Made by a program: the position numbers and the translations under genes. Positions 1 through 64,000 of a stretch of DNA of 64,000 nt are shown here, in pieces (the stretch's first letter is position 1; the number at the start of each line of letters is the position of its first letter). Origin of the DNA: Frigoribacterium sp. PhB160 (GTDB taxonomy: Bacteria > Actinomycetota > Actinomycetes > Actinomycetales > Microbacteriaceae); assembly GCF_003751785.1 (NCBI RefSeq), contig NZ_RKIE01000003.1:62001-126000 (forward strand), in the 5' to 3' direction. Below the pieces are notes generated by a model. It did not search any database. It was not told where the DNA came from and saw only the letters and a list, made by a program, of their open reading frames with translations.

Positions 1-680
1 TCCGCGGCGCCCGGCTCGTCGACCGCCTTGAACGCCTGGGTCGCGACGGTCCAGCCCGACCTGAGCCCGTCGACCTGCGACAGCACCTCGCGGCTGCGCC
101 TGTGCGAGGCGAGCAGGGCATCGGCCACCTCGAGGTCGGGGGCCGGGAGGCCGTGCGCGACGAGGTTCGAGGCGTCTTCTCCCCCGGCCAGCATCGCCGC
201 GATGTTGGGCTCGTTGATCGTGCAGACGTACCGCACGCCCTCGCTGACGACCGGGAGGGCGAGCTCGGTGTAGCGCGCGAAGAGGTCGGCGGCGTCGGGC
301 GCCCGCCAGAAGCCGTCGCGCTCGAACCAGCGCGGGACGGTGAAGTGCATCAGCGTCACGATCGGCTCGACGCCGAACTCGTGGCAGGTCTCGACCATGC
401 GGCGGTAGTGCGCGATCTCGGCCTTCGAGACGACGCCGCGCTCGGGCTCGATGCGGGCCCACTCGATGCTGAAGCGGTAGCTGTTCAGGCCGAGCTCGGC
501 GAGCAGGCGGATGTCGTCGCGGAACCGGTGGTAGCTGTCGGCCGCGTCGCCGCTCGGCTCGACGATCGTCGTGCCGGGTGCGTGCTCGTGCACCCACCAG
601 TTCGAGTTCACGTTGTTGCCCTCGATCTGGTGGGCGGCGGTCGCGGCGCCCCAGAGGAAGCCGTCGGGGAAGGTCAGCAT
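1..680 (-). CDS. GH1 beta-glucosidase, N-terminal 226 residues (cut by window edge)
   Basis: Glycoside hydrolase family 1 enzyme, probably cytoplasmic, releasing glucose or another sugar from imported beta-glucosides. The ATG at 680 opens a frame beginning MLTFPDGFLWGAATAAHQIE, the classic GH1 N-terminus. RFSIEWARIEPE follows, and INEPN carries the acid/base Glu at about residue 157. The nucleophile half lies beyond base 1. It starts 35 bases after the stop of the double ATPase gene and is probably the last gene of that transporter operon, which fits hydrolysis of the imported oligosaccharide. The family is certain; the exact substrate (cellobiose, gentiobiose, aryl-glucoside) is inference. 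Confidence 0.93.
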   Translation of the reverse strand, partial: MLTFPDGFLWGAATAAHQIEGNNVNSNWWVHEHAPGTTIVEPSGDAADSYHRFRDDIRLLAELGLNSYRFSIEWARIEPERGVVSKAEIAHYRRMVETCHEFGVEPIVTLMHFTVPRWFERDGFWRAPDAADLFARYTELALPVVSEGVRYVCTINEPNIAAMLAGGEDASNLVAHGLPAPDLEVADALLASHRRSREVLSQVDGLRSGWTVATQAFKAVDEPGAA

Positions 681-715
681 GCGTGTCCGTTCAGGTCGTG
701 CGCGGGTCGAGGGGG

Positions 716-2464
716 TCAGGAGGCGCGGTGCGTCCGCCGCGGATTCGGCACGGCGTCGAGGAGGCGCACCGTGTACGGGTCGGTCGGCCGCTGGAGCACC
801 TCCGCGGTGCGGCCGCGCTCGACCACGGCGCCGTCGTGCAGCACCATGACGTCGTCGGTGACGAGCCGCGCGCTGAGCAGGTCGTGCGTGATGTAGAGCA
901 TCGAGACGCCCCACTGCTCGCGGAGGTCCTCGAGCAGCGCCAGCACGCCGGCCCGCAGCGACACGTCGAGCATCGAGACGGGCTCGTCGGCGATGATCAC
1001 CTGCGGGTCGCTCGCGAGCGCCCGGGCGATGACGACCCGCTGCCGCTGACCGCCGGACAGCTGGTGCGGCAGCTTCGCCGCGAACTGCTCGACCGGCGTC
1101 AGACCGACCGTCTCGAGCAGTTCGAGGACGCGGCGCCGCGCCTCCTGCCCTCGGAGCCCGGTGTAGTTCACGACCGGCCGCGTCAGCGTGTACTCGACGG
1201 TGTGCAGCGGGTTGAGGGCCGAGTACGGGTCCTGGAAGACCATCTGCACGTCGCTCCGCAGGTCGCGCAGGCCGCGGCCGCGCACGCGGCTCACGTCGAC
1301 GTCGCCGAAGGTGATCGTGCCCTCGCTCGGCTTCTCGACGCCCGTCACCATGCGCGCGATCGTGCTCTTGCCCGAGCCCGACTGGCCGACGAGCGCGAGC
1401 GACTGCCCGGGCTCGAGGGTGAACGACACGTCGCGGACGGCCCGCACGGGGTCCTCGCCCCGACGCGGAGGCGCGTAGGTCTTGCTCACGCCGGTCACCG
1501 TGATCGCGCTCTGCGCCGCCTTCGTGCTGCGCGTGCCGACGCTCGGCGTGCTGGTGGTCGTGTCGACGCGGCGCTCGCCCCGGGCCCGGCGCACCGCGCG
1601 GTCCTCGAAGCCGGGCAGCGACACGACCTCGGCACGGGGGTCGGCGTAGTGCGAGAGCAGCATCTGCGTGTACTCGTGCTGCGGGTCGGCGAGCACCTCG
1701 GCCGAGCGGCCGTCCTCGACGATGCGGCCCTCGTGCATGACGAGCACCCGCTCCGTCGCCTCGAGCACGATGCCGAGGTCGTGGCTGATCAGCACCGCCG
1801 TGAATCCCTCGCTCTGCTGCAGCGCGATGATCGTGTCCATGACGGCGTGCTGCACGAGCACGTCGAGCGCGGTCGTCGGCTCGTCGAAGACCATCAGCTG
1901 CGGCTCGAGCGACAGGGCGAGCGCGATCGAGACGCGCTGCCGCATGCCGCCGCTGAGCTCCCCGGGGAACCGAGCGAGCACCGCCGGGTCGAGCTCGACC
2001 TTCTGCACGAGCTCGGCGGCACGGGAGTCCCAGTGCTCGCGCGGCACGTGGCCGTGCGCTCGGAAGACGTCGACGAAGTGCTTGCGGATGGTGCGCACCG
2101 GGTTGAGCGCGTTCATGCCCGACTGCAGCACCATGGCGAAGCCGCCCTGGCGCTGCTGCCGCAGGGCCTCGGCGTCGAGATCGCGGATGTCGGAGCCGTC
2201 GAAGACGATGCTGCCGCCGTTCGTCCGCGCCGGCGGCCTCTGCAGCCGCGTCAGCGCGTAGCCGAGCGTCGACTTGCCGGAGCCCGACTCGCCGACCAGG
2301 CCGACGAACTCGCCGCGGCGCAGCGAGAACGAGACGTGGTCGACGGCCTGCACCGGGGTCGAGGCGGCCGACTCGTAGACGACGCTGAGGTCGCGCACGT
2401 CGAGGATCGGGTCGTCGCGACCCGGGGAGGCGCGGTGCTGGTCGGTGAGGTCCGTGGCGGTCAT
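716..2464 (-). CDS. Opp/Dpp-type ABC transporter, fused double ATP-binding protein
   Basis: Energises the two permeases upstream. One 582-residue chain holds two complete nucleotide-binding domains, like GsiA or YejF. Domain 1 has Walker A GESGSGKST near 58-66, signature LSGGMRQR near 170-177 and Walker B FDEP near 193. Domain 2 has GQSGSGKST near 360-368, LSGGQRQR near 469-476 and ADEP near 492. The start ATG at 2464 overlaps the stop of the second permease by ATGA. The last codons run through one copy of the dispersed GGAGGCGCGG word (719-728). Neighbouring GH1 suggests oligosaccharide rather than peptide import; this substrate is inferred. Confidence 0.95.
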   Translation of the reverse strand: MTATDLTDQHRASPGRDDPILDVRDLSVVYESAASTPVQAVDHVSFSLRRGEFVGLVGESGSGKSTLGYALTRLQRPPARTNGGSIVFDGSDIRDLDAEALRQQRQGGFAMVLQSGMNALNPVRTIRKHFVDVFRAHGHVPREHWDSRAAELVQKVELDPAVLARFPGELSGGMRQRVSIALALSLEPQLMVFDEPTTALDVLVQHAVMDTIIALQQSEGFTAVLISHDLGIVLEATERVLVMHEGRIVEDGRSAEVLADPQHEYTQMLLSHYADPRAEVVSLPGFEDRAVRRARGERRVDTTTSTPSVGTRSTKAAQSAITVTGVSKTYAPPRRGEDPVRAVRDVSFTLEPGQSLALVGQSGSGKSTIARMVTGVEKPSEGTITFGDVDVSRVRGRGLRDLRSDVQMVFQDPYSALNPLHTVEYTLTRPVVNYTGLRGQEARRRVLELLETVGLTPVEQFAAKLPHQLSGGQRQRVVIARALASDPQVIIADEPVSMLDVSLRAGVLALLEDLREQWGVSMLYITHDLLSARLVTDDVMVLHDGAVVERGRTAEVLQRPTDPYTVRLLDAVPNPRRTHRAS

Positions 2465-3420
2465 CGACGCGCCTCCTTCGTCTTCTTCGCGGTGCCCTCG
2501 CGCAGGCGCGGGTTGCTGACGGCGTCGACGCCGAAGTTGATCAGGGTGAGGCTCATGGCGAGCAGGGCGATGCAGAGACCGGGGGCGAACAGGAGGATCC
2601 ACTGCCCGGTGAGCAGGGCGTTCGAGTTCTGCGCCCAGTAGAGGATCGTGCCCCAGCTGACGATCGACGAGTCGCCGAGACCCAGGAACTCGAGGCCGGC
2701 CTCGGCGAGGATCGCGCTCGTCGCGGCGCCGAAGAACGAGCCGACGATGAGCGACGTCATGTTCGGCAGGATCTCGCGGAACACGATGCGGACGGCGCCC
2801 TCGCCGGAGAAGCGGGCTGCCTCGACGAAGTCGCGCGATCGGAGCGACTGGGTCTGGCTCCGGAGCACGCGGGCGCCCCACGCCCAGCCGGTGACGACGA
2901 TGACCGCGATGATCACCGCGATGCCGCCGTTCTGCAGGTACGCCGCGATGACGATCATGAGCGGCAGGCCCGGGATGACGAGGAACAGGTTGACGACGAA
3001 GCCGACCACCTCGGCGGCCGGGCCGCGCAGGTAGCCCCAGCTGAGGCCGATCACGACGGCGACGAGCGTCGCGGCGATGCCGGCCACGAAGCCGACGAAG
3101 ACGCTGATGCGGGCGCCCCAGATGAGCTGGCTCAGGACGTCCTCGCCGGCGGCGGTCGTGCCCATCCAGTGGGCCCAGGAGGCGTCCTGGTTGCGCTCGA
3201 ACCCGTTCTCGCTGCCGCCGTACGGCGCGAGCAGCGGGGCGAGGACGGCCGTCAGGACGAAGACGCCGAGGATGACGATGCCGATCCTGGCCTTGGGGTT
3301 CGACCACACGACGCCGGCGGTGCGCAGCACGGTCTTCCAGGTGCTGGGCGCGGCCTGCTCGGCGGCGGGGCCGGCAGGGTCGCCGCCCTCGGGGAGGCGG
3401 ACGGACACGGTGGAGGTCAT
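2461..3420 (-). CDS. ABC transporter permease, DppC/OppC family
   Basis: Inner-membrane permease of 319 residues. A short Ala/Pro-rich N-terminus precedes a first membrane span (GIVILGVFVLTAVLAPLLAP), a periplasmic loop and a five-helix permease core. The ATPase-coupling EAA loop reads EAARFSGEGAVRIVFREILP, near 210. The start at 3420 overlaps the stop of the DppB-like gene (ATGA), and its own stop overlaps the ATPase start, so the genes are translationally coupled. Length and topology are normal for the family. Confidence 0.94.
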   Translation of the reverse strand: MTSTVSVRLPEGGDPAGPAAEQAAPSTWKTVLRTAGVVWSNPKARIGIVILGVFVLTAVLAPLLAPYGGSENGFERNQDASWAHWMGTTAAGEDVLSQLIWGARISVFVGFVAGIAATLVAVVIGLSWGYLRGPAAEVVGFVVNLFLVIPGLPLMIVIAAYLQNGGIAVIIAVIVVTGWAWGARVLRSQTQSLRSRDFVEAARFSGEGAVRIVFREILPNMTSLIVGSFFGAATSAILAEAGLEFLGLGDSSIVSWGTILYWAQNSNALLTGQWILLFAPGLCIALLAMSLTLINFGVDAVSNPRLREGTAKKTKEARR

Positions 3421-4397
3421 CGGCGGGTCCTTGGGTCGAGCACGCCGTACAAGATGTCGACGAGGAAGTTGGCGACGAGCACGCTCACGGTGATCATCAG
3501 GAAGAGGGCCTGCATCAGCGGGTAGTCCTGGCCGATGACGGCGTTGAACAGCAGGTAGCCGATGCCGGGGTAGCCGAAGACCTGCTCGACGAGGATCGAG
3601 CCGCCGACGACCCCGCCGAGGGCGAGGCCGAAGCCGGTGAGGTTGGGCAGGATCGCGTTGCGGGCGGCGTAGCGGACGGCGACCGTGCGCCCCTTCAGGC
3701 CGTTCGCCTCCGCGAAGGTCACGTAGTCGTCGCCGAGCGTGTTGATCATCGCGTTCCGCATGCCGAGGATCCACCCTCCGAGGCTCGTGACGAGGATCGT
3801 CACCGCGGGCAGCACCGCGTGCAGCAGGGCGTCGCCGACGAACGCGGGCGTGAAGCCCGGCGTGGTCGTCGCGCCGTAGGCCCCCGTGGTCGGGAACCAG
3901 TGCAGCACGTAGCCCAGGAAGAAGAGGAGGAGCAGCGCCGTCCAGAAGTACGGGAAGGTGCTCATGAAGCTGCCCGAGAGCGTCGGCAGCGAGTCGAGCC
4001 AGGTGCCGCGCTTCCAGGCCGCGGCGACGCCGATCAGGGTGCCGACCACGAAGGCGATGACGGTGCACGCGCCGACGAGGATCAGCGTGTAGGGCAGTGC
4101 CTGCCCGACGAGGTGCCCGACCGTCTCGGGGAAGAACGTGTAGCTCGTCCCGAAGTCGAGGCGGACGACCTGGCCGAGGTAGGCGACGTACTGCTGCAGC
4201 ACGTTGCCGTCGGGCACGCCGAGCTGGGCCTCGATGGCGGCACGGGTCGCCTCGGTCACGGGGCCGTTCTGCGACAGCTTCGCGATCGCGGCGTCCGTGG
4301 GGTCGCCGGGCATCAGTCGCGGCAAGATGAAGTTGAGCGTCACCGCCGCCCACAGGGTGAGGACGAAGAGTCCGAGCTTCTGCGCTGCGTACTTCAT
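3417..4397 (-). CDS. ABC transporter permease, DppB/OppB family
   Basis: First permease of the Opp-type system, 326 residues. It begins MKYAAQKLGLFVLTLWAAVT and carries the LMPGDPTD motif typical of DppB after helix 1. About six membrane spans follow, and the coupling loop FAEANGLKGRTVAVRYAARN is near 225-245. The start ATG at 4397 overlaps the binding-protein stop at 4394. It pairs with the DppC-like gene as a heterodimeric channel. Substrate class (oligosaccharide) is inferred from the GH1 gene at the operon end. Confidence 0.94.
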   Translation of the reverse strand: MKYAAQKLGLFVLTLWAAVTLNFILPRLMPGDPTDAAIAKLSQNGPVTEATRAAIEAQLGVPDGNVLQQYVAYLGQVVRLDFGTSYTFFPETVGHLVGQALPYTLILVGACTVIAFVVGTLIGVAAAWKRGTWLDSLPTLSGSFMSTFPYFWTALLLLFFLGYVLHWFPTTGAYGATTTPGFTPAFVGDALLHAVLPAVTILVTSLGGWILGMRNAMINTLGDDYVTFAEANGLKGRTVAVRYAARNAILPNLTGFGLALGGVVGGSILVEQVFGYPGIGYLLFNAVIGQDYPLMQALFLMITVSVLVANFLVDILYGVLDPRTRR

Positions 4398-6070
4398 TCG
4401 TCGTCGCCGCCCTGGTCGACGCGCTTCAGCTTCGTGAAGATCAGCAGCGGTGCCTGGTCGTAGTTCTGCGGGGCCATGTACGGGTCGTCCTCGCTCGGCC
4501 AGCCGGTGAACTTCGAGTCGTTGAACAGGCCCCAGAGCCCGCCGTAGTAGAGGCCGATGACCGGCTTCTGCTCGTAGACCACGTTCTGCAGCGCGTACGA
4601 CAGGCGCTGCTGCTCGGCGGGGTCGATCGCGGCCTTCCACTCGACGAGCAGCTCGTCGACGGCAGGGTCGCTGAAGCGGCCGAAGTTCGAGGCCGTCGTC
4701 TCGCCGATCGGCGTCGCGAAACCGCTGTTGAGCAGCGTGTTGTAGGCCTGGTACGTGTTGCCGTTGCCCATGCCGCCGAGCGCCATGTCGAACTCGCCGT
4801 TGGCGATGGCCGACTGGTAGCCGGCAGGCTGGGGAGCCTGGATCTGCACGTCGATGCCGATCGCGCCCAGCTGTGCCCGCACCTCCTGCACGGCCCTCAG
4901 CCAGTCGGTGTAGCCGTTGGCGGTGAGGATCGTGATGCGCAGCTGCTGGCCGTCGGGGCCGACCAGCTGGTCGTCCTGCTGCGTGTAGCCGGCCTGGGCG
5001 AAGGCGGCGAGGGCGCCGTCGACGTCCTGGCCGATCACTCCCTCGTCGGGGATCGACGGGTCGAGGTCGTCCTGCTGGTTGGGCAGGATGAGCCCGGTCT
5101 GGCCGGCCGGCTCGAGGTACCCCTCGGTCGCCGACTCGGCGATCTGGTCGCGGTCGAGCGCCAGGGCGATGCCGTTCCGCACGTCCACATCGTCGAAGGG
5201 CGCCTTCGTCAGGTTCGGCATCAGGCCGATCACGCCGCCCGGCGGGAACCAGTACGAGTTCGTGTCGCTCGCCGCGCCCCAGGTGCCCTCGACGTCGCTG
5301 ATGAACGAGTACGCCCAGTCGTAGCCGCGCGTGACGGTGTCGAGCTGGTTGTTCGTCGCGGGCAGGATCAGGTGCGCGATGTCGATCTTCTCGGCCTGCC
5401 AGTAGGACTCGTTCTTGTCCATCGAGTACTGCAGGGCCGAGTAGTTGCCGAGCGTGAACGGGCCGGTGCCGACCGGGTCGGGGTTGCGGTACGTCGTCGG
5501 ATCGTCGACCTGGCTCCAGAGGTGCTCGGGCACGATCGTCGTCTGGCCGATGATCTCCATCGCGGGCACGTCGTCGGTCTGCAGGTGGAAGACGACGTGG
5601 TCGCCCTCCTGCTCGATCGTGTCGATGTGCTGCCAGGCGCCCTTGAGGTCGAGCGCGGGGTTCGCCTCGATGAGGTCGAACGTGTAGACCACGTCGGCGG
5701 GCGTCATGGCCGTGCCGTCGGACCACTCGACGCCGTCCCGGATCGTCATGTCGACCGTGCGCGCGTCGGGCAGGGTCGTCTCGCTCGCGAGCCACGGCGT
5801 GATCTCGCCGTCGAGCGGGTTGATCTCGAGCAGGGGCTCGTAGATCCACGTCGACGCGGTGCGCTTGTTCGTGAGGAACGGGTTGAAGTTGCGCTCGAAC
5901 TGCGGGTTGCCCTTGTCGGCGTTGATCAGCATCGTGTCGGCGCCGATCGTCGGGTCGGGCTGGCTGCGGATCTGGATGCTGCAGCCGGCGACCAGCACGG
6001 TCGCGGCGGCCGCCAGGGCTCCGGCCCGGAGGAGCGCCCGGGCACGGCGCCGGGGGTGTGTCGTGTGCAT
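4394..6070 (-). CDS. Opp-type extracellular solute-binding lipoprotein
   Basis: Substrate-binding protein (SBP_bac_5 class), 558 residues from the ATG at 6070. A twin-Arg-rich n-region and hydrophobic stretch end in the lipobox LVAGC, so the mature protein is lipid-anchored outside the cell. SBP_bac_5 hallmarks include WSDGTAMTPADVVYTFDLI, PVGTGPFTL and DVRNGIALALDRDQIA. A GTG at 6079 is an in-frame alternative start; a GAGAG stretch lies just upstream of both, so the choice is uncertain by three codons. First gene of the operon; the promoter at 6113-6141 carries a LacI-type operator. Relatives bind peptides or oligosaccharides; GH1 linkage favours a beta-glucoside. Confidence 0.93.
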   Translation of the reverse strand: MHTTHPRRRARALLRAGALAAAATVLVAGCSIQIRSQPDPTIGADTMLINADKGNPQFERNFNPFLTNKRTASTWIYEPLLEINPLDGEITPWLASETTLPDARTVDMTIRDGVEWSDGTAMTPADVVYTFDLIEANPALDLKGAWQHIDTIEQEGDHVVFHLQTDDVPAMEIIGQTTIVPEHLWSQVDDPTTYRNPDPVGTGPFTLGNYSALQYSMDKNESYWQAEKIDIAHLILPATNNQLDTVTRGYDWAYSFISDVEGTWGAASDTNSYWFPPGGVIGLMPNLTKAPFDDVDVRNGIALALDRDQIAESATEGYLEPAGQTGLILPNQQDDLDPSIPDEGVIGQDVDGALAAFAQAGYTQQDDQLVGPDGQQLRITILTANGYTDWLRAVQEVRAQLGAIGIDVQIQAPQPAGYQSAIANGEFDMALGGMGNGNTYQAYNTLLNSGFATPIGETTASNFGRFSDPAVDELLVEWKAAIDPAEQQRLSYALQNVVYEQKPVIGLYYGGLWGLFNDSKFTGWPSEDDPYMAPQNYDQAPLLIFTKLKRVDQGGDDE

Positions 6071-6112
6071 CGTCGCCACGTTCTCTCATTCGTCGTCGAG
6101 GTGAGGATGCCC

Positions 6113-6141
6113 ACTGTAAGCGCATACATCAGGGAGCGCAA
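6113..6141 (-). promoter_or_regulatory. Promoter with LacI-family operator for the GH1/Opp operon
   Basis: Reading the minus strand, TTGCGC (6136-6141), a 17-base spacer and TACAGT (6113-6118) form a good promoter. Bases 6115-6128 read TGTAAGCGCATACA on the plus strand, a 14-base palindrome with one mismatched pair and a central GC step. This is the usual shape of LacI/CcpA-type operators, and it covers the -10 and spacer, so binding would repress. The LacI regulator at 7885-9036 is the obvious candidate partner (inferred). Confidence 0.7.
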
Positions 6142-6164
6142 CGGGTCGGGTGCCGGAGTGCCGA

Positions 6165-6219
6165 CCGGAGGCGCGGCACGGGCAGGCAGGACGGGGTCCG
6201 GAGGCGCGGCACGGGCAGG
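6165..6219 (+). repeat. 22-base direct repeat built on the GGAGGCGCGG word
   Basis: Bases 6165-6186 and 6198-6219 are identical over 22 bases, starting CCGGAGGCGCGG and continuing CACGGGCAGG, 33 bases apart. An inverted core copy lies at 6297-6306. It is not inside a credible gene. It may be a local duplication of the dispersed word. Confidence 0.85.
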
Positions 6220-6378
6220 TCGTTCGAGGTCGAGAGGGCGCGCCGCGGGTCGGAGCGCGACTGCGCGAGGATCGGGACGTGCGCTGCCCGGGTGCACCGC
6301 GCCTCCTCGTGTCGTCCCACGGCCCTGCGCCGAGCGACGGCGGCCGGCGCGTCGGCCGCCGACCCGTCAGGGAGCACC

Positions 6379-7800
6379 GTGATCACGTCGTCCCAGCTGA
6401 CCGGACTGCGCACCTCCTTGCCGCTCGTCGCCGAGCGGGCCGACGCGATCGCCGTCGACTTCTACGCGCGGCTCTTCGGCGAGCGCCCCGACCTGCTGCG
6501 CGACCAGTTCAACCGGGGCGACCAGGCCCAGGGGCGGCAGCAGCGGGAGCTCGCCCTCACGATGCTCGCCCTCGCCCGCGACGTGGTCGGCACCCAGGTC
6601 GGCGTCGGCCGCTCCGTCGCCCGCGGCCGGGAGGCGTCGGCGTCCACCGCCGTGGCCCCGTGGTCGTCGCCCGCCGCCGCCTCGTGGGAGGTGCGGGCCG
6701 CCGCCCGCGAGACCACCTCGCGCCTGGCGCAGCGGCACGCCGCCATCGGCGTCGGCCCGGACGAGTACGACCTCTTCGCCCGTCACCTCTCCGCCGCGTT
6801 CGCCGCCGCCCTCGGCCCGGCCTGGACCGACGAGGTCGCCGACGGGTGGCGCGCCCTCTACGAGCAGACCCGCGACGAGCTCGTCTCCTCCGTCGCCGCC
6901 GTCTACCGCCGCGCCGACCTCGAGCCGGGCGACGACTGGCGCGAGGCCCTCGTGACCGAGCGCCGCGTCGAGGCCGAGGACGTCGTCGCCCTCACGCTCG
7001 TCTCCGCCGACAGCGAGGCGCTGCCGGCCTACCGCGCTGGCCAGTTCGCGTCGATCCAGGTGACGCTGGCCGACGGGGCGCGGCAGATCCGGCAGTACAG
7101 CCTGCGCGGCGGGGCCGACGAGCAGTGGCGGGTCAGCGCGCGGGTGCTCACCGGCGTGCCGGAGCTCGGCCTGCCACCCGGCGAGGTCTCGAACCACCTG
7201 CTCGCCCACGTGCAGGTCGGCGACGTGGTGTCGGTCTCGCCGCCGATCGGCTCGCTGACCGTCGACGAGCTCGACGACGCGCCCCTCGTCCTCGTCTCCG
7301 CCGGCATCGGCTGCACCCCCGTGCTCGGCATGCTCGACCACCTGGCGCGCGTCGACCCCGACCGCGAGGTCACCGTGCTGCACTTCGAGCGCACCCCCGA
7401 GCGGCACGCCCACCGGGCCGAGCTGGAGGCGCTGGTCGCCGCCCTGCCCCGCGGACGCCTCCGGGTCAGCTACACGCAGGGCAGCCTCAGCGCGCTGAGC
7501 GCCGCGAGCACGGTCGGCGTCGCGGGCGCCGGCGCGATCGGCCCCCCGGACGTCGACGCCTCGCTCGACGGCGCGGGTGCCTACCTCGACCCGATCGACC
7601 TCGGCACGGTCGACCTGACGCCGCAGCACCGGGTGTTCCTCTGCGGACCGGTGCCGTTCATGGCGATCGTGCGGGCGGCGCTGATCGAGCACGGGGTGCC
7701 GGCGGAACGGGTGCACCACTTCGTCTTCGGCCCGGACGACGGCAGCGTGACGCGCACCGACACCGGCCAGCGGCGGCGATCGGCGTTGGACGAGGCGTGA
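6379..7800 (+). CDS. hmp: Flavohaemoglobin (nitric oxide dioxygenase) with a globin insertion
   Basis: Converts NO to nitrate with O2 and NAD(P)H. GTG start at 6379 after AGGGAG, 473 residues. Globin domain about 1-165: distal Tyr29 (DFY), Gln55 (QQREL) and proximal His120 (LAQRHAAIGV). The reductase has RQYSLRG for FAD near 236, SAGIGCTPVLGML for NAD(P)H near 312, and a C-terminal CGPVPFM...FGP. In E. coli Hmp the proximal His is residue 85; here about 33 extra Ala/Ser/Arg-rich residues (roughly 70-105) lie between the E and F helices. Another loop of about 20 residues, unusual for the family, precedes the CGP motif. All catalytic residues are kept, so activity is likely. Confidence 0.93.
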   Translation: MITSSQLTGLRTSLPLVAERADAIAVDFYARLFGERPDLLRDQFNRGDQAQGRQQRELALTMLALARDVVGTQVGVGRSVARGREASASTAVAPWSSPAAASWEVRAAARETTSRLAQRHAAIGVGPDEYDLFARHLSAAFAAALGPAWTDEVADGWRALYEQTRDELVSSVAAVYRRADLEPGDDWREALVTERRVEAEDVVALTLVSADSEALPAYRAGQFASIQVTLADGARQIRQYSLRGGADEQWRVSARVLTGVPELGLPPGEVSNHLLAHVQVGDVVSVSPPIGSLTVDELDDAPLVLVSAGIGCTPVLGMLDHLARVDPDREVTVLHFERTPERHAHRAELEALVAALPRGRLRVSYTQGSLSALSAASTVGVAGAGAIGPPDVDASLDGAGAYLDPIDLGTVDLTPQHRVFLCGPVPFMAIVRAALIEHGVPAERVHHFVFGPDDGSVTRTDTGQRRRSALDEA

Positions 7801-7820
7801 GGTCGGGGCGTCCGGGCCCC

Positions 7821-7878
7821 GCCGACGGCGTTCAGCGCGCCTCCGGCCCGCCGACGGCGTTCAGCGCGCCTCTGGCCC
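7821..7878. repeat. Tandem pair of 29-base repeats between convergent genes
   Basis: Units 7821-7849 and 7850-7878 are identical except for one base (C/T). Each contains GTTCAGCGCGCCTC, and a third partial copy (GGTTCAGCGCACC) runs into the end of the lacI-family gene at 7885. The pair sits between the hmp stop and the convergent regulator stop, a typical place for duplication of gene-end sequence. Confidence 0.85.
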
Positions 7879-7884
7879 GGCGGT

Positions 7885-9036
7885 TCAGCGCACCGGGCAG
7901 CTCTCGCGCAGCAGCACCTCGACGGGCAGCGTGACCCGCTGCGGCGGCCGGCCCGGGTCGGCCAACCGCTCGACGATCGACCGGACCGCCACGCGACCGA
8001 GCTCGCCCATCGGCTGGCGCACGGTCGTGAGCCGCGGCGTCGAGAAGCGCCCGGCCTCGATGCCGTCGAAGCCCGCGACGAGCACCCGCCCCGGCACGTC
8101 CACCCCCGCGCGGCCGAGCACGTCGAGCACGCCGAGGGCCGTCTGGTCGTTCGCGCAGACGACGGCCCTCGGGAGCTCCTCGCCGGAGGTGAGCAGCGCC
8201 TCCCCGGCCCTCCGCCCGCCGTCGCGGCTGAAGTCGCCGGGCTCGACGCGGACGCGCACCGGGGCGCCGCCGCCCGCGTCGCGCGCCCCGGCCGCGCCCA
8301 CCGCCTCGTCGAAGCCGCGGTGCCGGTCGGCCTCGTCGGGCGAGTCGGCGGGCCCGGCCACGTAGGCGACGTCGCGCACGCCGTGCCGCTCGAGCACGAA
8401 CTCCGTGAGGGCCCGCATGCCCGCGACGTTGTCGACGCTGACGTGGTCGAGGTCGTCGCCGGGCCGCGAGTCGGCGAGCACGACGACGGGGATCCGCCGC
8501 GAGACGTGCGCGAGCAGCTCGTCGGGAACCGTGCGGGCCAGCACGGCGAGGCCGTCGACCCGCCCGGCGATGTCGTTGACCATGACGTCGCGGCTCGAGC
8601 CCCGGCCGGCCGCGACCATGAGCGCGAAGCCGCGACGCCACGACTCGACCTCGGCACCGCGCAGCACCTCGTCGAAGTAGAGGTTGCTCGGGCTCGACCA
8701 GTGCCGCGCCGGGCCGGGGAGCGCGGGAGGCGCGGTCCGGCCCTCCGAGTCGTCGATCAGCGGGATGCGCCCCGCGTCCGCCGCCGCGGGGCGGGCCGGC
8801 TCGGGCTCGTCGATGCCGTCGTGCCCCGGCAGGAACAGCCCGAGCACGCCGTGTCGGCGACCCGCGAGCCCGCGAGCCGCGCCGCTCGGCACGTAGCCGA
8901 GGGTGCGGACGGAGTCGAGCACCCGCGCACGGGTCTCCGCGCGGACGTCGTCGGGGCGCCGCAGCACACGGGACACCGTCGCGATGGACACACCGGCGTG
9001 CGCGGCCACGTCGTAGACGGTGGGGGCCTTCGTCAC
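7885..9036 (-). CDS. LacI-family transcriptional regulator
   Basis: DNA-binding repressor or activator responding to a sugar, 383 residues. GTG start at 9036 after GGAAGGA. The LacI helix-turn-helix and hinge are in the first 60 residues (TVYDVAAHAGVSIATVSRVL, then GYVPSGAARGLAGRR). The periplasmic-binding-like core follows, with VCANDQTALGVLDVLGRAG and VAGFDGIEAGRFSTPRLTTV typical of the C-terminal lobe. It stands alone on the minus strand, 1.8 kb from the Opp/GH1 promoter that bears a LacI-type palindrome, so control of that operon is plausible but inferred. A stretch of about 45 residues after the hinge (DGIDEPEPARPAAADAGR and on) is longer than usual and looks unstructured. Confidence 0.93.
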   Translation of the reverse strand: MTKAPTVYDVAAHAGVSIATVSRVLRRPDDVRAETRARVLDSVRTLGYVPSGAARGLAGRRHGVLGLFLPGHDGIDEPEPARPAAADAGRIPLIDDSEGRTAPPALPGPARHWSSPSNLYFDEVLRGAEVESWRRGFALMVAAGRGSSRDVMVNDIAGRVDGLAVLARTVPDELLAHVSRRIPVVVLADSRPGDDLDHVSVDNVAGMRALTEFVLERHGVRDVAYVAGPADSPDEADRHRGFDEAVGAAGARDAGGGAPVRVRVEPGDFSRDGGRRAGEALLTSGEELPRAVVCANDQTALGVLDVLGRAGVDVPGRVLVAGFDGIEAGRFSTPRLTTVRQPMGELGRVAVRSIVERLADPGRPPQRVTLPVEVLLRESCPVR

Positions 9037-9067
9037 GGGGTCCTTCCGGGGCTGACGGGTGGGGACC

Positions 9068-9073
9068 ATCCTA
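9068..9073 (-). promoter_or_regulatory. -10 box of the LacI-family gene
   Basis: TAGGAT on the minus strand, about 32 bases before the GTG at 9036, leaving room for a short leader with GGAAGGA. No clear -35 element. Confidence 0.5.
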
Positions 9074-9160
9074 GGTCGGCGGTCGTCGGGGGCCTGCACC
9101 GCGCCTCTCGGGGGCGGCGCCGTCGGCCGTGCCGGGTCGGGTCGCGCCGCGTCGGGTCGG

Positions 9161-9226
9161 GTCGCGTCACGTTCCGTGCATCACCGTGTGTTTCGTCGCG
9201 ACGCGACGCACGAGACGTGACGCGAC
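9161..9226. repeat. Inverted repeat with 12-base perfect arms
   Basis: GTCGCGTCACGT at 9161-9172 is the exact reverse complement of ACGTGACGCGAC at 9215-9226. The 42-base interior has its own palindrome CGTCGCGACG (9194-9203), so a branched stem is possible. Close relatives of the arm recur at 9319-9331 and on the far side of the next gene (10351-10414). Confidence 0.8.
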
Positions 9227-9387
9227 GGGCCGCCGACGCCGGAGGCCGTCCCCTCGGGCATCCCCCGCGCGTCGGGGTTCGGACATCGCGGTGCGTCCGG
9301 ACGGCACGCAACGGGCGAAACGTGACGCGACATCCGACCTGTGGACAGCCCAGGAGGCCGTCCCGCGATGTCGGGCACAGTCGTCGG

Positions 9388-10344
9388 ATGCTCGTCGTCC
9401 ACGAAGATCCCCTGCCCCGCCTGGTCCACGTCGCCGGTCTCGGTCCCGGCGACCGGGAAGCGTTCCGCCTGCGGCGGGCAGCTCGGTCCGGGACCGTCCG
9501 ACGCCTCCACGCGGGCACGTTCGTCGACGCGACCGAGTGGGACGCCCTGACGCCCCGCCGCCAGCACGTCCTCCTCGTCGAGTCGGCGGCGCGACGCACC
9601 GACGAGAGGCACGTGGTGTCCCACCTGTCGGCCGCGGCGCTGCTGCGGTCGCCCGTGCTCGGCGAGTGGCCCGCTCGCGTCCACGTCACCGACCCGCGGG
9701 GACGGACCAGCCAGACCACGGCAGCGGTGAGCAAGCACCGCGGACCGCTCGACGACGACGAGGTGACCGCCCTCCGCGGCCTGCGACTCACCTCGCCGCC
9801 CCGGACGGCAGCCGACCTGGCCCTGACGACCAGGTCTCGGCGGGAGGCCGTCGTGCTGCTCGACGACCTGCTGCACCGGGGACTGGTCACGAAGGAGGAC
9901 GTGCTCGCCTCGCTCGACCGCCGACCTGCCGCGCGGGGTCGGACCGGGGCCCGCCGGGCGCTGGCGTTCGCGGACGGGCTGGCGGACTCGCCGGGAGAGT
10001 CGGCGGCGCGCGTCGACCTCGACCGGCTCGGCGCACCGCCGCCCGTGCTGCAGAAGTCGTTCGACGTGGGGCGAGGGCGCTACGACCCGAGGGTCGACTT
10101 CTGGTTCCCCGACCAGGGATGCGTGCTCGAGTTCGACGGGATGGGCAAGTACACCGAGAGCCGCTGGCGCGGCGTGCTGACGGCCGACCAGGTCGCCGTG
10201 AAGGAGAAGTTCCGGGAGGACGACATCCGCCGGCATCCGGACGTGCGCGAGTTCATCCGGTGCACGTGGTGGCACCTGCACGACCTCCGCCGACTGCGCG
10301 CCCTGCTGGTGGAGGCGGGGGTGCCGTGCTCACGGCGACTCTGA
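9388..10344 (+). CDS. Hypothetical protein: AbiEi-antitoxin-like N-terminus, DUF559/PD-(D/E)XK-like C-terminus
   Basis: 318 residues from the ATG at 9388; the start is the first good in-frame ATG and has no strong ribosome site, so it is tentative. The N-terminal half (about 1-170) resembles the winged-helix AbiEi-type antitoxin proteins common in actinobacteria (RTTAADLALTTR-like segment near 145). The C-terminal part has ESAARVDL, then VDFWFPDQGCVLEFDG and EKFREDDIRRHP, the spacing of acidic and Lys residues seen in Vsr/DUF559 nuclease-fold proteins. No partner toxin lies beside it. It is bracketed by copies of the GCGTCACGTTC palindrome. The function of this family is not established; a role in DNA defence or repair is only a guess. 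Confidence 0.75.
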   Translation: MLVVHEDPLPRLVHVAGLGPGDREAFRLRRAARSGTVRRLHAGTFVDATEWDALTPRRQHVLLVESAARRTDERHVVSHLSAAALLRSPVLGEWPARVHVTDPRGRTSQTTAAVSKHRGPLDDDEVTALRGLRLTSPPRTAADLALTTRSRREAVVLLDDLLHRGLVTKEDVLASLDRRPAARGRTGARRALAFADGLADSPGESAARVDLDRLGAPPPVLQKSFDVGRGRYDPRVDFWFPDQGCVLEFDGMGKYTESRWRGVLTADQVAVKEKFREDDIRRHPDVREFIRCTWWHLHDLRRLRALLVEAGVPCSRRL

Positions 10345-10350
10345 CCGCGG

Positions 10351-10414
10351 CCGCGTCACGTTCTGCGCGTCACGTCGCGGCGAAACGCGACGCGGTGCGC
10401 GGAACGTGACGCGG
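10351..10414. repeat. Inverted repeat with 13-base perfect arms after the DUF559-like gene
   Basis: CCGCGTCACGTTC (10351-10363) pairs exactly with GAACGTGACGCGG (10402-10414). An inner stem, CGTCGCG (10373-10379) with CGCGACG (10386-10392), closes on a GCGAAA-type loop. It begins 6 bases after the stop at 10344 and could act as a terminator, but there is no T-tract. It shares its arm with the elements upstream of the same gene. Confidence 0.8.
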
Positions 10415-10512
10415 GGCGCCACCCGACACACGACGGACGCCGCCCGCCCGGGTGGACGGACGGCGTCCGTCGGTGCGGCGGGGCCGCCGCGGCGCGGCGG
10501 CCCCGGGCGGGA

Positions 10513-13206
10513 CTACTCGGCCGAGGCCGATCCGGCGCCCGAGCCAGCGCCGGTGCCGGCGGCGACCGTCGCGAGGCGACGGCGACGCAGGCCCGCGGCG
10601 GCCACGGCCGCCGTGCCCGCGGCGAGCATGGCCAGGGCGACGCCCGCGAGCGGGGTCGGCTCCGAACCGGTGTACGCCAGGGCGCCGGAGGCGACGGGCG
10701 CGCGGACCGGGACGACCACCGAGCCGGGAACGGGCTCGGGCAGCGGCACCGGGTCGGTGCCGTCGACCGGCACGACGACCGCGGCGGCGACGGTGAACAG
10801 CACGGGCTCCGTGAAGGTCGACGTCGTGCCGTCGGGCAGCACCTGCAGCGCGGTCACGCCGAGGTCGCCGGCGGGCACGCCGGTCACGGGCACGGACCAG
10901 GCGCCGGTGGCGTCGGTCTGCACGAGGGCGGAGGCACCGCCGAGGGCGGGGTCGTACGGCACCGGGTCGGCGATCACGGCGGCGGCCGAGGCACGGGCCT
11001 CGACGGCCGAGCTGCCCGCCGAGCCCGACGCGAGGGCCGAGGCCGAGGCGTCGACGGAGGCGGTCGAGCGGGCCTGCGCGGCCGGCAGCACCGGCTCGAG
11101 CTCGACGAGCGCCGCGACGTCGGCGGCCGACCCGAGGGTGACCACGACGAGGGCGTCCGCCTCCGCCGTGCCCGACACCGTCACGGTGCCCGGCTCGACG
11201 ACCTGGCCGGCCGTGGGCGCGGTGATCGACGGACCGGCGACAGCCGCCTCGACGATGAGCTCGAGGGTGGTCGAGCTGCCCTCGGAGCCGGTCAGCTGCA
11301 GGGTGACGACGCCCGCCTCGAGCAGGGGCGACAGGACGGCCGGGCCGTCGAGGCGTCCGAGCTCGTCGGCCGTGAAGGAGCCGGTGAGGCCCTCGACGGT
11401 GACGGTCTCGCCGGGCTCGAAGTTCGCGCCGAGGACGCGGAACGGGGCACCGGCCTGGACCGTGCCGTCGGCGACCGCCGCGACGGGGCCGAGGCCGAGG
11501 TCTTCGGTGACGGCCGCGAACGCGTCCACGACGCCGGCGCCGTAGAGCGCCGAGTCGCCGCGCGGGGTGGCCTGGCTCTCGAGCAGCGCCTGCAGCTCGG
11601 CGGGCGAGGCGTCGGGGTGGGTCGAGGCCAGGAGGGCCGCGACGCCCGCGACGTGCGGCGAGGCCATCGAGGTGCCGTTGTACGACTCGTACAGGCCGCC
11701 GAAGACGGTGCTCAGCACGTCGGAACCGGGGGCGCTGACGTCGATGACGCCCTCGCCGAAGTTCGAGTAGCGGTCCTCGAACTCGGGCTGGCCGTCGGCG
11801 CCCTCACGGAGCGCGGACACCGAGACGACGCCGTCGATCTCGGTGGGCATGTCGTAGCAGCCCTCCGAGACGTCGCGGCCGACGACGGGCGTCGAGTCGT
11901 TGGGGCTCGAGTCGTTCGTGGTCTTGTTCGCCAGGTCGTACGACGAGTTGCCGGCCGCGGCGACGCTCAGCACGCCCTGCGTCTCGGAGTACTCGACGGC
12001 CCGGGTCACGGCCTCGAGCGCCGGGGCCTGGTCGGCCTCGGTGCTGCACCAGTACTCGTAGGGGTCGACGTAGTAGCTGTTGTTCGTGACGTCGAAGCCC
12101 TTGTCGGCGGCCCACATGAAGCCGCAGAGCGCGTACTCGGGGTAGATGTAGCCGTCGTAGTTGACGACCTTGACGCTGGCGAGCGTCACGTCGGGCGCGA
12201 TGCCGACGATGCCGACGCCGTTGTCGGCGGCGGCGATGGTGCCGGCGACGTGCGTGCCGTGCGACTCGCTGTCGTCGACGGGCACCCAGGCGGACTGCGT
12301 CTGGTCGGGGACGCCGTTGACGGCGCAGCCGACCGAGAGGCTCGGGTCGACCTGGCCGGCCAGGTCGGGGTGCGTCACGTCGATGCCGCTGTCGAGCACG
12401 CCCACGACCACGCCGGGGTCGCCGGCCGAGATCTGGCGGGCCTCGGGGGCGCCGATGGCCGACATGTCCCACTGCTCGGCCTCGAGCGGGTCGGCGGTGA
12501 CGGCGCTGTCGGCGAGCGGACGCTCGATGCCCTGCGTGCCGCCGGCGCCCTCGGTCGCGTCGGCGGGCGCGACGGCGCCCTCGCTGACGGGGGCGGTGCG
12601 GGTCGGGCCGGCCGACTCGACGCCCTGCGCGGCGCGGATCGCGGCGAGGAACTCGCCGTCGGTCGACTGCGCCGTGACGACGCCGATCTCGGGGTACTCG
12701 CTGAGCACCACGCCCCCGGCGTCGGCGACGGCCGTGGCGGCCTCGTCGACGGCGGCGGCACCGGTCGCGTCGGTGTTGACCACGTAGTTCATCAGCTCGC
12801 CGTCGGCGACGGTCGCGTCGGCGGCGGGCAGCGGAGCCGCCTGCGCCTCGGTCTCCTCCGCGGCGGCGGGCTCGTCGACGACGGGCGTCTCGTCCTCGAC
12901 GGCGGGCTCGTCGGCGACGGCCTCACCGTCTGCGGGGACCTCGGCGCCTTCGGTCGGGACGGCTGCGCCTTCGGTCGGAGTGGCGGACGCCTCGTCGGCC
13001 CCCTCCGCGTCGGGCGAGTCGGCGACGGCCGAGCCGACGGCCCCGACGGCCCCGACCTCTCCGGCGGCACCGCCCGCCAGCGCCTCGTCGGCCGCGGCCT
13101 CGTCGCCGTCGGCGGCGAAGGCGGCCGTGGGGGCGAGCACGAGTGCGCTCGCGAGGGCCAGGGCGGTCGCGTAGCGCGCTCCCCGGCCTCGGGTGGATCT
13201 GATCAC
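10513..13206 (-). CDS. Secreted subtilisin-like (S8) serine protease with LAxTG wall anchor
   Basis: 897 residues, GTG start at 13206 with AGGAG seven bases upstream. The signal peptide ends near residue 31 (AFA/ADG). Residues 32-135 are extremely Ala/Glu/Asp-rich, followed by an inhibitor-I9-like propeptide. The S8 domain has catalytic Asp272 (VLDSGID), His316 (HGTHVAG) and Ser513 (GTSMASP). The tail has Ig-like or bacterial adhesion-type repeats, then LAYTG at about 843-847, a hydrophobic span and RRRR. That is the sorting signal expected for a class E sortase (LAxTG), so the protease is probably wall-linked. A -10-like TAGTGT lies at 13313-13318 on its strand. No sortase gene is in the window. 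Target proteins are unknown. Confidence 0.92.
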   Translation of the reverse strand: MIRSTRGRGARYATALALASALVLAPTAAFAADGDEAAADEALAGGAAGEVGAVGAVGSAVADSPDAEGADEASATPTEGAAVPTEGAEVPADGEAVADEPAVEDETPVVDEPAAAEETEAQAAPLPAADATVADGELMNYVVNTDATGAAAVDEAATAVADAGGVVLSEYPEIGVVTAQSTDGEFLAAIRAAQGVESAGPTRTAPVSEGAVAPADATEGAGGTQGIERPLADSAVTADPLEAEQWDMSAIGAPEARQISAGDPGVVVGVLDSGIDVTHPDLAGQVDPSLSVGCAVNGVPDQTQSAWVPVDDSESHGTHVAGTIAAADNGVGIVGIAPDVTLASVKVVNYDGYIYPEYALCGFMWAADKGFDVTNNSYYVDPYEYWCSTEADQAPALEAVTRAVEYSETQGVLSVAAAGNSSYDLANKTTNDSSPNDSTPVVGRDVSEGCYDMPTEIDGVVSVSALREGADGQPEFEDRYSNFGEGVIDVSAPGSDVLSTVFGGLYESYNGTSMASPHVAGVAALLASTHPDASPAELQALLESQATPRGDSALYGAGVVDAFAAVTEDLGLGPVAAVADGTVQAGAPFRVLGANFEPGETVTVEGLTGSFTADELGRLDGPAVLSPLLEAGVVTLQLTGSEGSSTTLELIVEAAVAGPSITAPTAGQVVEPGTVTVSGTAEADALVVVTLGSAADVAALVELEPVLPAAQARSTASVDASASALASGSAGSSAVEARASAAAVIADPVPYDPALGGASALVQTDATGAWSVPVTGVPAGDLGVTALQVLPDGTTSTFTEPVLFTVAAAVVVPVDGTDPVPLPEPVPGSVVVPVRAPVASGALAYTGSEPTPLAGVALAMLAAGTAAVAAAGLRRRRLATVAAGTGAGSGAGSASAE

Positions 13207-13312
13207 GTGGACGCTCCTGGGGGTCGATCGCCCACGACGACGTCGGCGACGCCCCGGCGACCTCCCCGCGACCCCCCATGGACCGCGCGGCCCCCGGGGC
13301 CGGATGCCCCCC

Positions 13313-13318
13313 ACACTA
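13313..13318 (-). promoter_or_regulatory. Possible -10 box of the S8 protease gene
   Basis: TAGTGT on the minus strand, about 107 bases before the GTG at 13206, implying a leader of about 100 bases. This is the best match in the roughly 290-base gap between the protease and acsA; otherwise the gap holds two GGAGGCGCGG words (13396-13405, 13476-13485) and no gene. Confidence 0.4.
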
Positions 13319-13486
13319 GGGGCAGCCTCCGACGAACGGGAGCCCCTGCGACCGAACCGACCCCGCGAGGAGGCGCCCGGTGCGCCTCGCGGCCACCGCG
13401 CCTCCCCGAGGCGGTCGCCCCGCCGCGCGCGACCGCCGCGGTTACGCGACGTGACGGCAGCCCCGGCGGCCGGCCCCGCGCCTCCG

Positions 13487-13492
13487 TACGCT
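13487..13492 (+). promoter_or_regulatory. -10 box for leaderless acsA
   Basis: TACGCT followed by six bases and the ATG at 13499. There is no ribosome site, so transcription probably starts at the ATG. Confidence 0.65.
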
Positions 13493-13498
13493 CGACGG

Positions 13499-15577
13499 AT
13501 GGCCCCGCGCGACACCACCCCGACGACCGGCGACACCATCTCGGCCCTGCTCGACGAGCGGCGGACGTTCCCCGCGCCTCCGGCCCTCGCGGCCCACGCC
13601 AACGTGGCGGGCGCCGAGCACGAGCGCGCCGCCGCCGACCCCGTCGCCTTCTGGGAGGAGCAGGCCCGCCGCCTCGACTGGGAGACGCCGTGGACCACCG
13701 CCCACACCTGGTCGCCGGTGCGCGAGCTGGCCGACGGCAGCCTGACCGTGCCCGAGGCGACCTGGTTCGCGGGCGGCCGACTGAACGTCGCGGTCAACTG
13801 CGTCGACCGGCACGTCGCGGCCGGGAAGGGCGACAAGGTCGCCCTGCACGTCGAGGGCGAGCCCGGCGACCGTCGCGACGTCACGTACGCGCAGCTGCAG
13901 CGCGAGGTCGTCAAGGCCGCGAACGGCCTGCGCAGCCTCGGCGTCGGGAAGGGCGACCGCGTGGTCGTCTACCTGCCGGTCATCGCCGAGACGATCGTCG
14001 TGACGCTGGCGATCGCGCGCATCGGCGCGATCCACTCCCTCGTCTTCGGCGGCTTCTCGGGCGAGGCCCTGAGGTTCCGCGTCGAGGACACGGGCGCGAA
14101 GCTGCTCGTGACGACCGACGGCCAGTTCCGCCGCGGCGCGGCCGTGCCGGTCAAGGCGAACGCCGACCACGCGGTGAGCGGCGAGAACCAGGTCGAGCAC
14201 GTGCTCGTCGTGCGGCGGACCGGCGACCGGACGCCCGACGTGCCCTGGACCGAGGGCCGCGACCTCTGGTGGCACGACGTCGTCGACCCGCAGCCCGACG
14301 TCGACGAGCCCGAGGCCTTCGACGCCGAGACACCCCTCTTCATCATGTACACGAGCGGCACGACCGGTAAGCCGAAGGGCCTCGTCCACACGAGCGGCGG
14401 CTACCTCACCGCCGCGAGCTGGACCCACTGGGCCGTCTTCGACGCGAAGCCCGACGACGTGCACTGGTGCACGGCCGACCTGGCCTGGGTGACCGCGCAC
14501 ACCTACGAGATCTACGGCCCGCTGTCGAACGGCCTCACGCAGGTGATCTACGAGGGCACGCCCGACACCCCGCACCCGGCCCGCCACCTCGAGATCATCG
14601 AGCGCTACGGCGTCACCACGTACTACACGGCGCCGACGCTGGTGCGGACGCTGGCGTCGTGGTTCCCCGACGGGCTGCCGACCGACCACGACCTCAGCTC
14701 GCTGCGCCTGCTCGGCACGGTCGGCGAGGCGATCAACCCGGAGGCCTGGGTCTGGTTCCGCGAGCAGCTCGGCCGGGGCGAGCTGCCGATCGTCGACACC
14801 TGGTGGCAGTCCGAGACGGGGGCGGCCGTCATGGCGCCCCTGCCGGGCGTCGACACCCTGAAGCCCGGGTCGTCGCTGCGGGCGCTGCCCGGCGTCTCGA
14901 CCGCCGTCGTCGACGAGGCCGGCGAGCGCGTGCCGAACGGCTCGGGCGGCTATCTCGTCGTGCAGCAGACCCCGCCGTCGCTCGCCCGCACGGTCTGGGG
15001 CGACCCCGAGCGCTACCGCGACAGCTACTGGGCGAAGTACTGGCGGCAGGGCTGGTTCTTCTCGGGCGACGGGGCGAAGTACGACGACGACGGCGACATC
15101 TGGGTGCTCGGCCGCGTCGACGACGTCATCAACGTCTCCGGGCACCGGCTCTCGACGATCGAGGTCGAGTCGTCGCTCGTCTCCCACCCGCTCGTCGCCG
15201 AGGCGGCCGTGGTCGGCGTGGCCGACGACCGCACCGGGCAGGCGATCGCCGCCTTCGTGGTGCCTGCGTCGAGACCGGCCGGAGGCGCGGTGCGCGACGC
15301 CGGGTCCGCCGACGAACCGCCGGTGTGGGCCCCGCTCGCGGCGGAGCTCTCCGCGACGCTGCGGGCGCACGTCGCCGACCAGATCGGCCCGATCGCCAAG
15401 CCGGCGACGGTCGTCGTCGTGCCCGACCTGCCGAAGACCCGCTCGGGGAAGATCATGCGACGCCTGCTCGGCGACATCTGCGACGGCCGGGTGCTCGGCG
15501 ACACGACGTCGCTGCAGGACTCGACGGTGCCCGACCGGATCGCGGCCGTCCTCGCGGAGGTGCGACGCACCTCCTGA
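13499..15577 (+). CDS. acsA: Acetyl-CoA synthetase (AMP-forming)
   Basis: Activates acetate to acetyl-CoA through acetyl-AMP. 692 residues. P-loop YTSGTTGKPKG is near 283, WWQSETG near 438 and VSGHRLSTIEVES near 548. The C-terminal PKTRSGKIMRR near 645 carries the Lys that is acetylated in this family. The N-terminal FWEEQARRLDWETPW is typical of Acs rather than of acetoacetyl- or propionyl-CoA ligases, though propionate use cannot be excluded. Leaderless start (TACGCT at 13487-13492). The linker before the C-terminal subdomain contains the dispersed word GGAGGCGCGG (15281-15290) read as Gly-Gly-Ala-Val, and another copy lies at 13572-13581 near the start. Confidence 0.95.
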   Translation: MAPRDTTPTTGDTISALLDERRTFPAPPALAAHANVAGAEHERAAADPVAFWEEQARRLDWETPWTTAHTWSPVRELADGSLTVPEATWFAGGRLNVAVNCVDRHVAAGKGDKVALHVEGEPGDRRDVTYAQLQREVVKAANGLRSLGVGKGDRVVVYLPVIAETIVVTLAIARIGAIHSLVFGGFSGEALRFRVEDTGAKLLVTTDGQFRRGAAVPVKANADHAVSGENQVEHVLVVRRTGDRTPDVPWTEGRDLWWHDVVDPQPDVDEPEAFDAETPLFIMYTSGTTGKPKGLVHTSGGYLTAASWTHWAVFDAKPDDVHWCTADLAWVTAHTYEIYGPLSNGLTQVIYEGTPDTPHPARHLEIIERYGVTTYYTAPTLVRTLASWFPDGLPTDHDLSSLRLLGTVGEAINPEAWVWFREQLGRGELPIVDTWWQSETGAAVMAPLPGVDTLKPGSSLRALPGVSTAVVDEAGERVPNGSGGYLVVQQTPPSLARTVWGDPERYRDSYWAKYWRQGWFFSGDGAKYDDDGDIWVLGRVDDVINVSGHRLSTIEVESSLVSHPLVAEAAVVGVADDRTGQAIAAFVVPASRPAGGAVRDAGSADEPPVWAPLAAELSATLRAHVADQIGPIAKPATVVVVPDLPKTRSGKIMRRLLGDICDGRVLGDTTSLQDSTVPDRIAAVLAEVRRTS

Positions 15578-15794
15578 CGGGGCTCGTCGACTCACCGCGC
15601 CGCGCTCCGATCACGGCACCGCGACGAGACCCGCTGCGGCGGTCGGGACGCGGTGCGACATCCCGGCGTCAGCCGGGAGGACCACCCGACGCCATCCCTC
15701 CGGAGGCGCGGGTCGGCCCCCAGCGGCGGACGCGCCCCGCCCCCGGCGCTCCGTAGCGTCGGAGGCGACTCGCCCGAGCCGCCGAAGGAGCACC

Positions 15795-16793
15795 ATGACC
15801 ACCGACCCCACGCCCCCGCACGACCGAGCCGACGCCCCCGCCGCCGACGCCCCGCCCGCACCGGCACCCACGCCCGCACCGGCACCGGCCCCGGCACCCG
15901 CACCCGCCCCCGCGCAGGGCCCCGGCGGCTGGGCCGTCGCCGCCCTCGTCGTCGGCATCGCCGCCTTCCTCGTCGGGCTCGTGCCGGGCGTGGGGTTCCT
16001 CGTCCCCCTCGCGGGCCTCGCCCTCGCGCTCGTCGCCCTGCTCGTGCGCCGCGACCGCGGTCGTCCGGGCAAGGGCATCGGCGTCACGGCGCTCGTGCTG
16101 TCGTCGCTGGCCCTCGTGACCAACGTCGCGGTCACCCTGGTGACGGTCGTCGTGGGCCCGGCCCTCGTCGACGTGGCCGACCGCGCCTGGGACGCCTGGT
16201 CGGGCCAGCCGGGATCGTGGTCGTACTCCTCCGGCGACGACCTCGACGGCGCCGCCGGCCCCGGCAGCCCGACGCCGCTGACGACCGACTGCTGGACGGC
16301 CGACCTCCCCGCGACCACGTGGGTGACCGAGTCGTCGCTCGACGAGGGCGCCTCCTGCTCCACCGACGTCATGGTGGGCGACGACGCCACCGGCGCCGAG
16401 TACTTCGTCACGGTCGCGGCCGTCCCGACCAGCACGAGCGACGGGCTGGCCGGCGACGGCTCGCTCGGCGCCGTGACCGACGCCCTCTCGACGAGCTGGC
16501 TGCCCTCCGTCGGCACGGTCGTCGGCGACGTCGACGAGGTGCAGCTCGACGGCGAGCCCGCCCGGGCGGCGAGCATGGCGACCGGCACCGACCTCGGGAC
16601 GCCCGGCGTCGCGCTGATCGCCCTCGCCCCCCGCGCCCTGTCGACGGACGACGGCTCGGCCCGGCTCTTCCTCGTGACCGTCACCGCGACCGACGGCGGC
16701 GACCTCGAGGGGGCGACCGACGCCTCCTCGTCGCGGTCCGACCTCGACCGCGTGGTCGACGAGCTGGCGAGCAGCTGGCGGTGGGCCGACTGA
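15795..16793 (+). CDS. Membrane protein with Pro/Ala-rich N-terminus and extracellular domain
   Basis: 332 residues, ATG at 15795 after GAAGGAG. The cytoplasmic N-terminus is a Pro-Ala repeat (about 18-40). Two or three hydrophobic segments follow (VAALVVGIAAFLVGLV, PLAGLALALVALLV, VLSSLALVTNVAVTLV), a DUF4190-like arrangement. A 190-residue Ser/Thr/Asp-rich domain with two Cys (DCWT and SCST) is probably outside the cell. A TAGCGT -10-like box lies about 35 bases upstream. I do not recognise the outer domain. The copy of GGAGGCGCGG at 15702-15711 is in its upstream region. Confidence 0.8.
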   Translation: MTTDPTPPHDRADAPAADAPPAPAPTPAPAPAPAPAPAPAQGPGGWAVAALVVGIAAFLVGLVPGVGFLVPLAGLALALVALLVRRDRGRPGKGIGVTALVLSSLALVTNVAVTLVTVVVGPALVDVADRAWDAWSGQPGSWSYSSGDDLDGAAGPGSPTPLTTDCWTADLPATTWVTESSLDEGASCSTDVMVGDDATGAEYFVTVAAVPTSTSDGLAGDGSLGAVTDALSTSWLPSVGTVVGDVDEVQLDGEPARAASMATGTDLGTPGVALIALAPRALSTDDGSARLFLVTVTATDGGDLEGATDASSSRSDLDRVVDELASSWRWAD

Positions 16794-16837
16794 CCTCGGT
16801 ACTGGCGACGCGGAGGCGCGTGCGGTTGGCTGGGACC

Positions 16838-17635
16838 ATGTCGATCTCCAGCACGGCCGAGAAGGCCGAACTCCTCCGCTCGCTGCACGTCCCCGGCGAC
16901 CCGCTCGTCGTGACGAACGTGTGGGACAGCATCACCGCCCGCGTCGTCGCCGGCGCCCCGGGGGTGAAGGCCCTCGCGACCGCCTCCCACTCGATCTCCG
17001 AGGCGCACGGCGTCGAGGACGGCGAGGGGCTCGACGTCGACCAGATGCTGGCCGCCGCCCGCCTGGTCATCCGCGCCGTCGACCTGCCCGTGTCGGTCGA
17101 CTTCGAGAAGGGCTACGCGACCGACGCGGCCGGCACGCTCGACAACGTCTGGCGCCTCATCGAGGAGGGCGCCGCCGGCCTCAACATCGAGGACAGCGTC
17201 GGCCGCTCGAAGGCCGAGCTCTACGACGTCGACACGCAGGTCTCGAAGATCGCCGCCGCCCGCCGGGCCGGCGACCGCGCCGGCGTCCCGATCGTCATCA
17301 ACGCCCGGGTCGACGCCCTCGCCGGCGACCCGTCGCTCTTCGACGACGCCGTCGCCCGCGCCAACGCCTACCTCGACGCCGGCGCCGACTGCGCCTTCGT
17401 GCTCGGCCTCGGCACGGACGAGCTCGTCGCCCGTGCCGTCGAGCAGATCCACGGCAAGGTCAGCGTCATCTCCGGCCCCGACTCGGTGCCGCTCGCCCGC
17501 CTGGCCGAGCTCGGCGTCTCGCGCGTCAGCTTCGGGCCGCGCACCCTGGGCCTGACGCTGTCGCACCTCCGCGACGCGGCCGAGCAGCTCACCGCCCGCG
17601 GCGACTACCCGGCCGAGCTCGGCTTCGCCTTCTGA
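16838..17635 (+). CDS. PEP mutase / isocitrate lyase superfamily protein
   Basis: 265 residues, TIM-barrel enzyme that makes or breaks C-C or C-P bonds next to a carboxylate. Family features: NVWDSITARVV near 25, SVDFEKGYA near 87, GLNIEDSVG near 112 and VINARVDAL near 148. The KKCGH motif of true isocitrate lyase is absent, as in the small uncharacterised carboxyphosphonoenolpyruvate-mutase-like branch. The ATG at 16838 has TTGGCT six bases upstream, the spacing of leaderless genes here although the second base is not A. The substrate cannot be deduced. A hairpin terminator follows. Confidence 0.85.
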   Translation: MSISSTAEKAELLRSLHVPGDPLVVTNVWDSITARVVAGAPGVKALATASHSISEAHGVEDGEGLDVDQMLAAARLVIRAVDLPVSVDFEKGYATDAAGTLDNVWRLIEEGAAGLNIEDSVGRSKAELYDVDTQVSKIAAARRAGDRAGVPIVINARVDALAGDPSLFDDAVARANAYLDAGADCAFVLGLGTDELVARAVEQIHGKVSVISGPDSVPLARLAELGVSRVSFGPRTLGLTLSHLRDAAEQLTARGDYPAELGFAF

Positions 17636-17644
17636 CGACCCGCC

Positions 17645-17692
17645 GACGACGAACGGCCCGCCCCTCCGTGCGGAGGTGCGGGCCGTCGTCGT
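17645..17692. terminator. Hairpin terminator between convergent genes
   Basis: Arms of about 22 bases around CGGCCCG...CGGGCCG with CTCCG/CGGAG at the tip pair with few bulges. It lies just after the PEP-mutase family stop and 30 bases before the stop of the yihY-like gene, so it can serve both strands. No T-tract, as usual in this genome. Confidence 0.75.
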
Positions 17693-17723
17693 CAGTCCCC
17701 CGGCCGGAGGCGCGGTGCAGCGC

Positions 17724-18890
17724 TCAGCGCGCCTCGCGCCCCGATCCCCGGTCGCGGTCGAGATCCTCCGAGGTGGCGTCGGGTGACGAGCCGTCGCGCC
17801 GCCCCTCGCCCCGGGCCTCCTCCTCGGACTCCTGCCGGGCGATGGAGGCCGCGGCGGCCTGACGCAGGCGCATCCCGTCGAGCTCGTCCTGCGCCTCCTG
17901 GGCCTTCTTCTTGTCGCTGGCCGCCGTGTCACGGGGCGGCAGCAGGATGTCCTTCTCCGCCCGCATGCCGGCCTGCAGCTCGCGGCCCCGCTCGATCTCG
18001 GCGTCGAACTCGGCGCCGAAGAGCAGTGCGTTGTTCGTGATCCAGAGCCACAGCAGGAAGACGATGACGGCGCCGAGCGAGCCGTACGTCTTGTTGTAGT
18101 TCGAGAAGTTCGCGACGTAGAAGCCGAAGCCGACGCTCGCGAGCAGCCAGATGCCGATGGCGAGCAACGAGCCGAGGCTCATCCAGCGGAACTTCGGCTG
18201 CTTGACGTTGGGCGAGAAGTAGAAGAGCACCGCGACGACGACCACGATGATGCCGAGCAGCACGGGCCACTTCACGATGCCCCAGACGAACACCGCGGTG
18301 GAGCCGAGGCCGATGACGTCGCCCACCGTCTGCGCGACGTCGCCGCTCAGCACGAGGATGAGGCCCGCGATCACGACGAGCACGACCGTGAAGGCCGTGA
18401 TCGCGAGGTTGACGGGACGGAGCTTCCAGACCGGGCGGCCCTCGTCGATCTCGTAGATGCGGTTCATCGCCCGGCCGAAGCCGCCGATGTAGCCGCTCGC
18501 CGACCAGAGCGCGCCGAGCACGCCGACCACGAACGCCACGCCCGCCGCCGGCGAGGCGACGAGCTCGGCGATCGGCTCCCGGAGGGCCGTGACGACGGAC
18601 CCGGCCCCGAGGCCCTCGAGGATGTCGAGCACCGCGCCGGTCGTCGAGCCCGCCTGGCCGAAGAGGCCGAGCAGCGACACCACGGCCAGCAGGCCCGGGA
18701 AGATCGCGAGCACCGCGTAGTAGGTCAGCGATGCCGCCAGGTCGGTGCACTGGTCGGCGCCGAACTCGCGGAGGGTCTTCTTGAACACGTAGCCCCACGA
18801 CCGCTTGTGCAGGTCGGTGGGGTTCTCGGGCTTGCCGTCGTCGTCGGGGGCCGGCGAGGCCGCCTCGCGCTCGGTGCTGCTCTGCGCCAT
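17724..18890 (-). CDS. YihY/BrkB family inner-membrane protein
   Basis: 388 residues. After a charged N-terminus, TLREFGADQCTDLAASLTYYAVLAIFPGLL is the BrkB entry motif, followed by about six membrane helices (to about 305). A long hydrophilic Arg/Glu/Lys-rich tail of about 85 residues then ends the protein. Once annotated ribonuclease BN, the family has no settled function. GAGAGAG lies about 10 bases before the ATG at 18890. It is a monocistronic gene on the minus strand beside an envelope-protein operon. Confidence 0.92.
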   Translation of the reverse strand: MAQSSTEREAASPAPDDDGKPENPTDLHKRSWGYVFKKTLREFGADQCTDLAASLTYYAVLAIFPGLLAVVSLLGLFGQAGSTTGAVLDILEGLGAGSVVTALREPIAELVASPAAGVAFVVGVLGALWSASGYIGGFGRAMNRIYEIDEGRPVWKLRPVNLAITAFTVVLVVIAGLILVLSGDVAQTVGDVIGLGSTAVFVWGIVKWPVLLGIIVVVVAVLFYFSPNVKQPKFRWMSLGSLLAIGIWLLASVGFGFYVANFSNYNKTYGSLGAVIVFLLWLWITNNALLFGAEFDAEIERGRELQAGMRAEKDILLPPRDTAASDKKKAQEAQDELDGMRLRQAAAASIARQESEEEARGEGRRDGSSPDATSEDLDRDRGSGREAR

Positions 18891-19011
18891 GGGATCCGGG
18901 TCTCTCTCGTTCGTCGGTGGTCAGCGACGGGGTGCTGCGGTGACCGTGGTCGGCGCGGTGGCTCGGCCCCGCGGTCGGCGCGGTGGCGCTGGGCGGGTGC
19001 TGTGCGTCAGG

Positions 19012-19311
19012 TCAGCGTCGGGCGGCCTTGACGATGCCGGCCACCAGGGCGGCGACGCCGACGGCGCCCGCGGCGGCCGCGGCCACCACCGGCTTCTTGT
19101 CGTCGGCCCAGCGCCGCTCGACGCTGGCCTTGAGGCGACGTGCGTGGGCCGGGACGCTGAGCTTGTCCTCGATCGCGTCGAGGGTCTCGGCGAACTCCTC
19201 GCGGGTCCGGGCCAGGTCGAGCTCGATCTCGGGGATGCTCGCGTCGGGGCGCAGCCCGGCCGACTCGGTGGGGTCGTCCGGGGCGTTCTCGTCAGGACCG
19301 CGGTTCGGCAT
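19012..19311 (-). CDS. DUF3618 domain protein
   Basis: 99 residues. The central segment IELDLARTREEFAETLDAIEDKL is the DUF3618 signature, and a C-terminal membrane span is followed by KAARR. The gene overlaps the end of the Holin-X gene by 20 bases and is the last of a three-gene operon. DUF3618 proteins are small actinobacterial membrane-associated proteins of unknown role, commonly found with Holin-X and YtxH proteins as here. Confidence 0.9.
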   Translation of the reverse strand: MPNRGPDENAPDDPTESAGLRPDASIPEIELDLARTREEFAETLDAIEDKLSVPAHARRLKASVERRWADDKKPVVAAAAAGAVGVAALVAGIVKAARR

Positions 19312-19726
19312 ACGCTCCCTGTCCCTTCAGGGCGGCGACGTCGGCCTTCACGCTGTCGACTGCATGCTGCGGCACGGGCGGGACGCCCTTCTTCAGCGCC
19401 TTGACGCCCAGCAGGGCGAGCACGCCGGTGACGACGAGCAGCACGCCCGCGACGATGAGGGCCGCGAGCCAGGGGGCGACGACGGTGGCGAGTCCGAGGA
19501 CGCCGGCCGTGATCAGCACGGCGAGCAGGAAGAACCCGAAGAGCGCGGCCCCGACGAGGAGGCCGATGCCGACGCCCGCGTCCTTGAGCTTGGTGACGAG
19601 CTCTTTCTTGGCGAGCGCGACCTCGCCGCGGATCATCCGCGACAGCAGGTCGGGCAGGCTGCCGAGCAGCTTGCCGAGCGAGCGCTTCGTGCTCTGCTCG
19701 GGGGCCTTCAGGTCAGAGTCAGCCAC
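19292..19726 (-). CDS. Holin-X family (holin superfamily III) membrane protein
   Basis: 144 residues. An amphipathic N-terminus (LGSLPDLLSRMIRGEVALAKKEL) precedes two adjacent membrane spans (about 50-75 and 82-108) and a cytoplasmic tail. It belongs to the Actinobacterial Holin-X family, which is chromosomal and not evidence of a prophage. Its start at 19726 overlaps the stop of the YtxH-like gene, so the two are coupled. Confidence 0.9.
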   Translation of the reverse strand: MADSDLKAPEQSTKRSLGKLLGSLPDLLSRMIRGEVALAKKELVTKLKDAGVGIGLLVGAALFGFFLLAVLITAGVLGLATVVAPWLAALIVAGVLLVVTGVLALLGVKALKKGVPPVPQHAVDSVKADVAALKGQGAYAEPRS

Positions 19727-20192
19727 CGACGTTCACCCCGGGGAGCGTGTCGGTGCCCTTCGACGAGCCCCCGGCCTTGCGGGCCGCCTTGTCGGCCCTG
19801 CCCTTGGCCTGGTCGGCGACGTCGTCAGCCTCGTCCCGGGCCTCGGCGGCCTTGTCCTTCGCGGTGTCGGCGACCTCGCCGGCCTTGGCCTTCGCCTCGT
19901 CGGCGACGTCGTCCGCCTTGTCGGCCAGGTCGCCGGCGGCGTCGCCGGCCTTGCCTGCGACCTGCTTGGCCTTCGCGGCGGCGTCGCTGGCGGCGCCGGA
20001 GAGCTTCTTGCCGACGACCGGCGCGTTCTCCTTGACGAAGTCCTCCGCCTGGTGCACGGACTTCTGGACGGTGGGGTTCTCCCACAGGTCCTCGGCTCGC
20101 GACTTGATCTTCACGTACGCACCACGACCCGCGCGGGCCCCCAGGACGTACCCGACTGCTGCTCCGGCGACGAAGAGGATCTTGCCCTTCAT
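19719..20192 (-). CDS. YtxH-like protein with long Ala/Lys/Asp repeat tail
   Basis: 157 residues, ATG at 20192 after AAGGAG. One N-terminal membrane span (ILFVAGAAVGYVLGARAG) matches YtxH/gas-vesicle-like stress proteins. Residues 65-140 are a heptad-like Ala/Lys/Asp repeat (AGEVADTAKDKAAEARDEAD type), probably a coiled coil like LEA or apolipoprotein-type helices. First gene of the YtxH / Holin-X / DUF3618 operon. A role in envelope or desiccation stress is a family-based guess. Confidence 0.88.
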   Translation of the reverse strand: MKGKILFVAGAAVGYVLGARAGRGAYVKIKSRAEDLWENPTVQKSVHQAEDFVKENAPVVGKKLSGAASDAAAKAKQVAGKAGDAAGDLADKADDVADEAKAKAGEVADTAKDKAAEARDEADDVADQAKGRADKAARKAGGSSKGTDTLPGVNVGG

Positions 20193-20395
20193 GAGTGCTC
20201 CTTGGCTCGGACCCGCGCGCGGCGCGGGTGCTCTGGTGTTGTCCGACCTCCCACGGTGGCACGGCAGGCCGGGCGGCGACCAGATTGGCGTGCCCACTGT
20301 CCCCTCGGGGAACGGAACGCCCCGGGGTGCCCCGTCCCTCGCCGCGGCGCCGCACCGGCCGCGGCACCGGCCACGGCCGAGTCCGTGCGCCGTCG

Positions 20396-21808
20396 TCAGC
20401 CCTGGCGGTCGAGGACCCGCGCCTCGCGGGTCGCCGCGACGGGCAGCCCGCGATCCGGCGCGAGCAGCCCCAGCGCCCGCCGGAGCGTCCACCCCTCGAG
20501 CCCCGCGCCCGCGAGGGCAGCCTCGACGAGCCGCACGGCGCACCAGCCGAAGAGCGCCACGACGATCGCGTTGCGCCCGGCCAGGACGAGCACGGCGAAC
20601 GGGTTCAGGTCGATCAGCGGTCGGTAGAGGATCGGGAAGACGAGCGTCGTGAGCCCCGCGGCCCAGCCGAGCATCACGGCCGGCACCCGGAACTCGGTCG
20701 GCCGGGTCGCGAGGCCGACGGCGACGATCGGGGCGATCCAGAGCATGTACTGGGGCGAGCCGACCTTGTTGAAGACGACGAAGGCGGTCGTCAGCGTGAG
20801 CGCGCCGAGCAGGACCAGTCCGTGCTCGTCGGCCGGCCGTCGACGGGCACCGGGCACCCCGAAGGCCGCGACGGCGAGCACGCCGACGAGCGCCAGGATG
20901 ACGCCCAGCATGAGCTCCGTGCTGCCGTTGATGGCCCAGGTGTCGCCGGGCCCCATCACCTCGCGGGTCGCGAGGGCGACGTTCTGGTAGACGCTCGCGC
21001 CCGGCACGCGCAGCATCGCCATCCACACCCACGGCGTCGACAGCGGCGCCTCGAGCTGCAGGCCCCGGCTCGACTGGGTGGTGACGAAGCCGTCGACCCG
21101 GGTCAGCCCCCCGCCGAGGGCGACGACCGACGCGACGACCACCGTGACGACGATGGCCGACCGCACGACGGTGGCCCGCTCCCGGGAGGCGACCATGACC
21201 GCGCCGACGACCGCGGCGGGCCAGACCTTGATCCAGGTCGCCGCGGCCAGCAGCAGGCCGGCCGCCCGCGGGTGCCGCCCGAGGAGCACGAGCGCCGTCA
21301 CCACCATCGGCGCGCTGAACCCCTCGAGGCGGAGGAAGGCCACCGGGCTGAGGAGGAAGAGCACGAGCAGCCACCACCAGGCCGCCGGGTTCTCGACCGT
21401 GCGACGACCCCGGTCGGTGAGCAGCCACAGCGAGACGGCGTTCAGGGCGGTCAGCATGACGAGCCACACCAGCTGGTAGAGCGACTCGCCCAGCACGTTC
21501 GGCAGGACGATCGGCAGCAGCGCCCCCGCGGGGTAGACCCAGCTGAAGTCGAGCACCGGCCACGACCCGGCGCTCAGCGCGTCGCTCGCCCAGGTCCGGT
21601 AGAGGGGCAGGTCGCCGCTCACGCCGCCCGCGAGCATCAGCGGCGTGAGCGCCAGGAAGACGGCGCCGTGCAGCAGGGCGAACGCCCGCCAGAGCGCCCG
21701 GGGGTGGCGCCGGGCGCGGTCCCACCGGACGCGGGCCCGCCAGGCGAGGTCGTTCAGCCCGCGGGCACGCCGCAGGGCTCCGGCGGTACGGGACGGGCGC
21801 ATGGTCAC
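20396..21808 (-). CDS. GT87-like (DUF2029) polytopic glycosyltransferase
   Basis: 470 residues with about 10-12 membrane spans. GGVSGDLPLYRTWAS near 63 and DFSWVYPAGALLP near 86 match the first-loop acidic motif of GT-C polyprenyl-phosphate-mannose dependent transferases. The GTG at 21808 is chosen because TACCGT lies six bases upstream, giving a leaderless start; an ATG two codons later is the alternative. Likely adds mannose or another hexose to an envelope glycolipid or polymer; acceptor unknown. It stands alone between the stress operon and crtEb. Confidence 0.8.
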   Translation of the reverse strand: MTMRPSRTAGALRRARGLNDLAWRARVRWDRARRHPRALWRAFALLHGAVFLALTPLMLAGGVSGDLPLYRTWASDALSAGSWPVLDFSWVYPAGALLPIVLPNVLGESLYQLVWLVMLTALNAVSLWLLTDRGRRTVENPAAWWWLLVLFLLSPVAFLRLEGFSAPMVVTALVLLGRHPRAAGLLLAAATWIKVWPAAVVGAVMVASRERATVVRSAIVVTVVVASVVALGGGLTRVDGFVTTQSSRGLQLEAPLSTPWVWMAMLRVPGASVYQNVALATREVMGPGDTWAINGSTELMLGVILALVGVLAVAAFGVPGARRRPADEHGLVLLGALTLTTAFVVFNKVGSPQYMLWIAPIVAVGLATRPTEFRVPAVMLGWAAGLTTLVFPILYRPLIDLNPFAVLVLAGRNAIVVALFGWCAVRLVEAALAGAGLEGWTLRRALGLLAPDRGLPVAATREARVLDRQG

Positions 21809-21814
21809 GTCGGC

Positions 21815-21820
21815 ACGGTA
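21815..21820 (-). promoter_or_regulatory. -10 box for the leaderless GT87-like gene
   Basis: TACCGT on the minus strand with six bases to the GTG at 21808; no ribosome site. Confidence 0.6.
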
Positions 21821-21919
21821 CGGGCACGAGCTTGCACGAGGGTGAACGGGCGGCGACTTCCGCCGAAGATCATCCGGCCGGCTGACCTCGGCCCCGTCGC
21901 CCGGACGAGGAGGCGCGGG

Positions 21920-22843
21920 TCAGCCGCGCAGGGACACCCACCAGATGAGCAGCATCGTCGTCAGGAACCCCGACACGAAGTTGAGGGTGAGGAAGCGCCT
22001 CCAGCCCTTGTTGACGCCCTCGGCGTCGGCGTCGGCGACGTTCCACCAGGGCGCGCAGCTGATGGCGTAGCCGACGGGGATGAGCGCCGCCAGCGGCCCT
22101 GGCCAGTCGGTGAAGGTCATGAGGACGCCCGCGAGCAGGTACGCCACGACCGAGAGCCGCACGGTCGACCGGGCGCCGATGACGGTGGCGGTCGAGGCGA
22201 TGCCGCCCTCGCGGTCGGCCAGCACGTCCTGCACGGCGCCGAACGCGTGGCTCGCCATGCCCCAGAGGAAGAACGCGCCGAGCAACGACCAGAGCGCCGG
22301 GGTGAAGTCGGCCCCCGCGAGCACGAGGCCGAAGACCGCGGGGCTCACGAAGTGGGTGCTCGACGTGACCGAGTCGACGAACGGCCGCTCCTTGAAGCGC
22401 AGCCGCGGCGCCGAGTAGGCGACGACGGCGAACATGCTCACCGCGAGCACGAGCGCGCTGAGCGGCCCGCCCACGGCCACGAGGAAGACGAGGAAGGGCA
22501 CGGTCGTCACGACCGACGCGACGAGCGTCGGGCGATGCATGCCGCGGTCGAGGAGGGCGCCCTCGACCCCGCCCTTCCGCGGGTTGCGGAGGTCGCTCTC
22601 GTAGTCGAAGACGTCGTTGATGCCGTACATCGCGAGGTTGTACGGCACGAGGAAGAAGACGAAGCCGACGATCGCGACGAGCCACGGCACGGTCGAGAAG
22701 TCGAACGAGCCGGCGGGCGCGGCCGCGCCGTCGCGCGGCGTCGAGGCCGCCGTCAGCACGTACGCCGCCGCGAAGGGGAACGCCGTGTTGATCCAGCTGA
22801 GGGGCCGGGACGACCAGAACAGGGCTCTCAGGGTCGCGGTCAC
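21920..22843 (-). CDS. crtEb: Lycopene elongase / UbiA-type prenyltransferase
   Basis: Adds dimethylallyl units to lycopene ends, giving C45/C50 carotenoids. 307 residues with eight to nine membrane helices. The Asp-rich site is NDVFDYESDLRNPRKG near 78-93, and the second conserved loop is VQDVLADREGGIASTAT near 205. GTG start at 22843 overlaps the crtYf stop. The bases just before the start are the dispersed word GGAGGCGCGG, which here also supplies the ribosome site. Last gene of the crtE-B-I-Ye-Yf-Eb operon, the same order as the decaprenoxanthin cluster of Corynebacterium. Confidence 0.93.
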   Translation of the reverse strand: MTATLRALFWSSRPLSWINTAFPFAAAYVLTAASTPRDGAAAPAGSFDFSTVPWLVAIVGFVFFLVPYNLAMYGINDVFDYESDLRNPRKGGVEGALLDRGMHRPTLVASVVTTVPFLVFLVAVGGPLSALVLAVSMFAVVAYSAPRLRFKERPFVDSVTSSTHFVSPAVFGLVLAGADFTPALWSLLGAFFLWGMASHAFGAVQDVLADREGGIASTATVIGARSTVRLSVVAYLLAGVLMTFTDWPGPLAALIPVGYAISCAPWWNVADADAEGVNKGWRRFLTLNFVSGFLTTMLLIWWVSLRG

Positions 22844-23286
22844 CGCGCCTCCTCGTCCCGGGTCGCTGCGGGCGCGGCGGCGGCCGACGCCGAGGCCTCG
22901 ACGCGGGCGCGGTCGCGCGGGTGGACGAGGGTGGGCTCGCGGGGCGCGCGCCGCCCGCCGAGCAGGCTCCAGACGCTCGGCAGCAGCACGAGGGCGGCGA
23001 CGGCGTAGGCGAAGTCCTCGAGGGGCGCGACGCCGATCTTCACGCCGCTGATGCGGGCCTCGTCGTAGCCGACGAGGCCGACGCCGATCATGACGTTGTC
23101 GAAGACGGCCGTCATCACGAGCAGCACGACGGTCGCCAGCGCCGCCGCGCGCACGCGCTCGACGAGCGGACGACCCGGTGAGGAGGCGCGTCCCGCCCGC
23201 CGACGCGACCAGGCCAGCAGCAGGGCCGCCCCGGCCGCCGCGGCCACGAGGACGAGGAAGACGGCGTTGATCGCCCAGTAGGTCAC
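22840..23286 (-). CDS. crtYf: Carotenoid cyclase subunit, CrtYf type
   Basis: Small membrane subunit of the heterodimeric C50 carotenoid cyclase, 148 residues, GTG start at 23286 overlapping crtYe. Three to four helices; VFDNVMIGVGLVGYDEARIS and APLEDFAYAV are the family motifs. The tail is Ala/Arg-rich. Whether the product has epsilon, beta or gamma rings cannot be told from sequence alone. Confidence 0.9.
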   Translation of the reverse strand: MTYWAINAVFLVLVAAAAGAALLLAWSRRRAGRASSPGRPLVERVRAAALATVVLLVMTAVFDNVMIGVGLVGYDEARISGVKIGVAPLEDFAYAVAALVLLPSVWSLLGGRRAPREPTLVHPRDRARVEASASAAAAPAATRDEEAR

Positions 23287-23657
23287 GAGGCACCGCCCCC
23301 GGAGCCCGCCCGGGCGCCGCCGGAGCGCGCCGAGCGGCGCTCGTCGACGAGCTCGAGGGCCAGCCGCGCGCCGGAGAGGAGGTTCATCGTCAGCCAGCAC
23401 AGCAGCGTGAGGAAGAACACCTCCTCGAGGGGCAGCTCGGGGGCGAGCTGGACGCCGGTCATGAAGGAGGTCTCACCGCGGAAGAAGATGCCGACGTCGA
23501 TGCCGACGACGTCCCAGACGAGGAAGAACACCACGCCCACGAGCAGCGTCACCGCCGCGCGCCAGCCGTCCCGCCAGAAGAACAGGGCGAAGCGCCGGTC
23601 GAGCAGGGCCATGCCGGTCAGGGCGACGCCGAGCGCGACGAGGTAGAGGACGCCCAT
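23283..23657 (-). CDS. crtYe: Carotenoid cyclase subunit, CrtYe type
   Basis: 124 residues, three helices, with WDVVGIDVGIFFRGE and PELPLEEVFFLTLLCW, the paired acidic motifs of the CrtYe/CrtYc half-cyclases. The ATG at 23657 overlaps the crtI stop by one base (TGATG). Works as a heterodimer with the next gene product on C50 flavuxanthin-like substrates in characterised relatives. Confidence 0.9.
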   Translation of the reverse strand: MGVLYLVALGVALTGMALLDRRFALFFWRDGWRAAVTLLVGVVFFLVWDVVGIDVGIFFRGETSFMTGVQLAPELPLEEVFFLTLLCWLTMNLLSGARLALELVDERRSARSGGARAGSGGGAS

Positions 23658-25381
23658 CAGGCGCCGCCGCCGCCGGTCTCGGCGCGTGCCGGCGCACCGG
23701 GCACGGTCGCGGGCTCGGGCAGCGGCTCGGTGCTCGTGTCGCCGCGCATGTTCTTGAGCAGCACCTCGGCGCTGATCAGGCACATGGGCAGCCCGATGCC
23801 GGGACGCGACGAGCCGCCGACGTAGAAGAGGTCGGCCACGTGCTCGGACGTGTTGCCCGCCCGGAACATGGCGCTCTGCTCGAGGGTGTGGGCCGGGCCG
23901 AGCATGCTGCCGCTCCACGCGTTGACGTCGTCGACGAAGTCGCGCGGCCCGCGGGTGCGGCGCAGCACGACGCGCGACGCCAGGTCGGGCACGCCGGCCC
24001 ACTCGGCGATCTGGTCGATGACGAGGTCGGCGAGGCGCTCGACCTGCGGGTCGCCGTCGCCGTCGACGTCGCCGCGGCCGATCGAGGGGTCGGCCGGCAG
24101 CGGCACGAGCACGAAGAGGTTCGTGTGGCCGTCGGGGGCCGTCGAGCGGTCGATCGTGCTCGGCTTGCAGACGTAGAGCGACGGCGGGTCGGGGATGCGC
24201 TTGACGTCGCCGAAGATGCGCTCGAAGTTCTCGTGCCAGTCGCGGGCGAAGAACAACGTGTGGTGCTCGAGCTCGGGCACCTCGCCCTCGATGCCGAGGT
24301 AGACGAGCAGGGCGCTCGGGCCCGGGTCGCGACCCGACCAGTACGCGGCGTCGTAGGTGCGCAGGGAGGTCGGCAGCAGCCGCGTCTCGGTGTGGTGCAG
24401 GTCGGCCGCGCTGACGACGACGTCGGCCTCGAGCGTGTGCCCGGCGCCGCTCGCGTCCGTCCACTCGACCCCGGTGGCCCGGGCGCGCGCGCCGCGGAGC
24501 GACGACGCCGAGCCGGCCGGGCCGTCCCCGCCGGCGGTCGTGACGATGCGCGTGACCGAGGCCTCCGTGACGATCTCGACCCCCGCCTCCTCCGCCACGG
24601 CGGCGATCCGCTCGATGACGGTCGTCAGCCCGCCCTGCGGGTAGAGCACGCCGTCGTCGAGGTCGAGCGTGCTCATCAGGTGGTACATGCTCGGGGTGCG
24701 GAACGGCGACGACCCCAGGAAGACCGCCGGGTAGTCGAGGATCTGCTTCAGCCGGGGCTCGGTCACCGTCTTCGAGGCGAACGTGTCGAGGTCTTGCAGC
24801 AGGAGCCGGGCGAGCTTCGGCAGGCGCACGACGACGTCGCCGCGCAGCAGCGGCGAGACGCTCTCGAAGCTCGTGTAGAGGAAGCGCTGCTTGGCCATCT
24901 CGTACGTGTCGCGGGCCGAGCGGAGGTACCGGCGCATCCGGTCGCCGCTGCCGGGCTCGACGCTCTCGAACAGCTCGACGTTGCGCTCGAGGCCGAGGGG
25001 CACGTCGATCGGCGCGTGGTCGGGGGTGGTGCCGTCGGCGTCGGGGCCGGGCTCGAAGTACACGCGGTAGCCCGGGTCGAGCGCCACGAGGTCGAGCTGC
25101 TCGTCGGCCGTCGTGCCCATCAGCCGGAAGAAGTGGTCGAACACCTCGGGCATGAGGTACCAGCTCGGGCCGAGGTCGAAGCGGAAGCCCTCGCTCGCCC
25201 AGCTGCCGGCGCGGCCGCCGACCTCGGGGTTCTTCTCGAGCACGGTGACCTCGTGGCCCTCGCGGGCGAGGAGCGCGGCCGACGCGAGGCCGGAGATGCC
25301 GCCGCCGACCACGACGACGCGTCGGCCGTGCCGCTCGACGGTCGTGGCGCCGGTGGTGCGCTTCAGCCAGGGGGTGCTCAT
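23657..25381 (-). CDS. crtI: Phytoene desaturase
   Basis: FAD enzyme converting phytoene to lycopene, 574 residues. The N-terminal dinucleotide fold VVVVGGGISGLASAALLA is near 22-39, then VLEKNPEVGGRAGS and FDLGPSWYLMP. The C-terminal GGSSRPGIGLPMCLISAEV is the CrtI signature. It starts at 25381 inside the crtB stop (overlap ATGA). A 20-residue Pro/Gly tail extends beyond the usual end. Confidence 0.96.
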   Translation of the reverse strand: MSTPWLKRTTGATTVERHGRRVVVVGGGISGLASAALLAREGHEVTVLEKNPEVGGRAGSWASEGFRFDLGPSWYLMPEVFDHFFRLMGTTADEQLDLVALDPGYRVYFEPGPDADGTTPDHAPIDVPLGLERNVELFESVEPGSGDRMRRYLRSARDTYEMAKQRFLYTSFESVSPLLRGDVVVRLPKLARLLLQDLDTFASKTVTEPRLKQILDYPAVFLGSSPFRTPSMYHLMSTLDLDDGVLYPQGGLTTVIERIAAVAEEAGVEIVTEASVTRIVTTAGGDGPAGSASSLRGARARATGVEWTDASGAGHTLEADVVVSAADLHHTETRLLPTSLRTYDAAYWSGRDPGPSALLVYLGIEGEVPELEHHTLFFARDWHENFERIFGDVKRIPDPPSLYVCKPSTIDRSTAPDGHTNLFVLVPLPADPSIGRGDVDGDGDPQVERLADLVIDQIAEWAGVPDLASRVVLRRTRGPRDFVDDVNAWSGSMLGPAHTLEQSAMFRAGNTSEHVADLFYVGGSSRPGIGLPMCLISAEVLLKNMRGDTSTEPLPEPATVPGAPARAETGGGGA

Positions 25382-26340
25382 GCGGCTCCGGGGGTCGGGG
25401 GCGGGGAGGTCGGGAGGGAGGGCGAGGGGGCCGGCGTGGCCGACGAGGTCGACTGCTCGGCGGTGGTCGGGCCCGGCACGGACGCGATGCGCCCGATCGC
25501 GGCCCCGGCGGCGATGCGCAGCTTGACCGGGTCCGGCACGCGGACCCGGGCCCGGATCAACGAGGAGGCGGGGGTCGCCTCGAGCCGCCGGTTGAGCTCC
25601 GCGAAGAGGCCGTGGGCCAGCGCGACGGCACGTCTCGACGTCGCGGGCAGCACGGGGATGATCTCGCCCGCCACCCGCAGGTCGTCGTCGATGTCGTCGA
25701 CGAGGCGGCGCTTCGTCGCCTCGTCGAAGGTCGTCACGTCGACCCCGGGGAAGTAGCTGCGGCCCAGGTGCTCGAAGTCGGCCGCGAGGTCGCGGAGGAA
25801 GTTGACCTTCTGGAAGGCCGCGCCGAGGCGCCGGGCCCCGTCGTCGAGGGCGGCGACGGTCGACGGCGGGTACGCGTGGCCGACCAGGAAGGCACGGAGG
25901 CACATGAGGCCGACGACCTCGGCCGAGCCGTGGACGTACCGGTCGAACGACTCGTCGTCGTGCTCGCTGGCCACGAGGTCGGCGCGCATCGAGGCGAAGA
26001 ACGGCCGCGTGAGCTCGGCGCCGAAGCCCGTCTCGCGGGCCGTGCGGGCGAAGGCGTGGACGACGAGGTTCGCGCTGAAGCCCTGCCGCATCGCGGTCTC
26101 GGTCTCGGCCTCGAAGTCGTCGAGGCAGCGCCGGGCCGCCGCGTCGTCGAGGCCCGCCTCGGCCGCCGGGCCGTCGACGATCTCGTCGGCGACCCGCACG
26201 AGCGCGTAGACGTTCTCGACGTGCTGACGGACGTCCGGGCCGAGGAGGCGCGAGGCCAGCCCGAAGGAGGTCGAGTACCGGCGGATCACCCCCGACGCGG
26301 TCTCGTCGGCGACCGCGTCGTAGAGGGAGAGGCCCGTCAT
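25378..26340 (-). CDS. crtB: Phytoene synthase
   Basis: Condenses two geranylgeranyl diphosphates to phytoene. 320 residues. The first Asp motif is YALVRVADEIVDG near 46-58, the second NFLRDLAADFEHLGRSYFP near 190-208. A Pro/Ser-rich tail of about 30 residues ends the protein. ATG at 26340 overlaps the crtE stop. Confidence 0.95.
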   Translation of the reverse strand: MTGLSLYDAVADETASGVIRRYSTSFGLASRLLGPDVRQHVENVYALVRVADEIVDGPAAEAGLDDAAARRCLDDFEAETETAMRQGFSANLVVHAFARTARETGFGAELTRPFFASMRADLVASEHDDESFDRYVHGSAEVVGLMCLRAFLVGHAYPPSTVAALDDGARRLGAAFQKVNFLRDLAADFEHLGRSYFPGVDVTTFDEATKRRLVDDIDDDLRVAGEIIPVLPATSRRAVALAHGLFAELNRRLEATPASSLIRARVRVPDPVKLRIAAGAAIGRIASVPGPTTAEQSTSSATPAPSPSLPTSPPPTPGAA

Positions 26341-27407
26341 CGCGCTCTCTCCAGCACGGTCTGCACGACCGGGGACAGCGCCTCGCGGAGCCGGTCGCCC
26401 ACGTCGGGGCCGTTCAGCAGGTCGAGCGCCCGCCGGGCGTGCTGGTCGACGAGCGACTCGGCGAAGGCGCGGGCGCCGCACGACTCGAGGCGCGCACGGA
26501 CGTGCTCGGCCTCGGCCTCGGTGAGGTCGGCCTTGCCGACGAAGGGGCGGATCGCGAACCACTCGTCGGTCGTGGCGGCGTGCGCGACGAGCACCGTGCG
26601 CTTGCCCTCGCGGAGGTCGCCGAGCGTCGTCTTGCCGGTGGCCTCCTCGGTGCCGAAGACCCCGAGCAGGTCGTCGACGACCTGGTAGGCGACGCCGACC
26701 TCGCGCCCGAACTCGCCGACGAGCTGCACCATGGCGTCGGAGGCGCCGGCCAGCACCGCGCCCGCCTGCAGCGGGGCCTCGAACGAGTAGACCGCGGTCT
26801 TCGCGCGCTCCATGTCGAGGATCTCGTCGACCGTGGGCAGCTCGGCCGAGAGCGACAGCTCGACGTCGACCATCTCGCCCCCGGCGCTGACGAAGATCGC
26901 CTCGTCGAGGATGTCGAGGAGGCGCGCGCGGGTGTCGTGCTCGCACGCGACGTCGAGCAGGAGGCGGCTCGCGCCCGCCAGCGCCAGGTCGCCCGCGATG
27001 ACGGCGGCCGACATGCCGCGGTGCTCGGCGGCCGGCGTGGGGATGCCGGCCGTGGTCGCCGTGTCGCGGTAGCTGCCGGAGACGTTGGGGATGCCGCGCC
27101 GCGAGAAGTCGCGGTCGATGACGTCGTCGTGGACGATCAGCGCCGTGTGCAGCAGCTCGAAGGCCGCGCCGACCCGGGCCACCGCGTCGTCGTCGGTGCC
27201 GCCGAGAGCATCGTACGAGGTCTGCACCATGCGCGGGCGGAACCGCTTGCCGCCGCTGGTGTTCCGCTCGAGCACCTGCCAGAGCTCGACGTACCGGTGA
27301 CCCACGGACTCGGCCCGGCGCTTGGCCAGGGTGAAGAAGGCGTCGAGGACGGCGTCGACACGCTCTTGCCTCGCGTGCGTCCCCGCACGCAGGTGATCAC
27401 CGTCCAC
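26337..27407 (-). CDS. crtE: Geranylgeranyl diphosphate synthase
   Basis: Trans-prenyltransferase, 356 residues. First Asp-rich motif VHDDVIDRDFSRRG near 92-105; second QVVDDLLGVFG near 238-248. GTG start at 27407 with TAGTCT six bases before it (27414-27419 on this strand), so the operon messenger is probably leaderless. The idi start on the other strand is only 18 bases away. Supplies GGPP to crtB and likely to other prenyl pathways. Confidence 0.94.
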   Translation of the reverse strand: MDGDHLRAGTHARQERVDAVLDAFFTLAKRRAESVGHRYVELWQVLERNTSGGKRFRPRMVQTSYDALGGTDDDAVARVGAAFELLHTALIVHDDVIDRDFSRRGIPNVSGSYRDTATTAGIPTPAAEHRGMSAAVIAGDLALAGASRLLLDVACEHDTRARLLDILDEAIFVSAGGEMVDVELSLSAELPTVDEILDMERAKTAVYSFEAPLQAGAVLAGASDAMVQLVGEFGREVGVAYQVVDDLLGVFGTEEATGKTTLGDLREGKRTVLVAHAATTDEWFAIRPFVGKADLTEAEAEHVRARLESCGARAFAESLVDQHARRALDLLNGPDVGDRLREALSPVVQTVLERAR

Positions 27408-27413
27408 CAGGGC

Positions 27414-27419
27414 AGACTA
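27414..27419 (-). promoter_or_regulatory. -10 box of the leaderless crt operon
   Basis: TAGTCT on the minus strand inside the 18-base gap between the divergent crtE and idi starts. Any -35 contact for crtE must lie within the first codons of idi; no TTGACA-like sequence is seen there. Confidence 0.6.
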
Positions 27420-27425
27420 CCTCTC

Positions 27426-27998
27426 ATGACCACCGACATCTCGGCGCTTCCCCAGTCGCTCGACCCCGATCCGGTCGGCGTGCACGACGAGCTCGTGGTA
27501 TTGCTCGACGACGCCGGCGAGCCGGTCGGCACCACCCGCAAGGCGACGGTCCACACGACCACGACGCCGTTGCACCTGGCCTTCAGCTGCCACGTCGTCG
27601 ACGAGCACGACCGGGTGCTCGTCACGCGCCGCGCCCTGACGAAGAAGACCTGGCCGGGCGTCTGGACCAACAGCTTCTGCGGGCACCCCGCCCCCGGCGA
27701 GACGCCGGAGCAGGCCGTGTACCGCCGGGCGTCGCAGGAGCTCGGCATCGAGGTGACCGACGTGCGCGTCGTCCTGCCGGAGTTCCGGTACCGGGCGACC
27801 GACGCCTCCGGCATCGTCGAGAACGAGGTCTGCCCGGTCTTCACCGCCCGGGCGGTCGGCGTGCCCGACCCGTCGCCCGACGAGGTCGCCGAGTGGGCCT
27901 GGACCGACCACGCGGCGCTCGCGCGGGCCGTCGAGGCGACGCCGTTCGCCTTCAGCCCGTGGCTGGGCTGGCAGCTCGCCGCCTGGCCGACGGCCTGA
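27426..27998 (+). CDS. idi: Isopentenyl-diphosphate isomerase, type 1
   Basis: Interconverts IPP and DMAPP, 190 residues, Nudix fold. Catalytic Cys in TNSFCGHP near 77-84, Nudix-like helix YRRASQELGIEV near 100 and metal/acid site ENEVCPVF near 137. Divergent from crtE, supplying its DMAPP starter and the DMAPP used by crtEb. Its promoter would have to lie within the crtE 5' end. A terminator follows. Confidence 0.95.
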   Translation: MTTDISALPQSLDPDPVGVHDELVVLLDDAGEPVGTTRKATVHTTTTPLHLAFSCHVVDEHDRVLVTRRALTKKTWPGVWTNSFCGHPAPGETPEQAVYRRASQELGIEVTDVRVVLPEFRYRATDASGIVENEVCPVFTARAVGVPDPSPDEVAEWAWTDHAALARAVEATPFAFSPWLGWQLAAWPTA

Positions 27999-28014
27999 CC
28001 GCGCGGCCGCGCGG

Positions 28015-28058
28015 ACGACGACGGCCCCGGTCCGCGTGAGCGGGCCGGGGCCGTCGTC
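28015..28058. terminator. Hairpin terminator after idi
   Basis: GGCCCCGG and CCGGGGCC with flanking GACGAC/GTCGTC form a long G/C stem around GCGTGAGC. It lies between idi and the convergent desaturase gene and can serve both. Confidence 0.8.
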
Positions 28059-28091
28059 ATGGGGCACCGCCGGGACGGCGGCGCGGACCGG

Positions 28092-29189
28092 CTAGCGCGG
28101 GCGGAGGGTCGCCGCCGCCGGGCAGTCGAACGGGTCGCGGGCGGCGAGGCCGACGCGGTTGAGGTAGCGGATGACGATGCCGTACGACTTGACCGCGGTG
28201 GTCTCGGCGTAGGGGATGTCGTGCTTGGCGCAGTGCTCCTTTACCAGCAGGCTCGCGGCGCGGAGGTGCGGCCGGGCCATGCTCGGGAACAGGTGGTGCT
28301 CGATCTGGAAGTTCAGACCGCCCATGAACGCCGTCGAGAAGCGACCGGTGATGTTGCGCGACGTCAGCACCTGCTTGCTGAGGAAGTCGACCTTGGCGCC
28401 CTCGGGGATGATCGGCATGCCCTTGTGGTTCGGGGCGAACGACGAGCCCATGTAGAGGCCGAAGACGGCCATCTGCACGCCGATGAAGGCGAAGCCCATG
28501 CCGACGGGCAGGAACGCGAAGACGACGGCGAAGTACGCGGCCATGCGGACGGCGATGAGCGTGATCTCGAGCGCGCGGCCCTCGACCTTCTCCTTCGTCA
28601 GCAGCACGCGGAACGAGTGCACGTGCAGGTTGACGCCCTCGCCGAGCAGCAGCGGGAAGAAGAGGTAGCCCTGACGACGCGTCAGCTGGCGCATGAGGCC
28701 GGTCTGCTTCGCGGCGTCCTCCTCGAGGAACGACACCGTGTCGAAGGCGATGTCCGGGTCCTTGCCCTTGGTGTTCGGGTTGGCGTGGTGACGCGTGTGC
28801 TTCGACATCCACCACGCGTAGCTCATCCCGACGACGCCGGCGGCGAGCACGCGGCCGACCTTGTCGTTGCGCGTGCCCGAGTCGAACACCTGGCGGTGCG
28901 CGGCCTCGTGGGTGAGGAAGGCGAACTGGGTGAGGATGATGCCGAGCGCGCCGGCGATCAGCAGCTGGAACCAGCTCGACCCCAGCAGCACGAACCCGGT
29001 GCCGGTGCCGGCGAGGCACAGCACGAGCACGACGAAGACGGTCACGTAGAAGCCGGTGCGGCGCCTCAGCAGCCCGGCCTCGCGCACGGAGGCGAGGAGG
29101 GTCGAGTACGTGCTGGTCGGCTTGCTGGCCCGACCCGGGACGGTGGGGCGGAACCCGGCCGGGGCGGCCGAGGGTGCGATGGCAGACAT
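28092..29189 (-). CDS. Membrane fatty acid desaturase
   Basis: Di-iron acyl desaturase, 365 residues, ATG at 29189 after GGGAGCTCA. Three His boxes: HEAAHR near 108, HTRHHANP near 145 and QIEHHLFP near 300. Four main membrane helices. The QxxHH third box is typical of front-end (delta-5/6-type) and DesA3-like acyl-CoA desaturases. It probably adjusts membrane fluidity. The gene stands alone; the 275 bases upstream hold one GGAGGCGCGG copy (29328-29337) and no other gene. Confidence 0.92.
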   Translation of the reverse strand: MSAIAPSAAPAGFRPTVPGRASKPTSTYSTLLASVREAGLLRRRTGFYVTVFVVLVLCLAGTGTGFVLLGSSWFQLLIAGALGIILTQFAFLTHEAAHRQVFDSGTRNDKVGRVLAAGVVGMSYAWWMSKHTRHHANPNTKGKDPDIAFDTVSFLEEDAAKQTGLMRQLTRRQGYLFFPLLLGEGVNLHVHSFRVLLTKEKVEGRALEITLIAVRMAAYFAVVFAFLPVGMGFAFIGVQMAVFGLYMGSSFAPNHKGMPIIPEGAKVDFLSKQVLTSRNITGRFSTAFMGGLNFQIEHHLFPSMARPHLRAASLLVKEHCAKHDIPYAETTAVKSYGIVIRYLNRVGLAARDPFDCPAAATLRPR

Positions 29190-29464
29190 TGAGCTCCCGC
29201 GATGGTCGACTTCCCAGCCGCGTGTCGTGAGCAGTCGCCCTCGGATGCAGCGACAGTAGGGGCGGGGCCTGGGAGACCGCCGGGCAGATCGGCCCTCGTC
29301 CATGCCCCCTCCGGCATGCGTCGACCCGGAGGCGCGGGTCGGCTCCCCAGCGTCGGCCGCCGCCCGTCGCGGGGGCCTCCGTCCCCTCGACGGCGAGCGA
29401 CCCCGGGCCCCGGCCCCCGCCGTCGGGTCGTAAACTGGGTCGGTCCCCCGTCGAGAAGAGTGAA

Positions 29465-30169
29465 GTGTCGTCTGCCCCCGCGTCGTCCGGGCCCGCCCGT
29501 CGGGCCCCGCTCGGCGACTCGTCGGACGCCTCCCGCTCGGCGGCCCGCTACTGGCCGGTGCCGCTGCTGCGGGCCGTCCCCCTGCTCGCCCTCGGCGTGG
29601 CCATCACCTTCTCGCCCGACCACTCGGCCCGCGTCGGCCTGCTCGGCTTCGGCGTGGCCGCCCTCCTCGGCGGGCTCGTGCTCGTCGTCGGGTCGCTCCG
29701 GCTCCTCGACGACCGGTCGAGCCGTCCCCTCGGCGTGGTGCAGGGCGTGGCGAGCCTCGTGGCCGGCGCCCTGGCGCTGGTCTTCTGGGGCGGGGGCCTG
29801 CCCGTGCTCGTCGCGGTCGTGACCGCCTTCGCCGTCGTGACCGGGGCGCTCGAGCTCGTCGCGGGCCTCCGCCGTCGTGGTCGCTCGCCCCTGGCCCGCG
29901 ACTGGACGACGGTCGGCGCGCTGACCCTCGTGCTGGCCGTGGCCTTCCTCGTGGTGCCGCCCGACTACTCGCGCCAGCTCGGCGGCATCGAGGAGATCGA
30001 GGGGGTCCTCACCTCGTCGACCGTGCTGGTCGGCCTGCTGGGAGCATGGGGGGCGCTCGTCGGCGTCTTCCTCGTGATCGCCGGCCTCTCGCTCAAGTGG
30101 CAGACCGGCGCCGACGCCGCGCCGGGCCCCGCCACCGACCCCACCGCAGACGGAGCACCCCAGTCATGA
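29465..30169 (+). CDS. DUF308/HdeD-like membrane protein
   Basis: 234 residues, GTG start at 29465 after GAAGAGTGA. Three tandem pairs of hydrophobic helices between about 30 and 215 recall HdeD/DUF308 proteins. The cytoplasmic tail is Pro/Ala/Asp-rich. TAAACT about 30 bases upstream is a probable -10. It overlaps the next gene by ATGA. Function unknown. Confidence 0.8.
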   Translation: MSSAPASSGPARRAPLGDSSDASRSAARYWPVPLLRAVPLLALGVAITFSPDHSARVGLLGFGVAALLGGLVLVVGSLRLLDDRSSRPLGVVQGVASLVAGALALVFWGGGLPVLVAVVTAFAVVTGALELVAGLRRRGRSPLARDWTTVGALTLVLAVAFLVVPPDYSRQLGGIEEIEGVLTSSTVLVGLLGAWGALVGVFLVIAGLSLKWQTGADAAPGPATDPTADGAPQS

Positions 30170-30411
30170 CCGATCCCAGCTGGCGCGACCGCGTCCGCCC
30201 CGCCGAGTTCCTCGGCCTCAGCGCCGTCTTCGCCGTGTTCGTCGGCGTCGTCGTGCTCATGACGACCCGCGAGCTCGACCTCGCGCTGATCTTCCTCTGC
30301 ATCGGCTTCATCGTCGCGCTCGTGGTCATCGCCATGCTCGCGCTGGCCGCGAAGCCGAACGACGACGAGCGCCACGAGATCGACGAGAGCGACGGCCCCC
30401 GGGCCCACTAG
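30166..30411 (+). CDS. Small two-helix membrane protein
   Basis: 81 residues: SAVFAVFVGVVVLMTT and LIFLCIGFIVALVVIAMLALAA are two membrane spans, with a charged C-terminus (NDDERHEIDES). Start ATG at 30166 overlaps the previous stop, so it is co-translated with the HdeD-like protein. No recognised domain; conserved gene pairing would support a joint role. Confidence 0.78.
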   Translation: MTDPSWRDRVRPAEFLGLSAVFAVFVGVVVLMTTRELDLALIFLCIGFIVALVVIAMLALAAKPNDDERHEIDESDGPRAH

Positions 30412-30424
30412 CCCCGGCCCGTCC

Positions 30425-30491
30425 GCCGCCGCACGCACGCACGCACGAGGACCCCGCGCCGATCCGGTGCGGGGTCCTCGTGCGTGCGGCG
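30425..30491. terminator. Strong bidirectional terminator hairpin
   Basis: AGGACCCCGC and GCGGGGTCCT form the tip stem. The CGCCGCACGCACG side arms extend it, one side carrying extra ACGC tetramer repeats. It separates the small membrane gene from the convergent purB. Confidence 0.85.
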
Positions 30492-30507
30492 GGTCGCGCC
30501 GGGCGGG

Positions 30508-31890
30508 CTACGCCAGCCGGTCGACGAGCTGCGACGCGATGCCGGTGTAGCCGGCGGGGGTCAGCGCCACGAGCCGGGCCTTCGCCTCGTCGCCGATGTC
30601 GAGGCCCTCGACGAAGGCGACGAGCTCGGCCTGGCCGACGCGCTTGCCGCGGGTCAGCTCCTTGAGCAGCGCGTAGGGGTCGTCGATCGACGAGCGGCCG
30701 GCGACGACCTCGGCCCGCACGACGGTCTGGATCGCCTCGGCCAGCACCTCCCAGTTCGAGTCGAGGTCGGCGGCGAGCGACTCGTGGCCGAGCGCGATCT
30801 CGCCGAGTCCGCGGCGGAGGTTGTCGAGCGCGAGCATCGAGTGGCCGAGGGCCACGCCGATGTTGCGCTGGGTCGACGAGTCGGTCAGGTCGCGCTGCTG
30901 GCGCGACGTGACGAGGGTCGCCGCGAGCGAGTCGAGCAGGGCGCTCGACAGCTCGAGGTTGGCCTCGGCGTTCTCGAAGCGGATCGGGTTGATCTTGTGG
31001 GGCATCGTCGACGAGCCCGTCGCGCCCGCCTGCGGGATCTGCGTGAAGTAGCCCATCGAGATGTACGACCAGACGTCGGTCGCGAGGTTGTGCAGCACGC
31101 GGTTCGCGTGCGAGACCCGCGAGTACAGCTCGGCCTGCCAGTCGTGCGACTCGATCTGGGTCGTCAGCGGGTTCCAGGTCAGGCCGAGGGCGTCCTCGAC
31201 GAACGCGCGCGACACCTCGGGCCAGTCGAGGCCCGGGTCGGCGACGACCTGCGCCGAGAAGGTGCCGGTGGCGCCGCTGAACTTGCCGAGGTACTCGGTG
31301 CCGACGACCTGGGCCCGGAGGCGCTGCAGCCGGTGGGCGAAGACCGCGAACTCCTTGCCGACGGTCGTCGGCGTCGCGGGCTGGCCGTGGGTGTGGGCGA
31401 GCATCGGCACGTCGCGGGCCTCGACGGCCCAGGCCGCCAGGGCGGCGACCACGGCGTCGAAGGCCGGCAGCCAGACCTCGGCGACGGCGGCCTTGACGGT
31501 GACCGCGTACGAGAGGTTGTTGATGTCCTCGCTGGTGCACGCGAAGTGCGTCAGCTCGGCGATGCGCTCGAGGCCGAGGTCGGCGAGGCGCGCGCGGACG
31601 TAGTACTCGACCGCCTTGACGTCGTGACGGGTGGTCGCCTCGAGCCCCGCGAGCTCGTCGATCGCGGACTGCCCGAAGTCGGCGACGAGCGCACGCAGCG
31701 CCTCCTTCTGGTCGGTCGTCAGGGGCTCGGACCCGAACGCCGCGCGGTCGGTCTGCGCGATCAGCCACTCGACCTCGACGTGCACCCGCGCGCGGTTGAG
31801 GCCCGCCTCGCTGAGGTGGTCGCCGAGCTGCCCGACGGAGGCGCGGTACCGGCCGTCGAGCGGGCTGAGGGGCTGGGGGGGCAACGTCAT
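30508..31890 (-). CDS. purB: Adenylosuccinate lyase
   Basis: Purine synthesis enzyme splitting SAICAR and adenylosuccinate. 460 residues, close to the E. coli-type length. Family signatures TSEDINNLSYA near 119, HTHGQPATPTT near 168 and the flexible loop GSSTMPHKINPIRFENAEAN near 290. The start at 31890 overlaps the stop of the phosphatase gene, giving a three-gene chain with the membrane protein at 32375. One GGAGGCGCGG copy (31837-31846) lies in its first codons. Confidence 0.96.
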   Translation of the reverse strand: MTLPPQPLSPLDGRYRASVGQLGDHLSEAGLNRARVHVEVEWLIAQTDRAAFGSEPLTTDQKEALRALVADFGQSAIDELAGLEATTRHDVKAVEYYVRARLADLGLERIAELTHFACTSEDINNLSYAVTVKAAVAEVWLPAFDAVVAALAAWAVEARDVPMLAHTHGQPATPTTVGKEFAVFAHRLQRLRAQVVGTEYLGKFSGATGTFSAQVVADPGLDWPEVSRAFVEDALGLTWNPLTTQIESHDWQAELYSRVSHANRVLHNLATDVWSYISMGYFTQIPQAGATGSSTMPHKINPIRFENAEANLELSSALLDSLAATLVTSRQQRDLTDSSTQRNIGVALGHSMLALDNLRRGLGEIALGHESLAADLDSNWEVLAEAIQTVVRAEVVAGRSSIDDPYALLKELTRGKRVGQAELVAFVEGLDIGDEAKARLVALTPAGYTGIASQLVDRLA

Positions 31891-32378
31891 GAGGGTCCCT
31901 TGCGGAGTGCGGGTTCGATCTGGCGGAAGAGTGCGGCGCAGGCACGCTCGACCGTGTCGAGCACGGAGTCGAACATCGCGGCGTCCGAGTAGTACGGGTC
32001 GGGCACGTCCGTGCCGGCGCCGCGGTCGAACGACAGCAGCAGCTGCACCTTCGACCGGTCGGCGTCGTCCGGGGCCCACGACCGGAGGACGCGCTCGTGA
32101 CCCCGGTCGAGCGCCACGACGAGGTCGTGACGAGCGAAGTCGGCGGTCTCGAACTGCTTCGCCCGGTGCCGGGAGACATCGTAGCCGCGGGCGGTCAGCG
32201 CGGCGGCGGCCCGGGGGTCGGGGCCCTCGCCGACGTGCCAGTCGCCGGTGCCGGCCGAGCTGACCTCGATCGCGTCGCCCAGCCCGGCCCGCTCGGCGAG
32301 GTCACGCAGCACGATCTCGGCCATCGGCGACCGGCAGATGTTGCCGGTGCAGACGAAGCAGACGCTGAGCCCGCTCAC
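31887..32378 (-). CDS. Low-molecular-weight protein-tyrosine phosphatase
   Basis: 163 residues from the GTG at 32378, chosen because the catalytic loop then sits at residues 10-16: C10-TGNIC-R16 followed by SP. The general acid is in DVPDPYY near 130. Start overlaps the stop of the upstream membrane gene (GTGA). Family members dephosphorylate tyrosine or arginine residues; a target cannot be inferred. Confidence 0.92.
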   Translation of the reverse strand: MSGLSVCFVCTGNICRSPMAEIVLRDLAERAGLGDAIEVSSAGTGDWHVGEGPDPRAAAALTARGYDVSRHRAKQFETADFARHDLVVALDRGHERVLRSWAPDDADRSKVQLLLSFDRGAGTDVPDPYYSDAAMFDSVLDTVERACAALFRQIEPALRKGPS

Positions 32379-32782
32379 CGTCGTCGGTCGCGCGGCTCGA
32401 CGATCGGGCGGACGACGATGCCGATCAGCCACGCGACGACCGCGAGCACGAGCGCGCCGAGCACGCCCCACCAGAAGCCCTCGATCGCGAGGCCGAACCC
32501 GATCAGGCCCGAGACCCACGCGACGATGCCGAGCAGCAGGCCGTTGACGATGAACGACACGAGCCCGAGCGTCAGCACGTAGAGGGGGAACGCGACGACC
32601 CTGATCGCCGTGCCCACGACGCCGTTCACGACGCCGAAGATGAACGCCACGAGCAGGTAGGTGAGCACCGTCTCGGTCGTGCCGCCGTCGCCGAACGCGT
32701 CGACGGACACCCCCGCCACGAGGAGCGTCGTCAGCCAGAGGGCCAGCGCGTTGATCAGCAGCCGCACGATGAATCGGGTCAT
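32375..32782 (-). CDS. Holin_4/DUF360-type (superfamily IV) four-helix membrane protein
   Basis: 135 residues, four membrane spans (about 5-22, 37-58, 64-85 and 95-122). FGVVNGVVGTAIRVVAFPLYVLTLGL is the family hallmark. Annotated as phage-holin-like in databases but a common chromosomal membrane protein; no phage genes surround it. First gene of the chain with the phosphatase and purB. Confidence 0.88.
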   Translation of the reverse strand: MTRFIVRLLINALALWLTTLLVAGVSVDAFGDGGTTETVLTYLLVAFIFGVVNGVVGTAIRVVAFPLYVLTLGLVSFIVNGLLLGIVAWVSGLIGFGLAIEGFWWGVLGALVLAVVAWLIGIVVRPIVEPRDRRR

Positions 32783-32888
32783 GCGCCCATCATGCCGACC
32801 CGTCCCGCCTCGCGGTAGTCGCGGGCGGTGCCTGCACCCGCCCGGCCCACGGGGAGGCGCGGGACGGCGAGGCGGGGAGGCCACGCCC

Positions 32889-32894
32889 TAAGGT
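32889..32894 (+). promoter_or_regulatory. -10 box for leaderless hisC
   Basis: TAAGGT with six bases to the GTG at 32901; no ribosome site. A GGAGGCGCGG copy (32853-32862) lies just upstream, at the -35 to -45 position. Confidence 0.65.
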
Positions 32895-32900
32895 GGCCGG

Positions 32901-33971
32901 GTGACCCCTCCCGTGCGCCTCCGTCCCGAGATCGCCGCCCTGCCCCCGTACCGGCAGGGCAAGCAGGCCGCGCCCGACGCGTTCAAGCTGTCGTCGAACG
33001 AGAACCCGTTCGAGCCGCTGCCCGGGGTCGTCGAGGCCCTGCGCGCCGCCGTGAGCGTCAACCGGTACCCCGACGCCAGCGCCTCCGGCGTCCGGGCCGC
33101 CCTCGCCGAGAAGTTCGGCGTGACCACCGACGAGGTGCACGTCGGCGCCGGCTCGGTCTCGCTGCTCAACCAGCTCGTGCTCGCCGCCGCCGGCCCGGGC
33201 GACGAGGTCGTCTACGCCTGGCGCTCGTTCGAGGCCTACCCCGGCATCGTGACCGTGGCCGGCGCGACCAGCGTGCAGGTGCCGCTGACCGCCGACGGCC
33301 GCCACGACCTCGTGGCCATGGCCGCCGCCGTGGGCGACCGGACGCGCCTCGTGATCGTCTGCTCGCCGAACAACCCCACGGGCACGGTCGTCACCACCCA
33401 CGAGTTCGAGCAGTTCATGGCCGCCGTGCCGGACGACCTGCTCGTCGTCCTCGACGAGGCGTACGCCGAGTTCGTCACCGACCCCGACGCCGTCGACGGC
33501 GAGTCGCTCACCGAGCGGCACCCGAACCTCGTGGTCCTGCGCACCTTCTCGAAGGCGTACGGGCTGGCGGCCCTCCGCGTCGGGTACGCGATCGGCGCCT
33601 CCGCCGTCCTCGACGCGGCCCGGGCCACGGCGATCCCGCTCTCGGTCACCGAGCAGGGGCAGGCCGCCGCGCTGGCCTCCCTCGCGCAGGAGGACGAGCT
33701 GCTCGCCCGCGTCGAGCAGCTGGCCGCCCGGCGCGACGAGGTGCGCGACGCGCTCGTCGCGCAGGGCTGGGACGTCCCCGCCGCCCAGGGCAACTTCGTC
33801 TGGCTGCCGACCGGCGAGCGCACCGCCCGCGCGGCCGACGTCTTCGGCCGCCACGGGATCGTCGTACGGGCCTTCGCGCCGGAGGGCGTCCGCATCTCGA
33901 TCGGCGAGCCCGAGTCGGTCGAGGGGCTGCTGCTCGCGGCACGGGAAGTGCTGGCGGACACATCCGCCTGA
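32901..33971 (+). CDS. hisC: HisC-like (histidinol-phosphate/aromatic) aminotransferase
   Basis: PLP enzyme, 356 residues, fold type [13 protein letters not shown] near 33, [12 protein letters not shown] near 152 and the PLP-binding Lys in [16 protein letters not shown] near 216. The closest families are HisC and the actinobacterial aromatic transaminase Pat; with no other his genes here, the role could be either. GTG leaderless start. It ends 30 bases before the dehydrogenase operon, whose own promoter lies in that gap. Confidence 0.9.
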
Positions 33972-33988
33972 CGGCATGCACCCATCGG

Positions 33989-33994
33989 TAGATT
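33989..33994 (+). promoter_or_regulatory. -10 box for the leaderless 2-oxoacid dehydrogenase operon
   Basis: TAGATT followed by seven bases and the ATG at 34002. Confidence 0.7.
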
Positions 33995-34001
33995 GGGGCG
34001 C

Positions 34002-35159
34002 ATGTCCTCCACCGAAGCGGGCCGCGACGTGTCGACGGTCCAGCTCCTCACCCCGAGCGGCGAGCTGACGCAGTCCGACGAGTCCGCCGAGTTCCTGCCC
34101 CTCGTCGAGGCCCTCTCCGACGACCAGCTGCGCGCGATGCACCGCGACATGGTGCTCACGCGCCGCTTCGACGTCGAGGCCGCCGCGCTCGCGCGCCAGG
34201 GCCAGCTGGCCCTCTGGGTGCCCAGCCACGGCCAGGAGGGCGCCCAGGTCGGGCTCGCCCACGCGACCCGGCCCCACGACCACCTGTTCCCGTCGTACCG
34301 CGAGCACGCCGTCGCGCTGAGCCGCGGCGTCGACCCGGTCGACATCCTCCGCCTGCTGCGCGGGCACACGCACGGCGGGTGGAACCCCGCCGAGCACCAC
34401 AACTTCCACGTCTACACGCTCGTCATCGGCTCGCAGACGCTGCACGCCACCGGCTACGCGATGGGGCTCACGCTCGACGGCAAGGCCGGCACCGGCGACG
34501 TCGAGACCGACCAGGCCGTGGTCACGTTCTTCGGCGACGGGGCGACGAGCCAGGGCGACGTCAGCGAGGCCCTCGTCTTCGCCGCGAGCTTCCAGACCCC
34601 CGAGCTGTTCTTCCTGCAGAACAACCAGTGGGCGATCAGCGTGCCCGTGTCGCGGCAGTCGCGCACGCCGCTCGTGCACCGCGCCGGCGGCTTCGGCATC
34701 CCCGGCACCCAGATCGACGGCAACGACGTGCTCGCCGCCTACGCGGTGAGCCGCCGCGACCTCGACGCCGCCCGCACCGGCGGCGGCCCGCGCTTCATCG
34801 AGGCGATGACCTACCGCGTCGGGGCCCACACCTCGTCCGACGACCCCACGAAGTACCGCACCGACGACGAGCTGCAGGGCTGGATCGCCCGCGACCCGAT
34901 CACCCGCTTCGAGGCGTTCCTCCGCGGCCGCGGCGAGGGCCAGCAGTTCTTCGACGACCTCGGCACCGAGTGCGACGACCTCGGCGCCGACGTCCGCCGC
35001 CGCACGGTCGAGCTGCCGAAGCCCGAGGTCGGGCTGATGTTCGACCACGTGTACTCCGAGCCCCACCCCCTGATGCGCGAGCAGAAGGAGTGGCTCGCCC
35101 ACTACGAGCAGAGCTTCGGCCCGGCCGCCACGGCCACCGACGACGGAGGACGCGCATGA
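34002..35159 (+). CDS. Branched-chain-type 2-oxoacid dehydrogenase E1 alpha
   Basis: ThDP-dependent decarboxylase subunit, 385 residues. The ThDP motif runs from [14 protein letters not shown] near 174 to NNQWAISVP near 208. The phosphorylation-loop region ([16 protein letters not shown]) is conserved. Heterodimeric E1 with a separate beta subunit marks the branched-chain or Gram-positive PDH type, unlike the single-chain AceE of many actinobacteria. Substrate could be branched-chain 2-oxoacids or pyruvate. The start at 34002 follows the leaderless box. Confidence 0.92.
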
Positions 35160-36184
35160 CCGACACGACGCAGACCGTGACCGGGGCGGAGGAGCCGACC
35201 CGCGCCTCCCTCGCCTCGATGCCCCTCGGCAAGGCGATCACCGCCGGCCTCCGCGCTTCGATGTCCGCCGACCCGCGCGTGCTGCTCATGGGCGAGGACA
35301 TCGGCACGCTCGGCGGGGTCTTCCGCGTCACCGAGGGGCTGCAGGCCGAGTTCGGCGACGACCGCGTCATCGACACCCCGCTCGCGGAGTCGGGCATCGT
35401 CGGCACGGCGATCGGGCTCGCGATGGCCGGGTTCCGCCCGGTCTGCGAGATCCAGTTCGACGGCTTCATCTACCCGGGCTTCGACCAGATCACCTCGCAG
35501 CTCGCGAAGCTCACCAACCGCCACGAGGGCACGCTGCAGATGCCCGTCGTGATCCGCGTGCCCTACGGCGGGCACATCGGAGCCGTCGAGCACCACCAGG
35601 AGAGCCCCGAGGCGTACTTCGCGCACACCGCCGGCCTCCGCGTCGTCAGCCCGAGCACGCCGCACGACGCCTACTGGATGATCCAGGAGGCGATCGCGTC
35701 GAACGACCCGGTCATGTTCTTCGAGCCCAAGAGCCGCTACTGGCCCAAGGGCGAGGTCGACCTGTCCGACCCGCAGGCGCCGCTGCACGCCAGCCGCGTC
35801 GTGCGCACCGGCACCGAGGTGACCCTGCTCGGCCACGGCGCCATGGTCAGCGTGCTGCTGCAGGCCGCCGAGATCGCCGCCGCCGAGGGCATCTCGGTCG
35901 AGGTCGTCGACCTGCGCTCGCTGTCGCCCGTCGACTACGGGCCGATCCTCGAGTCGGTGCGGAAGACCGGCCGCCTCGTCGTCGCGCAGGAGGCCCCCGG
36001 GTTCGTCAGCGTCGGCTCCGAGATCGCCGCGACCGTCGCCGAGAAGGCGTTCTACTCGCTGCAGGCGCCGGTGCTGCGCGTCAGCGGGTTCGACACGCCC
36101 TTCCCGCCCGCCAAGCTCGAGACCCTGTACCTGCCCGACGCCGACCGCGTGCTCGAGGCCGTCGACCGCGCTCTCGCGTACTAG
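35156..36184 (+). CDS. 2-oxoacid dehydrogenase E1 beta
   Basis: 342 residues, transketolase-like. [18 protein letters not shown] near 43 and [21 protein letters not shown] near 71 are typical, and the C-terminal domain ([15 protein letters not shown]) matches the family. ATG at 35156 overlaps the E1 alpha stop (ATGA), consistent with equal synthesis for the alpha2beta2 complex. Confidence 0.95.
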
Positions 36185-36195
36185 AGGAGCAACCC

Positions 36196-37755
36196 GTGAC
36201 CAGCGAATTCGCCCTGCCCGACGTCGGCGAGGGCCTCACCGAGGCCGAGATCGTCGAGTGGAAGGTCGCCCCCGGCGACACCGTGCAGATCAACCAGGTG
36301 CTCGTCGAGATCGAGACGGCCAAGTCGCTCGTCGAGCTGCCCTCGCCCTACGCGGGCGTCGTCGAGAGCGTGCTCGTCGCCTCCGGCGAGACCGTCGACG
36401 TCGGCACCCCGATCATCACCATCGGCACGGGCACCGCCCCGGGCAGCCCCTCCGACCGGGTCGCCGAGGCCGAGTCGGTCGAGTCGGGCGGCCTCGCCCG
36501 CACGGCCCGCATCATCGCGCAGGAGGAAGAGGCGCTGTCGGGACAGAGGGCGCGCGGCGAGGCGACCGGTCCCGTGGCCGTCGTCGCGCCTCCGGCCCCC
36601 GCGGCGCAGGCCGCCCCCGCGGCCGCGGCACCGGCAGCACCCGCCGCACCCGCGGCACCGGCCCCGTCCGCCGACGACGTCGCCGCCTCGGGCGCGACCG
36701 GCGCCGTCGCCTCGTCGGGCGACCCCGCGGCCGACTCCGGGTCGGGTGCCGTCCTCGTCGGCTACGGCGCGGCCGGCGGCCACGCCTCGACGCGACGCCG
36801 CTCCCCCTCGAAGACCGAGGTCGACGCCCGGCAGCTGCGCGTCGCCGAGCAGGCCCGTCGCCGACCGACGACGTCGGTGCCCGCCGCGCAGGCGCTGCCG
36901 ATCATCGCGAAGCCGCCGATCCGCAAGCTCGCGAAAGACCTCGAGGTCGACCTGGCCACGGTGCAGCCCACCGGCCTCGCCGGCGAGGTCACGCGCGACG
37001 ACGTCATCCGGCACGCGCAGCAGGCGAGCGTCTTCCGCAACATCGAGACGCCCGAGTGGGGCGAGGAGCGCATCGAGCGCATCCCCGTCAAGGGCGTCCG
37101 CAAGGCCATCGCCGCCGCGATGACGTCGTCGGCCTACACGGCGCCGCACGTCAGCCTGTTCGTCGACGTCGACGCGACCCGCACGATGGAGTTCGTCAAG
37201 CGCCTCAAGGCCTCGCCGCAGTTCGCCGGCGTCAAGGTCTCGCCGCTGCTGATCATGGCGAAGGCGATCATCTGGGCCGTGCGCCGCAACCCGATGGTCA
37301 ACTCGGCCTGGACCGACCGAGAGATCCTCGTGCGCCACTTCGTCAACCTCGGCATCGCCGCGGCCACCCCGCGCGGCCTCATCGTGCCGAACGTCAAGGA
37401 GGCCCAGTCGATGAGCCTGCTCGAGCTGGCCCAGGCCCTCGAGCAGCTGACGTTGACCGCCCGGGACGGCAAGACGACCCCGGCCGACATGCGCGACGGC
37501 ACCATCACGATCACGAACATCGGCGTCTTCGGCATGGACACCGGCACGCCGATCCTCAACCCCGGCGAGGTCGCCATCGTCGCCCTCGGCACGATCAAGG
37601 CCAAGCCCTGGGTCGTCGACGGCGAGGTGCGCTCGCGCATGGTGACCACGATCGGCGCGAGCTTCGACCACCGGGTCGTCGACGGCGACGTCGCGAGCCG
37701 GTTCGTGGCCGACGTGGCCAGCGTCCTCGAGGAGCCCGCGCTGCTGCTCGACTGA
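36196..37755 (+). CDS. 2-oxoacid dehydrogenase E2 (dihydrolipoyl acyltransferase)
   Basis: 519 residues, GTG start at 36196 after GAGGAG. A lipoyl domain carries Lys43 in [13 protein letters not shown] Pro/Ala linker (about 130-170) leads to the subunit-binding domain [20 protein letters not shown] near 236. The catalytic domain ends with [14 protein letters not shown] near 492, including the active-site His. One lipoyl domain only. The E3 subunit is not in the window and presumably comes from a shared lpd. Confidence 0.95.
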
Positions 37756-37780
37756 GCCGCGCGCCCGGGGAGGACCAGCC

Positions 37781-38518
37781 ATGACGCAGCCGATCGTCGA
37801 CGGGGCCGTGCCGAAGCACGAGCAGCTGCGGGCGATCCTGCAGCAGCTCGCGCAGGCGGGCCTCCCCGCCGGCGCCGCGATCCCGAGCGAGCGGCAGCTC
37901 ATGGCCGACCACGGGGTCAGCCGCATCACCGTCCGGGAGGCCATCGGGCAGCTCGTCGCCGACGGCTGGCTGACGAGGGTGCGGGGCAAGGGCACGTTCG
38001 TGGCCCACCGCGTGGTCCAGTCGACCCTCCACCTGGCCTCGTTCACGGAAGAGATGACGGCCCTCGGGCACGTGCCCGCCACCGTGGTGCTCGTCCGCGA
38101 CGAGCAGGTGCCGCCCGCCGACACCGTGGCGGCGCTCGGCCTCGAGGCCGGGGCGACGGCCTTCCGGGTGAAGCGCCTCCGGCTGGCCGACGGCGAGCCC
38201 GTCAGCGTCGACGACGCCTGGTTCCCCGCCGGGCGGTTCGCCGGCCTGCTCGAGCGCGACCTCAGCCTCTCGCTCTACCGCATGTTCGACGTCGAGTACG
38301 GCCTGCCGGTCACCCACGCCGTCCAGACGGTCGCGGCCGAGGAGGCGGGGGCCGAGACGGCGACCCTGCTGGGCACCCGCGACGGCGCGGCCGTGCTGGC
38401 CTTCGACCGCACGTCGTGGTCGGGCGACCTGCCGGTCGAGCACGCCCGCAGCTGGTACCGCTCCGACCGCTACCGGCTGTCGATGCACGTGGCGTCGGGC
38501 GAAGGCACCCCGGCCTGA
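37781..38518 (+). CDS. GntR family (HutC/UTRA) transcriptional regulator, DasR/NagR-like
   Basis: 245 residues, ATG at 37781 after GGGGAGGA. The N-terminal winged helix has IPSERQLMADHGVSRITVREAI near 33, and a UTRA effector domain follows from about 80. This architecture is shared with DasR and NagR, which bind amino-sugar phosphates. It lies 25 bases behind E2 on the same strand but faces a PTS locus whose control region holds a DasR-type site (39339-39352). Amino-sugar control is therefore the better guess; co-transcription with the dehydrogenase is possible. Confidence 0.9.
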   Translation: MTQPIVDGAVPKHEQLRAILQQLAQAGLPAGAAIPSERQLMADHGVSRITVREAIGQLVADGWLTRVRGKGTFVAHRVVQSTLHLASFTEEMTALGHVPATVVLVRDEQVPPADTVAALGLEAGATAFRVKRLRLADGEPVSVDDAWFPAGRFAGLLERDLSLSLYRMFDVEYGLPVTHAVQTVAAEEAGAETATLLGTRDGAAVLAFDRTSWSGDLPVEHARSWYRSDRYRLSMHVASGEGTPA

Positions 38519-38542
38519 CGTCACCGGCACCGGCCGGCGGCG

Positions 38543-39004
38543 CTAGAGGCTGAAGAGCCGCTCCCCCGCGGCGACCGTCGACCCGACGACCGACTGGTCG
38601 ACGCTGTCGGGCGCGCTGTCGAGCACGACGACCGGGCAGGCGAGCGAGTACCCGGCCTCCGAGACGACGACCGGGTCGACGCTGACGACGAGGTCGCCCG
38701 CGGCGACCGTCGCGCCCTCGGCGACGGCGAGCGTGAAGCCCGCGCCGCCGAGCTTCACCGTGTCGATGCCGACGTGCACGAGCACGCCCTCACCCGACGC
38801 GGCCACGACGACGAACGCGTGCGGGTGCAGCTTGACGACGACGCCGTCGACGGGCGAGACGACCTCGACGAGCGACGACCCGACCGGAGGCGCGGAGGGC
38901 TCGAGCGCGACGCCCGCCCCCACGAGCTGGCCGGCGAACACCGCGTCCGGCACCTCGGCGAGCGCGACGACCCGCCCGGCGACGGGCGCGAGGACGTCCG
39001 TCAC
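38543..39004 (-). CDS. PTS EIIA, glucose/N-acetylglucosamine family
   Basis: 153 residues, the usual size of a free-standing Crr-type EIIA. The phosphorylated His is in VLVHVGIDTVKL near 78, with the second active-site His in LHPHAFVVV near 63. GTG start at 39004 overlaps the EIIB stop. It contains one GGAGGCGCGG copy (38886-38895) in frame. Passes phosphate from HPr to EIIB. Confidence 0.92.
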   Translation of the reverse strand: MTDVLAPVAGRVVALAEVPDAVFAGQLVGAGVALEPSAPPVGSSLVEVVSPVDGVVVKLHPHAFVVVAASGEGVLVHVGIDTVKLGGAGFTLAVAEGATVAAGDLVVSVDPVVVSEAGYSLACPVVVLDSAPDSVDQSVVGSTVAAGERLFSL

Positions 39005-39237
39005 GCGTCGAGGATGTCGTTGATGTCCTCGGCGAGGGAGTCGGCGATCGTGCCGACGATCACCTGGACGCTGCCGCCCGCGTGGACGACGGCCGTGGCG
39101 CCGGCGGCCTTGAGCGCGGCGTCGTCGACGAGCGAGACGTCCTTGACGTCGGTGCGGAGGCGCGTGATGCAGCCCTCGATCTCGTCGATGTTGTCGGCTC
39201 CGCCGAGTCCGTCGATCATTGCCTGTGCCTTCGACAT
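39001..39237 (-). CDS. PTS EIIB, glucose/N-acetylglucosamine family
   Basis: 78 residues, separate EIIB. The phospho-acceptor Cys is in IEGCITRLRTDVKD near 23. ATG at 39237 after GGAGGAGA. Coupled to the EIIA gene by GTGA overlap. Together with the divergent EIIC it forms one complete permease split into three polypeptides, as in Streptomyces NagF/NagE2 systems. Confidence 0.93.
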   Translation of the reverse strand: MSKAQAMIDGLGGADNIDEIEGCITRLRTDVKDVSLVDDAALKAAGATAVVHAGGSVQVIVGTIADSLAEDINDILDA

Positions 39238-39301
39238 GGGGTCTCCTCCAGGGGGTCTGCGGGGGCGGGGCGGGTCTGCCTCGGCGATGCGCGCCTCCTA
39301 G

Positions 39302-39352
39302 TTGACACCACCGGACGGTCTGAGGAAACTACCACCCACTGGTCATGACCGG
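39302..39352. promoter_or_regulatory. Divergent PTS promoters with DasR-type (dre) operator
   Basis: Plus strand: TTGACA (39302-39307), 17 bases, GAAACT (39325-39330). Minus strand: TAGTTT as -10 (39326-39331). CTGGTCATGACCGG (39339-39352) contains the palindrome GGTCATGACC and matches the DasR dre core TGGTC..GACCA in all but one outer base. It lies after the plus -10 and over the minus -35, so one bound dimer could silence both genes. Confidence 0.65.
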
Positions 39353-39390
39353 ACAGGACCGGCAGGGCACGGCGACGAGAGGAACGGCAC

Positions 39391-40653
<1,263 letters not shown>

Positions 40654-40658
40654 GCGCC

Positions 40659-40724
40659 GGAGGCGCGGTGCGGGTCGGAGGGGGAGGGTCGCGACCCTGC
40701 CCCTTCCGCGTGCACCGCGCCTCC
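40659..40724. terminator. Terminator-like hairpin made from an inverted pair of GGAGGCGCGG words
   Basis: GGAGGCGCGGTGC (40659-40671) pairs exactly with GCACCGCGCCTCC (40712-40724). The interior has a 14-base palindrome AGGGTCGCGACCCT (40685-40698). It begins 5 bases after the nagE stop and is followed by CCCGTTTT. It ends just before the Zur box of the next operon. Confidence 0.8.
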
Positions 40725-40730
40725 CCGTTT

Positions 40731-40758
40731 TGACAATCATTATCAGTAGCAATAGCGT
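40731..40758 (+). promoter_or_regulatory. Zur box and -10 of the znuACB operon
   Basis: TGACAATCATTATCA (40731-40745) is an A/T-rich imperfect palindrome matching the actinobacterial Zur consensus of the form TGAnAATnATTnTCA. TAGCGT (40753-40758) follows, and the ATG at 40765 comes six bases later, so the messenger is leaderless and the box covers the -35 to -13 zone. Zinc-bound Zur would block the promoter. Confidence 0.82.
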
Positions 40759-40764
40759 GGCGGC

Positions 40765-41733
40765 ATGACCTCGCGCCGTGCCCTCTCCCTGCTCGCCCTC
40801 CCCGCCGCGGCGGCGCTCGCGCTGACCGGCTGCTCGGCGGAGGGCGGGGCCGGCGCGTCGGCGGACGACGGGCGCCTGGCGGTCGTCGCCTCGACGAACG
40901 TCTACGGCGACATCGCCTCGATCGTCGGCGGCGACCACGTCGACGTCACGAGCGTCATCAGCGACCCCTCGCAAGACCCGCACTCGTTCGAGGCCGACGC
41001 CCGTACCCAGCTCGCCGTCTCGAAGGCCGACGTCGTGATCGAGAACGGCGGCGGCTACGACGACTTCATGCAGACGCTGCTCGACGCGAGCGGCTCGGGC
41101 GCCGTCGTCGTCGACGCGGTCGAGGTGTCGGGGCTCGACGCCGACGACCACGACCACGCCGACGAGACCGCCGAGGCCGAGGGCGACGACCACGCGCACG
41201 ACCACGGCGAGTTCAACGAGCACGTCTTCTACGACCTCGCCAGCATGGCGACGCTCGCGACGACGCTCGCCGACGAGTTCGGCACGGCCGACGAGGCCAA
41301 CGCCGACGCGTACACCGCCGCTGCCGCCTCGTTCGGCGAGCAGATCGCCGACCTGGAGGCGCAGGCCGCCTCGATCGCCGAGGCCCACGCCGGCGAGTCG
41401 GTCGCCTACACCGAGCCCGTCCCCGGCTACCTCTTCGACGCGATGGGCCTCGAGAACGTCACGCCCGAGGCCTTCTCGGAGGCGATCGAGGAGGGCACGG
41501 ACGTGTCGCCCGCGGTCCTCTCCGAGACCCTGCAGCTGTTCTCGGCCGGCAGCGTCGACCTGCTCGCCTACAACGAGCAGACCTCCAGCCCCGAGACCGA
41601 GCAGGTCGAGCAGGCCGCCACCGCGGCGGGCGTCGCGATCGTGCCGGTCACCGAGCTCCTCCCGGAGGGGGATGATTACGTCTCGTGGCAGCAGAGCAAC
41701 ATCGACGCGATCAAGGCGGCCCTCGAGCAGTGA
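40765..41733 (+). CDS. znuA: Zinc ABC transporter, substrate-binding lipoprotein
   Basis: 322 residues. Signal peptide with lipobox LALTGC. The cluster A-I/ZnuA fold has metal-site HSFEAD near 73 and the NEHVFYD region near 151. Between them is a His/Asp-rich loop (DDHDHADE and DDHAHDHGE, about 131-150), the mark of zinc rather than manganese binders. Start ATG at 40765 is leaderless behind the Zur box. Captures Zn(II) outside the membrane for ZnuB. Confidence 0.94.
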   Translation: MTSRRALSLLALPAAAALALTGCSAEGGAGASADDGRLAVVASTNVYGDIASIVGGDHVDVTSVISDPSQDPHSFEADARTQLAVSKADVVIENGGGYDDFMQTLLDASGSGAVVVDAVEVSGLDADDHDHADETAEAEGDDHAHDHGEFNEHVFYDLASMATLATTLADEFGTADEANADAYTAAAASFGEQIADLEAQAASIAEAHAGESVAYTEPVPGYLFDAMGLENVTPEAFSEAIEEGTDVSPAVLSETLQLFSAGSVDLLAYNEQTSSPETEQVEQAATAAGVAIVPVTELLPEGDDYVSWQQSNIDAIKAALEQ

Positions 41734-42605
41734 CGACCCGCACCACCGACGGCTCCAGCGCCGCCCCCGACGCCCCCACGGGCCGCGGGGGCGGCGCCGT
41801 GCTGCGCCTGCGCGACGCCGGCGTGACGTTCGGCGACCGCGCCCTCTGGCAGGGCCTCGACCTCGACGTCGCGCCGGGCGAGTTCCTCGCGGTGCTCGGG
41901 CCGAACGGCGCCGGCAAGACGACCCTGCTGCGGACGATCCTCGGGCAGCAGCAGCTGACGAGCGGCAGCATCGAGTTCCTCGGGCGACCGGTGGGGCGCG
42001 GTCACCGGCGCATCGGCTACGTCCCGCAGCAGCGCCTGATGGAGTCGGGCACGCCGCTGCGCACCCGCGACATGATCGCGCTCGGGGTGACCGGCCACCG
42101 CTGGGGCCTCCGCCGCGAGTCGGCGGCCGAGCGAGCGGCCGTCGACGCCCTCGTCGAGGAGGTGGGCGCCGCCTCCTTCGCCGACGCCCCCGTCGCGAGC
42201 CTCTCGGGCGGCGAGCAGCAGCGCGCCCGGGTGGGCCAGGCCCTCGCCGCCGACCCCGCCCTGCTGCTCTGCGACGAGCCGCTCATCTCGCTCGACCTGC
42301 GGCACCAGCGCGGCGTCACCGAGCTGCTCGACCGGCAGCGGCGCGCCCGCGACGCGGCGGTCGTCTTCGTCACGCACGACGTCAACCCGATCCTCGACGT
42401 GGTCGACCGGGTGCTCTACCTCGCGGGCGGTCGGTTCCGCGTCGGCACCCCCGACGAGGTGCTGCGGGCCGACGTGCTGAGCGACCTCTACGGCACGCCC
42501 GTCGACGTGGTGCGCACCATGGGCCGCGTCGTCATCGTCGGGGGCCACGGCCACGACGACCACCACGCCGACGAGCCCGCCGACGACGAGGGAGCGATCC
42601 GGTGA
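41730..42605 (+). CDS. znuC: Zinc ABC transporter, ATP-binding protein
   Basis: 291 residues. GTG at 41730 overlaps the znuA stop (GTGA). Walker A GPNGAGKTT near 54, signature LSGGEQQR near 154 and Walker B LLLCDEP near 175. The C-terminus is His/Asp-rich (GGHGHDDHHADE), perhaps a metal-sensing or storage tail. An N-terminal Gly/Ala extension of about 20 residues precedes the ABC fold. Confidence 0.94.
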   Translation: MTTRTTDGSSAAPDAPTGRGGGAVLRLRDAGVTFGDRALWQGLDLDVAPGEFLAVLGPNGAGKTTLLRTILGQQQLTSGSIEFLGRPVGRGHRRIGYVPQQRLMESGTPLRTRDMIALGVTGHRWGLRRESAAERAAVDALVEEVGAASFADAPVASLSGGEQQRARVGQALAADPALLLCDEPLISLDLRHQRGVTELLDRQRRARDAAVVFVTHDVNPILDVVDRVLYLAGGRFRVGTPDEVLRADVLSDLYGTPVDVVRTMGRVVIVGGHGHDDHHADEPADDEGAIR

Positions 42606-43507
42606 CCGACCTGCTGAGCCAGCTCTTCTCCTTCCAGGACTTCGGCGAGCTCGTCGCCCTGGTGCGCAACTCGATCATCGCCGGGGCCGTGCTCGGCCTC
42701 GTCGGCGGGCTGATCGGCCCGTTCGTCGTGACCCGCAACCTGCCGTTCGCCGTGCACGGCATCAGCGAGCTGTCGTTCGCGGGGGCCTCCGCCGCCCTGC
42801 TGCTCGGGGCGAACGTCGTCGGCGGCTCGCTCGTCGGCAGCGTCGTCGCGGCGCTGCTGATCGGCCTGCTCGGCTCGCGCGCCCGGGAGCGCAACTCGAT
42901 CATCGCCGTCCTGATGCCCTTCGGGCTCGGCCTCGGCATCCTCTTCCTCGCGCTCTACAAGGGACGCTCGGCGAACAAGTTCGGCCTGCTGACGGGTCAG
43001 ATCGTCTCGGTCGACAACCCGCAGCTCGGCTGGCTGATCGGCATCTCGGCGGTGGTCGTCGTCGTGCTGCTCGTCATCTGGCGGCCGCTGACCTTCGCGA
43101 GCGTCGACCCCGACGTGGCCGCGGCGGCCGGAATCCCGGTGCGGGCCCTGGGCCTGCTCTTCATGCTCGTGCTGGGCCTCGCCGTCGCCGTGTCGGTGCA
43201 GGTGATCGGCGCGCTGCTCGTGCTCTCGCTGCTCGTCACGCCCGCCGCGGCGGCGCTCCGGGTCACGGTGAACCCCCGCCTCGTGCCGCTGCTCAGCGTG
43301 GCGTTCGCCGTCACCTCGGTGGTCGGCGGCATCCTGCTCGCGCTCGGCGGCGGCCTGCCGATCAGCCCCTACGTCACGACGATCTCGTTCGCCATCTGGC
43401 TCGTCTGCCGCGTCGTCGGGGCCCGCCGCGAGAGCGGCGGCCGACCGCTCAGGTCGCCCCGGGCCCGCCGGGTACCCTCGGCTGCGGCAGGGAACGTCCC
43501 GTCATGA
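42602..43507 (+). CDS. znuB: Zinc ABC transporter, membrane permease
   Basis: 301 residues, eight to nine helices of the ABC-3 family. GLIGPFVVTRNLPFAVHGISELSFAGA near 42-68 and the VQVIGALLVLSLLVTPAA segment near 198 are typical. GTG at 42602 overlaps znuC. The last 25 residues are Arg/Pro-rich and may be disordered. The zur gene starts 13 bases downstream. Confidence 0.94.
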   Translation: MTDLLSQLFSFQDFGELVALVRNSIIAGAVLGLVGGLIGPFVVTRNLPFAVHGISELSFAGASAALLLGANVVGGSLVGSVVAALLIGLLGSRARERNSIIAVLMPFGLGLGILFLALYKGRSANKFGLLTGQIVSVDNPQLGWLIGISAVVVVVLLVIWRPLTFASVDPDVAAAAGIPVRALGLLFMLVLGLAVAVSVQVIGALLVLSLLVTPAAAALRVTVNPRLVPLLSVAFAVTSVVGGILLALGGGLPISPYVTTISFAIWLVCRVVGARRESGGRPLRSPRARRVPSAAAGNVPS

Positions 43508-43520
43508 CCGGAGGTCGACC

Positions 43521-43970
43521 GTGGTAGTCCGTCGCAACACCTGGCAGCGCGAGGCCGTCCGCGAGGCGCTCGACACCAGCGAGGGCTTCGTCAGCGCGCA
43601 GGCGCTCCACACCCACCTGCGCGAGTCGGGCTCGCCGATCGGCCTGGCGACCGTGTACCGCGCGCTCGCCGACCTCGCGGCCGACGGCTCGGCCGACTCG
43701 CTGCAGCAGGAGGGCGAGAGCCTCTACCGCGCCTGCACGCCGGGCACGCACCACCACCACCTCATCTGCCGCACCTGCGGCACCACCGTCGAGATCGAGG
43801 CCGACGCGGTCGAGACCTGGGCCCAGCAGGTCGCCGCCCAGCACGGCTTCACCGAGGCGCAGCACGTCGTCGACGTGTTCGGCACCTGCGCGGCGTGCAC
43901 GGCCGAGCGGGCCGCGGGCCGAGACCCCGCCGTCACCCGCGGCTTGAAACAGCCCGGGCGTGTCGTGTAG
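43521..43970 (+). CDS. zur: Zinc uptake regulator (Fur family)
   Basis: 149 residues, GTG at 43521 after GGAGGT. Winged helix RNTWQREAVREAL...GLATVYRALADL. Metal residues: HHHHLICRTC near 74-83 and GTCAAC near 121-126, the two CxxC pairs of the structural zinc. Position in the znu operon and the upstream Zur box make the Zur assignment much more likely than Fur or PerR. Probably autoregulated through the same promoter. Confidence 0.93.
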   Translation: MVVRRNTWQREAVREALDTSEGFVSAQALHTHLRESGSPIGLATVYRALADLAADGSADSLQQEGESLYRACTPGTHHHHLICRTCGTTVEIEADAVETWAQQVAAQHGFTEAQHVVDVFGTCAACTAERAAGRDPAVTRGLKQPGRVV

Positions 43971-44003
43971 TCTCGCTCTTTGGTTGAGTGCTATCTGCGC
44001 TCA
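43944..44003 (+). promoter_or_regulatory. Promoter and palindrome upstream of the C-minus ribosomal protein operon
   Basis: TTGAAA (43944-43949), 18 bases, TAGTCT (43968-43973) is a good promoter; the -35 lies inside the zur end. Just after the expected start of transcription is TGAGTGC-TATCT-GCGCTCA (43985-44003), an imperfect 7-base-arm palindrome that could be an operator or an RNA hairpin. It does not fit the Zur consensus well. Confidence 0.6.
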
Positions 44004-44100
44004 TGTGCACCGCCTCCCAGCACCACGTCGTCCCTCACGGGCCGACAGCTCGTCGTCCGCGACGGGCTCGGGGGACCGGCGCGCCGACAAGTGACCTTGG

Positions 44101-44120
44101 GTAGGAGCTCCGGCTCCTAC
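44101..44120 (+). promoter_or_regulatory. Hairpin just before the rpmB ribosome site
   Basis: GTAGGAGC and GCTCCTAC form a perfect 8-base stem with a TCCG loop, ending 11 bases before GGAGGAAACCC and the ATG at 44141. The nearby CCTACGG could pair alternatively with the left arm. Placement suggests translational control of the ribosomal protein operon. Confidence 0.55.
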
Positions 44121-44140
44121 GGTACCTACGGAGGAAACCC

Positions 44141-44377
44141 ATGGCAGCAACCTGCCAGGTGACCGGAGCCGTTCCCGGCTTCGGACACAACATCTCGCAC
44201 TCGCACCGACGCACCAAGCGTCGTTTCGACCCCAACATCCAGAAGAAGACGTACTACGTGCCGTCGCTTCGTCGTAACGTGACCCTGCAGCTCAGCGCCA
44301 AGGGGATCAAGGTCATCGACGCTCGTGGCATCGAGTCGGTCGTCAAGGACCTGCTCGCTCGTGGGGAGAAGATCTAA
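44141..44377 (+). CDS. rpmB: 50S ribosomal protein L28, zinc-free type
   Basis: 78 residues, strong GGAGG site. It begins [20 protein letters not shown] and ends [16 protein letters not shown], the E. coli-like form without the two CxxC pairs of zinc-binding L28. Its stop overlaps the rpmG start (TAATG). First gene of rpmB-rpmG-rpsN, directly after zur. Confidence 0.96.
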
Positions 44378-44544
44378 TGGCTCGTCAGCAGGACGTCCGT
44401 CCCATCATCAAGCTCCGCTCGACGGCGGGCACCGGCTTCACGTACGTGACCAAGAAGAACCGTCGCAACAACCCCGATCGACTCGTGCTGAAGAAGTACG
44501 ACCCGGTGATCCGCAAGCACGTCGAATTCCGCGAGGAGCGCTAA
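44377..44544 (+). CDS. rpmG: 50S ribosomal protein L33, zinc-free type
   Basis: 55 residues: [20 protein letters not shown], then [14 protein letters not shown] and ending HVEFREER. No Cys, so it is the C-minus paralogue. It is co-translated with L28 by stop-start overlap, with two bases to rpsN. Such paralogues replace zinc-binding copies under zinc shortage in Streptomyces and Mycobacterium. Confidence 0.96.
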
Positions 44545-44546
44545 GC

Positions 44547-44852
44547 ATGGCCAAGAAGAGCAAGATCGCCAAGAACGACCAGCGCGCCGTCATCGTCGCC
44601 CGCTACGCCGAGAAGCGCCTCGAGCTGAAGAAGGCCCTCATCGACCCGAACGGCACCGACGAGAGCCGCGAGGCCGCTCGTCAGGGCCTGCAGAAGCTGC
44701 CCCGCGACGCGTCGCCGGTCCGCCTCCGCAACCGCGACCAGGTCGACGGCCGCCCCCGCGGTCACCTCAAGGCCTACGGCATCAGCCGCGTGCGCTTCCG
44801 CGACATGGCTCACCGCGGTGAGCTCCCGGGCATCACGAAGTCTTCCTGGTAG
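44547..44852 (+). CDS. rpsN: 30S ribosomal protein S14, zinc-free (long) type
   Basis: 101 residues, the long form lacking the CxxC...CxxC zinc site of short S14. [20 protein letters not shown] start and the conserved [22 protein letters not shown] end. AGGAGCGCTAAGC upstream gives the ribosome site inside rpmG. Last gene of the operon. Confidence 0.96.
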
Positions 44853-44902
44853 GTTTCAACCGGTTCCACAGGGCCCTCGGCTCTCTGGTCTGTACCGCAC
44901 AG

Positions 44903-44920
44903 GCGCGGTGAACACCGCGC
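44903..44920. promoter_or_regulatory. Palindrome in the hup upstream region
   Basis: GCGCGGTG (44903-44910) and CACCGCGC (44913-44920) are exact inverted copies two bases apart. The small gap fits a protein-binding palindrome better than an RNA hairpin. It lies about 40 bases before the HU start, in the roughly 105-base gap after rpsN. Confidence 0.5.
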
Positions 44921-44957
44921 TTCGTCACACCGAATGAAGTCCGAGGAGGACATTTAC

Positions 44958-45245
44958 ATGGCTGACAAGTCACTGAACCGCACCGAGCTCGTCGCAGCTG
45001 TCGCTTCCGAGTCCGGCCAGAGCCAGGCCGCCGTCAGCGGCGTCGTCGACGCGTTCTTCTCCGTCGTCTCGAAGTCCGTGGCCGACGGCACGAAGGTCAC
45101 CATCCCCGGGTGGATCGCCTTCGAGAAGTCGCACCGCGCCGCCCGCACGGGTCGCAACCCGCAGACGGGCGAGGCCCTCGAGATCGCCGCGAGCGACTCG
45201 GTGAAGGTCAGCGCCGGCAGCAAGCTGAAGGCTGCCGTCAAGTAG
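44958..45245 (+). CDS. hup: HU family DNA-binding protein
   Basis: 95 residues, ATG at 44958 preceded by GAGGAGGA. MADKSLNRTELVAAVASESG start and the signature GWIAFEKSHRAARTGRNPQTGE near 55-76, including the intercalating Pro of the beta arm. It is the short HU without the Lys/Ala tail of mycobacterial HupB. A nucleoid protein; a terminator follows. Confidence 0.95.
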   Translation: MADKSLNRTELVAAVASESGQSQAAVSGVVDAFFSVVSKSVADGTKVTIPGWIAFEKSHRAARTGRNPQTGEALEIAASDSVKVSAGSKLKAAVK

Positions 45246-45270
45246 TCCTCCGCACCACGCAGCACCTCGT

Positions 45271-45304
45271 GAGGGGGCGGCGACCTCCGGGTCGCCGCCC
45301 CCTC
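45271..45304 (+). terminator. Terminator hairpin after hup
   Basis: GAGGGGGCGGCGACC (45271-45285) pairs perfectly with GGTCGCCGCCCCCTC (45290-45304) around a TCCG tetraloop, 25 bases after the stop. Confidence 0.9.
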
Positions 45305-45418
45305 TCGTCGTCCCGGGGCCGCGTGGGGCGCTGCGGGGCAGGCCGTGAGGGGGGCCGTGCGGGCGGGGCGATCGCTCGGCGACGAGGCACCCGAGCCCCG
45401 TTCCCAGTCGCACCGACC

Positions 45419-45424
45419 TAAGCT
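45419..45424 (+). promoter_or_regulatory. -10 box for the leaderless CopD-CtaG gene
   Basis: TAAGCT with eight bases to the ATG at 45433; no ribosome site. Confidence 0.6.
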
Positions 45425-45432
45425 GAGCCCCG

Positions 45433-47415
45433 ATGTCCAGGATCACCCGCGCCTCCGGACCGGCACTGCTCGTGCTGGTGGCGTTCGTCGCACTCCTCGC
45501 GGCGCTGCAGTTCGGCGGCGCCGCCGACGCCCCGCTCGTGGTCGACCCCGGCGCGGTCGTGCGCTTCGGCCTGCCGATGGCCAAGATGATGAACAACATC
45601 GGGGCCGCCGTCGCGATCGGCACCCTGTTCCTCACCTGCTTCGCGCTGTCGCGCGACAAGCCCGAGTTCGACCGCGCCATGGACATCGCCGCCGGCGCCG
45701 CGGGCTTCTGGGCCGTCGCGTCGGCCGTGACGACCTTCTTCACGTTCCTCAGCGTCGCGAACGTCGCCGTCACCTTCGACGACCAGTTCGGGCGGACGCT
45801 CGCGTTTTTCCTCACCGACACCGAGCTCGGCAACGCCTGGCTCGCCACGACGCTCGTCGCGGCCGCGGTGACCGTGCTCTGCTTCGCCGTCCGCAACATC
45901 TGGGCCCTCGTCGGCGTCACGGTGCTGGCGGGCGGCGGGCTCATCCCGATCGCGATGCAGGGCCACGCGGCCGGCGCGAGCGGCCACGACGCCGCCGTCA
46001 CCGACCTCGCGCTGCACCTGCTCGGCGCCGCCGTCTGGCTCGGCGGCCTCGTCGCCCTCGTGCTGCTGCGCGGCACCCTCGAGCGCGGCCGCATCGGCGT
46101 CGTGCTGGCGCGGTACTCGACCGTCGCGATCGTCTGCTTCGTCGTCGTCGCCGCGTCGGGCGTCGGCAGCGCCGCGATCCGGCTAGGCGACTGGTCGGCG
46201 CTGACCACCGGCTACGGCGTGCTCGTGCTGGTCAAGACCCTCTCGCTGGTGGCGCTCGGCATCTTCGGCGTCGTGCAGCGCCGCTGGCTCGTCGGCCGCA
46301 TGTCGACGCACCCGACCGCGACCGCCCGCTTCTTCTGGTGGTTCGTGACGGCCGAGCTGGCCTTCATGGGGCTCGCGTCGGGCGTCGCGGCGGCCCTGGC
46401 CCGCACGGCCACCCCGGTCGAGGAGGTCGTCGCCACCGACCTCGCCTCGCCGACGCCCGCCGAGATCCTCACGGAGGAGCCGCTGCCGGCCGAGCTCACC
46501 CCGATGAGCTACCTCACGCAGTGGAACGTCGACCTGCTCTGGGCCCTCGTCTGCGCGTTCGGCATCTTCTTCTACGTCGCGGGCGTGGTGCGCCTGCACC
46601 GTCGCGGCGACGCGTGGTCGCTCGGCCGCACGGTGTCGTGGGTGTCGGGCATGGTCGTGCTGTTCTACGTGACGTGCGGCGCCCCGAACGTGTACCAGGA
46701 CTACCTGTTCAGCACGCACATGCTGGCGCACATGGTGCTCGGCATGGTGATCCCCGTGCTGCTCGTGCCGGGCGCCCCGGTGACCCTGGCGCTGCGGGCG
46801 ATCCGCAAGCGCACCGACGGCACCCGGGGGCCGCGCGAGTGGATCATGATCCTCGTGCACTCGACGTACGCGCACGTCATCAGCAACCCGATCGTGGCGG
46901 CGGTGCTCTTCGCCGGGTCGCTCTTCGTCTTCTACTACACGTCGCTCTTCAGCTGGGCGACGACGACGCACCTCGGCCACTACTGGATGATCGTGCACTT
47001 CCTGATCGTCGGGTACCTCTTCGTGCAGTCGATGATCGGCATCGACCCGGTCAAGGGCCGCCTGCCGTTCCCGATGCGGCTGCTCGTGCTGCTGGCGACG
47101 ATGGCGTTCCACGCGTTCTTCGGGCTCAGCATCATGACGAGCACGTCGCTGTTCCTCGCCGACTGGTACGGCGCCATGGGCCGCACCTGGGGCGCGACGC
47201 CCATGGCCGACCAGTACGCGGCCGGCGGCATCGCGTGGAGCGTCGGAGAGATCCCGACCGTGGCCCTCGCCATCACCGTCGCCATCATGTGGAGCCGCAG
47301 CGACAGCCGCGAGGCCAAGCGCAAGGACCGTCAGGCCGACCGCGACGGCGACGCCGAGCTCGACGCCTACAACGAGCAGCTCTCGGCGCTGGCGCGGAGC
47401 GACCGGCGCTCCTGA
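45433..47415 (+). CDS. CopD-CtaG fusion: copper transport / cytochrome c oxidase assembly membrane protein
   Basis: 660 residues, about 16 membrane spans. The N-terminal half (to about 320) is CopD-like, with HAAGASGHDAAVTDLALHLLGAAVWLGGL near 178-206. The C-terminal half (about 360-640) is caa3_CtaG-like, with FSTHMLAHMVLGMVIP near 436 and further conserved His and Met residues. It probably brings copper to cytochrome oxidase. Start codon leaderless. The fused form is usual in actinobacteria. An in-frame GGAGGCGCGG copy lies at 45447-45456 in the first codons. Confidence 0.92.
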   Translation: MSRITRASGPALLVLVAFVALLAALQFGGAADAPLVVDPGAVVRFGLPMAKMMNNIGAAVAIGTLFLTCFALSRDKPEFDRAMDIAAGAAGFWAVASAVTTFFTFLSVANVAVTFDDQFGRTLAFFLTDTELGNAWLATTLVAAAVTVLCFAVRNIWALVGVTVLAGGGLIPIAMQGHAAGASGHDAAVTDLALHLLGAAVWLGGLVALVLLRGTLERGRIGVVLARYSTVAIVCFVVVAASGVGSAAIRLGDWSALTTGYGVLVLVKTLSLVALGIFGVVQRRWLVGRMSTHPTATARFFWWFVTAELAFMGLASGVAAALARTATPVEEVVATDLASPTPAEILTEEPLPAELTPMSYLTQWNVDLLWALVCAFGIFFYVAGVVRLHRRGDAWSLGRTVSWVSGMVVLFYVTCGAPNVYQDYLFSTHMLAHMVLGMVIPVLLVPGAPVTLALRAIRKRTDGTRGPREWIMILVHSTYAHVISNPIVAAVLFAGSLFVFYYTSLFSWATTTHLGHYWMIVHFLIVGYLFVQSMIGIDPVKGRLPFPMRLLVLLATMAFHAFFGLSIMTSTSLFLADWYGAMGRTWGATPMADQYAAGGIAWSVGEIPTVALAITVAIMWSRSDSREAKRKDRQADRDGDAELDAYNEQLSALARSDRRS

Positions 47416-47535
47416 GGCCGCGACGCGGGCGCGCCCCGTGCGAGGGGCGCTCGCTCTGGGGGTCGTGCCGGAGGCGCGGTCCGGCTTGGATCGGACCCGG
47501 ACGTCACGAGACGCCCCCGACCGAGAGGACCACCC

Positions 47536-47694
47536 GTGGCAGGAACGATCGCCCGTACGCAGCTCGGGATCGTGGTGCTCGGCGTCGCCGTCGCGGCCGT
47601 CGTCGGGGTGGCGGGGCCGCACGGCGCCTCCTCGGGTCCGTCCGACACGGCAGCGCAGCACTCGACCTCGACGACGGACGCCGGCTCGCGCTGA
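47536..47694 (+). CDS. Small membrane or secreted peptide, hypothetical
   Basis: 52 residues from the GTG at 47536 after GAGAGGAC. VAGTIARTQLGIVVLGVAVA begins a single hydrophobic segment (about 9-28), followed by a Ser/Thr/Gly-rich tail. It could be a small membrane-anchored peptide or an exported one. The only support is the ribosome site, codon-position G/C pattern and position after the copper gene; no family recognised. One GGAGGCGCGG copy (47470-47479) lies in its leader. Confidence 0.5.
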   Translation: MAGTIARTQLGIVVLGVAVAAVVGVAGPHGASSGPSDTAAQHSTSTTDAGSR

Positions 47695-47784
47695 CCTGCG
47701 CCGCGTGCCGGCTGGTCGCCGGTGCGCCCTGGGGCTCACGGCCCCGCGCTCGCCCGCACCCCCGCACCCCCGCCACGCTCGGGC

Positions 47785-48477
47785 CTAGAAGGGCGCCACC
47801 CCGTCGCGGTCGATGAAGGTGCCCGTGGGGCCGTCGGCGCCCTGCGTCGCGAGCTCGACGATCGCGTCGGTGCCCTCGGTCACGGTCTGGTGGCCGCTGT
47901 TGCCGTTGAGGTCGGTCGCCGTGTAGCCGGGGTCGGCCGCGTTGACGCGGATGCCCGGCAGCGCCTTCGCGTACTGCACCGTGAGCATCGTGACGGCCGA
48001 CTTCGACGCCGTGTATAGCGGCGCCACCACGGTCGACTCGACGCGGTCGGGGTCGTGCACCGCGGTGAACGAGCCGAGCCCGCTCGTGACGTTGACGATC
48101 GCCGGCGCCGCGGAGGCGCGCAGCAGCGGCAAGAACGCCTGCGTCGTCCGCACGATCCCCGCCACGTTCGTGTCGAGCACTTCGAGCGCGTCGGCGCCGG
48201 TGAGGTCGGCCGGGTCGGAGTGCGAGCCCGTGATGCCCGCGTTGTTGACGAGGACGTCGAGCCCGCCGTGCTCGCCGACGTGGGCGGCGGCCGCGGCGAC
48301 GGAGGCGTCGTCGGTGACGTCGAGCTGCACGAAACGGGCGCCCAGCTCGTCGGCGGCCTGCTGACCGCGCGTCGCGTCGCGGGCGGCCACCCAGACGGTG
48401 TGCCCCTCGGCGAGCAGGCGGCGGGCGGTCTCGTGGCCGAGGCCCTTGTTGGATCCGGTGATGAGTGTCGTGGTCAT
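47785..48477 (-). CDS. Short-chain dehydrogenase/reductase
   Basis: 230 residues, classical SDR. TGSNKGLG nucleotide motif near 7-14, NNAG near 80, the Ser region VNVTSGLGSF near 127 and catalytic YTASK near 148. Start ATG at 48477; upstream in-frame extension looks non-coding. Divergent from a MmyB-type regulator 101 bases away, a frequent arrangement in which the regulator controls the reductase. Substrate unknown, perhaps a carbonyl compound. Confidence 0.92.
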   Translation of the reverse strand: MTTTLITGSNKGLGHETARRLLAEGHTVWVAARDATRGQQAADELGARFVQLDVTDDASVAAAAAHVGEHGGLDVLVNNAGITGSHSDPADLTGADALEVLDTNVAGIVRTTQAFLPLLRASAAPAIVNVTSGLGSFTAVHDPDRVESTVVAPLYTASKSAVTMLTVQYAKALPGIRVNAADPGYTATDLNGNSGHQTVTEGTDAIVELATQGADGPTGTFIDRDGVAPF

Positions 48478-48578
48478 GGCCCGAGTCTGCGCGCTGCCGT
48501 GGCCCAGCGCGTGGCCCGGCCGGGCAGGAGGACTCGCAGTACCAGGCAGGGTCGGCGCCGAGACGCGAGGATGGGCAC

Positions 48579-49475
48579 ATGCCCGCACAGGACGCCGAGC
48601 TCGGCCGGATGCTCTCGACCTGGCGCGCACGCCTCTCCCCCGCCGACGCGGCCCTGCCCGTGGGCGGTCGCCGGCGGGCCGTCGGGCTCCGCCGTGAGGA
48701 GCTCGCCGCCCTCGCCGGCCTCTCGGTCGACTACGTCGTCCGGCTCGAGCAGGGTCGCGCCCGGCACCCCTCCGACCAGGTCGCCACGGCGCTCGCCCGG
48801 GCCCTGCAGCTCGACGACGCCGAGCGCGACCACCTGTTCCGCAGCGCCGGGCTCCTGCCCCCGACGACGGCCGTCGTCTCGCGACACATCCCGCCCGGGG
48901 TGCAGCGCCTGGTGGCCCGGCTGCGCGAGACGCCGATCGCGGTGTTCAGCGCCTCCTGGGACCTGCTGACCTGGAGCCCGCTCTGGGGCAGCCTGCTCGG
49001 CGATCCCGACGGCTGGCCCGCCGACGAACGGAACATCGTCGTGCGGGCGTTCCGCGACGCCCGTCGCGAGGCCGGCGGACCGACCGACGGAGGCGCGGGC
49101 ACCGCCATCCGCACCCGTCACCTCGACGGGGAGGGCGGCTCCCGGTTCCGCGAGGCGCTCGTCGCCGACCTGCGCCGCACGCTGGTGGACCACCCGGCCG
49201 ACCCGCGCCTCCGAGCGCTCGTCGACGGGCTCGTCGCCGACGAGCCCGAGTTCGCGCAGCTGTGGGCCCGGGGCGCCGTCGGCGTGCACGAGTCGGCGCG
49301 CAAGGTCATGGACCATCCGCTGGTCGGGGAGCTCGAGCTCGACTGCGACGTGTTCACCGTGCCGGGCAGCGAGCTCAAGATCGTCGCCTACACGGCGGCC
49401 GAGGGGTCGCCCGCGGCGGCCGGGCTCGACTTCCTCCGGGTGTCGGCGGTCGGCGCGGAGGCGCGGGGCCGCTAG
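48579..49475 (+). CDS. XRE-type regulator with MmyB ligand-binding domain
   Basis: 298 residues. Helix-turn-helix near 25-75 (GLRREELAALAGLSVDYVVRLEQGR), then the PAS-like MmyB domain (VFSASWDLLTWSPLWGSLLGD near 122). The family senses small hydrophobic ligands such as fatty acids. Its last codons (AEARGR) run through the GGAGGCGCGG word at 49457-49466, and another copy is at 49089-49098. Its stop overlaps the stop of the convergent LLM gene by four bases. Confidence 0.92.
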   Translation: MPAQDAELGRMLSTWRARLSPADAALPVGGRRRAVGLRREELAALAGLSVDYVVRLEQGRARHPSDQVATALARALQLDDAERDHLFRSAGLLPPTTAVVSRHIPPGVQRLVARLRETPIAVFSASWDLLTWSPLWGSLLGDPDGWPADERNIVVRAFRDARREAGGPTDGGAGTAIRTRHLDGEGGSRFREALVADLRRTLVDHPADPRLRALVDGLVADEPEFAQLWARGAVGVHESARKVMDHPLVGELELDCDVFTVPGSELKIVAYTAAEGSPAAAGLDFLRVSAVGAEARGR

Positions 49476-50521
49476 GCCAGCATCTCGCGGACCAACGGCA
49501 CCACCTTCGTGCCGTAGAGCTCGATGCTGCGCATCATCTGCGCGTGCGGCAGGCGGCCCATGCTGTAGCGCATGTCGAAGCGCGAGGCGCCGAGCAGTGC
49601 CATGTTCTTGGCGATCTTCGCCGCGACCGTCTCGGGCGCGCCGACGTAGAGGGCACCGTCCGGGCCGGCGCTCGACTCGTACTGGGCGCGGGAGTAGGGG
49701 GGCCAGCCGCGTTCGCGACCGAGCTGGTTCGTCTGCGCCTCCTGGTACGGGAACAGCGCCTCCTTCGCCTCGTCGTCCGTCTCGAGGACGAAGCCGGGCG
49801 AGTGCATCGCGATGGGCTGCGACTCCTTGCCGAACTCGCCGAGGGCACGGCGGTAGAGGTCGGCGTAGGGCGCGAACTGGGCGGGCTGGCCGCCGATGAT
49901 CGCGAGGAAGAGGGGCAGCCCGTAGTGAGCCGCGCGGATCACCGACTGCGGCGAGCCGCCGACGCCGACCCAGGTCTTCAGCGTGCCGCTCTCGGGCCGC
50001 GGGTACACCCACTGGTCGCTGAGCGCGCCGCGCTTCGTGCCCTGCCAGGTGACGGGCTCGTCCTTGAGCAGCTCGGCGAAGAGCTGGATCTTCTCCTCGA
50101 AGAGCACCTCGTAGTCCTGCAGGTCGAGGCCGAAGAGCGGGAACGACTCGGTGAACGAGCCACGGCCCAGGATGACCTCGGCGCGGCCGTTCGACAGGGC
50201 GTCGACCGTCGCGAAGCGCTCGTAGACGCGCACCGGGTCGTCGGAGCTCAGCACCGTCACGGCCGAGCCCATGCGGATCCGCTCGGTCCGGGCGGCGATC
50301 GCGGCGAGGACGACCTCGGGCGCGCTCACCGCGAAGTCGACCCGGTGGTGCTCGCCGACGCCGATGAAGTCGAGGCCGACCTGGTCGGCGAGCACGGCCT
50401 GCTCGACGAGGTCGCGGATCGACTGCGCGTGCGAGACGAGCTCGCCCGCTCCGTCGACGCCGGCGGGGCGCTCCGTGACGTCGCCGAAGGTGTCGAGTCC
50501 GAACTCCAGGGGGTGTGCCAT
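49472..50521 (-). CDS. Luciferase-like (LLM class) flavin-dependent oxidoreductase
   Basis: 349 residues, TIM barrel using FMN or F420. Start ATG at 50521 (MAHPLEFGLDTFGD) after GGAG; two upstream in-frame ATGs belong to the leader. GVGEHHRVDFAVSAPEVVLAAIAARTERIRMGSAV near 63 is the family core. Relatives act as alkanal or nitrilotriacetate-type monooxygenases. TAGCAT about 35 bases upstream is a plausible -10. Substrate not predictable. Confidence 0.9.
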   Translation of the reverse strand: MAHPLEFGLDTFGDVTERPAGVDGAGELVSHAQSIRDLVEQAVLADQVGLDFIGVGEHHRVDFAVSAPEVVLAAIAARTERIRMGSAVTVLSSDDPVRVYERFATVDALSNGRAEVILGRGSFTESFPLFGLDLQDYEVLFEEKIQLFAELLKDEPVTWQGTKRGALSDQWVYPRPESGTLKTWVGVGGSPQSVIRAAHYGLPLFLAIIGGQPAQFAPYADLYRRALGEFGKESQPIAMHSPGFVLETDDEAKEALFPYQEAQTNQLGRERGWPPYSRAQYESSAGPDGALYVGAPETVAAKIAKNMALLGASRFDMRYSMGRLPHAQMMRSIELYGTKVVPLVREMLA

Positions 50522-50661
50522 GTGGTGCGCTCCATTTCCATGCGTTTGCATCATGCTACGGGAGCCAACCGGGATCGGCCGCCCGGCATTCCTGCCGCGT
50601 GACCGCCGCGTCCCGACGTCGTGGAGCACAGCCCGCCGGAGGCGCGGGCCGGCCGCCCTGC

Positions 50662-51279
50662 TCAGCCCCGGTCGTCGAGGGGGTTGGCCGCCAGCCGCCG
50701 CGTCATGCCCGAGCGGACGGCCCGGCCCGCCTCGGAGCCCGGCTTCCGGTGCGCCTGCGCCGAGATCGCCGTCGCGAACTCGGCCGCGAACCCGTCGCGC
50801 GGCCGCTGCTCCACGAGCTCGTCGAGCAGGTCGGCCGGCCAGTCCGCCGCCCCGACGCCGCTGACGTCGAGGCTCGTCGCCCGCTCGAGCAGGTGCCCCT
50901 CGACGTCGAGCTCGGCCGACACCGCCGGCCACATGTGCCGGACGATCACGTCGCCGACGCGGCGCTGCCGGTCGTCGTCCCACCCGGCGCCCGCCGCGAA
51001 GACGCGCGCGACGTCGCCGCCGGCCCGCTCGAACGAGGTCGCGTGGGCGTCGAAGGAGGGCGCGAGCCCGAGGTCGTGGAGCAGCGACGCGACGTAGAGC
51101 AGCTCCTCGTCGACGACGAGGCCCTCGCGGCGGCCGAGGTCGGCGGCGAGCACCCACGAGCGCTCGCTGTGGGCGACGAGGGCCGGGGAGGCGTGGGCGA
51201 CGGCCACGGCGCGGGCGCGCGCCGCGACGTCGGTGGGCGGGACGAGGAGGCGCGGGACACGGGCGGCGGAGTCGGGCAT
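50662..51279 (-). CDS. HD-domain phosphohydrolase-like protein
   Basis: 205 residues. Conserved HD residues: HSERSWVLAADLG near 37, LHDLGL near 68 and the HMWP region near 115. It resembles the small HD proteins labelled cyanamide-hydratase-like. ATG at 51279 is leaderless with TAGGTT six bases before. A GGAGGCGCGG copy (51246-51255) encodes part of its N-terminus. Function uncertain. Confidence 0.85.
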   Translation of the reverse strand: MPDSAARVPRLLVPPTDVAARARAVAVAHASPALVAHSERSWVLAADLGRREGLVVDEELLYVASLLHDLGLAPSFDAHATSFERAGGDVARVFAAGAGWDDDRQRRVGDVIVRHMWPAVSAELDVEGHLLERATSLDVSGVGAADWPADLLDELVEQRPRDGFAAEFATAISAQAHRKPGSEAGRAVRSGMTRRLAANPLDDRG

Positions 51280-51285
51280 GCGACG

Positions 51286-51291
51286 AACCTA
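51286..51291 (-). promoter_or_regulatory. -10 box for the leaderless HD-protein gene
   Basis: TAGGTT on the minus strand, six bases before the ATG at 51279. It separates this gene from the sugar operon that ends at 51341. Confidence 0.6.
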
Positions 51292-51340
51292 GGGCCGTCG
51301 CGCGCCGCCGCGCGAGTGCCGGGCGGGGCGCGAGAGCGGG

Positions 51341-52708
51341 TCAGTCGAGCTCGGACCGCAGGAACCTCCTGAACCAGAGCCCGCTCGACTTCGGCGTCCG
51401 CGCCTGCGTCTCGTAGTCGACGTGGACGAGCCCGAACCGACGGCTGTGTCCCCAGGCCCACTCGAAGTTGTCCATCAGCGTCCAGGCGAAGTAGCCGGTG
51501 AGGGGCAGTCCTCGCCGGACGGCCTCAGCGCACGCCTCGACGTGCTGCCGCAGGTACGCCAGCCTCTCGGGGTCGTCGACCGACCCGTCGTCGCCGACGT
51601 GGTCCTCGTACGCCGAGCCGTTCTCGGTCACGACGAGGGGCAGCCCCGGGGCCGCGGCGGCGGCCTGCTCGAGGACGTCGAGCAGGCCGTCGGGATGGAT
51701 CTCCCACCCCATCTGCGTGACCGGGGCACCCGTCTCGACGAACTCGACCGACTCGCTGCCGGGGTTCGCGCTCGGCCGCCCGTCGGGCTCGCCCGCCCGT
51801 GTCGTGTGGCGGCTGTAGTAGTTCACGCCGAGGAAGTCGATCGGCGCGGCGATCGTCGGCAGGTCGGCGAGGGCGTTCTCCGCGAACCACGGCGCCTCGC
51901 CCAGGTCGTCGAGCACGTCCTCGGGGTACGACCCCGTCAGGACGGGGTCGAGGAAGAGCCGGTTGCCGAGCCCGTCGATGCGACGTGCGGCGTCGACGTC
52001 GGCGGCGGCGTCGCTGGCGGGTCGGACCGAGTAGAGGTTCAGGGTGATGCCGACCACCGCCTCCGGCGCTGCCTCACGGACGACGGGCACGGCCAGGCCG
52101 TGCCCGAGCAGCAGGTGGTGGGCCGCCCGGGCGGCCCGGCTGCCCTCCCGGCGCCCGGGGGCGTGGACGCCGCTCGCGTAGCCGAGGAAGGCGGAGCACC
52201 AGGGCTCGTTGAGCGTGATCCAGTTCGGGACGACGTCGGCGAGCTCCTCCACGACGAGGCCCGCGTACTCGGCGAAGCGGTGGGCCGTGTCGCGCTCGAG
52301 CCAGCCGCCCCGCTCCTCGAGGGCCTGGGGCAGGTCCCAGTGGTAGAGCGTCGCCCACGGCGTCACGCCGACCGCGAGGAGGCGCTCGGCGAGGGCGCGG
52401 TAGAAGCCGATCCCGTCGCGGAGCGCAGGCCCCGTCCCCTCGGGCTGGATGCGCGGCCAGGAGATCGAGAAGCGGTACGCGTCGACGCCGAGGCCGGCCA
52501 TGAGCGCGACGTCCTCGCCGACGCGGTGGACGTGGTCGTCGGCCACGTCGCCCGTGGTGCCGTCGGTGATCGCCCCGGGCCTCCGGACGAAGGCGTCCCA
52601 GATGCTCGGGCCGCGGCCGCCCTCGGCCACCGCCCCCTCGATCTGGTAGGCCGCGGTCGCCGTGCCCCAGGTGAAGGACGACGGGAAGTCGTCGCGGCGG
52701 ACGCTCAC
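51341..52708 (-). CDS. GH1 beta-glucosidase
   Basis: 455 residues, complete. FTWGTATAAYQIEGA near 12, acid/base Glu168 in TLNEPW, nucleophile Glu362 in VTENG and a WTLMDNFEWAWG aglycone-site motif near the C-terminus. The GTG at 52708 overlaps the stop of the tautomerase gene (GTGA). No signal peptide, so it works on imported glycosides. Last gene of the ROK/CUT1 sugar locus. It differs clearly from the GH1 at 1-680. Confidence 0.96.
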   Translation of the reverse strand: MSVRRDDFPSSFTWGTATAAYQIEGAVAEGGRGPSIWDAFVRRPGAITDGTTGDVADDHVHRVGEDVALMAGLGVDAYRFSISWPRIQPEGTGPALRDGIGFYRALAERLLAVGVTPWATLYHWDLPQALEERGGWLERDTAHRFAEYAGLVVEELADVVPNWITLNEPWCSAFLGYASGVHAPGRREGSRAARAAHHLLLGHGLAVPVVREAAPEAVVGITLNLYSVRPASDAAADVDAARRIDGLGNRLFLDPVLTGSYPEDVLDDLGEAPWFAENALADLPTIAAPIDFLGVNYYSRHTTRAGEPDGRPSANPGSESVEFVETGAPVTQMGWEIHPDGLLDVLEQAAAAAPGLPLVVTENGSAYEDHVGDDGSVDDPERLAYLRQHVEACAEAVRRGLPLTGYFAWTLMDNFEWAWGHSRRFGLVHVDYETQARTPKSSGLWFRRFLRSELD

Positions 52709-53070
52709 GAGGGGTCCCCCGACGGCGCGAGCCAGTCGCCGTCGCCGTTCTCGCTCAGCGCCACGAGCACGTCGTCGCGCTTGATGCCGAGCGCGGCGAG
52801 CCGGTCGACGAGGAGGGCCGCGCCGCGCTGCTTGACCTCCGCGCTGTAGCCGGTGAAGGCGAGCACCTGCACGAAGACGATGTCGGTGCGGTCGGCGTCG
52901 GGGAACGTCCGGCTGTAGAACAGGTCGCCCTGCGCGTGCAGCGTGAAGATCTGGAAGAGGTCGTCGGCGGGCATCTCCCACCCCTCGACGAGGGCGCTGT
53001 GGACCGCCTCGCTCATGCGGGGACGGAGGTCGCGGAGGTGCTCGTGCATGTCGATGCGGACGAGGGGCAT
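52705..53070 (-). CDS. Tautomerase family protein (Tautomerase_2/MIF-like)
   Basis: 121 residues beginning MPLVRIDMHE. Removal of Met exposes Pro1, the catalytic base of the superfamily. FQIFTLHAQGDLFYSRTFPD near 40 and GYSAEVKQRGAALLVDRLAAL near 74 fit the Tautomerase_2 branch. Its place inside a sugar operon suggests keto-enol or aldehyde chemistry on a sugar-derived intermediate (inference). Confidence 0.88.
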   Translation of the reverse strand: MPLVRIDMHEHLRDLRPRMSEAVHSALVEGWEMPADDLFQIFTLHAQGDLFYSRTFPDADRTDIVFVQVLAFTGYSAEVKQRGAALLVDRLAALGIKRDDVLVALSENGDGDWLAPSGDPS

Positions 53071-53140
53071 GGTCGTACCTGGTCTCTGGTCGTGGCGGGA
53101 AGGGTCGTCGTGCGGGTGAGGGTCGTGGTGCGGGAGGGCG

Positions 53141-54094
53141 TCAGCGCGGCTCGTCGGCGTCGAGCCAGTTCGCGCGGGCGGGCAGGAGCGCCTCGAGCTC
53201 GTCCCAGAACGGCTCCGGCAGCTCGACGGTGGCCGCCGCGACGGTGGCCTCGACGCGCTCGAGCTTGCTGATGCCGACGATCGTCGAGGCGATGCGCGGG
53301 TCGCGCGTCGAGAAGCGGACCGCGGCGGTCGCGAGGTCGGTGCCCCACGCGGCGCAGACCTCGCGCATGCGGACGATCGCCTCGAGCGTCGCCGGACGGG
53401 CGGGACGGTACCCGTAGGAGTCGACGCGGCCGGTCGTGTCGGCCAGGATGCCGCCGCCGAGCACCGCGGCGTTGAGGACGGCCACCCCCAGCTCGCCGGC
53501 GCGCGCGATGAGGTCGCCCGCGCTGCGGTCGACGAGCGTCCACCGGTTGTGCACGAGCAGCACCTCGAAGACCCCGAGCTCGAGGTACCGCGCCATCTGC
53601 CGGACGTCGCCCCCCGCGAGGCCCAGGTGGCCGATCTCGCCGCGGTCGCGGGCGTCCACGAGGGCCTCCACCGCGCCTCCGGCGCTCGTCATCCGGTCGG
53701 GGTCGTGGAACTCGGGGTCATGGAGCTGCACGAGCGGCAGCGGGTCGACGCCGAGCCGACGACGGCTCTCGTCGAGCGAGCGCCGCACGCGGTCGCCGCT
53801 GTAGTCGGCCCCGCTCGGGTCGACCTTCGTCATGACCAGCACGTCGTCGGGCAGGCCGCCGTGCTCGGCGATCGCGCGGCCGATGCGTTCCTCGCTGCGG
53901 CCGTCCGAGTAGCCGTTCGCCGTGTCGATCGTGCGGATGTCGCTGTCGAACAGCGCCCGCACCAGGTCGACGGCGTCGCGCTCGGCCACGCTGTAGCCGA
54001 AGTTCTCCGGCATGCTGCCGAGGGGCGCCCCGCCCGCGGTGACGGGGCTGACGCGCAGCCCCGTCCGACCCAGGGGGACGAGGTCCCAGCGCAC
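53141..54094 (-). CDS. Aldo/keto reductase
   Basis: 317 residues. PLGRTGLRVSPVTAGGAPLG start, then IDTANGYSDGRSEERIG near 54 (catalytic Asp and Tyr), Lys in VLVMTKVDPSG near 85 and the substrate-side His in LVQLHDPEF near 119. The closest type is the aldose/fucose 1-dehydrogenase-like AKR group. GTG at 54094 lies one base from the VOC stop. It could oxidise a free sugar to a lactone in this locus. An in-frame GGAGGCGCGG copy is at 53671-53680. Confidence 0.9.
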   Translation of the reverse strand: MRWDLVPLGRTGLRVSPVTAGGAPLGSMPENFGYSVAERDAVDLVRALFDSDIRTIDTANGYSDGRSEERIGRAIAEHGGLPDDVLVMTKVDPSGADYSGDRVRRSLDESRRRLGVDPLPLVQLHDPEFHDPDRMTSAGGAVEALVDARDRGEIGHLGLAGGDVRQMARYLELGVFEVLLVHNRWTLVDRSAGDLIARAGELGVAVLNAAVLGGGILADTTGRVDSYGYRPARPATLEAIVRMREVCAAWGTDLATAAVRFSTRDPRIASTIVGISKLERVEATVAAATVELPEPFWDELEALLPARANWLDADEPR

Positions 54095-54095
54095 G

Positions 54096-54866
54096 TCAGG
54101 CCGCCGTGACGGCGTGCACGAGCCCGTCGGGGTCGACGTGCAGGTCGAGGCCGGCGGCGCTCCCGACCCGGACGGCGTCGGACGGGGTCGTCCCCTCGAA
54201 CTCCACCGCGAGGAAGCCGGGGGCGGTGAGCTGCGGCTCGCGCCGTCGCTTGTCGGCCTCGGCGTAGGTGAAGACCTCGAGCGACGTGTCGCCGTCGCGG
54301 AAGTACGCGATCTCGAAGCCACGAGGGTCGCTCGGCTGGTGGATGCCCGCCATGAGGTCGAAGCCGACCTCGCCGAGGTACATGGCCGTCGCGTCGAGGT
54401 CGTGGACGGTCTCGGCGACGTGGTCGAAGCGGGGGCGTGCGGGGTCACCCAGCGCCCAGTCCCGCTCGACGGCCTCCCGGTCGTGCACCTCGTGGTACTG
54501 CAACGGGCCCTCGACGAGCTCGAGCAGCGTGCCGTCGGGGTCGTAGAAGAACGTGATGCGCACGTCCCCCTCGGCGTGGATCGGCTCGAGCTGGAAGGGC
54601 ACCGCGTCGGCGTGGAGCCGGTCGACGAGGGCGTCGAGGTCCGAGACCCGGAAGCCGACGTGGCGGAAGCCGGCCTGCAGGTCGTCGGGGTCGAACGTCG
54701 ACGCCTCGGGCCGCGGGACGCGCACCAGCCGCAGCTCGGCCGTCACGGCGTCGAGGACGGCGGAGTCGTCGTCGACCTCGACGACCTCCACCCCGAGGTG
54801 GCGGCGGTAGAAGTCGACTGAGCGGGAGATGTCGGCGACGTTGATCAGGACGGAACGGATGGCCAT
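54096..54866 (-). CDS. Two-domain VOC (glyoxalase/extradiol-type) protein
   Basis: 256 residues with two vicinal-oxygen-chelate modules. The first has FRHVGFRVSD near 66 and GTLLELVEG near 111; the second has RFDHVAETVHD near 145 and TSLEVFTYAE near 193. Each holds the His and Glu expected for metal binding. Start ATG at 54866 after GAGAGGAG. Could be an epimerase, isomerase or dioxygenase; operon position points to sugar-derived substrates. Confidence 0.85.
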   Translation of the reverse strand: MAIRSVLINVADISRSVDFYRRHLGVEVVEVDDDSAVLDAVTAELRLVRVPRPEASTFDPDDLQAGFRHVGFRVSDLDALVDRLHADAVPFQLEPIHAEGDVRITFFYDPDGTLLELVEGPLQYHEVHDREAVERDWALGDPARPRFDHVAETVHDLDATAMYLGEVGFDLMAGIHQPSDPRGFEIAYFRDGDTSLEVFTYAEADKRRREPQLTAPGFLAVEFEGTTPSDAVRVGSAAGLDLHVDPDGLVHAVTAA

Positions 54867-54910
54867 GGGCCACTCCTCTCGGTGGGGCGTCGGAGGCCGC
54901 GGATCGACCT

Positions 54911-54943
54911 CGACTTACTTGATGACGTTCAGTTAGGTAGTCG
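54911..54943. promoter_or_regulatory. A/T-rich imperfect palindrome before the VOC gene, possible ROK operator
   Basis: A 33-base stretch with CGACT...AGTCG ends and CTTACTTGA / GTTAGGTAG interior. It is the most A/T-rich spot between the ROK gene and the VOC gene. It shares the ACTTAC half-site with the palindrome upstream of the binding-protein gene (59535-59559). Confidence 0.45.
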
Positions 54944-54977
54944 GGACAGCCGTCGGCACGGCATCACGCAGACCAGG

Positions 54978-56216
54978 TCAGGCGGGGAGGACGGCCTCTG
55001 CGCGGCCTGCGCGGGCGTGCGGGGTGAGGACGTGCTGGAGGGCCAGCGACGCGGCACCGACCGCGGCCGCGTCGAGGCCCGGGTCGACGAGCGTCACCTC
55101 GACCTCGTGGAGGCTCCGGGTGCGGGCCAGTCGGGAGCTCTGCTCCTCGATCTCCCGCACGTAGATGTCGCCCGCGTCGGCGAACCCGGGGCCGGCCAGG
55201 TAGACGCGGCCCAGGTCGAGCAGGTTCACGACCGAGAGCATCGCGGCGGCGACGTAGCGCGCCGACCGCGTGACGACGGCGGCGCAGCGCTCGTCGCCCC
55301 GGGCCGCCGCGCGGGCGATCGCGTCGAAGTCGTGCCGGAGGTGGCCGTCGTCGCCGGACAGCTCGAGCTCGAGCCGCAGCGCCGGGTCGGCCATCGCCTC
55401 GGCGACCATGGCCCGGGGGCCGGCGACCATCTCGAGGCAGCCGCGCGAACCGCACCAGCACTGCCGGCCCTCGAACTCGACGACCATGTGGCCGATCTCG
55501 CCGACGTTCGACGAGGCGCCCCGGGCGACCGCGCCTCCGGTGACGAGGCCCAGGCCGAAGCCGTTCGACATGTAGAGCGTCGCGAAGTCGTCCCCCGCCG
55601 ACATGCGCCCGGCCCAGAACTGGCCGAGGGCGGCGCAGGCGGCGTCGTTGTCGCGGACCACGGGCAGGCCCATGCGCGACCCGAGCGCCTCCTGCACCGC
55701 GAAGGAGTCCCAGTCGTCCGTCGTGAGGGACATGCGCTCTGCACCGGCCCCCAGGTCGAGGCCGGCCCCCGCCACGCCCACGCCCACGACGTCGGCCGTC
55801 GGGATCGCCAGCTCGGCGAGCAGCGCCTCGAGCTCGTCGGCGATGCGAGCGACGACGGCGCTCGGGGCCGTCTGCCCGATGCCGGTCGAGACGTGGTGGC
55901 CGATCACCCGGCCGCCGAGGTCCGCGACGACGTAGGTCAACCGGGCGTCGTCGAGGGACACGCCCACGGCGTACCGGGCGTCGGGGTTGAGCTCGAGGAG
56001 GCTGCGCCGCTTCCCGCCCGTGGCGTCCCCGTAGCCGGTCTCGACCACGAGGCGGTCCTCGATGAGCGACTTCACGATGCGGGTGATCGAGGTCGGGGTG
56101 AGACCCGACATCTCGGCGAGCTCGATGCGGCTCACGGTGCCGCTCGACCGGACGAGGTCGAGGACGGCGCTGCGGGTGTTCTGCGACGAGGGCCCGAGCC
56201 GACGGACGGTGGTCAT
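54978..56216 (-). CDS. ROK family transcriptional regulator
   Basis: 412 residues, ATG at 56216 after GGGAGGAC. N-terminal winged helix (SRIELAEMSGLTPTSITRIVKSLIED near 35). The ROK sugar-kinase-like core has DNDAACAALGQFW near 195 and the zinc/structural motif GEIGHMVVEFEGRQCWCGSRGCLE near 240. Regulators of the NagC/XylR type repress sugar operons and release DNA on sugar binding. It lies inside the operon it probably controls. In-frame GGAGGCGCGG copy at 55529-55538. Confidence 0.94.
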   Translation of the reverse strand: MTTVRRLGPSSQNTRSAVLDLVRSSGTVSRIELAEMSGLTPTSITRIVKSLIEDRLVVETGYGDATGGKRRSLLELNPDARYAVGVSLDDARLTYVVADLGGRVIGHHVSTGIGQTAPSAVVARIADELEALLAELAIPTADVVGVGVAGAGLDLGAGAERMSLTTDDWDSFAVQEALGSRMGLPVVRDNDAACAALGQFWAGRMSAGDDFATLYMSNGFGLGLVTGGAVARGASSNVGEIGHMVVEFEGRQCWCGSRGCLEMVAGPRAMVAEAMADPALRLELELSGDDGHLRHDFDAIARAAARGDERCAAVVTRSARYVAAAMLSVVNLLDLGRVYLAGPGFADAGDIYVREIEEQSSRLARTRSLHEVEVTLVDPGLDAAAVGAASLALQHVLTPHARAGRAEAVLPA

Positions 56217-56238
56217 CGGGGGTCCTCCCAGCACGGCG

Positions 56239-57027
56239 TCACTTGATCGCCCCGGCCGCCATGCCTCGCTCGAACTGCTTCTGCAGGGCGATGTAGGCGA
56301 CGATCGTCGGGATGGCCGTCACGACGGCCGCGGCGAGGATCTTCGGGGTGTCGTCATTGTACTGACGACGGAAGAACTCGGGCAGGAGCGTCACGACGCC
56401 CATGTCGTCGTTGACGAGGAAGACCTTCGGCAGCAGGTAGGCGTTCCACGCGTTGATCAGCACGAGCACGATGAGCGCCACGGCCATCGGTCGGGCGAGC
56501 GGCACGAGGATCGACCAGAACATGCGCCAGGAGCCCGCGCCGTCGAGCCGCGCCGCCTCGAACAGGGTGTCGGGGATGCCGTCGACGTATCCCCGGGTGA
56601 TGAGGACGGTGAACGGTATCTGCAGGGCCGCGATGGGGAGGATCACCGCCCAGAACGTGCCCAGCAGGTCGAGGCGCACGGCCGTGGCGTAGAGGGGGGC
56701 GATCAGCACCACCTCGGGGAGGGTGAGCGCTGCCATCATGAGCCAGAAGTAGACCTCCTTGCTGCGCACGCGGAGCTTCGAGAAGCCGAACGCGGCCGCG
56801 AGCGTCGCCAGGTAGATGATCACGATCGAGCCGCCGGCGACGATCGCCGAGTTGAGGAAGAAGCGGGCGAAGCCCGGCACGGCCAGGACGGCCGCGTAGT
56901 TCCCCCAGCCGGAGCCGGCGAACGACCTCGACACCATGGCGTAGATCGGGATGACGAACGGCACCATCGCGACCGTGACCACGAGCTGCAGGAGGAGCTT
57001 CGCCCTCAGGGACCGGGTCTCAAACAT
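56239..57027 (-). CDS. Sugar ABC transporter permease, MalG/CUT1 family
   Basis: 262 residues, six spans. The coupling loop is DTLFEAARLDGAGSWRMFWSILVPL near 160. The C-terminal AIPTIVAYIALQKQFERGMAAGAIK is the MalG-type ending. It overlaps the MalF-like gene by eight bases. It needs an ATPase that is not encoded nearby, so a shared MsiK-type ATPase is expected, as in Streptomyces. Confidence 0.94.
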   Translation of the reverse strand: MFETRSLRAKLLLQLVVTVAMVPFVIPIYAMVSRSFAGSGWGNYAAVLAVPGFARFFLNSAIVAGGSIVIIYLATLAAAFGFSKLRVRSKEVYFWLMMAALTLPEVVLIAPLYATAVRLDLLGTFWAVILPIAALQIPFTVLITRGYVDGIPDTLFEAARLDGAGSWRMFWSILVPLARPMAVALIVLVLINAWNAYLLPKVFLVNDDMGVVTLLPEFFRRQYNDDTPKILAAAVVTAIPTIVAYIALQKQFERGMAAGAIK

Positions 57028-57994
57028 CCGGCACCTCCTCGACGAGCGGGGTCCGTTCGCGGCTGCGTCGCTGGATCACCAGCGAGACCGAGACCGCGAT
57101 GACCAGCAGGATGATCGACAGCGCCGCCGCGTAGCCGAGGTTGCGCGACGAGCCCGCCGTCTCGGCGTAGATCATCGTGCCGAGGAACTCCGACGAGTGA
57201 GCCGGGCCGCCCTGGGTGATGAGCCAGACGTTGTCGAAGAGCTTGAGCGCCGTGATGAAGTTGAGGATCGCGAGCGACACCGTCACGGGCTTGAGGTTCG
57301 GCATGACGACCGAGAACAGCAGCCGGAGGTTGCCGGCACCGTCGATGCGGGCCGCCTCGAGCATCTCGGGGTCGACCTGCGCCATCCCCGCGTAGTAGAG
57401 GATGAAGCCGAATCCGATCGAGCCCCAGCAGCCGACGAGCGTCACCACGAGCAGCGACGTGGTCGACTGGCCGATCCAGCCCTGCGCCAGCGAGCCCAGG
57501 CCGACGGCCTCGAGGATGCGGTTGACCGTCCCGTCGGTCTGCCAGACCTGGATCTGTGCCGGGGCCAGGGTCGCCGGGGCGACGACGACCGGGATGACGA
57601 CGATCACCTTGTAGACGTTCGCCAGGAAGATCTTCGAGTGCATCGCGGCGGCGAAGAGCATGCCGCCGACGACCTGCACGACGAAGACGGCGACGAAGTA
57701 GACGCCGGTGTTGCGCACCGCCGTCCAGAAGGTGCGGTCGGTGAGCGCCTCGACGTAGTTGTCGAGGCCCACCGCGGTCATGCGCGATCGGCCCCCGGCC
57801 CAGTCGAAGAACGACAGGTAGCCGGAGTACACGATGCTGTAGTAGATCAGCCCGACGGAGATGACGAAGCCGGGCAGGATCCAGACGAGGCCGCCGGGCA
57901 CCAGGCGCGAACGCCTGCGGCGGGGCGCCTCGGGGCGAGGAGCGGGGGGCCGGGAGGCGACGGGCGCCGCCTCCCGGGGAACGGTCACGGTCAC
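57020..57994 (-). CDS. Sugar ABC transporter permease, MalF/CUT1 family
   Basis: 324 residues, Pro/Arg-rich N-terminus then six spans. Coupling loop PEMLEAARIDGAGNLRLLFSVVMPN near 220. The start is a GTG at 57994 within VTVTVPRE; a second in-frame GTG two codons later is possible, and neither has a strong ribosome site. Forms the channel with the MalG-like protein. Confidence 0.93.
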   Translation of the reverse strand: MTVTVPREAAPVASRPPAPRPEAPRRRRSRLVPGGLVWILPGFVISVGLIYYSIVYSGYLSFFDWAGGRSRMTAVGLDNYVEALTDRTFWTAVRNTGVYFVAVFVVQVVGGMLFAAAMHSKIFLANVYKVIVVIPVVVAPATLAPAQIQVWQTDGTVNRILEAVGLGSLAQGWIGQSTTSLLVVTLVGCWGSIGFGFILYYAGMAQVDPEMLEAARIDGAGNLRLLFSVVMPNLKPVTVSLAILNFITALKLFDNVWLITQGGPAHSSEFLGTMIYAETAGSSRNLGYAAALSIILLVIAVSVSLVIQRRSRERTPLVEEVPDV

Positions 57995-58013
57995 GATGAG
58001 ACGACCCGCCCGC

Positions 58014-59402
58014 TCAGTCGCTGCCGACGTCGCTGGGCTCCGCCGAGTCCTGCAGCTCGGCCGCGATCTCGTCGATCGACGCGTCGGACGTGGGGTCGAG
58101 GACCCGCTGGATGGCGAGCACGATCGCGTCGAGCGTCGCCTCCGAGGTCTGGTACTGCCGGGTCTGCGTCGTCGACGAGCTGTCGGTGATGAGCTGCTCG
58201 ATCGCGGGTCGCTGGACGGCGTCGTCGACGAGCGAGATCGACGACCAGTCGGGTGCCACGCCCTGCAGCGCCGGGATGAGGTCGAGGGCGTTCGCCACGT
58301 TCTGCTGCCCCGCCTCGGTCATCGACATCCACGACACGAAGGTCTTCGCCGCCCCGATGTTCGGCGAGTCGGCGTTGATGGCGAGCCCGTAGTCGGCCTC
58401 TCCGAAGTACTCGGACCCGTTGCCCTTCCCGGCGACGTCCGGGAACGCGGCGGGGAGCTGGGTGAAGCAGGTCGGGTCGCTGACGCCGGCGGCCTCCATG
58501 GAGGCCTTGCACGACTCGGCGCCCGAGTACTGGGTGTACCAGAAGCCCATCTGGACCATGGCGGCGTCGCCCTTCATGAACTGCTCGTTCGCGAGGGGGT
58601 ACTGCGTGCCGTCGAGGGCGTCGGGGGCGATGATGCCGTCGTCGCGCATGTCGGAGATGATCTGGAGCGTCTCGACGCCCGCCGGGTCGTCCCAGTTCGC
58701 CTCGCCCGTCGCCGCGGCGATGAAGAAGTCGGGGTCGACCGAGTTGGCGATCGAGTGGAACATCTCGCTCGGGAAGGTGTCGGCGCCGCCGGCGCCCATG
58801 GTGAAGCAGGTCTTGTCGATCGCGGCGACCGCCTTGCACGTGTCGACCCACGAGTCGTAGTCGACCGGCACCTCGGCGCCGGCCTCGTCGAGGACGTCCT
58901 GGTCGACCCAGAGGTAGCCGGCCGCCATGCCGCCGAGCGGCGCGGAGACCAGGCGACCGTCGGAGTCGCGCAGCTGGTCGACGTAGCCCTCGCCGTACTT
59001 CGACTCCCAGTCGGCCCCGAGCTGGTCCTCCGCGAGCGACGACAGGTCGATCGCGTAGGGACCCCAGAGGTCGGGGGTGCCGCCGGCGGGCGAGAGGACG
59101 AACACGTCGGGGCCCTCGCCGGAGTCGAGGGCGGGCGTGAGCGTGGTGCGGTAGTCGACGTTCTCGAAGTTCTTGTAGGTGACCTCGATGTCGGGGTGCT
59201 CCTTGTTGAACTCGGCGATGTAGCGCTCGGCGACGGGGGTGTCGGGCGTGTAGCCCCACCACGTCACCTCGCCCGACTCGGCCGCGGGGACGGAGTCGCC
59301 GTCGTCGCTGCCGCCGCCGCTGCTGCTGCAGCCGCTGAGCACGAGGGCGCTCGCCCCCACGAAGACCGCCGCTGCGGTCAGGTACCTGGACTTCTTCGTC
59401 AT
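58014..59402 (-). CDS. Sugar-binding lipoprotein (CUT1 family)
   Basis: 462 residues. Signal peptide ending in lipobox LVLSGC, then a Ser/Gly linker. SBP_bac_1 features: FNKEHPDIEVTYKNF near 67, MKGDAAMVQMGFWY near 280, and aromatic sugar-site Trp residues. Four Cys beyond the lipid Cys (DTCKAV, KTCFTM, ESCKAS, PTCFTQ) may form two disulfides. First gene of the locus, behind the promoter and palindrome at 59504-59559. Ligand unknown; GH1 suggests a beta-glycoside. Confidence 0.94.
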   Translation of the reverse strand: MTKKSRYLTAAAVFVGASALVLSGCSSSGGGSDDGDSVPAAESGEVTWWGYTPDTPVAERYIAEFNKEHPDIEVTYKNFENVDYRTTLTPALDSGEGPDVFVLSPAGGTPDLWGPYAIDLSSLAEDQLGADWESKYGEGYVDQLRDSDGRLVSAPLGGMAAGYLWVDQDVLDEAGAEVPVDYDSWVDTCKAVAAIDKTCFTMGAGGADTFPSEMFHSIANSVDPDFFIAAATGEANWDDPAGVETLQIISDMRDDGIIAPDALDGTQYPLANEQFMKGDAAMVQMGFWYTQYSGAESCKASMEAAGVSDPTCFTQLPAAFPDVAGKGNGSEYFGEADYGLAINADSPNIGAAKTFVSWMSMTEAGQQNVANALDLIPALQGVAPDWSSISLVDDAVQRPAIEQLITDSSSTTQTRQYQTSEATLDAIVLAIQRVLDPTSDASIDEIAAELQDSAEPSDVGSD

Positions 59403-59503
59403 TCTCGTCGCCTTTCAACACGCCGTCGTGATGGAGCAGGAGGGAAGAGCGTCACCGCGCCGTGGTGAGCGGCGGGGTCCGACCGTCAGGCGGCCGCGAG
59501 GCG

Positions 59504-59559
59504 ACTGTAACCACGACGAGGGTCGTCAGGCAATACTTACAAACAATTTGTTACGAAGT
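59504..59559 (-). promoter_or_regulatory. Promoter and candidate ROK operator of the second sugar locus
   Basis: On the minus strand TTGCCT (59528-59533), 18 bases, TACAGT (59504-59509). Directly upstream, 59535-59559 reads on the plus strand from ACTTAC through AACAATTTGTT to GAAGT, a 25-base palindrome with 9 of 12 pairs matching. The A/T-rich inverted repeat is typical of ROK (NagC/XylR) sites. Confidence 0.68.
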
Positions 59560-59573
59560 TGTCCCGGGCCCGG

Positions 59574-60146
59574 CTAGCGGTAGTGGTGCTCGCCGCGGGC
59601 GGCGGCGGCGACCACGTCGGCGATGCGCGCGGCCCGCGTCTCGGGGCGCTTCAGCGCCGCCAGGCGGAAGTAGACCCGGAACTTCTCGGTCTTGCTCGTC
59701 GACTCCCAGAACGCGGCGGCGACCGGGTCGGCGTCCAGCGCGGCCCGGAGGTCGGGCGGGGCGACCGCGTCCTTCTGACGGTAGGCCGCCTCCCACCGTC
59801 CGTCGGCCTTCGCGCGCTCGACCTCGGCGAGGCCCCCGGCGCGCATCCGGCCCTCGTCGACCAGCCGGGCCACGTGCTCGCGGTTCACCTGCGACCAGAC
59901 GCTCGCCCGCCTCCGCGGCTGGAACGCCGTCAGCATCCAGTCGTCGTCGACCCGCTGCCCCTGCCCGTCGATCCAGCCGAAGCAGAGGGCGACGTCGAGC
60001 GCCTCCGACCAGGTCATGCCGGTGACGTCTCGCCCCTTCTTGCGCAGCAGCAGCCGCACGCCGTCGACGTGCGCGACCGTCTCGAGGTAGTGCACCCACT
60101 GCGGCTCGGTCAGGTGCAGGGCGGGCTTGTCGGCGAGGGCGGCCAT
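59574..60146 (-). CDS. YdeI/OmpD-associated (OmdA) family protein
   Basis: 190 residues. GMTWSEALDVALCFGWIDGQGQRVDDDW near 43 and AFWESTSKTEKFRVYFRLAALKRPETRAARI near 147 are the family's N- and C-terminal signatures. Family role unclear; linked to stress or antimicrobial-peptide tolerance in some bacteria. ATG at 60146 is leaderless with TAGCCT six bases before. Confidence 0.9.
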   Translation of the reverse strand: MAALADKPALHLTEPQWVHYLETVAHVDGVRLLLRKKGRDVTGMTWSEALDVALCFGWIDGQGQRVDDDWMLTAFQPRRRASVWSQVNREHVARLVDEGRMRAGGLAEVERAKADGRWEAAYRQKDAVAPPDLRAALDADPVAAAFWESTSKTEKFRVYFRLAALKRPETRAARIADVVAAAARGEHHYR

Positions 60147-60152
60147 GGCGCG

Positions 60153-60158
60153 AGGCTA
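60153..60158 (-). promoter_or_regulatory. -10 box for the leaderless OmdA-family gene
   Basis: TAGCCT on the minus strand, six bases before the ATG at 60146. Confidence 0.62.
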
Positions 60159-60169
60159 GCGCGCGTCGC

Positions 60170-60220
60170 GTGTCCACGGACCGTCGCCCGACGGCGCCTC
60201 CGGCGACGGTCCGTGGACAC
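60170..60220 (-). terminator. Perfect 19-base-arm hairpin after the Pro/Gly-rich protein gene
   Basis: Arms 60170-60188 and 60202-60220 are exact reverse complements (GTGTCCACGGACC... on the left), loop 13 bases. A second small stem around TCGCCC/GGGCGA follows at 60221-60237. Transcription from the right (gene ending at 60252) would meet it first, so it is probably that gene's terminator and shields the OmdA promoter. Confidence 0.75.
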
Positions 60221-60251
60221 TCGCCCTCGCGGGCGAAGACGGCGAGCGCCG

Positions 60252-60938
60252 TCAGCTGCCGGTGGGGGCGTCCTCGACGGGGGCCGTCGGGGCGTCGCTG
60301 GGCGGGGTGGGGGCGTCCGTGCCGGGCTCCGGCGCGTCGGCGGGCGGGGTGGGGGCGTCGGCGCCGGGCTCGGGCAGGGCACCCGCGGCACCGGGACCAC
60401 CAGCGGCGGGGCCGCCCGCCGCAGGGCCGCCAGCTGCAGGCCCCTCCGCGCCGGGCGCGCAGCCCGGGGCGGGTGCACCCTCGGGCGGCGTGGCCGGGGT
60501 CGCGCCGTCCTCGCCCGGCGCGGCGGGCGGCGTCGGCGCGCTGCCGTCGGCCGCACCCGGGGTCGGGGCCGTGGTGCTGCCCGAGGCGTCGTCGGTCGCG
60601 GGTGCCGACGACGAGGCCGACGGCGACGAGGTCGCGGCGGCGCTGAGGCTCGAGCCGCCGCTCGCCCCTCCGGTCGACGCCGCGACGGCGGCGCCGCCCC
60701 CGACGAGGGCGAGGCCGGCCGCGGCGACCCCGAGCGTCAGCACGAGGCGCTTCGAGCCGCGGCGGCGGGCCGCGGCGGGGTGGGCCTGCTCGGTGACGGG
60801 CAGCTCGCGGGTCGCGTCGTCTCCGCCGAGCCGCTCGTCGCGGCCGGCGTCGCGGCCGAAGGCGTCGCGGCCCGAGCCGTCGCGGCCGGCGTCGTCGCTG
60901 TCGGGGCGGTCGAACGGGCTGTGGTCGTTGCTGGTCAT
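60252..60938 (-). CDS. Single-pass membrane protein with Pro/Ala/Gly/Asp-rich outer region
   Basis: 228 residues, ATG at 60938 after AGGAGA. A hydrophilic N-terminus (about 60 residues, with GRDAFGRDAGRDE repeats) is followed by one membrane span (LVLTLGVAAAGLALVGGGAAV near 65-85). A low-complexity outer part carries Ser/Ala stretches, AAGGP triplet repeats and DAPTPP-type repeats to the end. No enzyme motif. Divergent from the two-component system 158 bases away, hence a candidate target of it. Confidence 0.8.
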   Translation of the reverse strand: MTSNDHSPFDRPDSDDAGRDGSGRDAFGRDAGRDERLGGDDATRELPVTEQAHPAAARRRGSKRLVLTLGVAAAGLALVGGGAAVAASTGGASGGSSLSAAATSSPSASSSAPATDDASGSTTAPTPGAADGSAPTPPAAPGEDGATPATPPEGAPAPGCAPGAEGPAAGGPAAGGPAAGGPGAAGALPEPGADAPTPPADAPEPGTDAPTPPSDAPTAPVEDAPTGS

Positions 60939-61083
60939 GGTCGTCTCCTGACGGGTGGTGGTGACGCGGACCCCTGTCCGCTGCTGGTACGACCCTCGGG
61001 AGCGCACCTGAAGCCCCGCTTAAGTCGCCGGGCCGTCCAGCGCTTCCATAGGGTCGGCACGGCGGCGGCCCATCCCGTGGCCG

Positions 61084-61089
61084 TACGGT
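61084..61089 (+). promoter_or_regulatory. -10 box for the leaderless response-regulator gene
   Basis: TACGGT with seven bases to the GTG at 61097; no ribosome site. Confidence 0.6.
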
Positions 61090-61096
61090 CACGCCG

Positions 61097-61765
61097 GTGA
61101 TCCCTCCCGCCCGCGTCCTCGTGATCGACGACGACCCCGCCCTGCTCGCCTCCGTCGTCGCCGCCCTCTCCGCCGAGGGCTTCGCCGTGCGCGGCCTGCC
61201 CGACGGCGAGGGCCTCGCCGAGGCGCTCCGCTCCGTCGCGCCCGACCTCGTCGTGCTCGACTGGATGCTGCCCGGCGCGAGCGGCATCCGCCTGGCCGCG
61301 ACGGTCCGCACGACGAGCGACGCGGCCGTCGTCATGCTCACCGCCCGCGACGAGCTCGACGACCGCCTCCGCGGCTTCGCCGAGGGCGTCGACGACTACG
61401 TGGTCAAGCCGTTCTCGATCGCCGAGCTGGTCGCGCGCGTCACCGCCGTGCTCCGTCGCCGCGGGCGCGTCCCCGCCGTCATCGAGGTGGGCGACCTCGT
61501 GCTCGACCCGGAGGCGGCGGTCACCACCCGAGGAGGCGTCGCCCTCGACCTCACCGCCACCGAGCACCGCCTGCTGGCCTTCCTCGCCGAGAGCCGGGGG
61601 CGCACGGTGTCGAAGACGCAGATCCTCACGCAGGTGTGGGGCTACGACGACTACGACCCGAACCTCGTCGAGGTGCACCTCAGCTCGCTCCGCAAGAAGA
61701 TGGAGCGCGAGGGGCCGCGCCTCATCCACACCGTCCGGGGCATCGGCTACCGGATGAGCGCGTGA
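61097..61765 (+). CDS. OmpR/PhoB family response regulator
   Basis: 222 residues. Receiver with acidic pair DDD near 11-13, phospho-Asp55 (VVLDWMLPG), Thr in VVMLTARD and Lys in DDYVVKPF. The C-terminal winged helix (LTATEHRLLAFLAESRGRTVSK and VEVHLSSLRKKM) binds DNA. Leaderless GTG start. The stop overlaps the kinase GTG, so both are made together. Confidence 0.95.
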   Translation: MIPPARVLVIDDDPALLASVVAALSAEGFAVRGLPDGEGLAEALRSVAPDLVVLDWMLPGASGIRLAATVRTTSDAAVVMLTARDELDDRLRGFAEGVDDYVVKPFSIAELVARVTAVLRRRGRVPAVIEVGDLVLDPEAAVTTRGGVALDLTATEHRLLAFLAESRGRTVSKTQILTQVWGYDDYDPNLVEVHLSSLRKKMEREGPRLIHTVRGIGYRMSA

Positions 61766-63387
61766 GCCCGGTCGCCCGGCCCGCCGCCCGCGACCGGGAC
61801 GGCGCCCGCGACCCGGCCGCCGTCCCCGACGGCACCGCGGCCCTCGCCACCGGGTCGCTCCGCGCCCGCACCGTCGTCGCCGTGCTCGTGCTGCTCGCGC
61901 TGCTGCTCGTCGCGCTCGGCGTCGTGGTGCAGGCCACGCTGGGCCAGCGGCTGCGCGGCCAGGTCGAGGAGCGCCTCCTCGACCGGGCCTCGGCCGCCGC
62001 CGCGCTGGTCGGCACCCTCGACGCCGACGACCTCGCCGACCGCCTGTCGGCCCAGGGGCTGTCGGTCGTGATCGACGACCCCGACGGCGGGTCGGTCGTC
62101 GCGGGACCGACGCCCGACGAGCTGCGGGCCGGGCCGCCCGCGGTGGGCGCCGAGCTGCCGCCGGCGCCGGGACGCGCCACGGCCGAGGCGGGACCGGGCT
62201 CCGGCGAGGCGGGCGACGCCTCCTCGACGGGGTCGCCCGCGGCCGACGCCACGGTGACCGTCGCCTCCTCGAGCGTCAGCTCGGACGACGAGGTGACGAC
62301 GCTCGTCTCCCAGCTGAGCGACGGCACGACCATCACGCTGACCACCGACTCGAGCTCGGTCGGCGAGACCCTCGCGCAGCTGCGGTGGGTGATGCTGACG
62401 GCGTCGGCGGCGTTCCTCGTGCTGGCGGCCGTCGGGCTCGTGCTCGTCGTGCGGGCCACGCTGACGCCCCTCGACCGCATGACCCGCCTCGCGCGCTCGA
62501 TCGCGGCCGGCGACCGGGGGCGACGCCTGCGGCCGGCCCGCACCGGGACCGAGATCGGCCGCGTGGCCGTCGCCTTCGACGAGATGCTCGACGGGGTCGA
62601 GGGCGCCGAGCGCGCGGCGGTCGAGGCCACGGGCGTCGCGGTCGCGGCCGAGCAGCGCATGCGCTCGTTCGTCTCCGACGCCGCCCACGAGCTGCGCACC
62701 CCGGTCGCGGGCATGCGCGCCGCCGCCGACACCCTCGTGCGGTCCGACGTCGACGCCGGCCCCGAGGAGCGTCAGCGCCTGGCCGCCCACGTCGTCCGCG
62801 AGGCCGAGCGCGCGTCGCGGCTCGTCGACGACCTGCTGCTCATGGCCCGCGTCGACCGCGGCCTCGAGCTCGAGCTCGCCCCGGTCGACCTGGAGGCGCT
62901 GGCCGGCGAGGTCGTCGAGGTCCAGCGCCTGCGCCGACCGTCCCTCGACCTCCGCGTGGTGCGGCGCGGTGCAGGCGGCGCGGGAGAGCCAGGGCGCGGC
63001 TCCGCCGTCGTCGCGGCCGACTCCGGCCGCCTCGCCCAGGTGCTCGGCAACCTCCTCGACAACGCCGCCCGCGCGACCGGCGGGCGCGGCCACGTGGCCG
63101 TGACGATCGACGCCGACGACCCGCACGCCGTGACCCTGACGGTCGCGGACGACGGCCCGGGGGTCCCCGCCGCCGACCGCGAGCGCGTCTTCGACCGGCT
63201 CGTGCGGCTCGACCCGGCCCGGCGCACGGGCGACGGCGGCGCGGGGCTCGGCCTGCCGATCGCCCGCGGCGTCGCGCGGGCGCACGGGGGCGACCTCGTG
63301 CTGGCGGGGCCGGAGCACGCGGACGGGAGCGGCGCGGCGTTCCGGCTGACCGTGCCCCGACGGCCGTCGCAGCCCGCGCGGTCCTGA
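61762..63387 (+). CDS. Membrane sensor histidine kinase
   Basis: 541 residues, GTG at 61762. Two membrane spans (about 35-58 and 210-232) enclose a sensor loop of about 150 residues that is Ala/Gly/Ser-rich and lacks a known fold. A HAMP segment follows, then HisKA with His309 (SDAAHELRTPVAG). The ATPase domain has N-box NLLDNAARA near 433 and G-boxes DDGPGVP and GLGLPIARGV. Signal unknown; the divergent Pro/Gly-rich membrane protein is a likely partner or target. Confidence 0.94.
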   Translation: MSPVARPAARDRDGARDPAAVPDGTAALATGSLRARTVVAVLVLLALLLVALGVVVQATLGQRLRGQVEERLLDRASAAAALVGTLDADDLADRLSAQGLSVVIDDPDGGSVVAGPTPDELRAGPPAVGAELPPAPGRATAEAGPGSGEAGDASSTGSPAADATVTVASSSVSSDDEVTTLVSQLSDGTTITLTTDSSSVGETLAQLRWVMLTASAAFLVLAAVGLVLVVRATLTPLDRMTRLARSIAAGDRGRRLRPARTGTEIGRVAVAFDEMLDGVEGAERAAVEATGVAVAAEQRMRSFVSDAAHELRTPVAGMRAAADTLVRSDVDAGPEERQRLAAHVVREAERASRLVDDLLLMARVDRGLELELAPVDLEALAGEVVEVQRLRRPSLDLRVVRRGAGGAGEPGRGSAVVAADSGRLAQVLGNLLDNAARATGGRGHVAVTIDADDPHAVTLTVADDGPGVPAADRERVFDRLVRLDPARRTGDGGAGLGLPIARGVARAHGGDLVLAGPEHADGSGAAFRLTVPRRPSQPARS

Positions 63388-63395
63388 CGGCCCGC

Positions 63396-64000
63396 CTAGC
63401 CGAACGTGATCTGGTCGTCCGGCGAGATGGTCATGTCGTAGCTGACGGTGAAGGGGACGTCCTCGTCGATCGTGTACGGCACCCCGTCGAAGAGGGACTG
63501 CGCCTCGACGACGAGGTGGGCCGTGCCGGGCACGTCGCGCACGAGCCACTGCCCCGGCGTCGACGACGGCTCGACCACGAGCTGCGGGTAGTCGACCATC
63601 GACCAGGTCGGCGTGCCCGTGACGCGGTCGTCGACCTGCCGTCCGAACGGGCAGCCGGCCGGCAGCAGCACGGTCTGCGGCACGCAGGAGTCGTCGAGCT
63701 GGTCGTCGAGCTGCTGCTGCAGCTCCGCCGAGAAGGAGGCGCGGGCCACGGTCGCGACGGTCGCCGACGAGCTCGCCCCCACGCTCAGCACCGACGCCTC
63801 GACGGCGGGCGCCTCGAGGTAGGTGCTGCTGTGCGACAGCTCGAAGCGCGACGGCGCGAGCACCTCGAACCGCGTGGCGACGTCGCCCCCGGCGGTCGTG
63901 ACCGAGCGGCCGTCGACCGTGAAGCGGGAGTCGTGCTCGGGCGTCACCGCGAGGATCGCCGTGGGCGCCTGCGCGAACCGCCAGGCCCGGAAGACCCCGA
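63396..64000 (-). CDS. Hypothetical protein, C-terminal part (5' end beyond window)
   Basis: The frame is open from the right edge to the stop at 63396, about 200 residues. It reads ...FRAWRFAQAPTAILAVTPEH, then a beta-rich sequence with SCVPQTVLLPAGCPFGRQVDD (two Cys about 11 apart) and a final SYDMTISPDDQITFG. An internal GTG at 63947 could be taken for a start, but coding character continues upstream. Probably the extracellular end of a larger membrane protein of a type common in Microbacteriaceae; no function known. It is convergent with the histidine kinase, eight bases apart. Confidence 0.7.
   Translation of the reverse strand, partial: GVFRAWRFAQAPTAILAVTPEHDSRFTVDGRSVTTAGGDVATRFEVLAPSRFELSHSSTYLEAPAVEASVLSVGASSSATVATVARASFSAELQQQLDDQLDDSCVPQTVLLPAGCPFGRQVDDRVTGTPTWSMVDYPQLVVEPSSTPGQWLVRDVPGTAHLVVEAQSLFDGVPYTIDEDVPFTVSYDMTISPDDQITFG

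What the first reader, a model, noticed from the sequence alone, without database searches (positions are those of the whole stretch)
719..63744. A dispersed 10-mer, GGAGGCGCGG, occurs 28 times in 64 kb, in and between genes
Exact copies start at 719, 6167, 6200, 15281, 15702, 17706, 21909, 29328, 31837, 32853, 38886, 40659, 47470, 49089, 49457, 50638, 51246 and 63735 (plus strand), and at 6297, 13396, 13476, 13572, 22843, 35200, 40715, 45447, 53671 and 55529 (minus). At about 72% G+C roughly two are expected on both strands together. Most extend to CCGGAGGCGCGG and many continue with T/G-N-C. There are also many one-base variants. Unlike REP elements it sits in coding as well as non-coding DNA, and copies occur singly, as direct pairs and as an inverted pair. 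This is how DNA-uptake sequences, Chi-like recombination sites or chromosome-organising words behave. I know of no such word described for this group. The strand split is 18:10.
Basis: partly seen in the sequence, partly recalled or inferred. Interest (0 to 1): 0.82.

Follow-up and report, generated by a model that had tools for sequence, protein, structure and literature searches.

The report
Genus-specific DNA word, likely self-DNA tag
A ten-letter DNA word is scattered about 1,400 times through a Frigoribacterium genome, at the ends of genes and inside genes where the proteins do not require it, and it may be a tag by which these bacteria recognise DNA of their own kind when taking it up.

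Summary
The host is a Frigoribacterium (Microbacteriaceae). All 15 congeners held carry 842-1,725 copies. Most other genera are at control level; genus g47 and one g70 genome share the word. In sampled genes it is 8-fold above synonymous-codon shuffles. Between genes it is 3.4-fold denser. It forms 64 head-to-head pairs; those folded make long hairpins. It shows no replication-strand polarity, is conserved more than control 10-mers, and is absent from one 20 kb low-GC stretch. Many sister genera carry another word, CGGATGCCGC, up to 2,441 copies, not enriched in 139 genomes of other families. This resembles neisserial DNA uptake sequences and their dialects. ComEC is nearly universal in the family and this genome has a type IV pilus operon. 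Uptake was not tested, no receptor was found, and the tie to pilus genes is weak. Best reading: a self-DNA uptake signal (0.55). I saw no prior report in ten paper searches.

The parts
719..728 (+). copy of GGAGGCGCGG in the last codons of a minus-strand CDS (716-2464)
6167..6176 (+). intergenic copy, first of a direct pair with 6200
6200..6209 (+). intergenic copy, second of the direct pair; faces the minus-strand copy at 6297
6297..6306 (-). intergenic copy, head-to-head with 6200 across 87 bp
13396..13405 (-). intergenic copy
13476..13485 (-). intergenic copy, tandem with 13396 and 13572
13572..13581 (-). copy inside CDS 13499-15577 near its 5' end
15281..15290 (+). copy in frame in CDS 13499-15577
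15702..15711 (+). intergenic copy between two co-directional genes
17706..17715 (+). intergenic copy between convergent genes, 8 bp from a stop codon
21909..21918 (+). intergenic copy directly after a stop codon; exact word in 5 of the 12 aligned genomes that reach this place
22843..22852 (-). copy overlapping a GTG start codon and the end of the preceding CDS; exact in 5 of 16 aligned genomes, one mismatch in 9
29328..29337 (+). intergenic copy in a divergent region; exact in this genome only
31837..31846 (+). copy inside purB (30508-31890, minus); exact in 8 of 16 aligned genomes, 3-4 mismatches in 7 of the other 8, no gaps
32853..32862 (+). intergenic copy; exact in 11 of 16 aligned genomes, gapped in 4
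35200..35209 (-). copy near the 5' end of CDS 35156-36184; exact in 13 of 16 aligned genomes, one mismatch in 3
38886..38895 (+). copy inside CDS 38543-39004; exact in this genome only, 8 others differ only in the last base
40659..40668 (+). 5' arm of an inverted pair, 5 bp after a stop codon
40715..40724 (-). 3' arm of the inverted pair; 40640-40740 folds to -66.7 kcal/mol as RNA, z -5.6
45447..45456 (-). intergenic copy
47470..47479 (+). intergenic copy
49089..49098 (+). copy in frame in CDS 48579-49475
49457..49466 (+). copy at the 3' end of CDS 48579-49475
50638..50647 (+). intergenic copy 14 bp from a stop codon
51246..51255 (+). copy near the 5' end of CDS 50662-51279 (minus)
53671..53680 (-). 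copy in frame in CDS 53141-54094
55529..55538 (-). copy in frame in CDS 54978-56216
63735..63744 (+). copy in CDS 63396-63998 (minus, runs off the window)

Best explanation
GGAGGCGCGG is the self-recognition word of a natural-transformation system. A DNA-binding component of the uptake apparatus (by analogy a minor pilin of the type IV pilus, or a ComEA-type receptor) prefers fragments that carry it. Such fragments come mostly from related cells, so alleles with the word are taken up and recombined more often. This drive builds up and maintains about 1,400 copies wherever local function permits: at gene ends, where two copies facing each other double as hairpin (terminator-like) stems, and inside genes through synonymous change. 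Related genera use other words, chiefly CGGATGCCGC, as dialects. Shown: abundance, genus-wide presence, excess beyond codon usage, intergenic and hairpin placement, conservation, lack of polarity, absence from one low-GC stretch, a sister word across much of the family, presence of com and pilus genes. Inferred: preferential uptake, the receptor, the drive, and that the sister words belong to the same system.
For: Abundance as described for DUS: 1,378 copies in 3.34 Mb, 674 + and 704 -, reversed control 148; 842-1,725 in 15 of 15 congeners. Excess in coding DNA not due to protein or codon choice: 111 against 13.9. 1.16 per kb between genes (69 copies in 59.3 kb) against 0.35 in genes (114 in 330.2 kb); 23 of 69 intergenic copies lie within 15 bp of a called stop codon, 2 within 15 bp of a start. 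64 head-to-head pairs 3-33 bp apart in this genome, 23-74 in each of the 16 genomes of the genus, reversed control 0; two of them fold to -47 and -46 kcal/mol. The Neisseriaceae paper describes such inverted pairs. Exact word retained in 38% (coding) and 35% (intergenic) of genome comparisons against 19% and 8% for 9-GC 10-mers and 27% and 14% for neighbouring 10-mers. Variant alleles in genes are mostly gap-free substitutions. No copy in the low-GC stretch L004, 8.3 expected. No polarity: 85 copies on the G-rich and 74 on the C-rich strand, p 0.43. Sister word CGGATGCCGC exceeds 1,000 copies in several genera, up to 2,441, is not enriched in Frigoribacterium nor, by the rule of at least 3 times control and 50 copies, in any of 139 genomes of other families, and exceeds synonymous shuffles. 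Sequence from three Microbacterium phages shows no excess of the sister word. ComEC in 195 of 199 family genomes; a type IV pilus operon with pilins, prepilin peptidase and PilM in this genome. Natural transformation is published for two Microbacteriaceae (PMC11577799, passages).
Against: No uptake or transformation data. No receptor: minor pilins diverge fast and are not more alike between genera that share the word. PilM is only weakly tied to the sister word: 33 of 52 genomes with PilM and 16 of 48 without are enriched (p 0.003); among genomes of at least 2.4 Mb and 90% completeness 29 of 46 and 14 of 29 (p 0.24); one genome per genus 26 of 40 and 11 of 24 (p 0.19); three PilM-lacking genomes have 609-1,073 copies. 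The sister words show little intergenic enrichment in most genera sampled (Microbacterium excepted) and few hairpin pairs, so they may be another phenomenon. The weaker candidate dialects do not stand clear of negative-control families. The two published transformants belong to small-genome lineages; genomes under 2 Mb have at most 29 copies of the sister word, except the incomplete G204 (158). Phage samples are small, and it is not known whether their own hosts carry the word.
Confidence: 0.55

Rival explanations
1. Chi-like recombination site: the word switches a helicase-nuclease (AdnAB, RecBCD or AddAB type) from degradation to recombination, so copies across the chromosome are selected.
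For: Chromosome-wide, in genes, G-rich. It does not need pili, which fits enriched genomes without PilM. Two sister words lean to the G-rich strand: g37 41 to 25, p 0.06, and g9 14 to 6, p 0.12.
Against: No strand polarity by local GC skew in Frigoribacterium (85 to 74) or g78 (45 to 43). Strong placement between genes and as inverted pairs is not expected of Chi (recalled). The word changes completely between genera of one family.
Confidence: 0.18
2. Binding site of a chromosome-organising or nucleoid protein (KOPS, matS, Noc or SlmA type, or a methylase) peculiar to the family.
For: Many dispersed copies on both strands, conserved within the genus.
Against: No polarity. Similar density in the normal-GC stretches sampled, 8-17 per 20 kb in 13 of 16. 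Preference for gene ends and hairpins is unexplained. The distribution along the whole chromosome was not mapped.
Confidence: 0.12
3. RNA-level signal: the word is the favoured stem of transcription terminators or a 3'-end protein site, and other copies are by-products.
For: 64 hairpin pairs in this genome, gaps of 16 or 17 bp in 8 of 11 pairs closer than 60 bp, 23 of 69 intergenic copies within 15 bp of a stop codon, convergent regions richest (23 copies in 11.6 kb).
Against: About 128 of 1,378 copies (9%) are in such pairs; 114 of 183 sampled copies lie in genes, 44 sense and 67 antisense in complete CDS.
Confidence: 0.08
4. Codon usage, ribosome-binding sites (GGAGG) or composition.
For: GGAGG is a Shine-Dalgarno core (recalled); the sampled genome is 73% G+C.
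Against: Shuffles that keep protein and codon use give 8-fold less; the reversed word gives 16 against 21.5; by my gene calls one of 32 window copies (22843) sits as a ribosome site would; other high-GC genera lack the word.
Confidence: 0.02
5. Debris of a mobile repeat (REP or MITE type).
For: Inverted pairs between genes; 40% of intergenic comparisons are gapped, though 49% of control 10-mers are too.
Against: Sequence conservation fades within about ten bases of the word; alternative alleles in genes mostly align without gaps, 10% gapped; fit in reading frames by synonymous choice.
Confidence: 0.03

Closest known systems
DNA uptake sequence (DUS) of Neisseriaceae, with its dialects (PMC3630211, passages seen)
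   Same: 10-12-mer, of the order of a thousand copies or more, in genes and between genes, inverted pairs associated with terminators, different words in related genera sharing a short core, type IV pilus and competence genes present.
   Different: Unrelated sequence; Actinomycetota; no ComP identified; sister words show little hairpin pairing; uptake not tested. One-mismatch words exceed expectation only at positions 9-10 here; in the paper allowing one mismatch raises counts by 21% and 45% in two genomes named in the passages.
Uptake signal sequence (USS) of Pasteurellaceae
   Same: Short over-represented word; receptor long unknown (PMC12616744, listing with start of abstract).
   Different: Unrelated word; the flanking AT-rich parts recalled for USS have no counterpart seen here.
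Chi sites (recalled)
   Same: Short G-rich dispersed word in genes.
   Different: No polarity here; intergenic and paired placement; changes between genera.
REP, BIME and similar intergenic palindromes (recalled)
   Same: Hairpins between genes.
   Different: Most copies are single, many in coding DNA, no long conserved element beyond the word.

Membership tests
DNA uptake sequence (DUS/USS) | Short word over-represented far beyond composition and codon usage on both strands | tested here: met
DNA uptake sequence (DUS/USS) | Inverted pairs acting as terminator-like hairpins | tested here: met
   for placement and folding in Frigoribacterium; termination itself not tested; sister words rarely pair
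DNA uptake sequence (DUS/USS) | Dialects in related genera with a shared core | tested here: inconclusive
   Strong sister words in g2, g8, g9, g50, g78 and CGGATGCCGC across the family; the shared GGA[T/G] is my alignment by eye; g49, g70 (G205) and g74 show none; g3, g5, g26, g30, g37 are weak
DNA uptake sequence (DUS/USS) | Depleted in foreign DNA | tested here: inconclusive
   0 copies in L004, 4 each in L003 and L015, all lower in GC; phage sequence at expectation for the sister word; small samples, L004 not proven foreign
DNA uptake sequence (DUS/USS) | Competence genes and type IV filament in the same organism | tested here: met
   association with PilM across the family weak
DNA uptake sequence (DUS/USS) | Word increases uptake or transformation | not testable with these tools
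   needs experiment
DNA uptake sequence (DUS/USS) | Sequence-specific receptor (ComP in Neisseria) | tested here: inconclusive
   pilin genes found, no covariation with the word
Chi site | Orientation bias along the replichore | tested here: not met
   by a local GC-skew proxy on sampled stretches only; a Chi with weak polarity is not excluded
Chi site | Recognised by the RecBCD/AddAB/AdnAB-type enzyme | not testable with these tools
   needs biochemistry
KOPS or matS type chromosome word | Polarity or confinement to a chromosome domain | tested here: inconclusive

The most novel reading that the evidence does not exclude
Microbacteriaceae evolved, independently of Neisseriaceae and Pasteurellaceae, a DNA 'language' for self-recognition in transformation, with at least two clear dialects (CGGATGCCGC in many genera; GGAGGCGCGG in Frigoribacterium, genus g47 and one g70 genome) and several probable ones. 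To my knowledge it would be the first in a Gram-positive phylum, where no outer membrane separates the pilus from the receptor.
Probability: 0.5. Interest if true: 0.92.

Novelty: new variant of a known kind. Interest (0 to 1): 0.8.

Why it matters
Sequence-specific uptake is described for two bacterial families in the review I saw (PMC5031613, passages). A third, in Actinomycetota and with dialects, would show that self-tagging of DNA evolves repeatedly, would give several independent word changes to test how receptor and word co-evolve, and could give a practical rule for transforming laboratory Frigoribacterium and relatives.

Tried and rejected
Codon, ribosome-site and composition explanations: contradicted by synonymous shuffles and gene positions. 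Mobile repeat: contradicted by gap-free alleles in genes and by flanks. A Markov-3 ranking alone proved too lenient: five negative-control genomes from other families also gave words with z 9-17, so I re-ranked with synonymous shuffles. There the top 10-mers score z 12.5 (this genome), 8.3 (congener G015; the word itself 7.9), 11.2 (g2), 10.9 (g8), 10.2 (g9), 9.1 (g50), 11.7 (g78). Of five negative-control genomes four stay at or below 6.7 and one, G026, reaches 9.7 with CGACGCCGTC. Weak candidates at k=10: g5 7.4, g26 6.7, g37 5.8, g3 5.6, g30 4.7. At k=8 g37 (10.1), g5 (9.0) and g30 (7.3) do not stand clear of the controls, which reach 9.4; g50 (16.8) does. None: g49, g74, and g70 (two genomes sampled; in G084 the word itself is not among its top 10-mers). 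g32 gives z 11.1 with GAGCAGCAGC, which I take for codon context, so a high z alone is not proof of a tag. The Curtobacterium loci are orthologous copies of one locus and were not used. ComEC does not discriminate. Receptor search by covariation found nothing. A plasmid search with a window protein gave nothing useful. Gene positions come from my own simple caller; it failed on g3 and was adjusted from then on. The PilM table was transcribed by hand. Scripts 12 and 14 failed and were corrected as 13 and 15.
Full report
Observation. GGAGGCGCGG occurs 32 times in the window, 20 on + and 12 on -. By my own gene of 32 lie between genes although about 93% of the window is called coding. The whole genome (3,338,185 bases, 4 contigs) has 674 + and 704 -; the reversed word has 148.

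Host and range. The best named relatives of the window's purB are two Frigoribacterium strains (89 and 88%), then other genera at 80% or less. 15 of 15 congeners hold 842-1,725 copies; 24 genomes of other genera in the family and order hold 5-120, at, near or below their controls. In 199 family genomes I see the word otherwise enriched in genus g47 (688, 673 and 220 copies against controls 107, 118 and 61; 3 of 3 sampled) and in one of three g70 genomes (399 against 142; the others 133 against 98 and 117 against 190) (judged by eye; G080, 17 against 5, is too few to tell).

Not codons. In 389.5 kb of the genome (window plus 17 stretches) 183 copies stand against 8.1 for a third-order Markov model. 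In 345 complete CDS there are 111 copies, 44 sense and 67 antisense; 100 synonymous shuffles within genes give 13.9, sd 3.1, at most 27. The reversed word gives 16 against 21.5. Of 94 intergenic sites with the 8-base core GGAGGCGC, positions 9 and 10 are G in 93 and 79%.

Anatomy. Copies are 3.4 times denser between genes: 69 in 59.3 kb against 114 in 330.2 kb. The noncoding figure includes an rRNA contig and the sparsely called L004, which makes the ratio low if anything. Of 69 intergenic copies 23 lie between convergent genes; 23 lie within 15 bp of a called stop codon and 2 within 15 bp of a called start. Head-to-head pairs 3-33 bp apart number 64 in this genome and 23-74 across the 16 genomes of the genus, reversed control 0. 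In the pool, pairs facing each other within 3-40 bp number 9, facing away 3, tandem 2, against 0.8 by chance per orientation. Eight of 11 pairs closer than 60 bp have a gap of 16 or 17 bp. Two fold at -47.2 and -45.9 kcal/mol, z -8.0 and -7.0; the window pair at 40659-40724 gives -66.7, z -5.6.

Evolution. I aligned 20 kb around purB from 15 congeners with the window, 81-86% identical where alignable. A word in one genome is exact in another in 38% of coding and 35% of intergenic comparisons; random 9-GC 10-mers give 19 and 8%, neighbouring 10-mers 27 and 14%. One-mismatch states are rarer than in controls between genes (2.9% against 6.2%) but hardly so in genes (20% against 24%). These comparisons are not independent, since copies are shared by descent. 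In genes the other allele usually aligns without gaps (10% gapped; for example 8 with and 8 without at 31837), so there the word arises or is lost by substitution, not insertion. Between genes 40% of comparisons are gapped, as are 49% of control 10-mers.

Foreign DNA and polarity. Stretch L004 (66.6% G+C) has 0 copies where 8.3 are expected; L003 and L015 (69%) have 4 each; the other 13 stretches of 20 kb have 8-17. L004 is sparsely called; I did not show that it is a genomic island. Using local GC skew, 85 copies lie on the G-rich and 74 on the C-rich strand, p 0.43. Of the sister words g78 gives 45 to 43, but g37 leans 41 to 25 (p 0.06) and g9 14 to 6 (p 0.12).

Sister words. Ranking words in other genera gave CGGATGCCGC and relatives. 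Whole-genome counts reach 2,441 (G170), 1,702 (G131), 1,358 (G092) and 1,179 (G016) with reversed controls of 20-71; four Frigoribacterium genomes have 30-42 against 35-53. In the 100-genome subset, 49 are enriched (at least 3 times control and 50 copies). By the same rule 0 of 139 genomes from other families of the order are; the nearest is G320, 65 against 26. These words too exceed synonymous shuffles, e.g. 23 against 2.4 in g2 and 50 against 5.0 for the 9-mer in g78; by an all-word ranking g2, g8, g9, g50 and g78 stand out, others are weak or absent. They share GGA followed by T or G with the window's word; this alignment is mine, by eye. Against a single system: most sister words are little enriched between genes (g8, g50 and Cryobacterium rather the reverse; Microbacterium 2.4-fold or more) and rarely form hairpin pairs.

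Machinery. ComEC (PF03772) is found in 195 of 199 family genomes. PilM (PF11104) passes its cut-off in 52 of 100, including both Frigoribacterium genomes searched. The operon in this genome has two T2SSE ATPases (one cut by the stretch), T2SSF, three proteins with pilin-like N-termini by eye (two with the N_methyl domain), a long protein at the PilX position, a prepilin peptidase, PilM and genes at the PilN and PilO positions. The names PilX, PilN and PilO rest on gene order and recall: Pfam gave no match for the first two and the third was not scanned. Genomes with PilM have more of the sister word (33 of 52 against 16 of 48 enriched, Fisher p 0.003), but not clearly after removing small or incomplete genomes (29 of 46 against 14 of 29, p 0.24), somewhat again after also removing four genera with another word (29 of 40 against 14 of 29, p 0.048), and not with one genome per genus (26 of 40 against 11 of 24, p 0.19). 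Within genus g2 the PilM-positive genome has 1,179 copies and a negative one 287, one pair only. Minor pilins are 37-51% identical between two Frigoribacterium genomes whose EF-G is 95% identical, and are not more alike in g47, which shares the word.

Phages. In 78.8 kb from three Microbacterium phages CGGATGCCG occurs once against 2.6 expected; in 64 kb of Microbacterium chromosome 34 times against 4.2. The phages' own hosts were not examined.

Literature. The Neisseriaceae paper (PMC3630211, passages) describes over-represented 10-mers, eight dialects, a three-base core and inverted pairs at terminators. A review (PMC5031613, passages) names Pasteurellaceae and Neisseriaceae for uptake words. 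PMC6370729 (passages) describes Flp-pilus competence in the actinobacterium Micrococcus luteus. PMC11577799 (passages) reports natural transformation in two small-genome Microbacteriaceae. In the listings of ten searches (long lists shown in part) I saw no report of this word or of uptake words in Actinomycetota; the library lacks most subscription journals and preprints.

Verdict. The word is real and unusual. The uptake reading accounts for hairpins, gene ends, synonymous fit, strand equality, genus boundaries and sister words together; Chi accounts for fewer of these. Without an experiment I put uptake at 0.55.

Noticed in passing
L143-L147 (G015): In congener G015 another repeat, GGCAGGAGTTG, occurs 10 times in 100 kb, 9 of them between genes; possibly a second intergenic element.
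   Followed up: no
L160-L163 (G023) and L197-L200 (G051): Repeats such as CGTCTCGAAACC / CGGGTTGAGGAG and GCCTGTCGAA rank high; they resemble intergenic palindromes common in actinobacteria (recalled).
   Followed up: no
L217-L220 (G026, another family): CGACGCCGTC, 24 in CDS against 3.5 in synonymous shuffles; the only 10-mer above z 7 in the five negative-control genomes, perhaps a separate case.
   Followed up: no
L189-L192 (G040, 1.4 Mb genome): A different word is over-represented in a small-genome Microbacteriaceae: its 8-mer core ATCGGTGT occurs 33 times in CDS against 8.1 in shuffles.
   Followed up: partly
L156-L159 (G022): Two words at once, GGATGCCCGG (18 against 1.3) and GGATGTCGCG (14 against 1.3) in CDS, like a genome with two dialects.
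   Followed up: no
L227:4136-8655: The pilin and minor pilin genes differ much more between two Frigoribacterium genomes (37-67% identity) than rpsL (100%), EF-G (95%) or the PilB and PilC parts (90 and 87%).
   Followed up: partly
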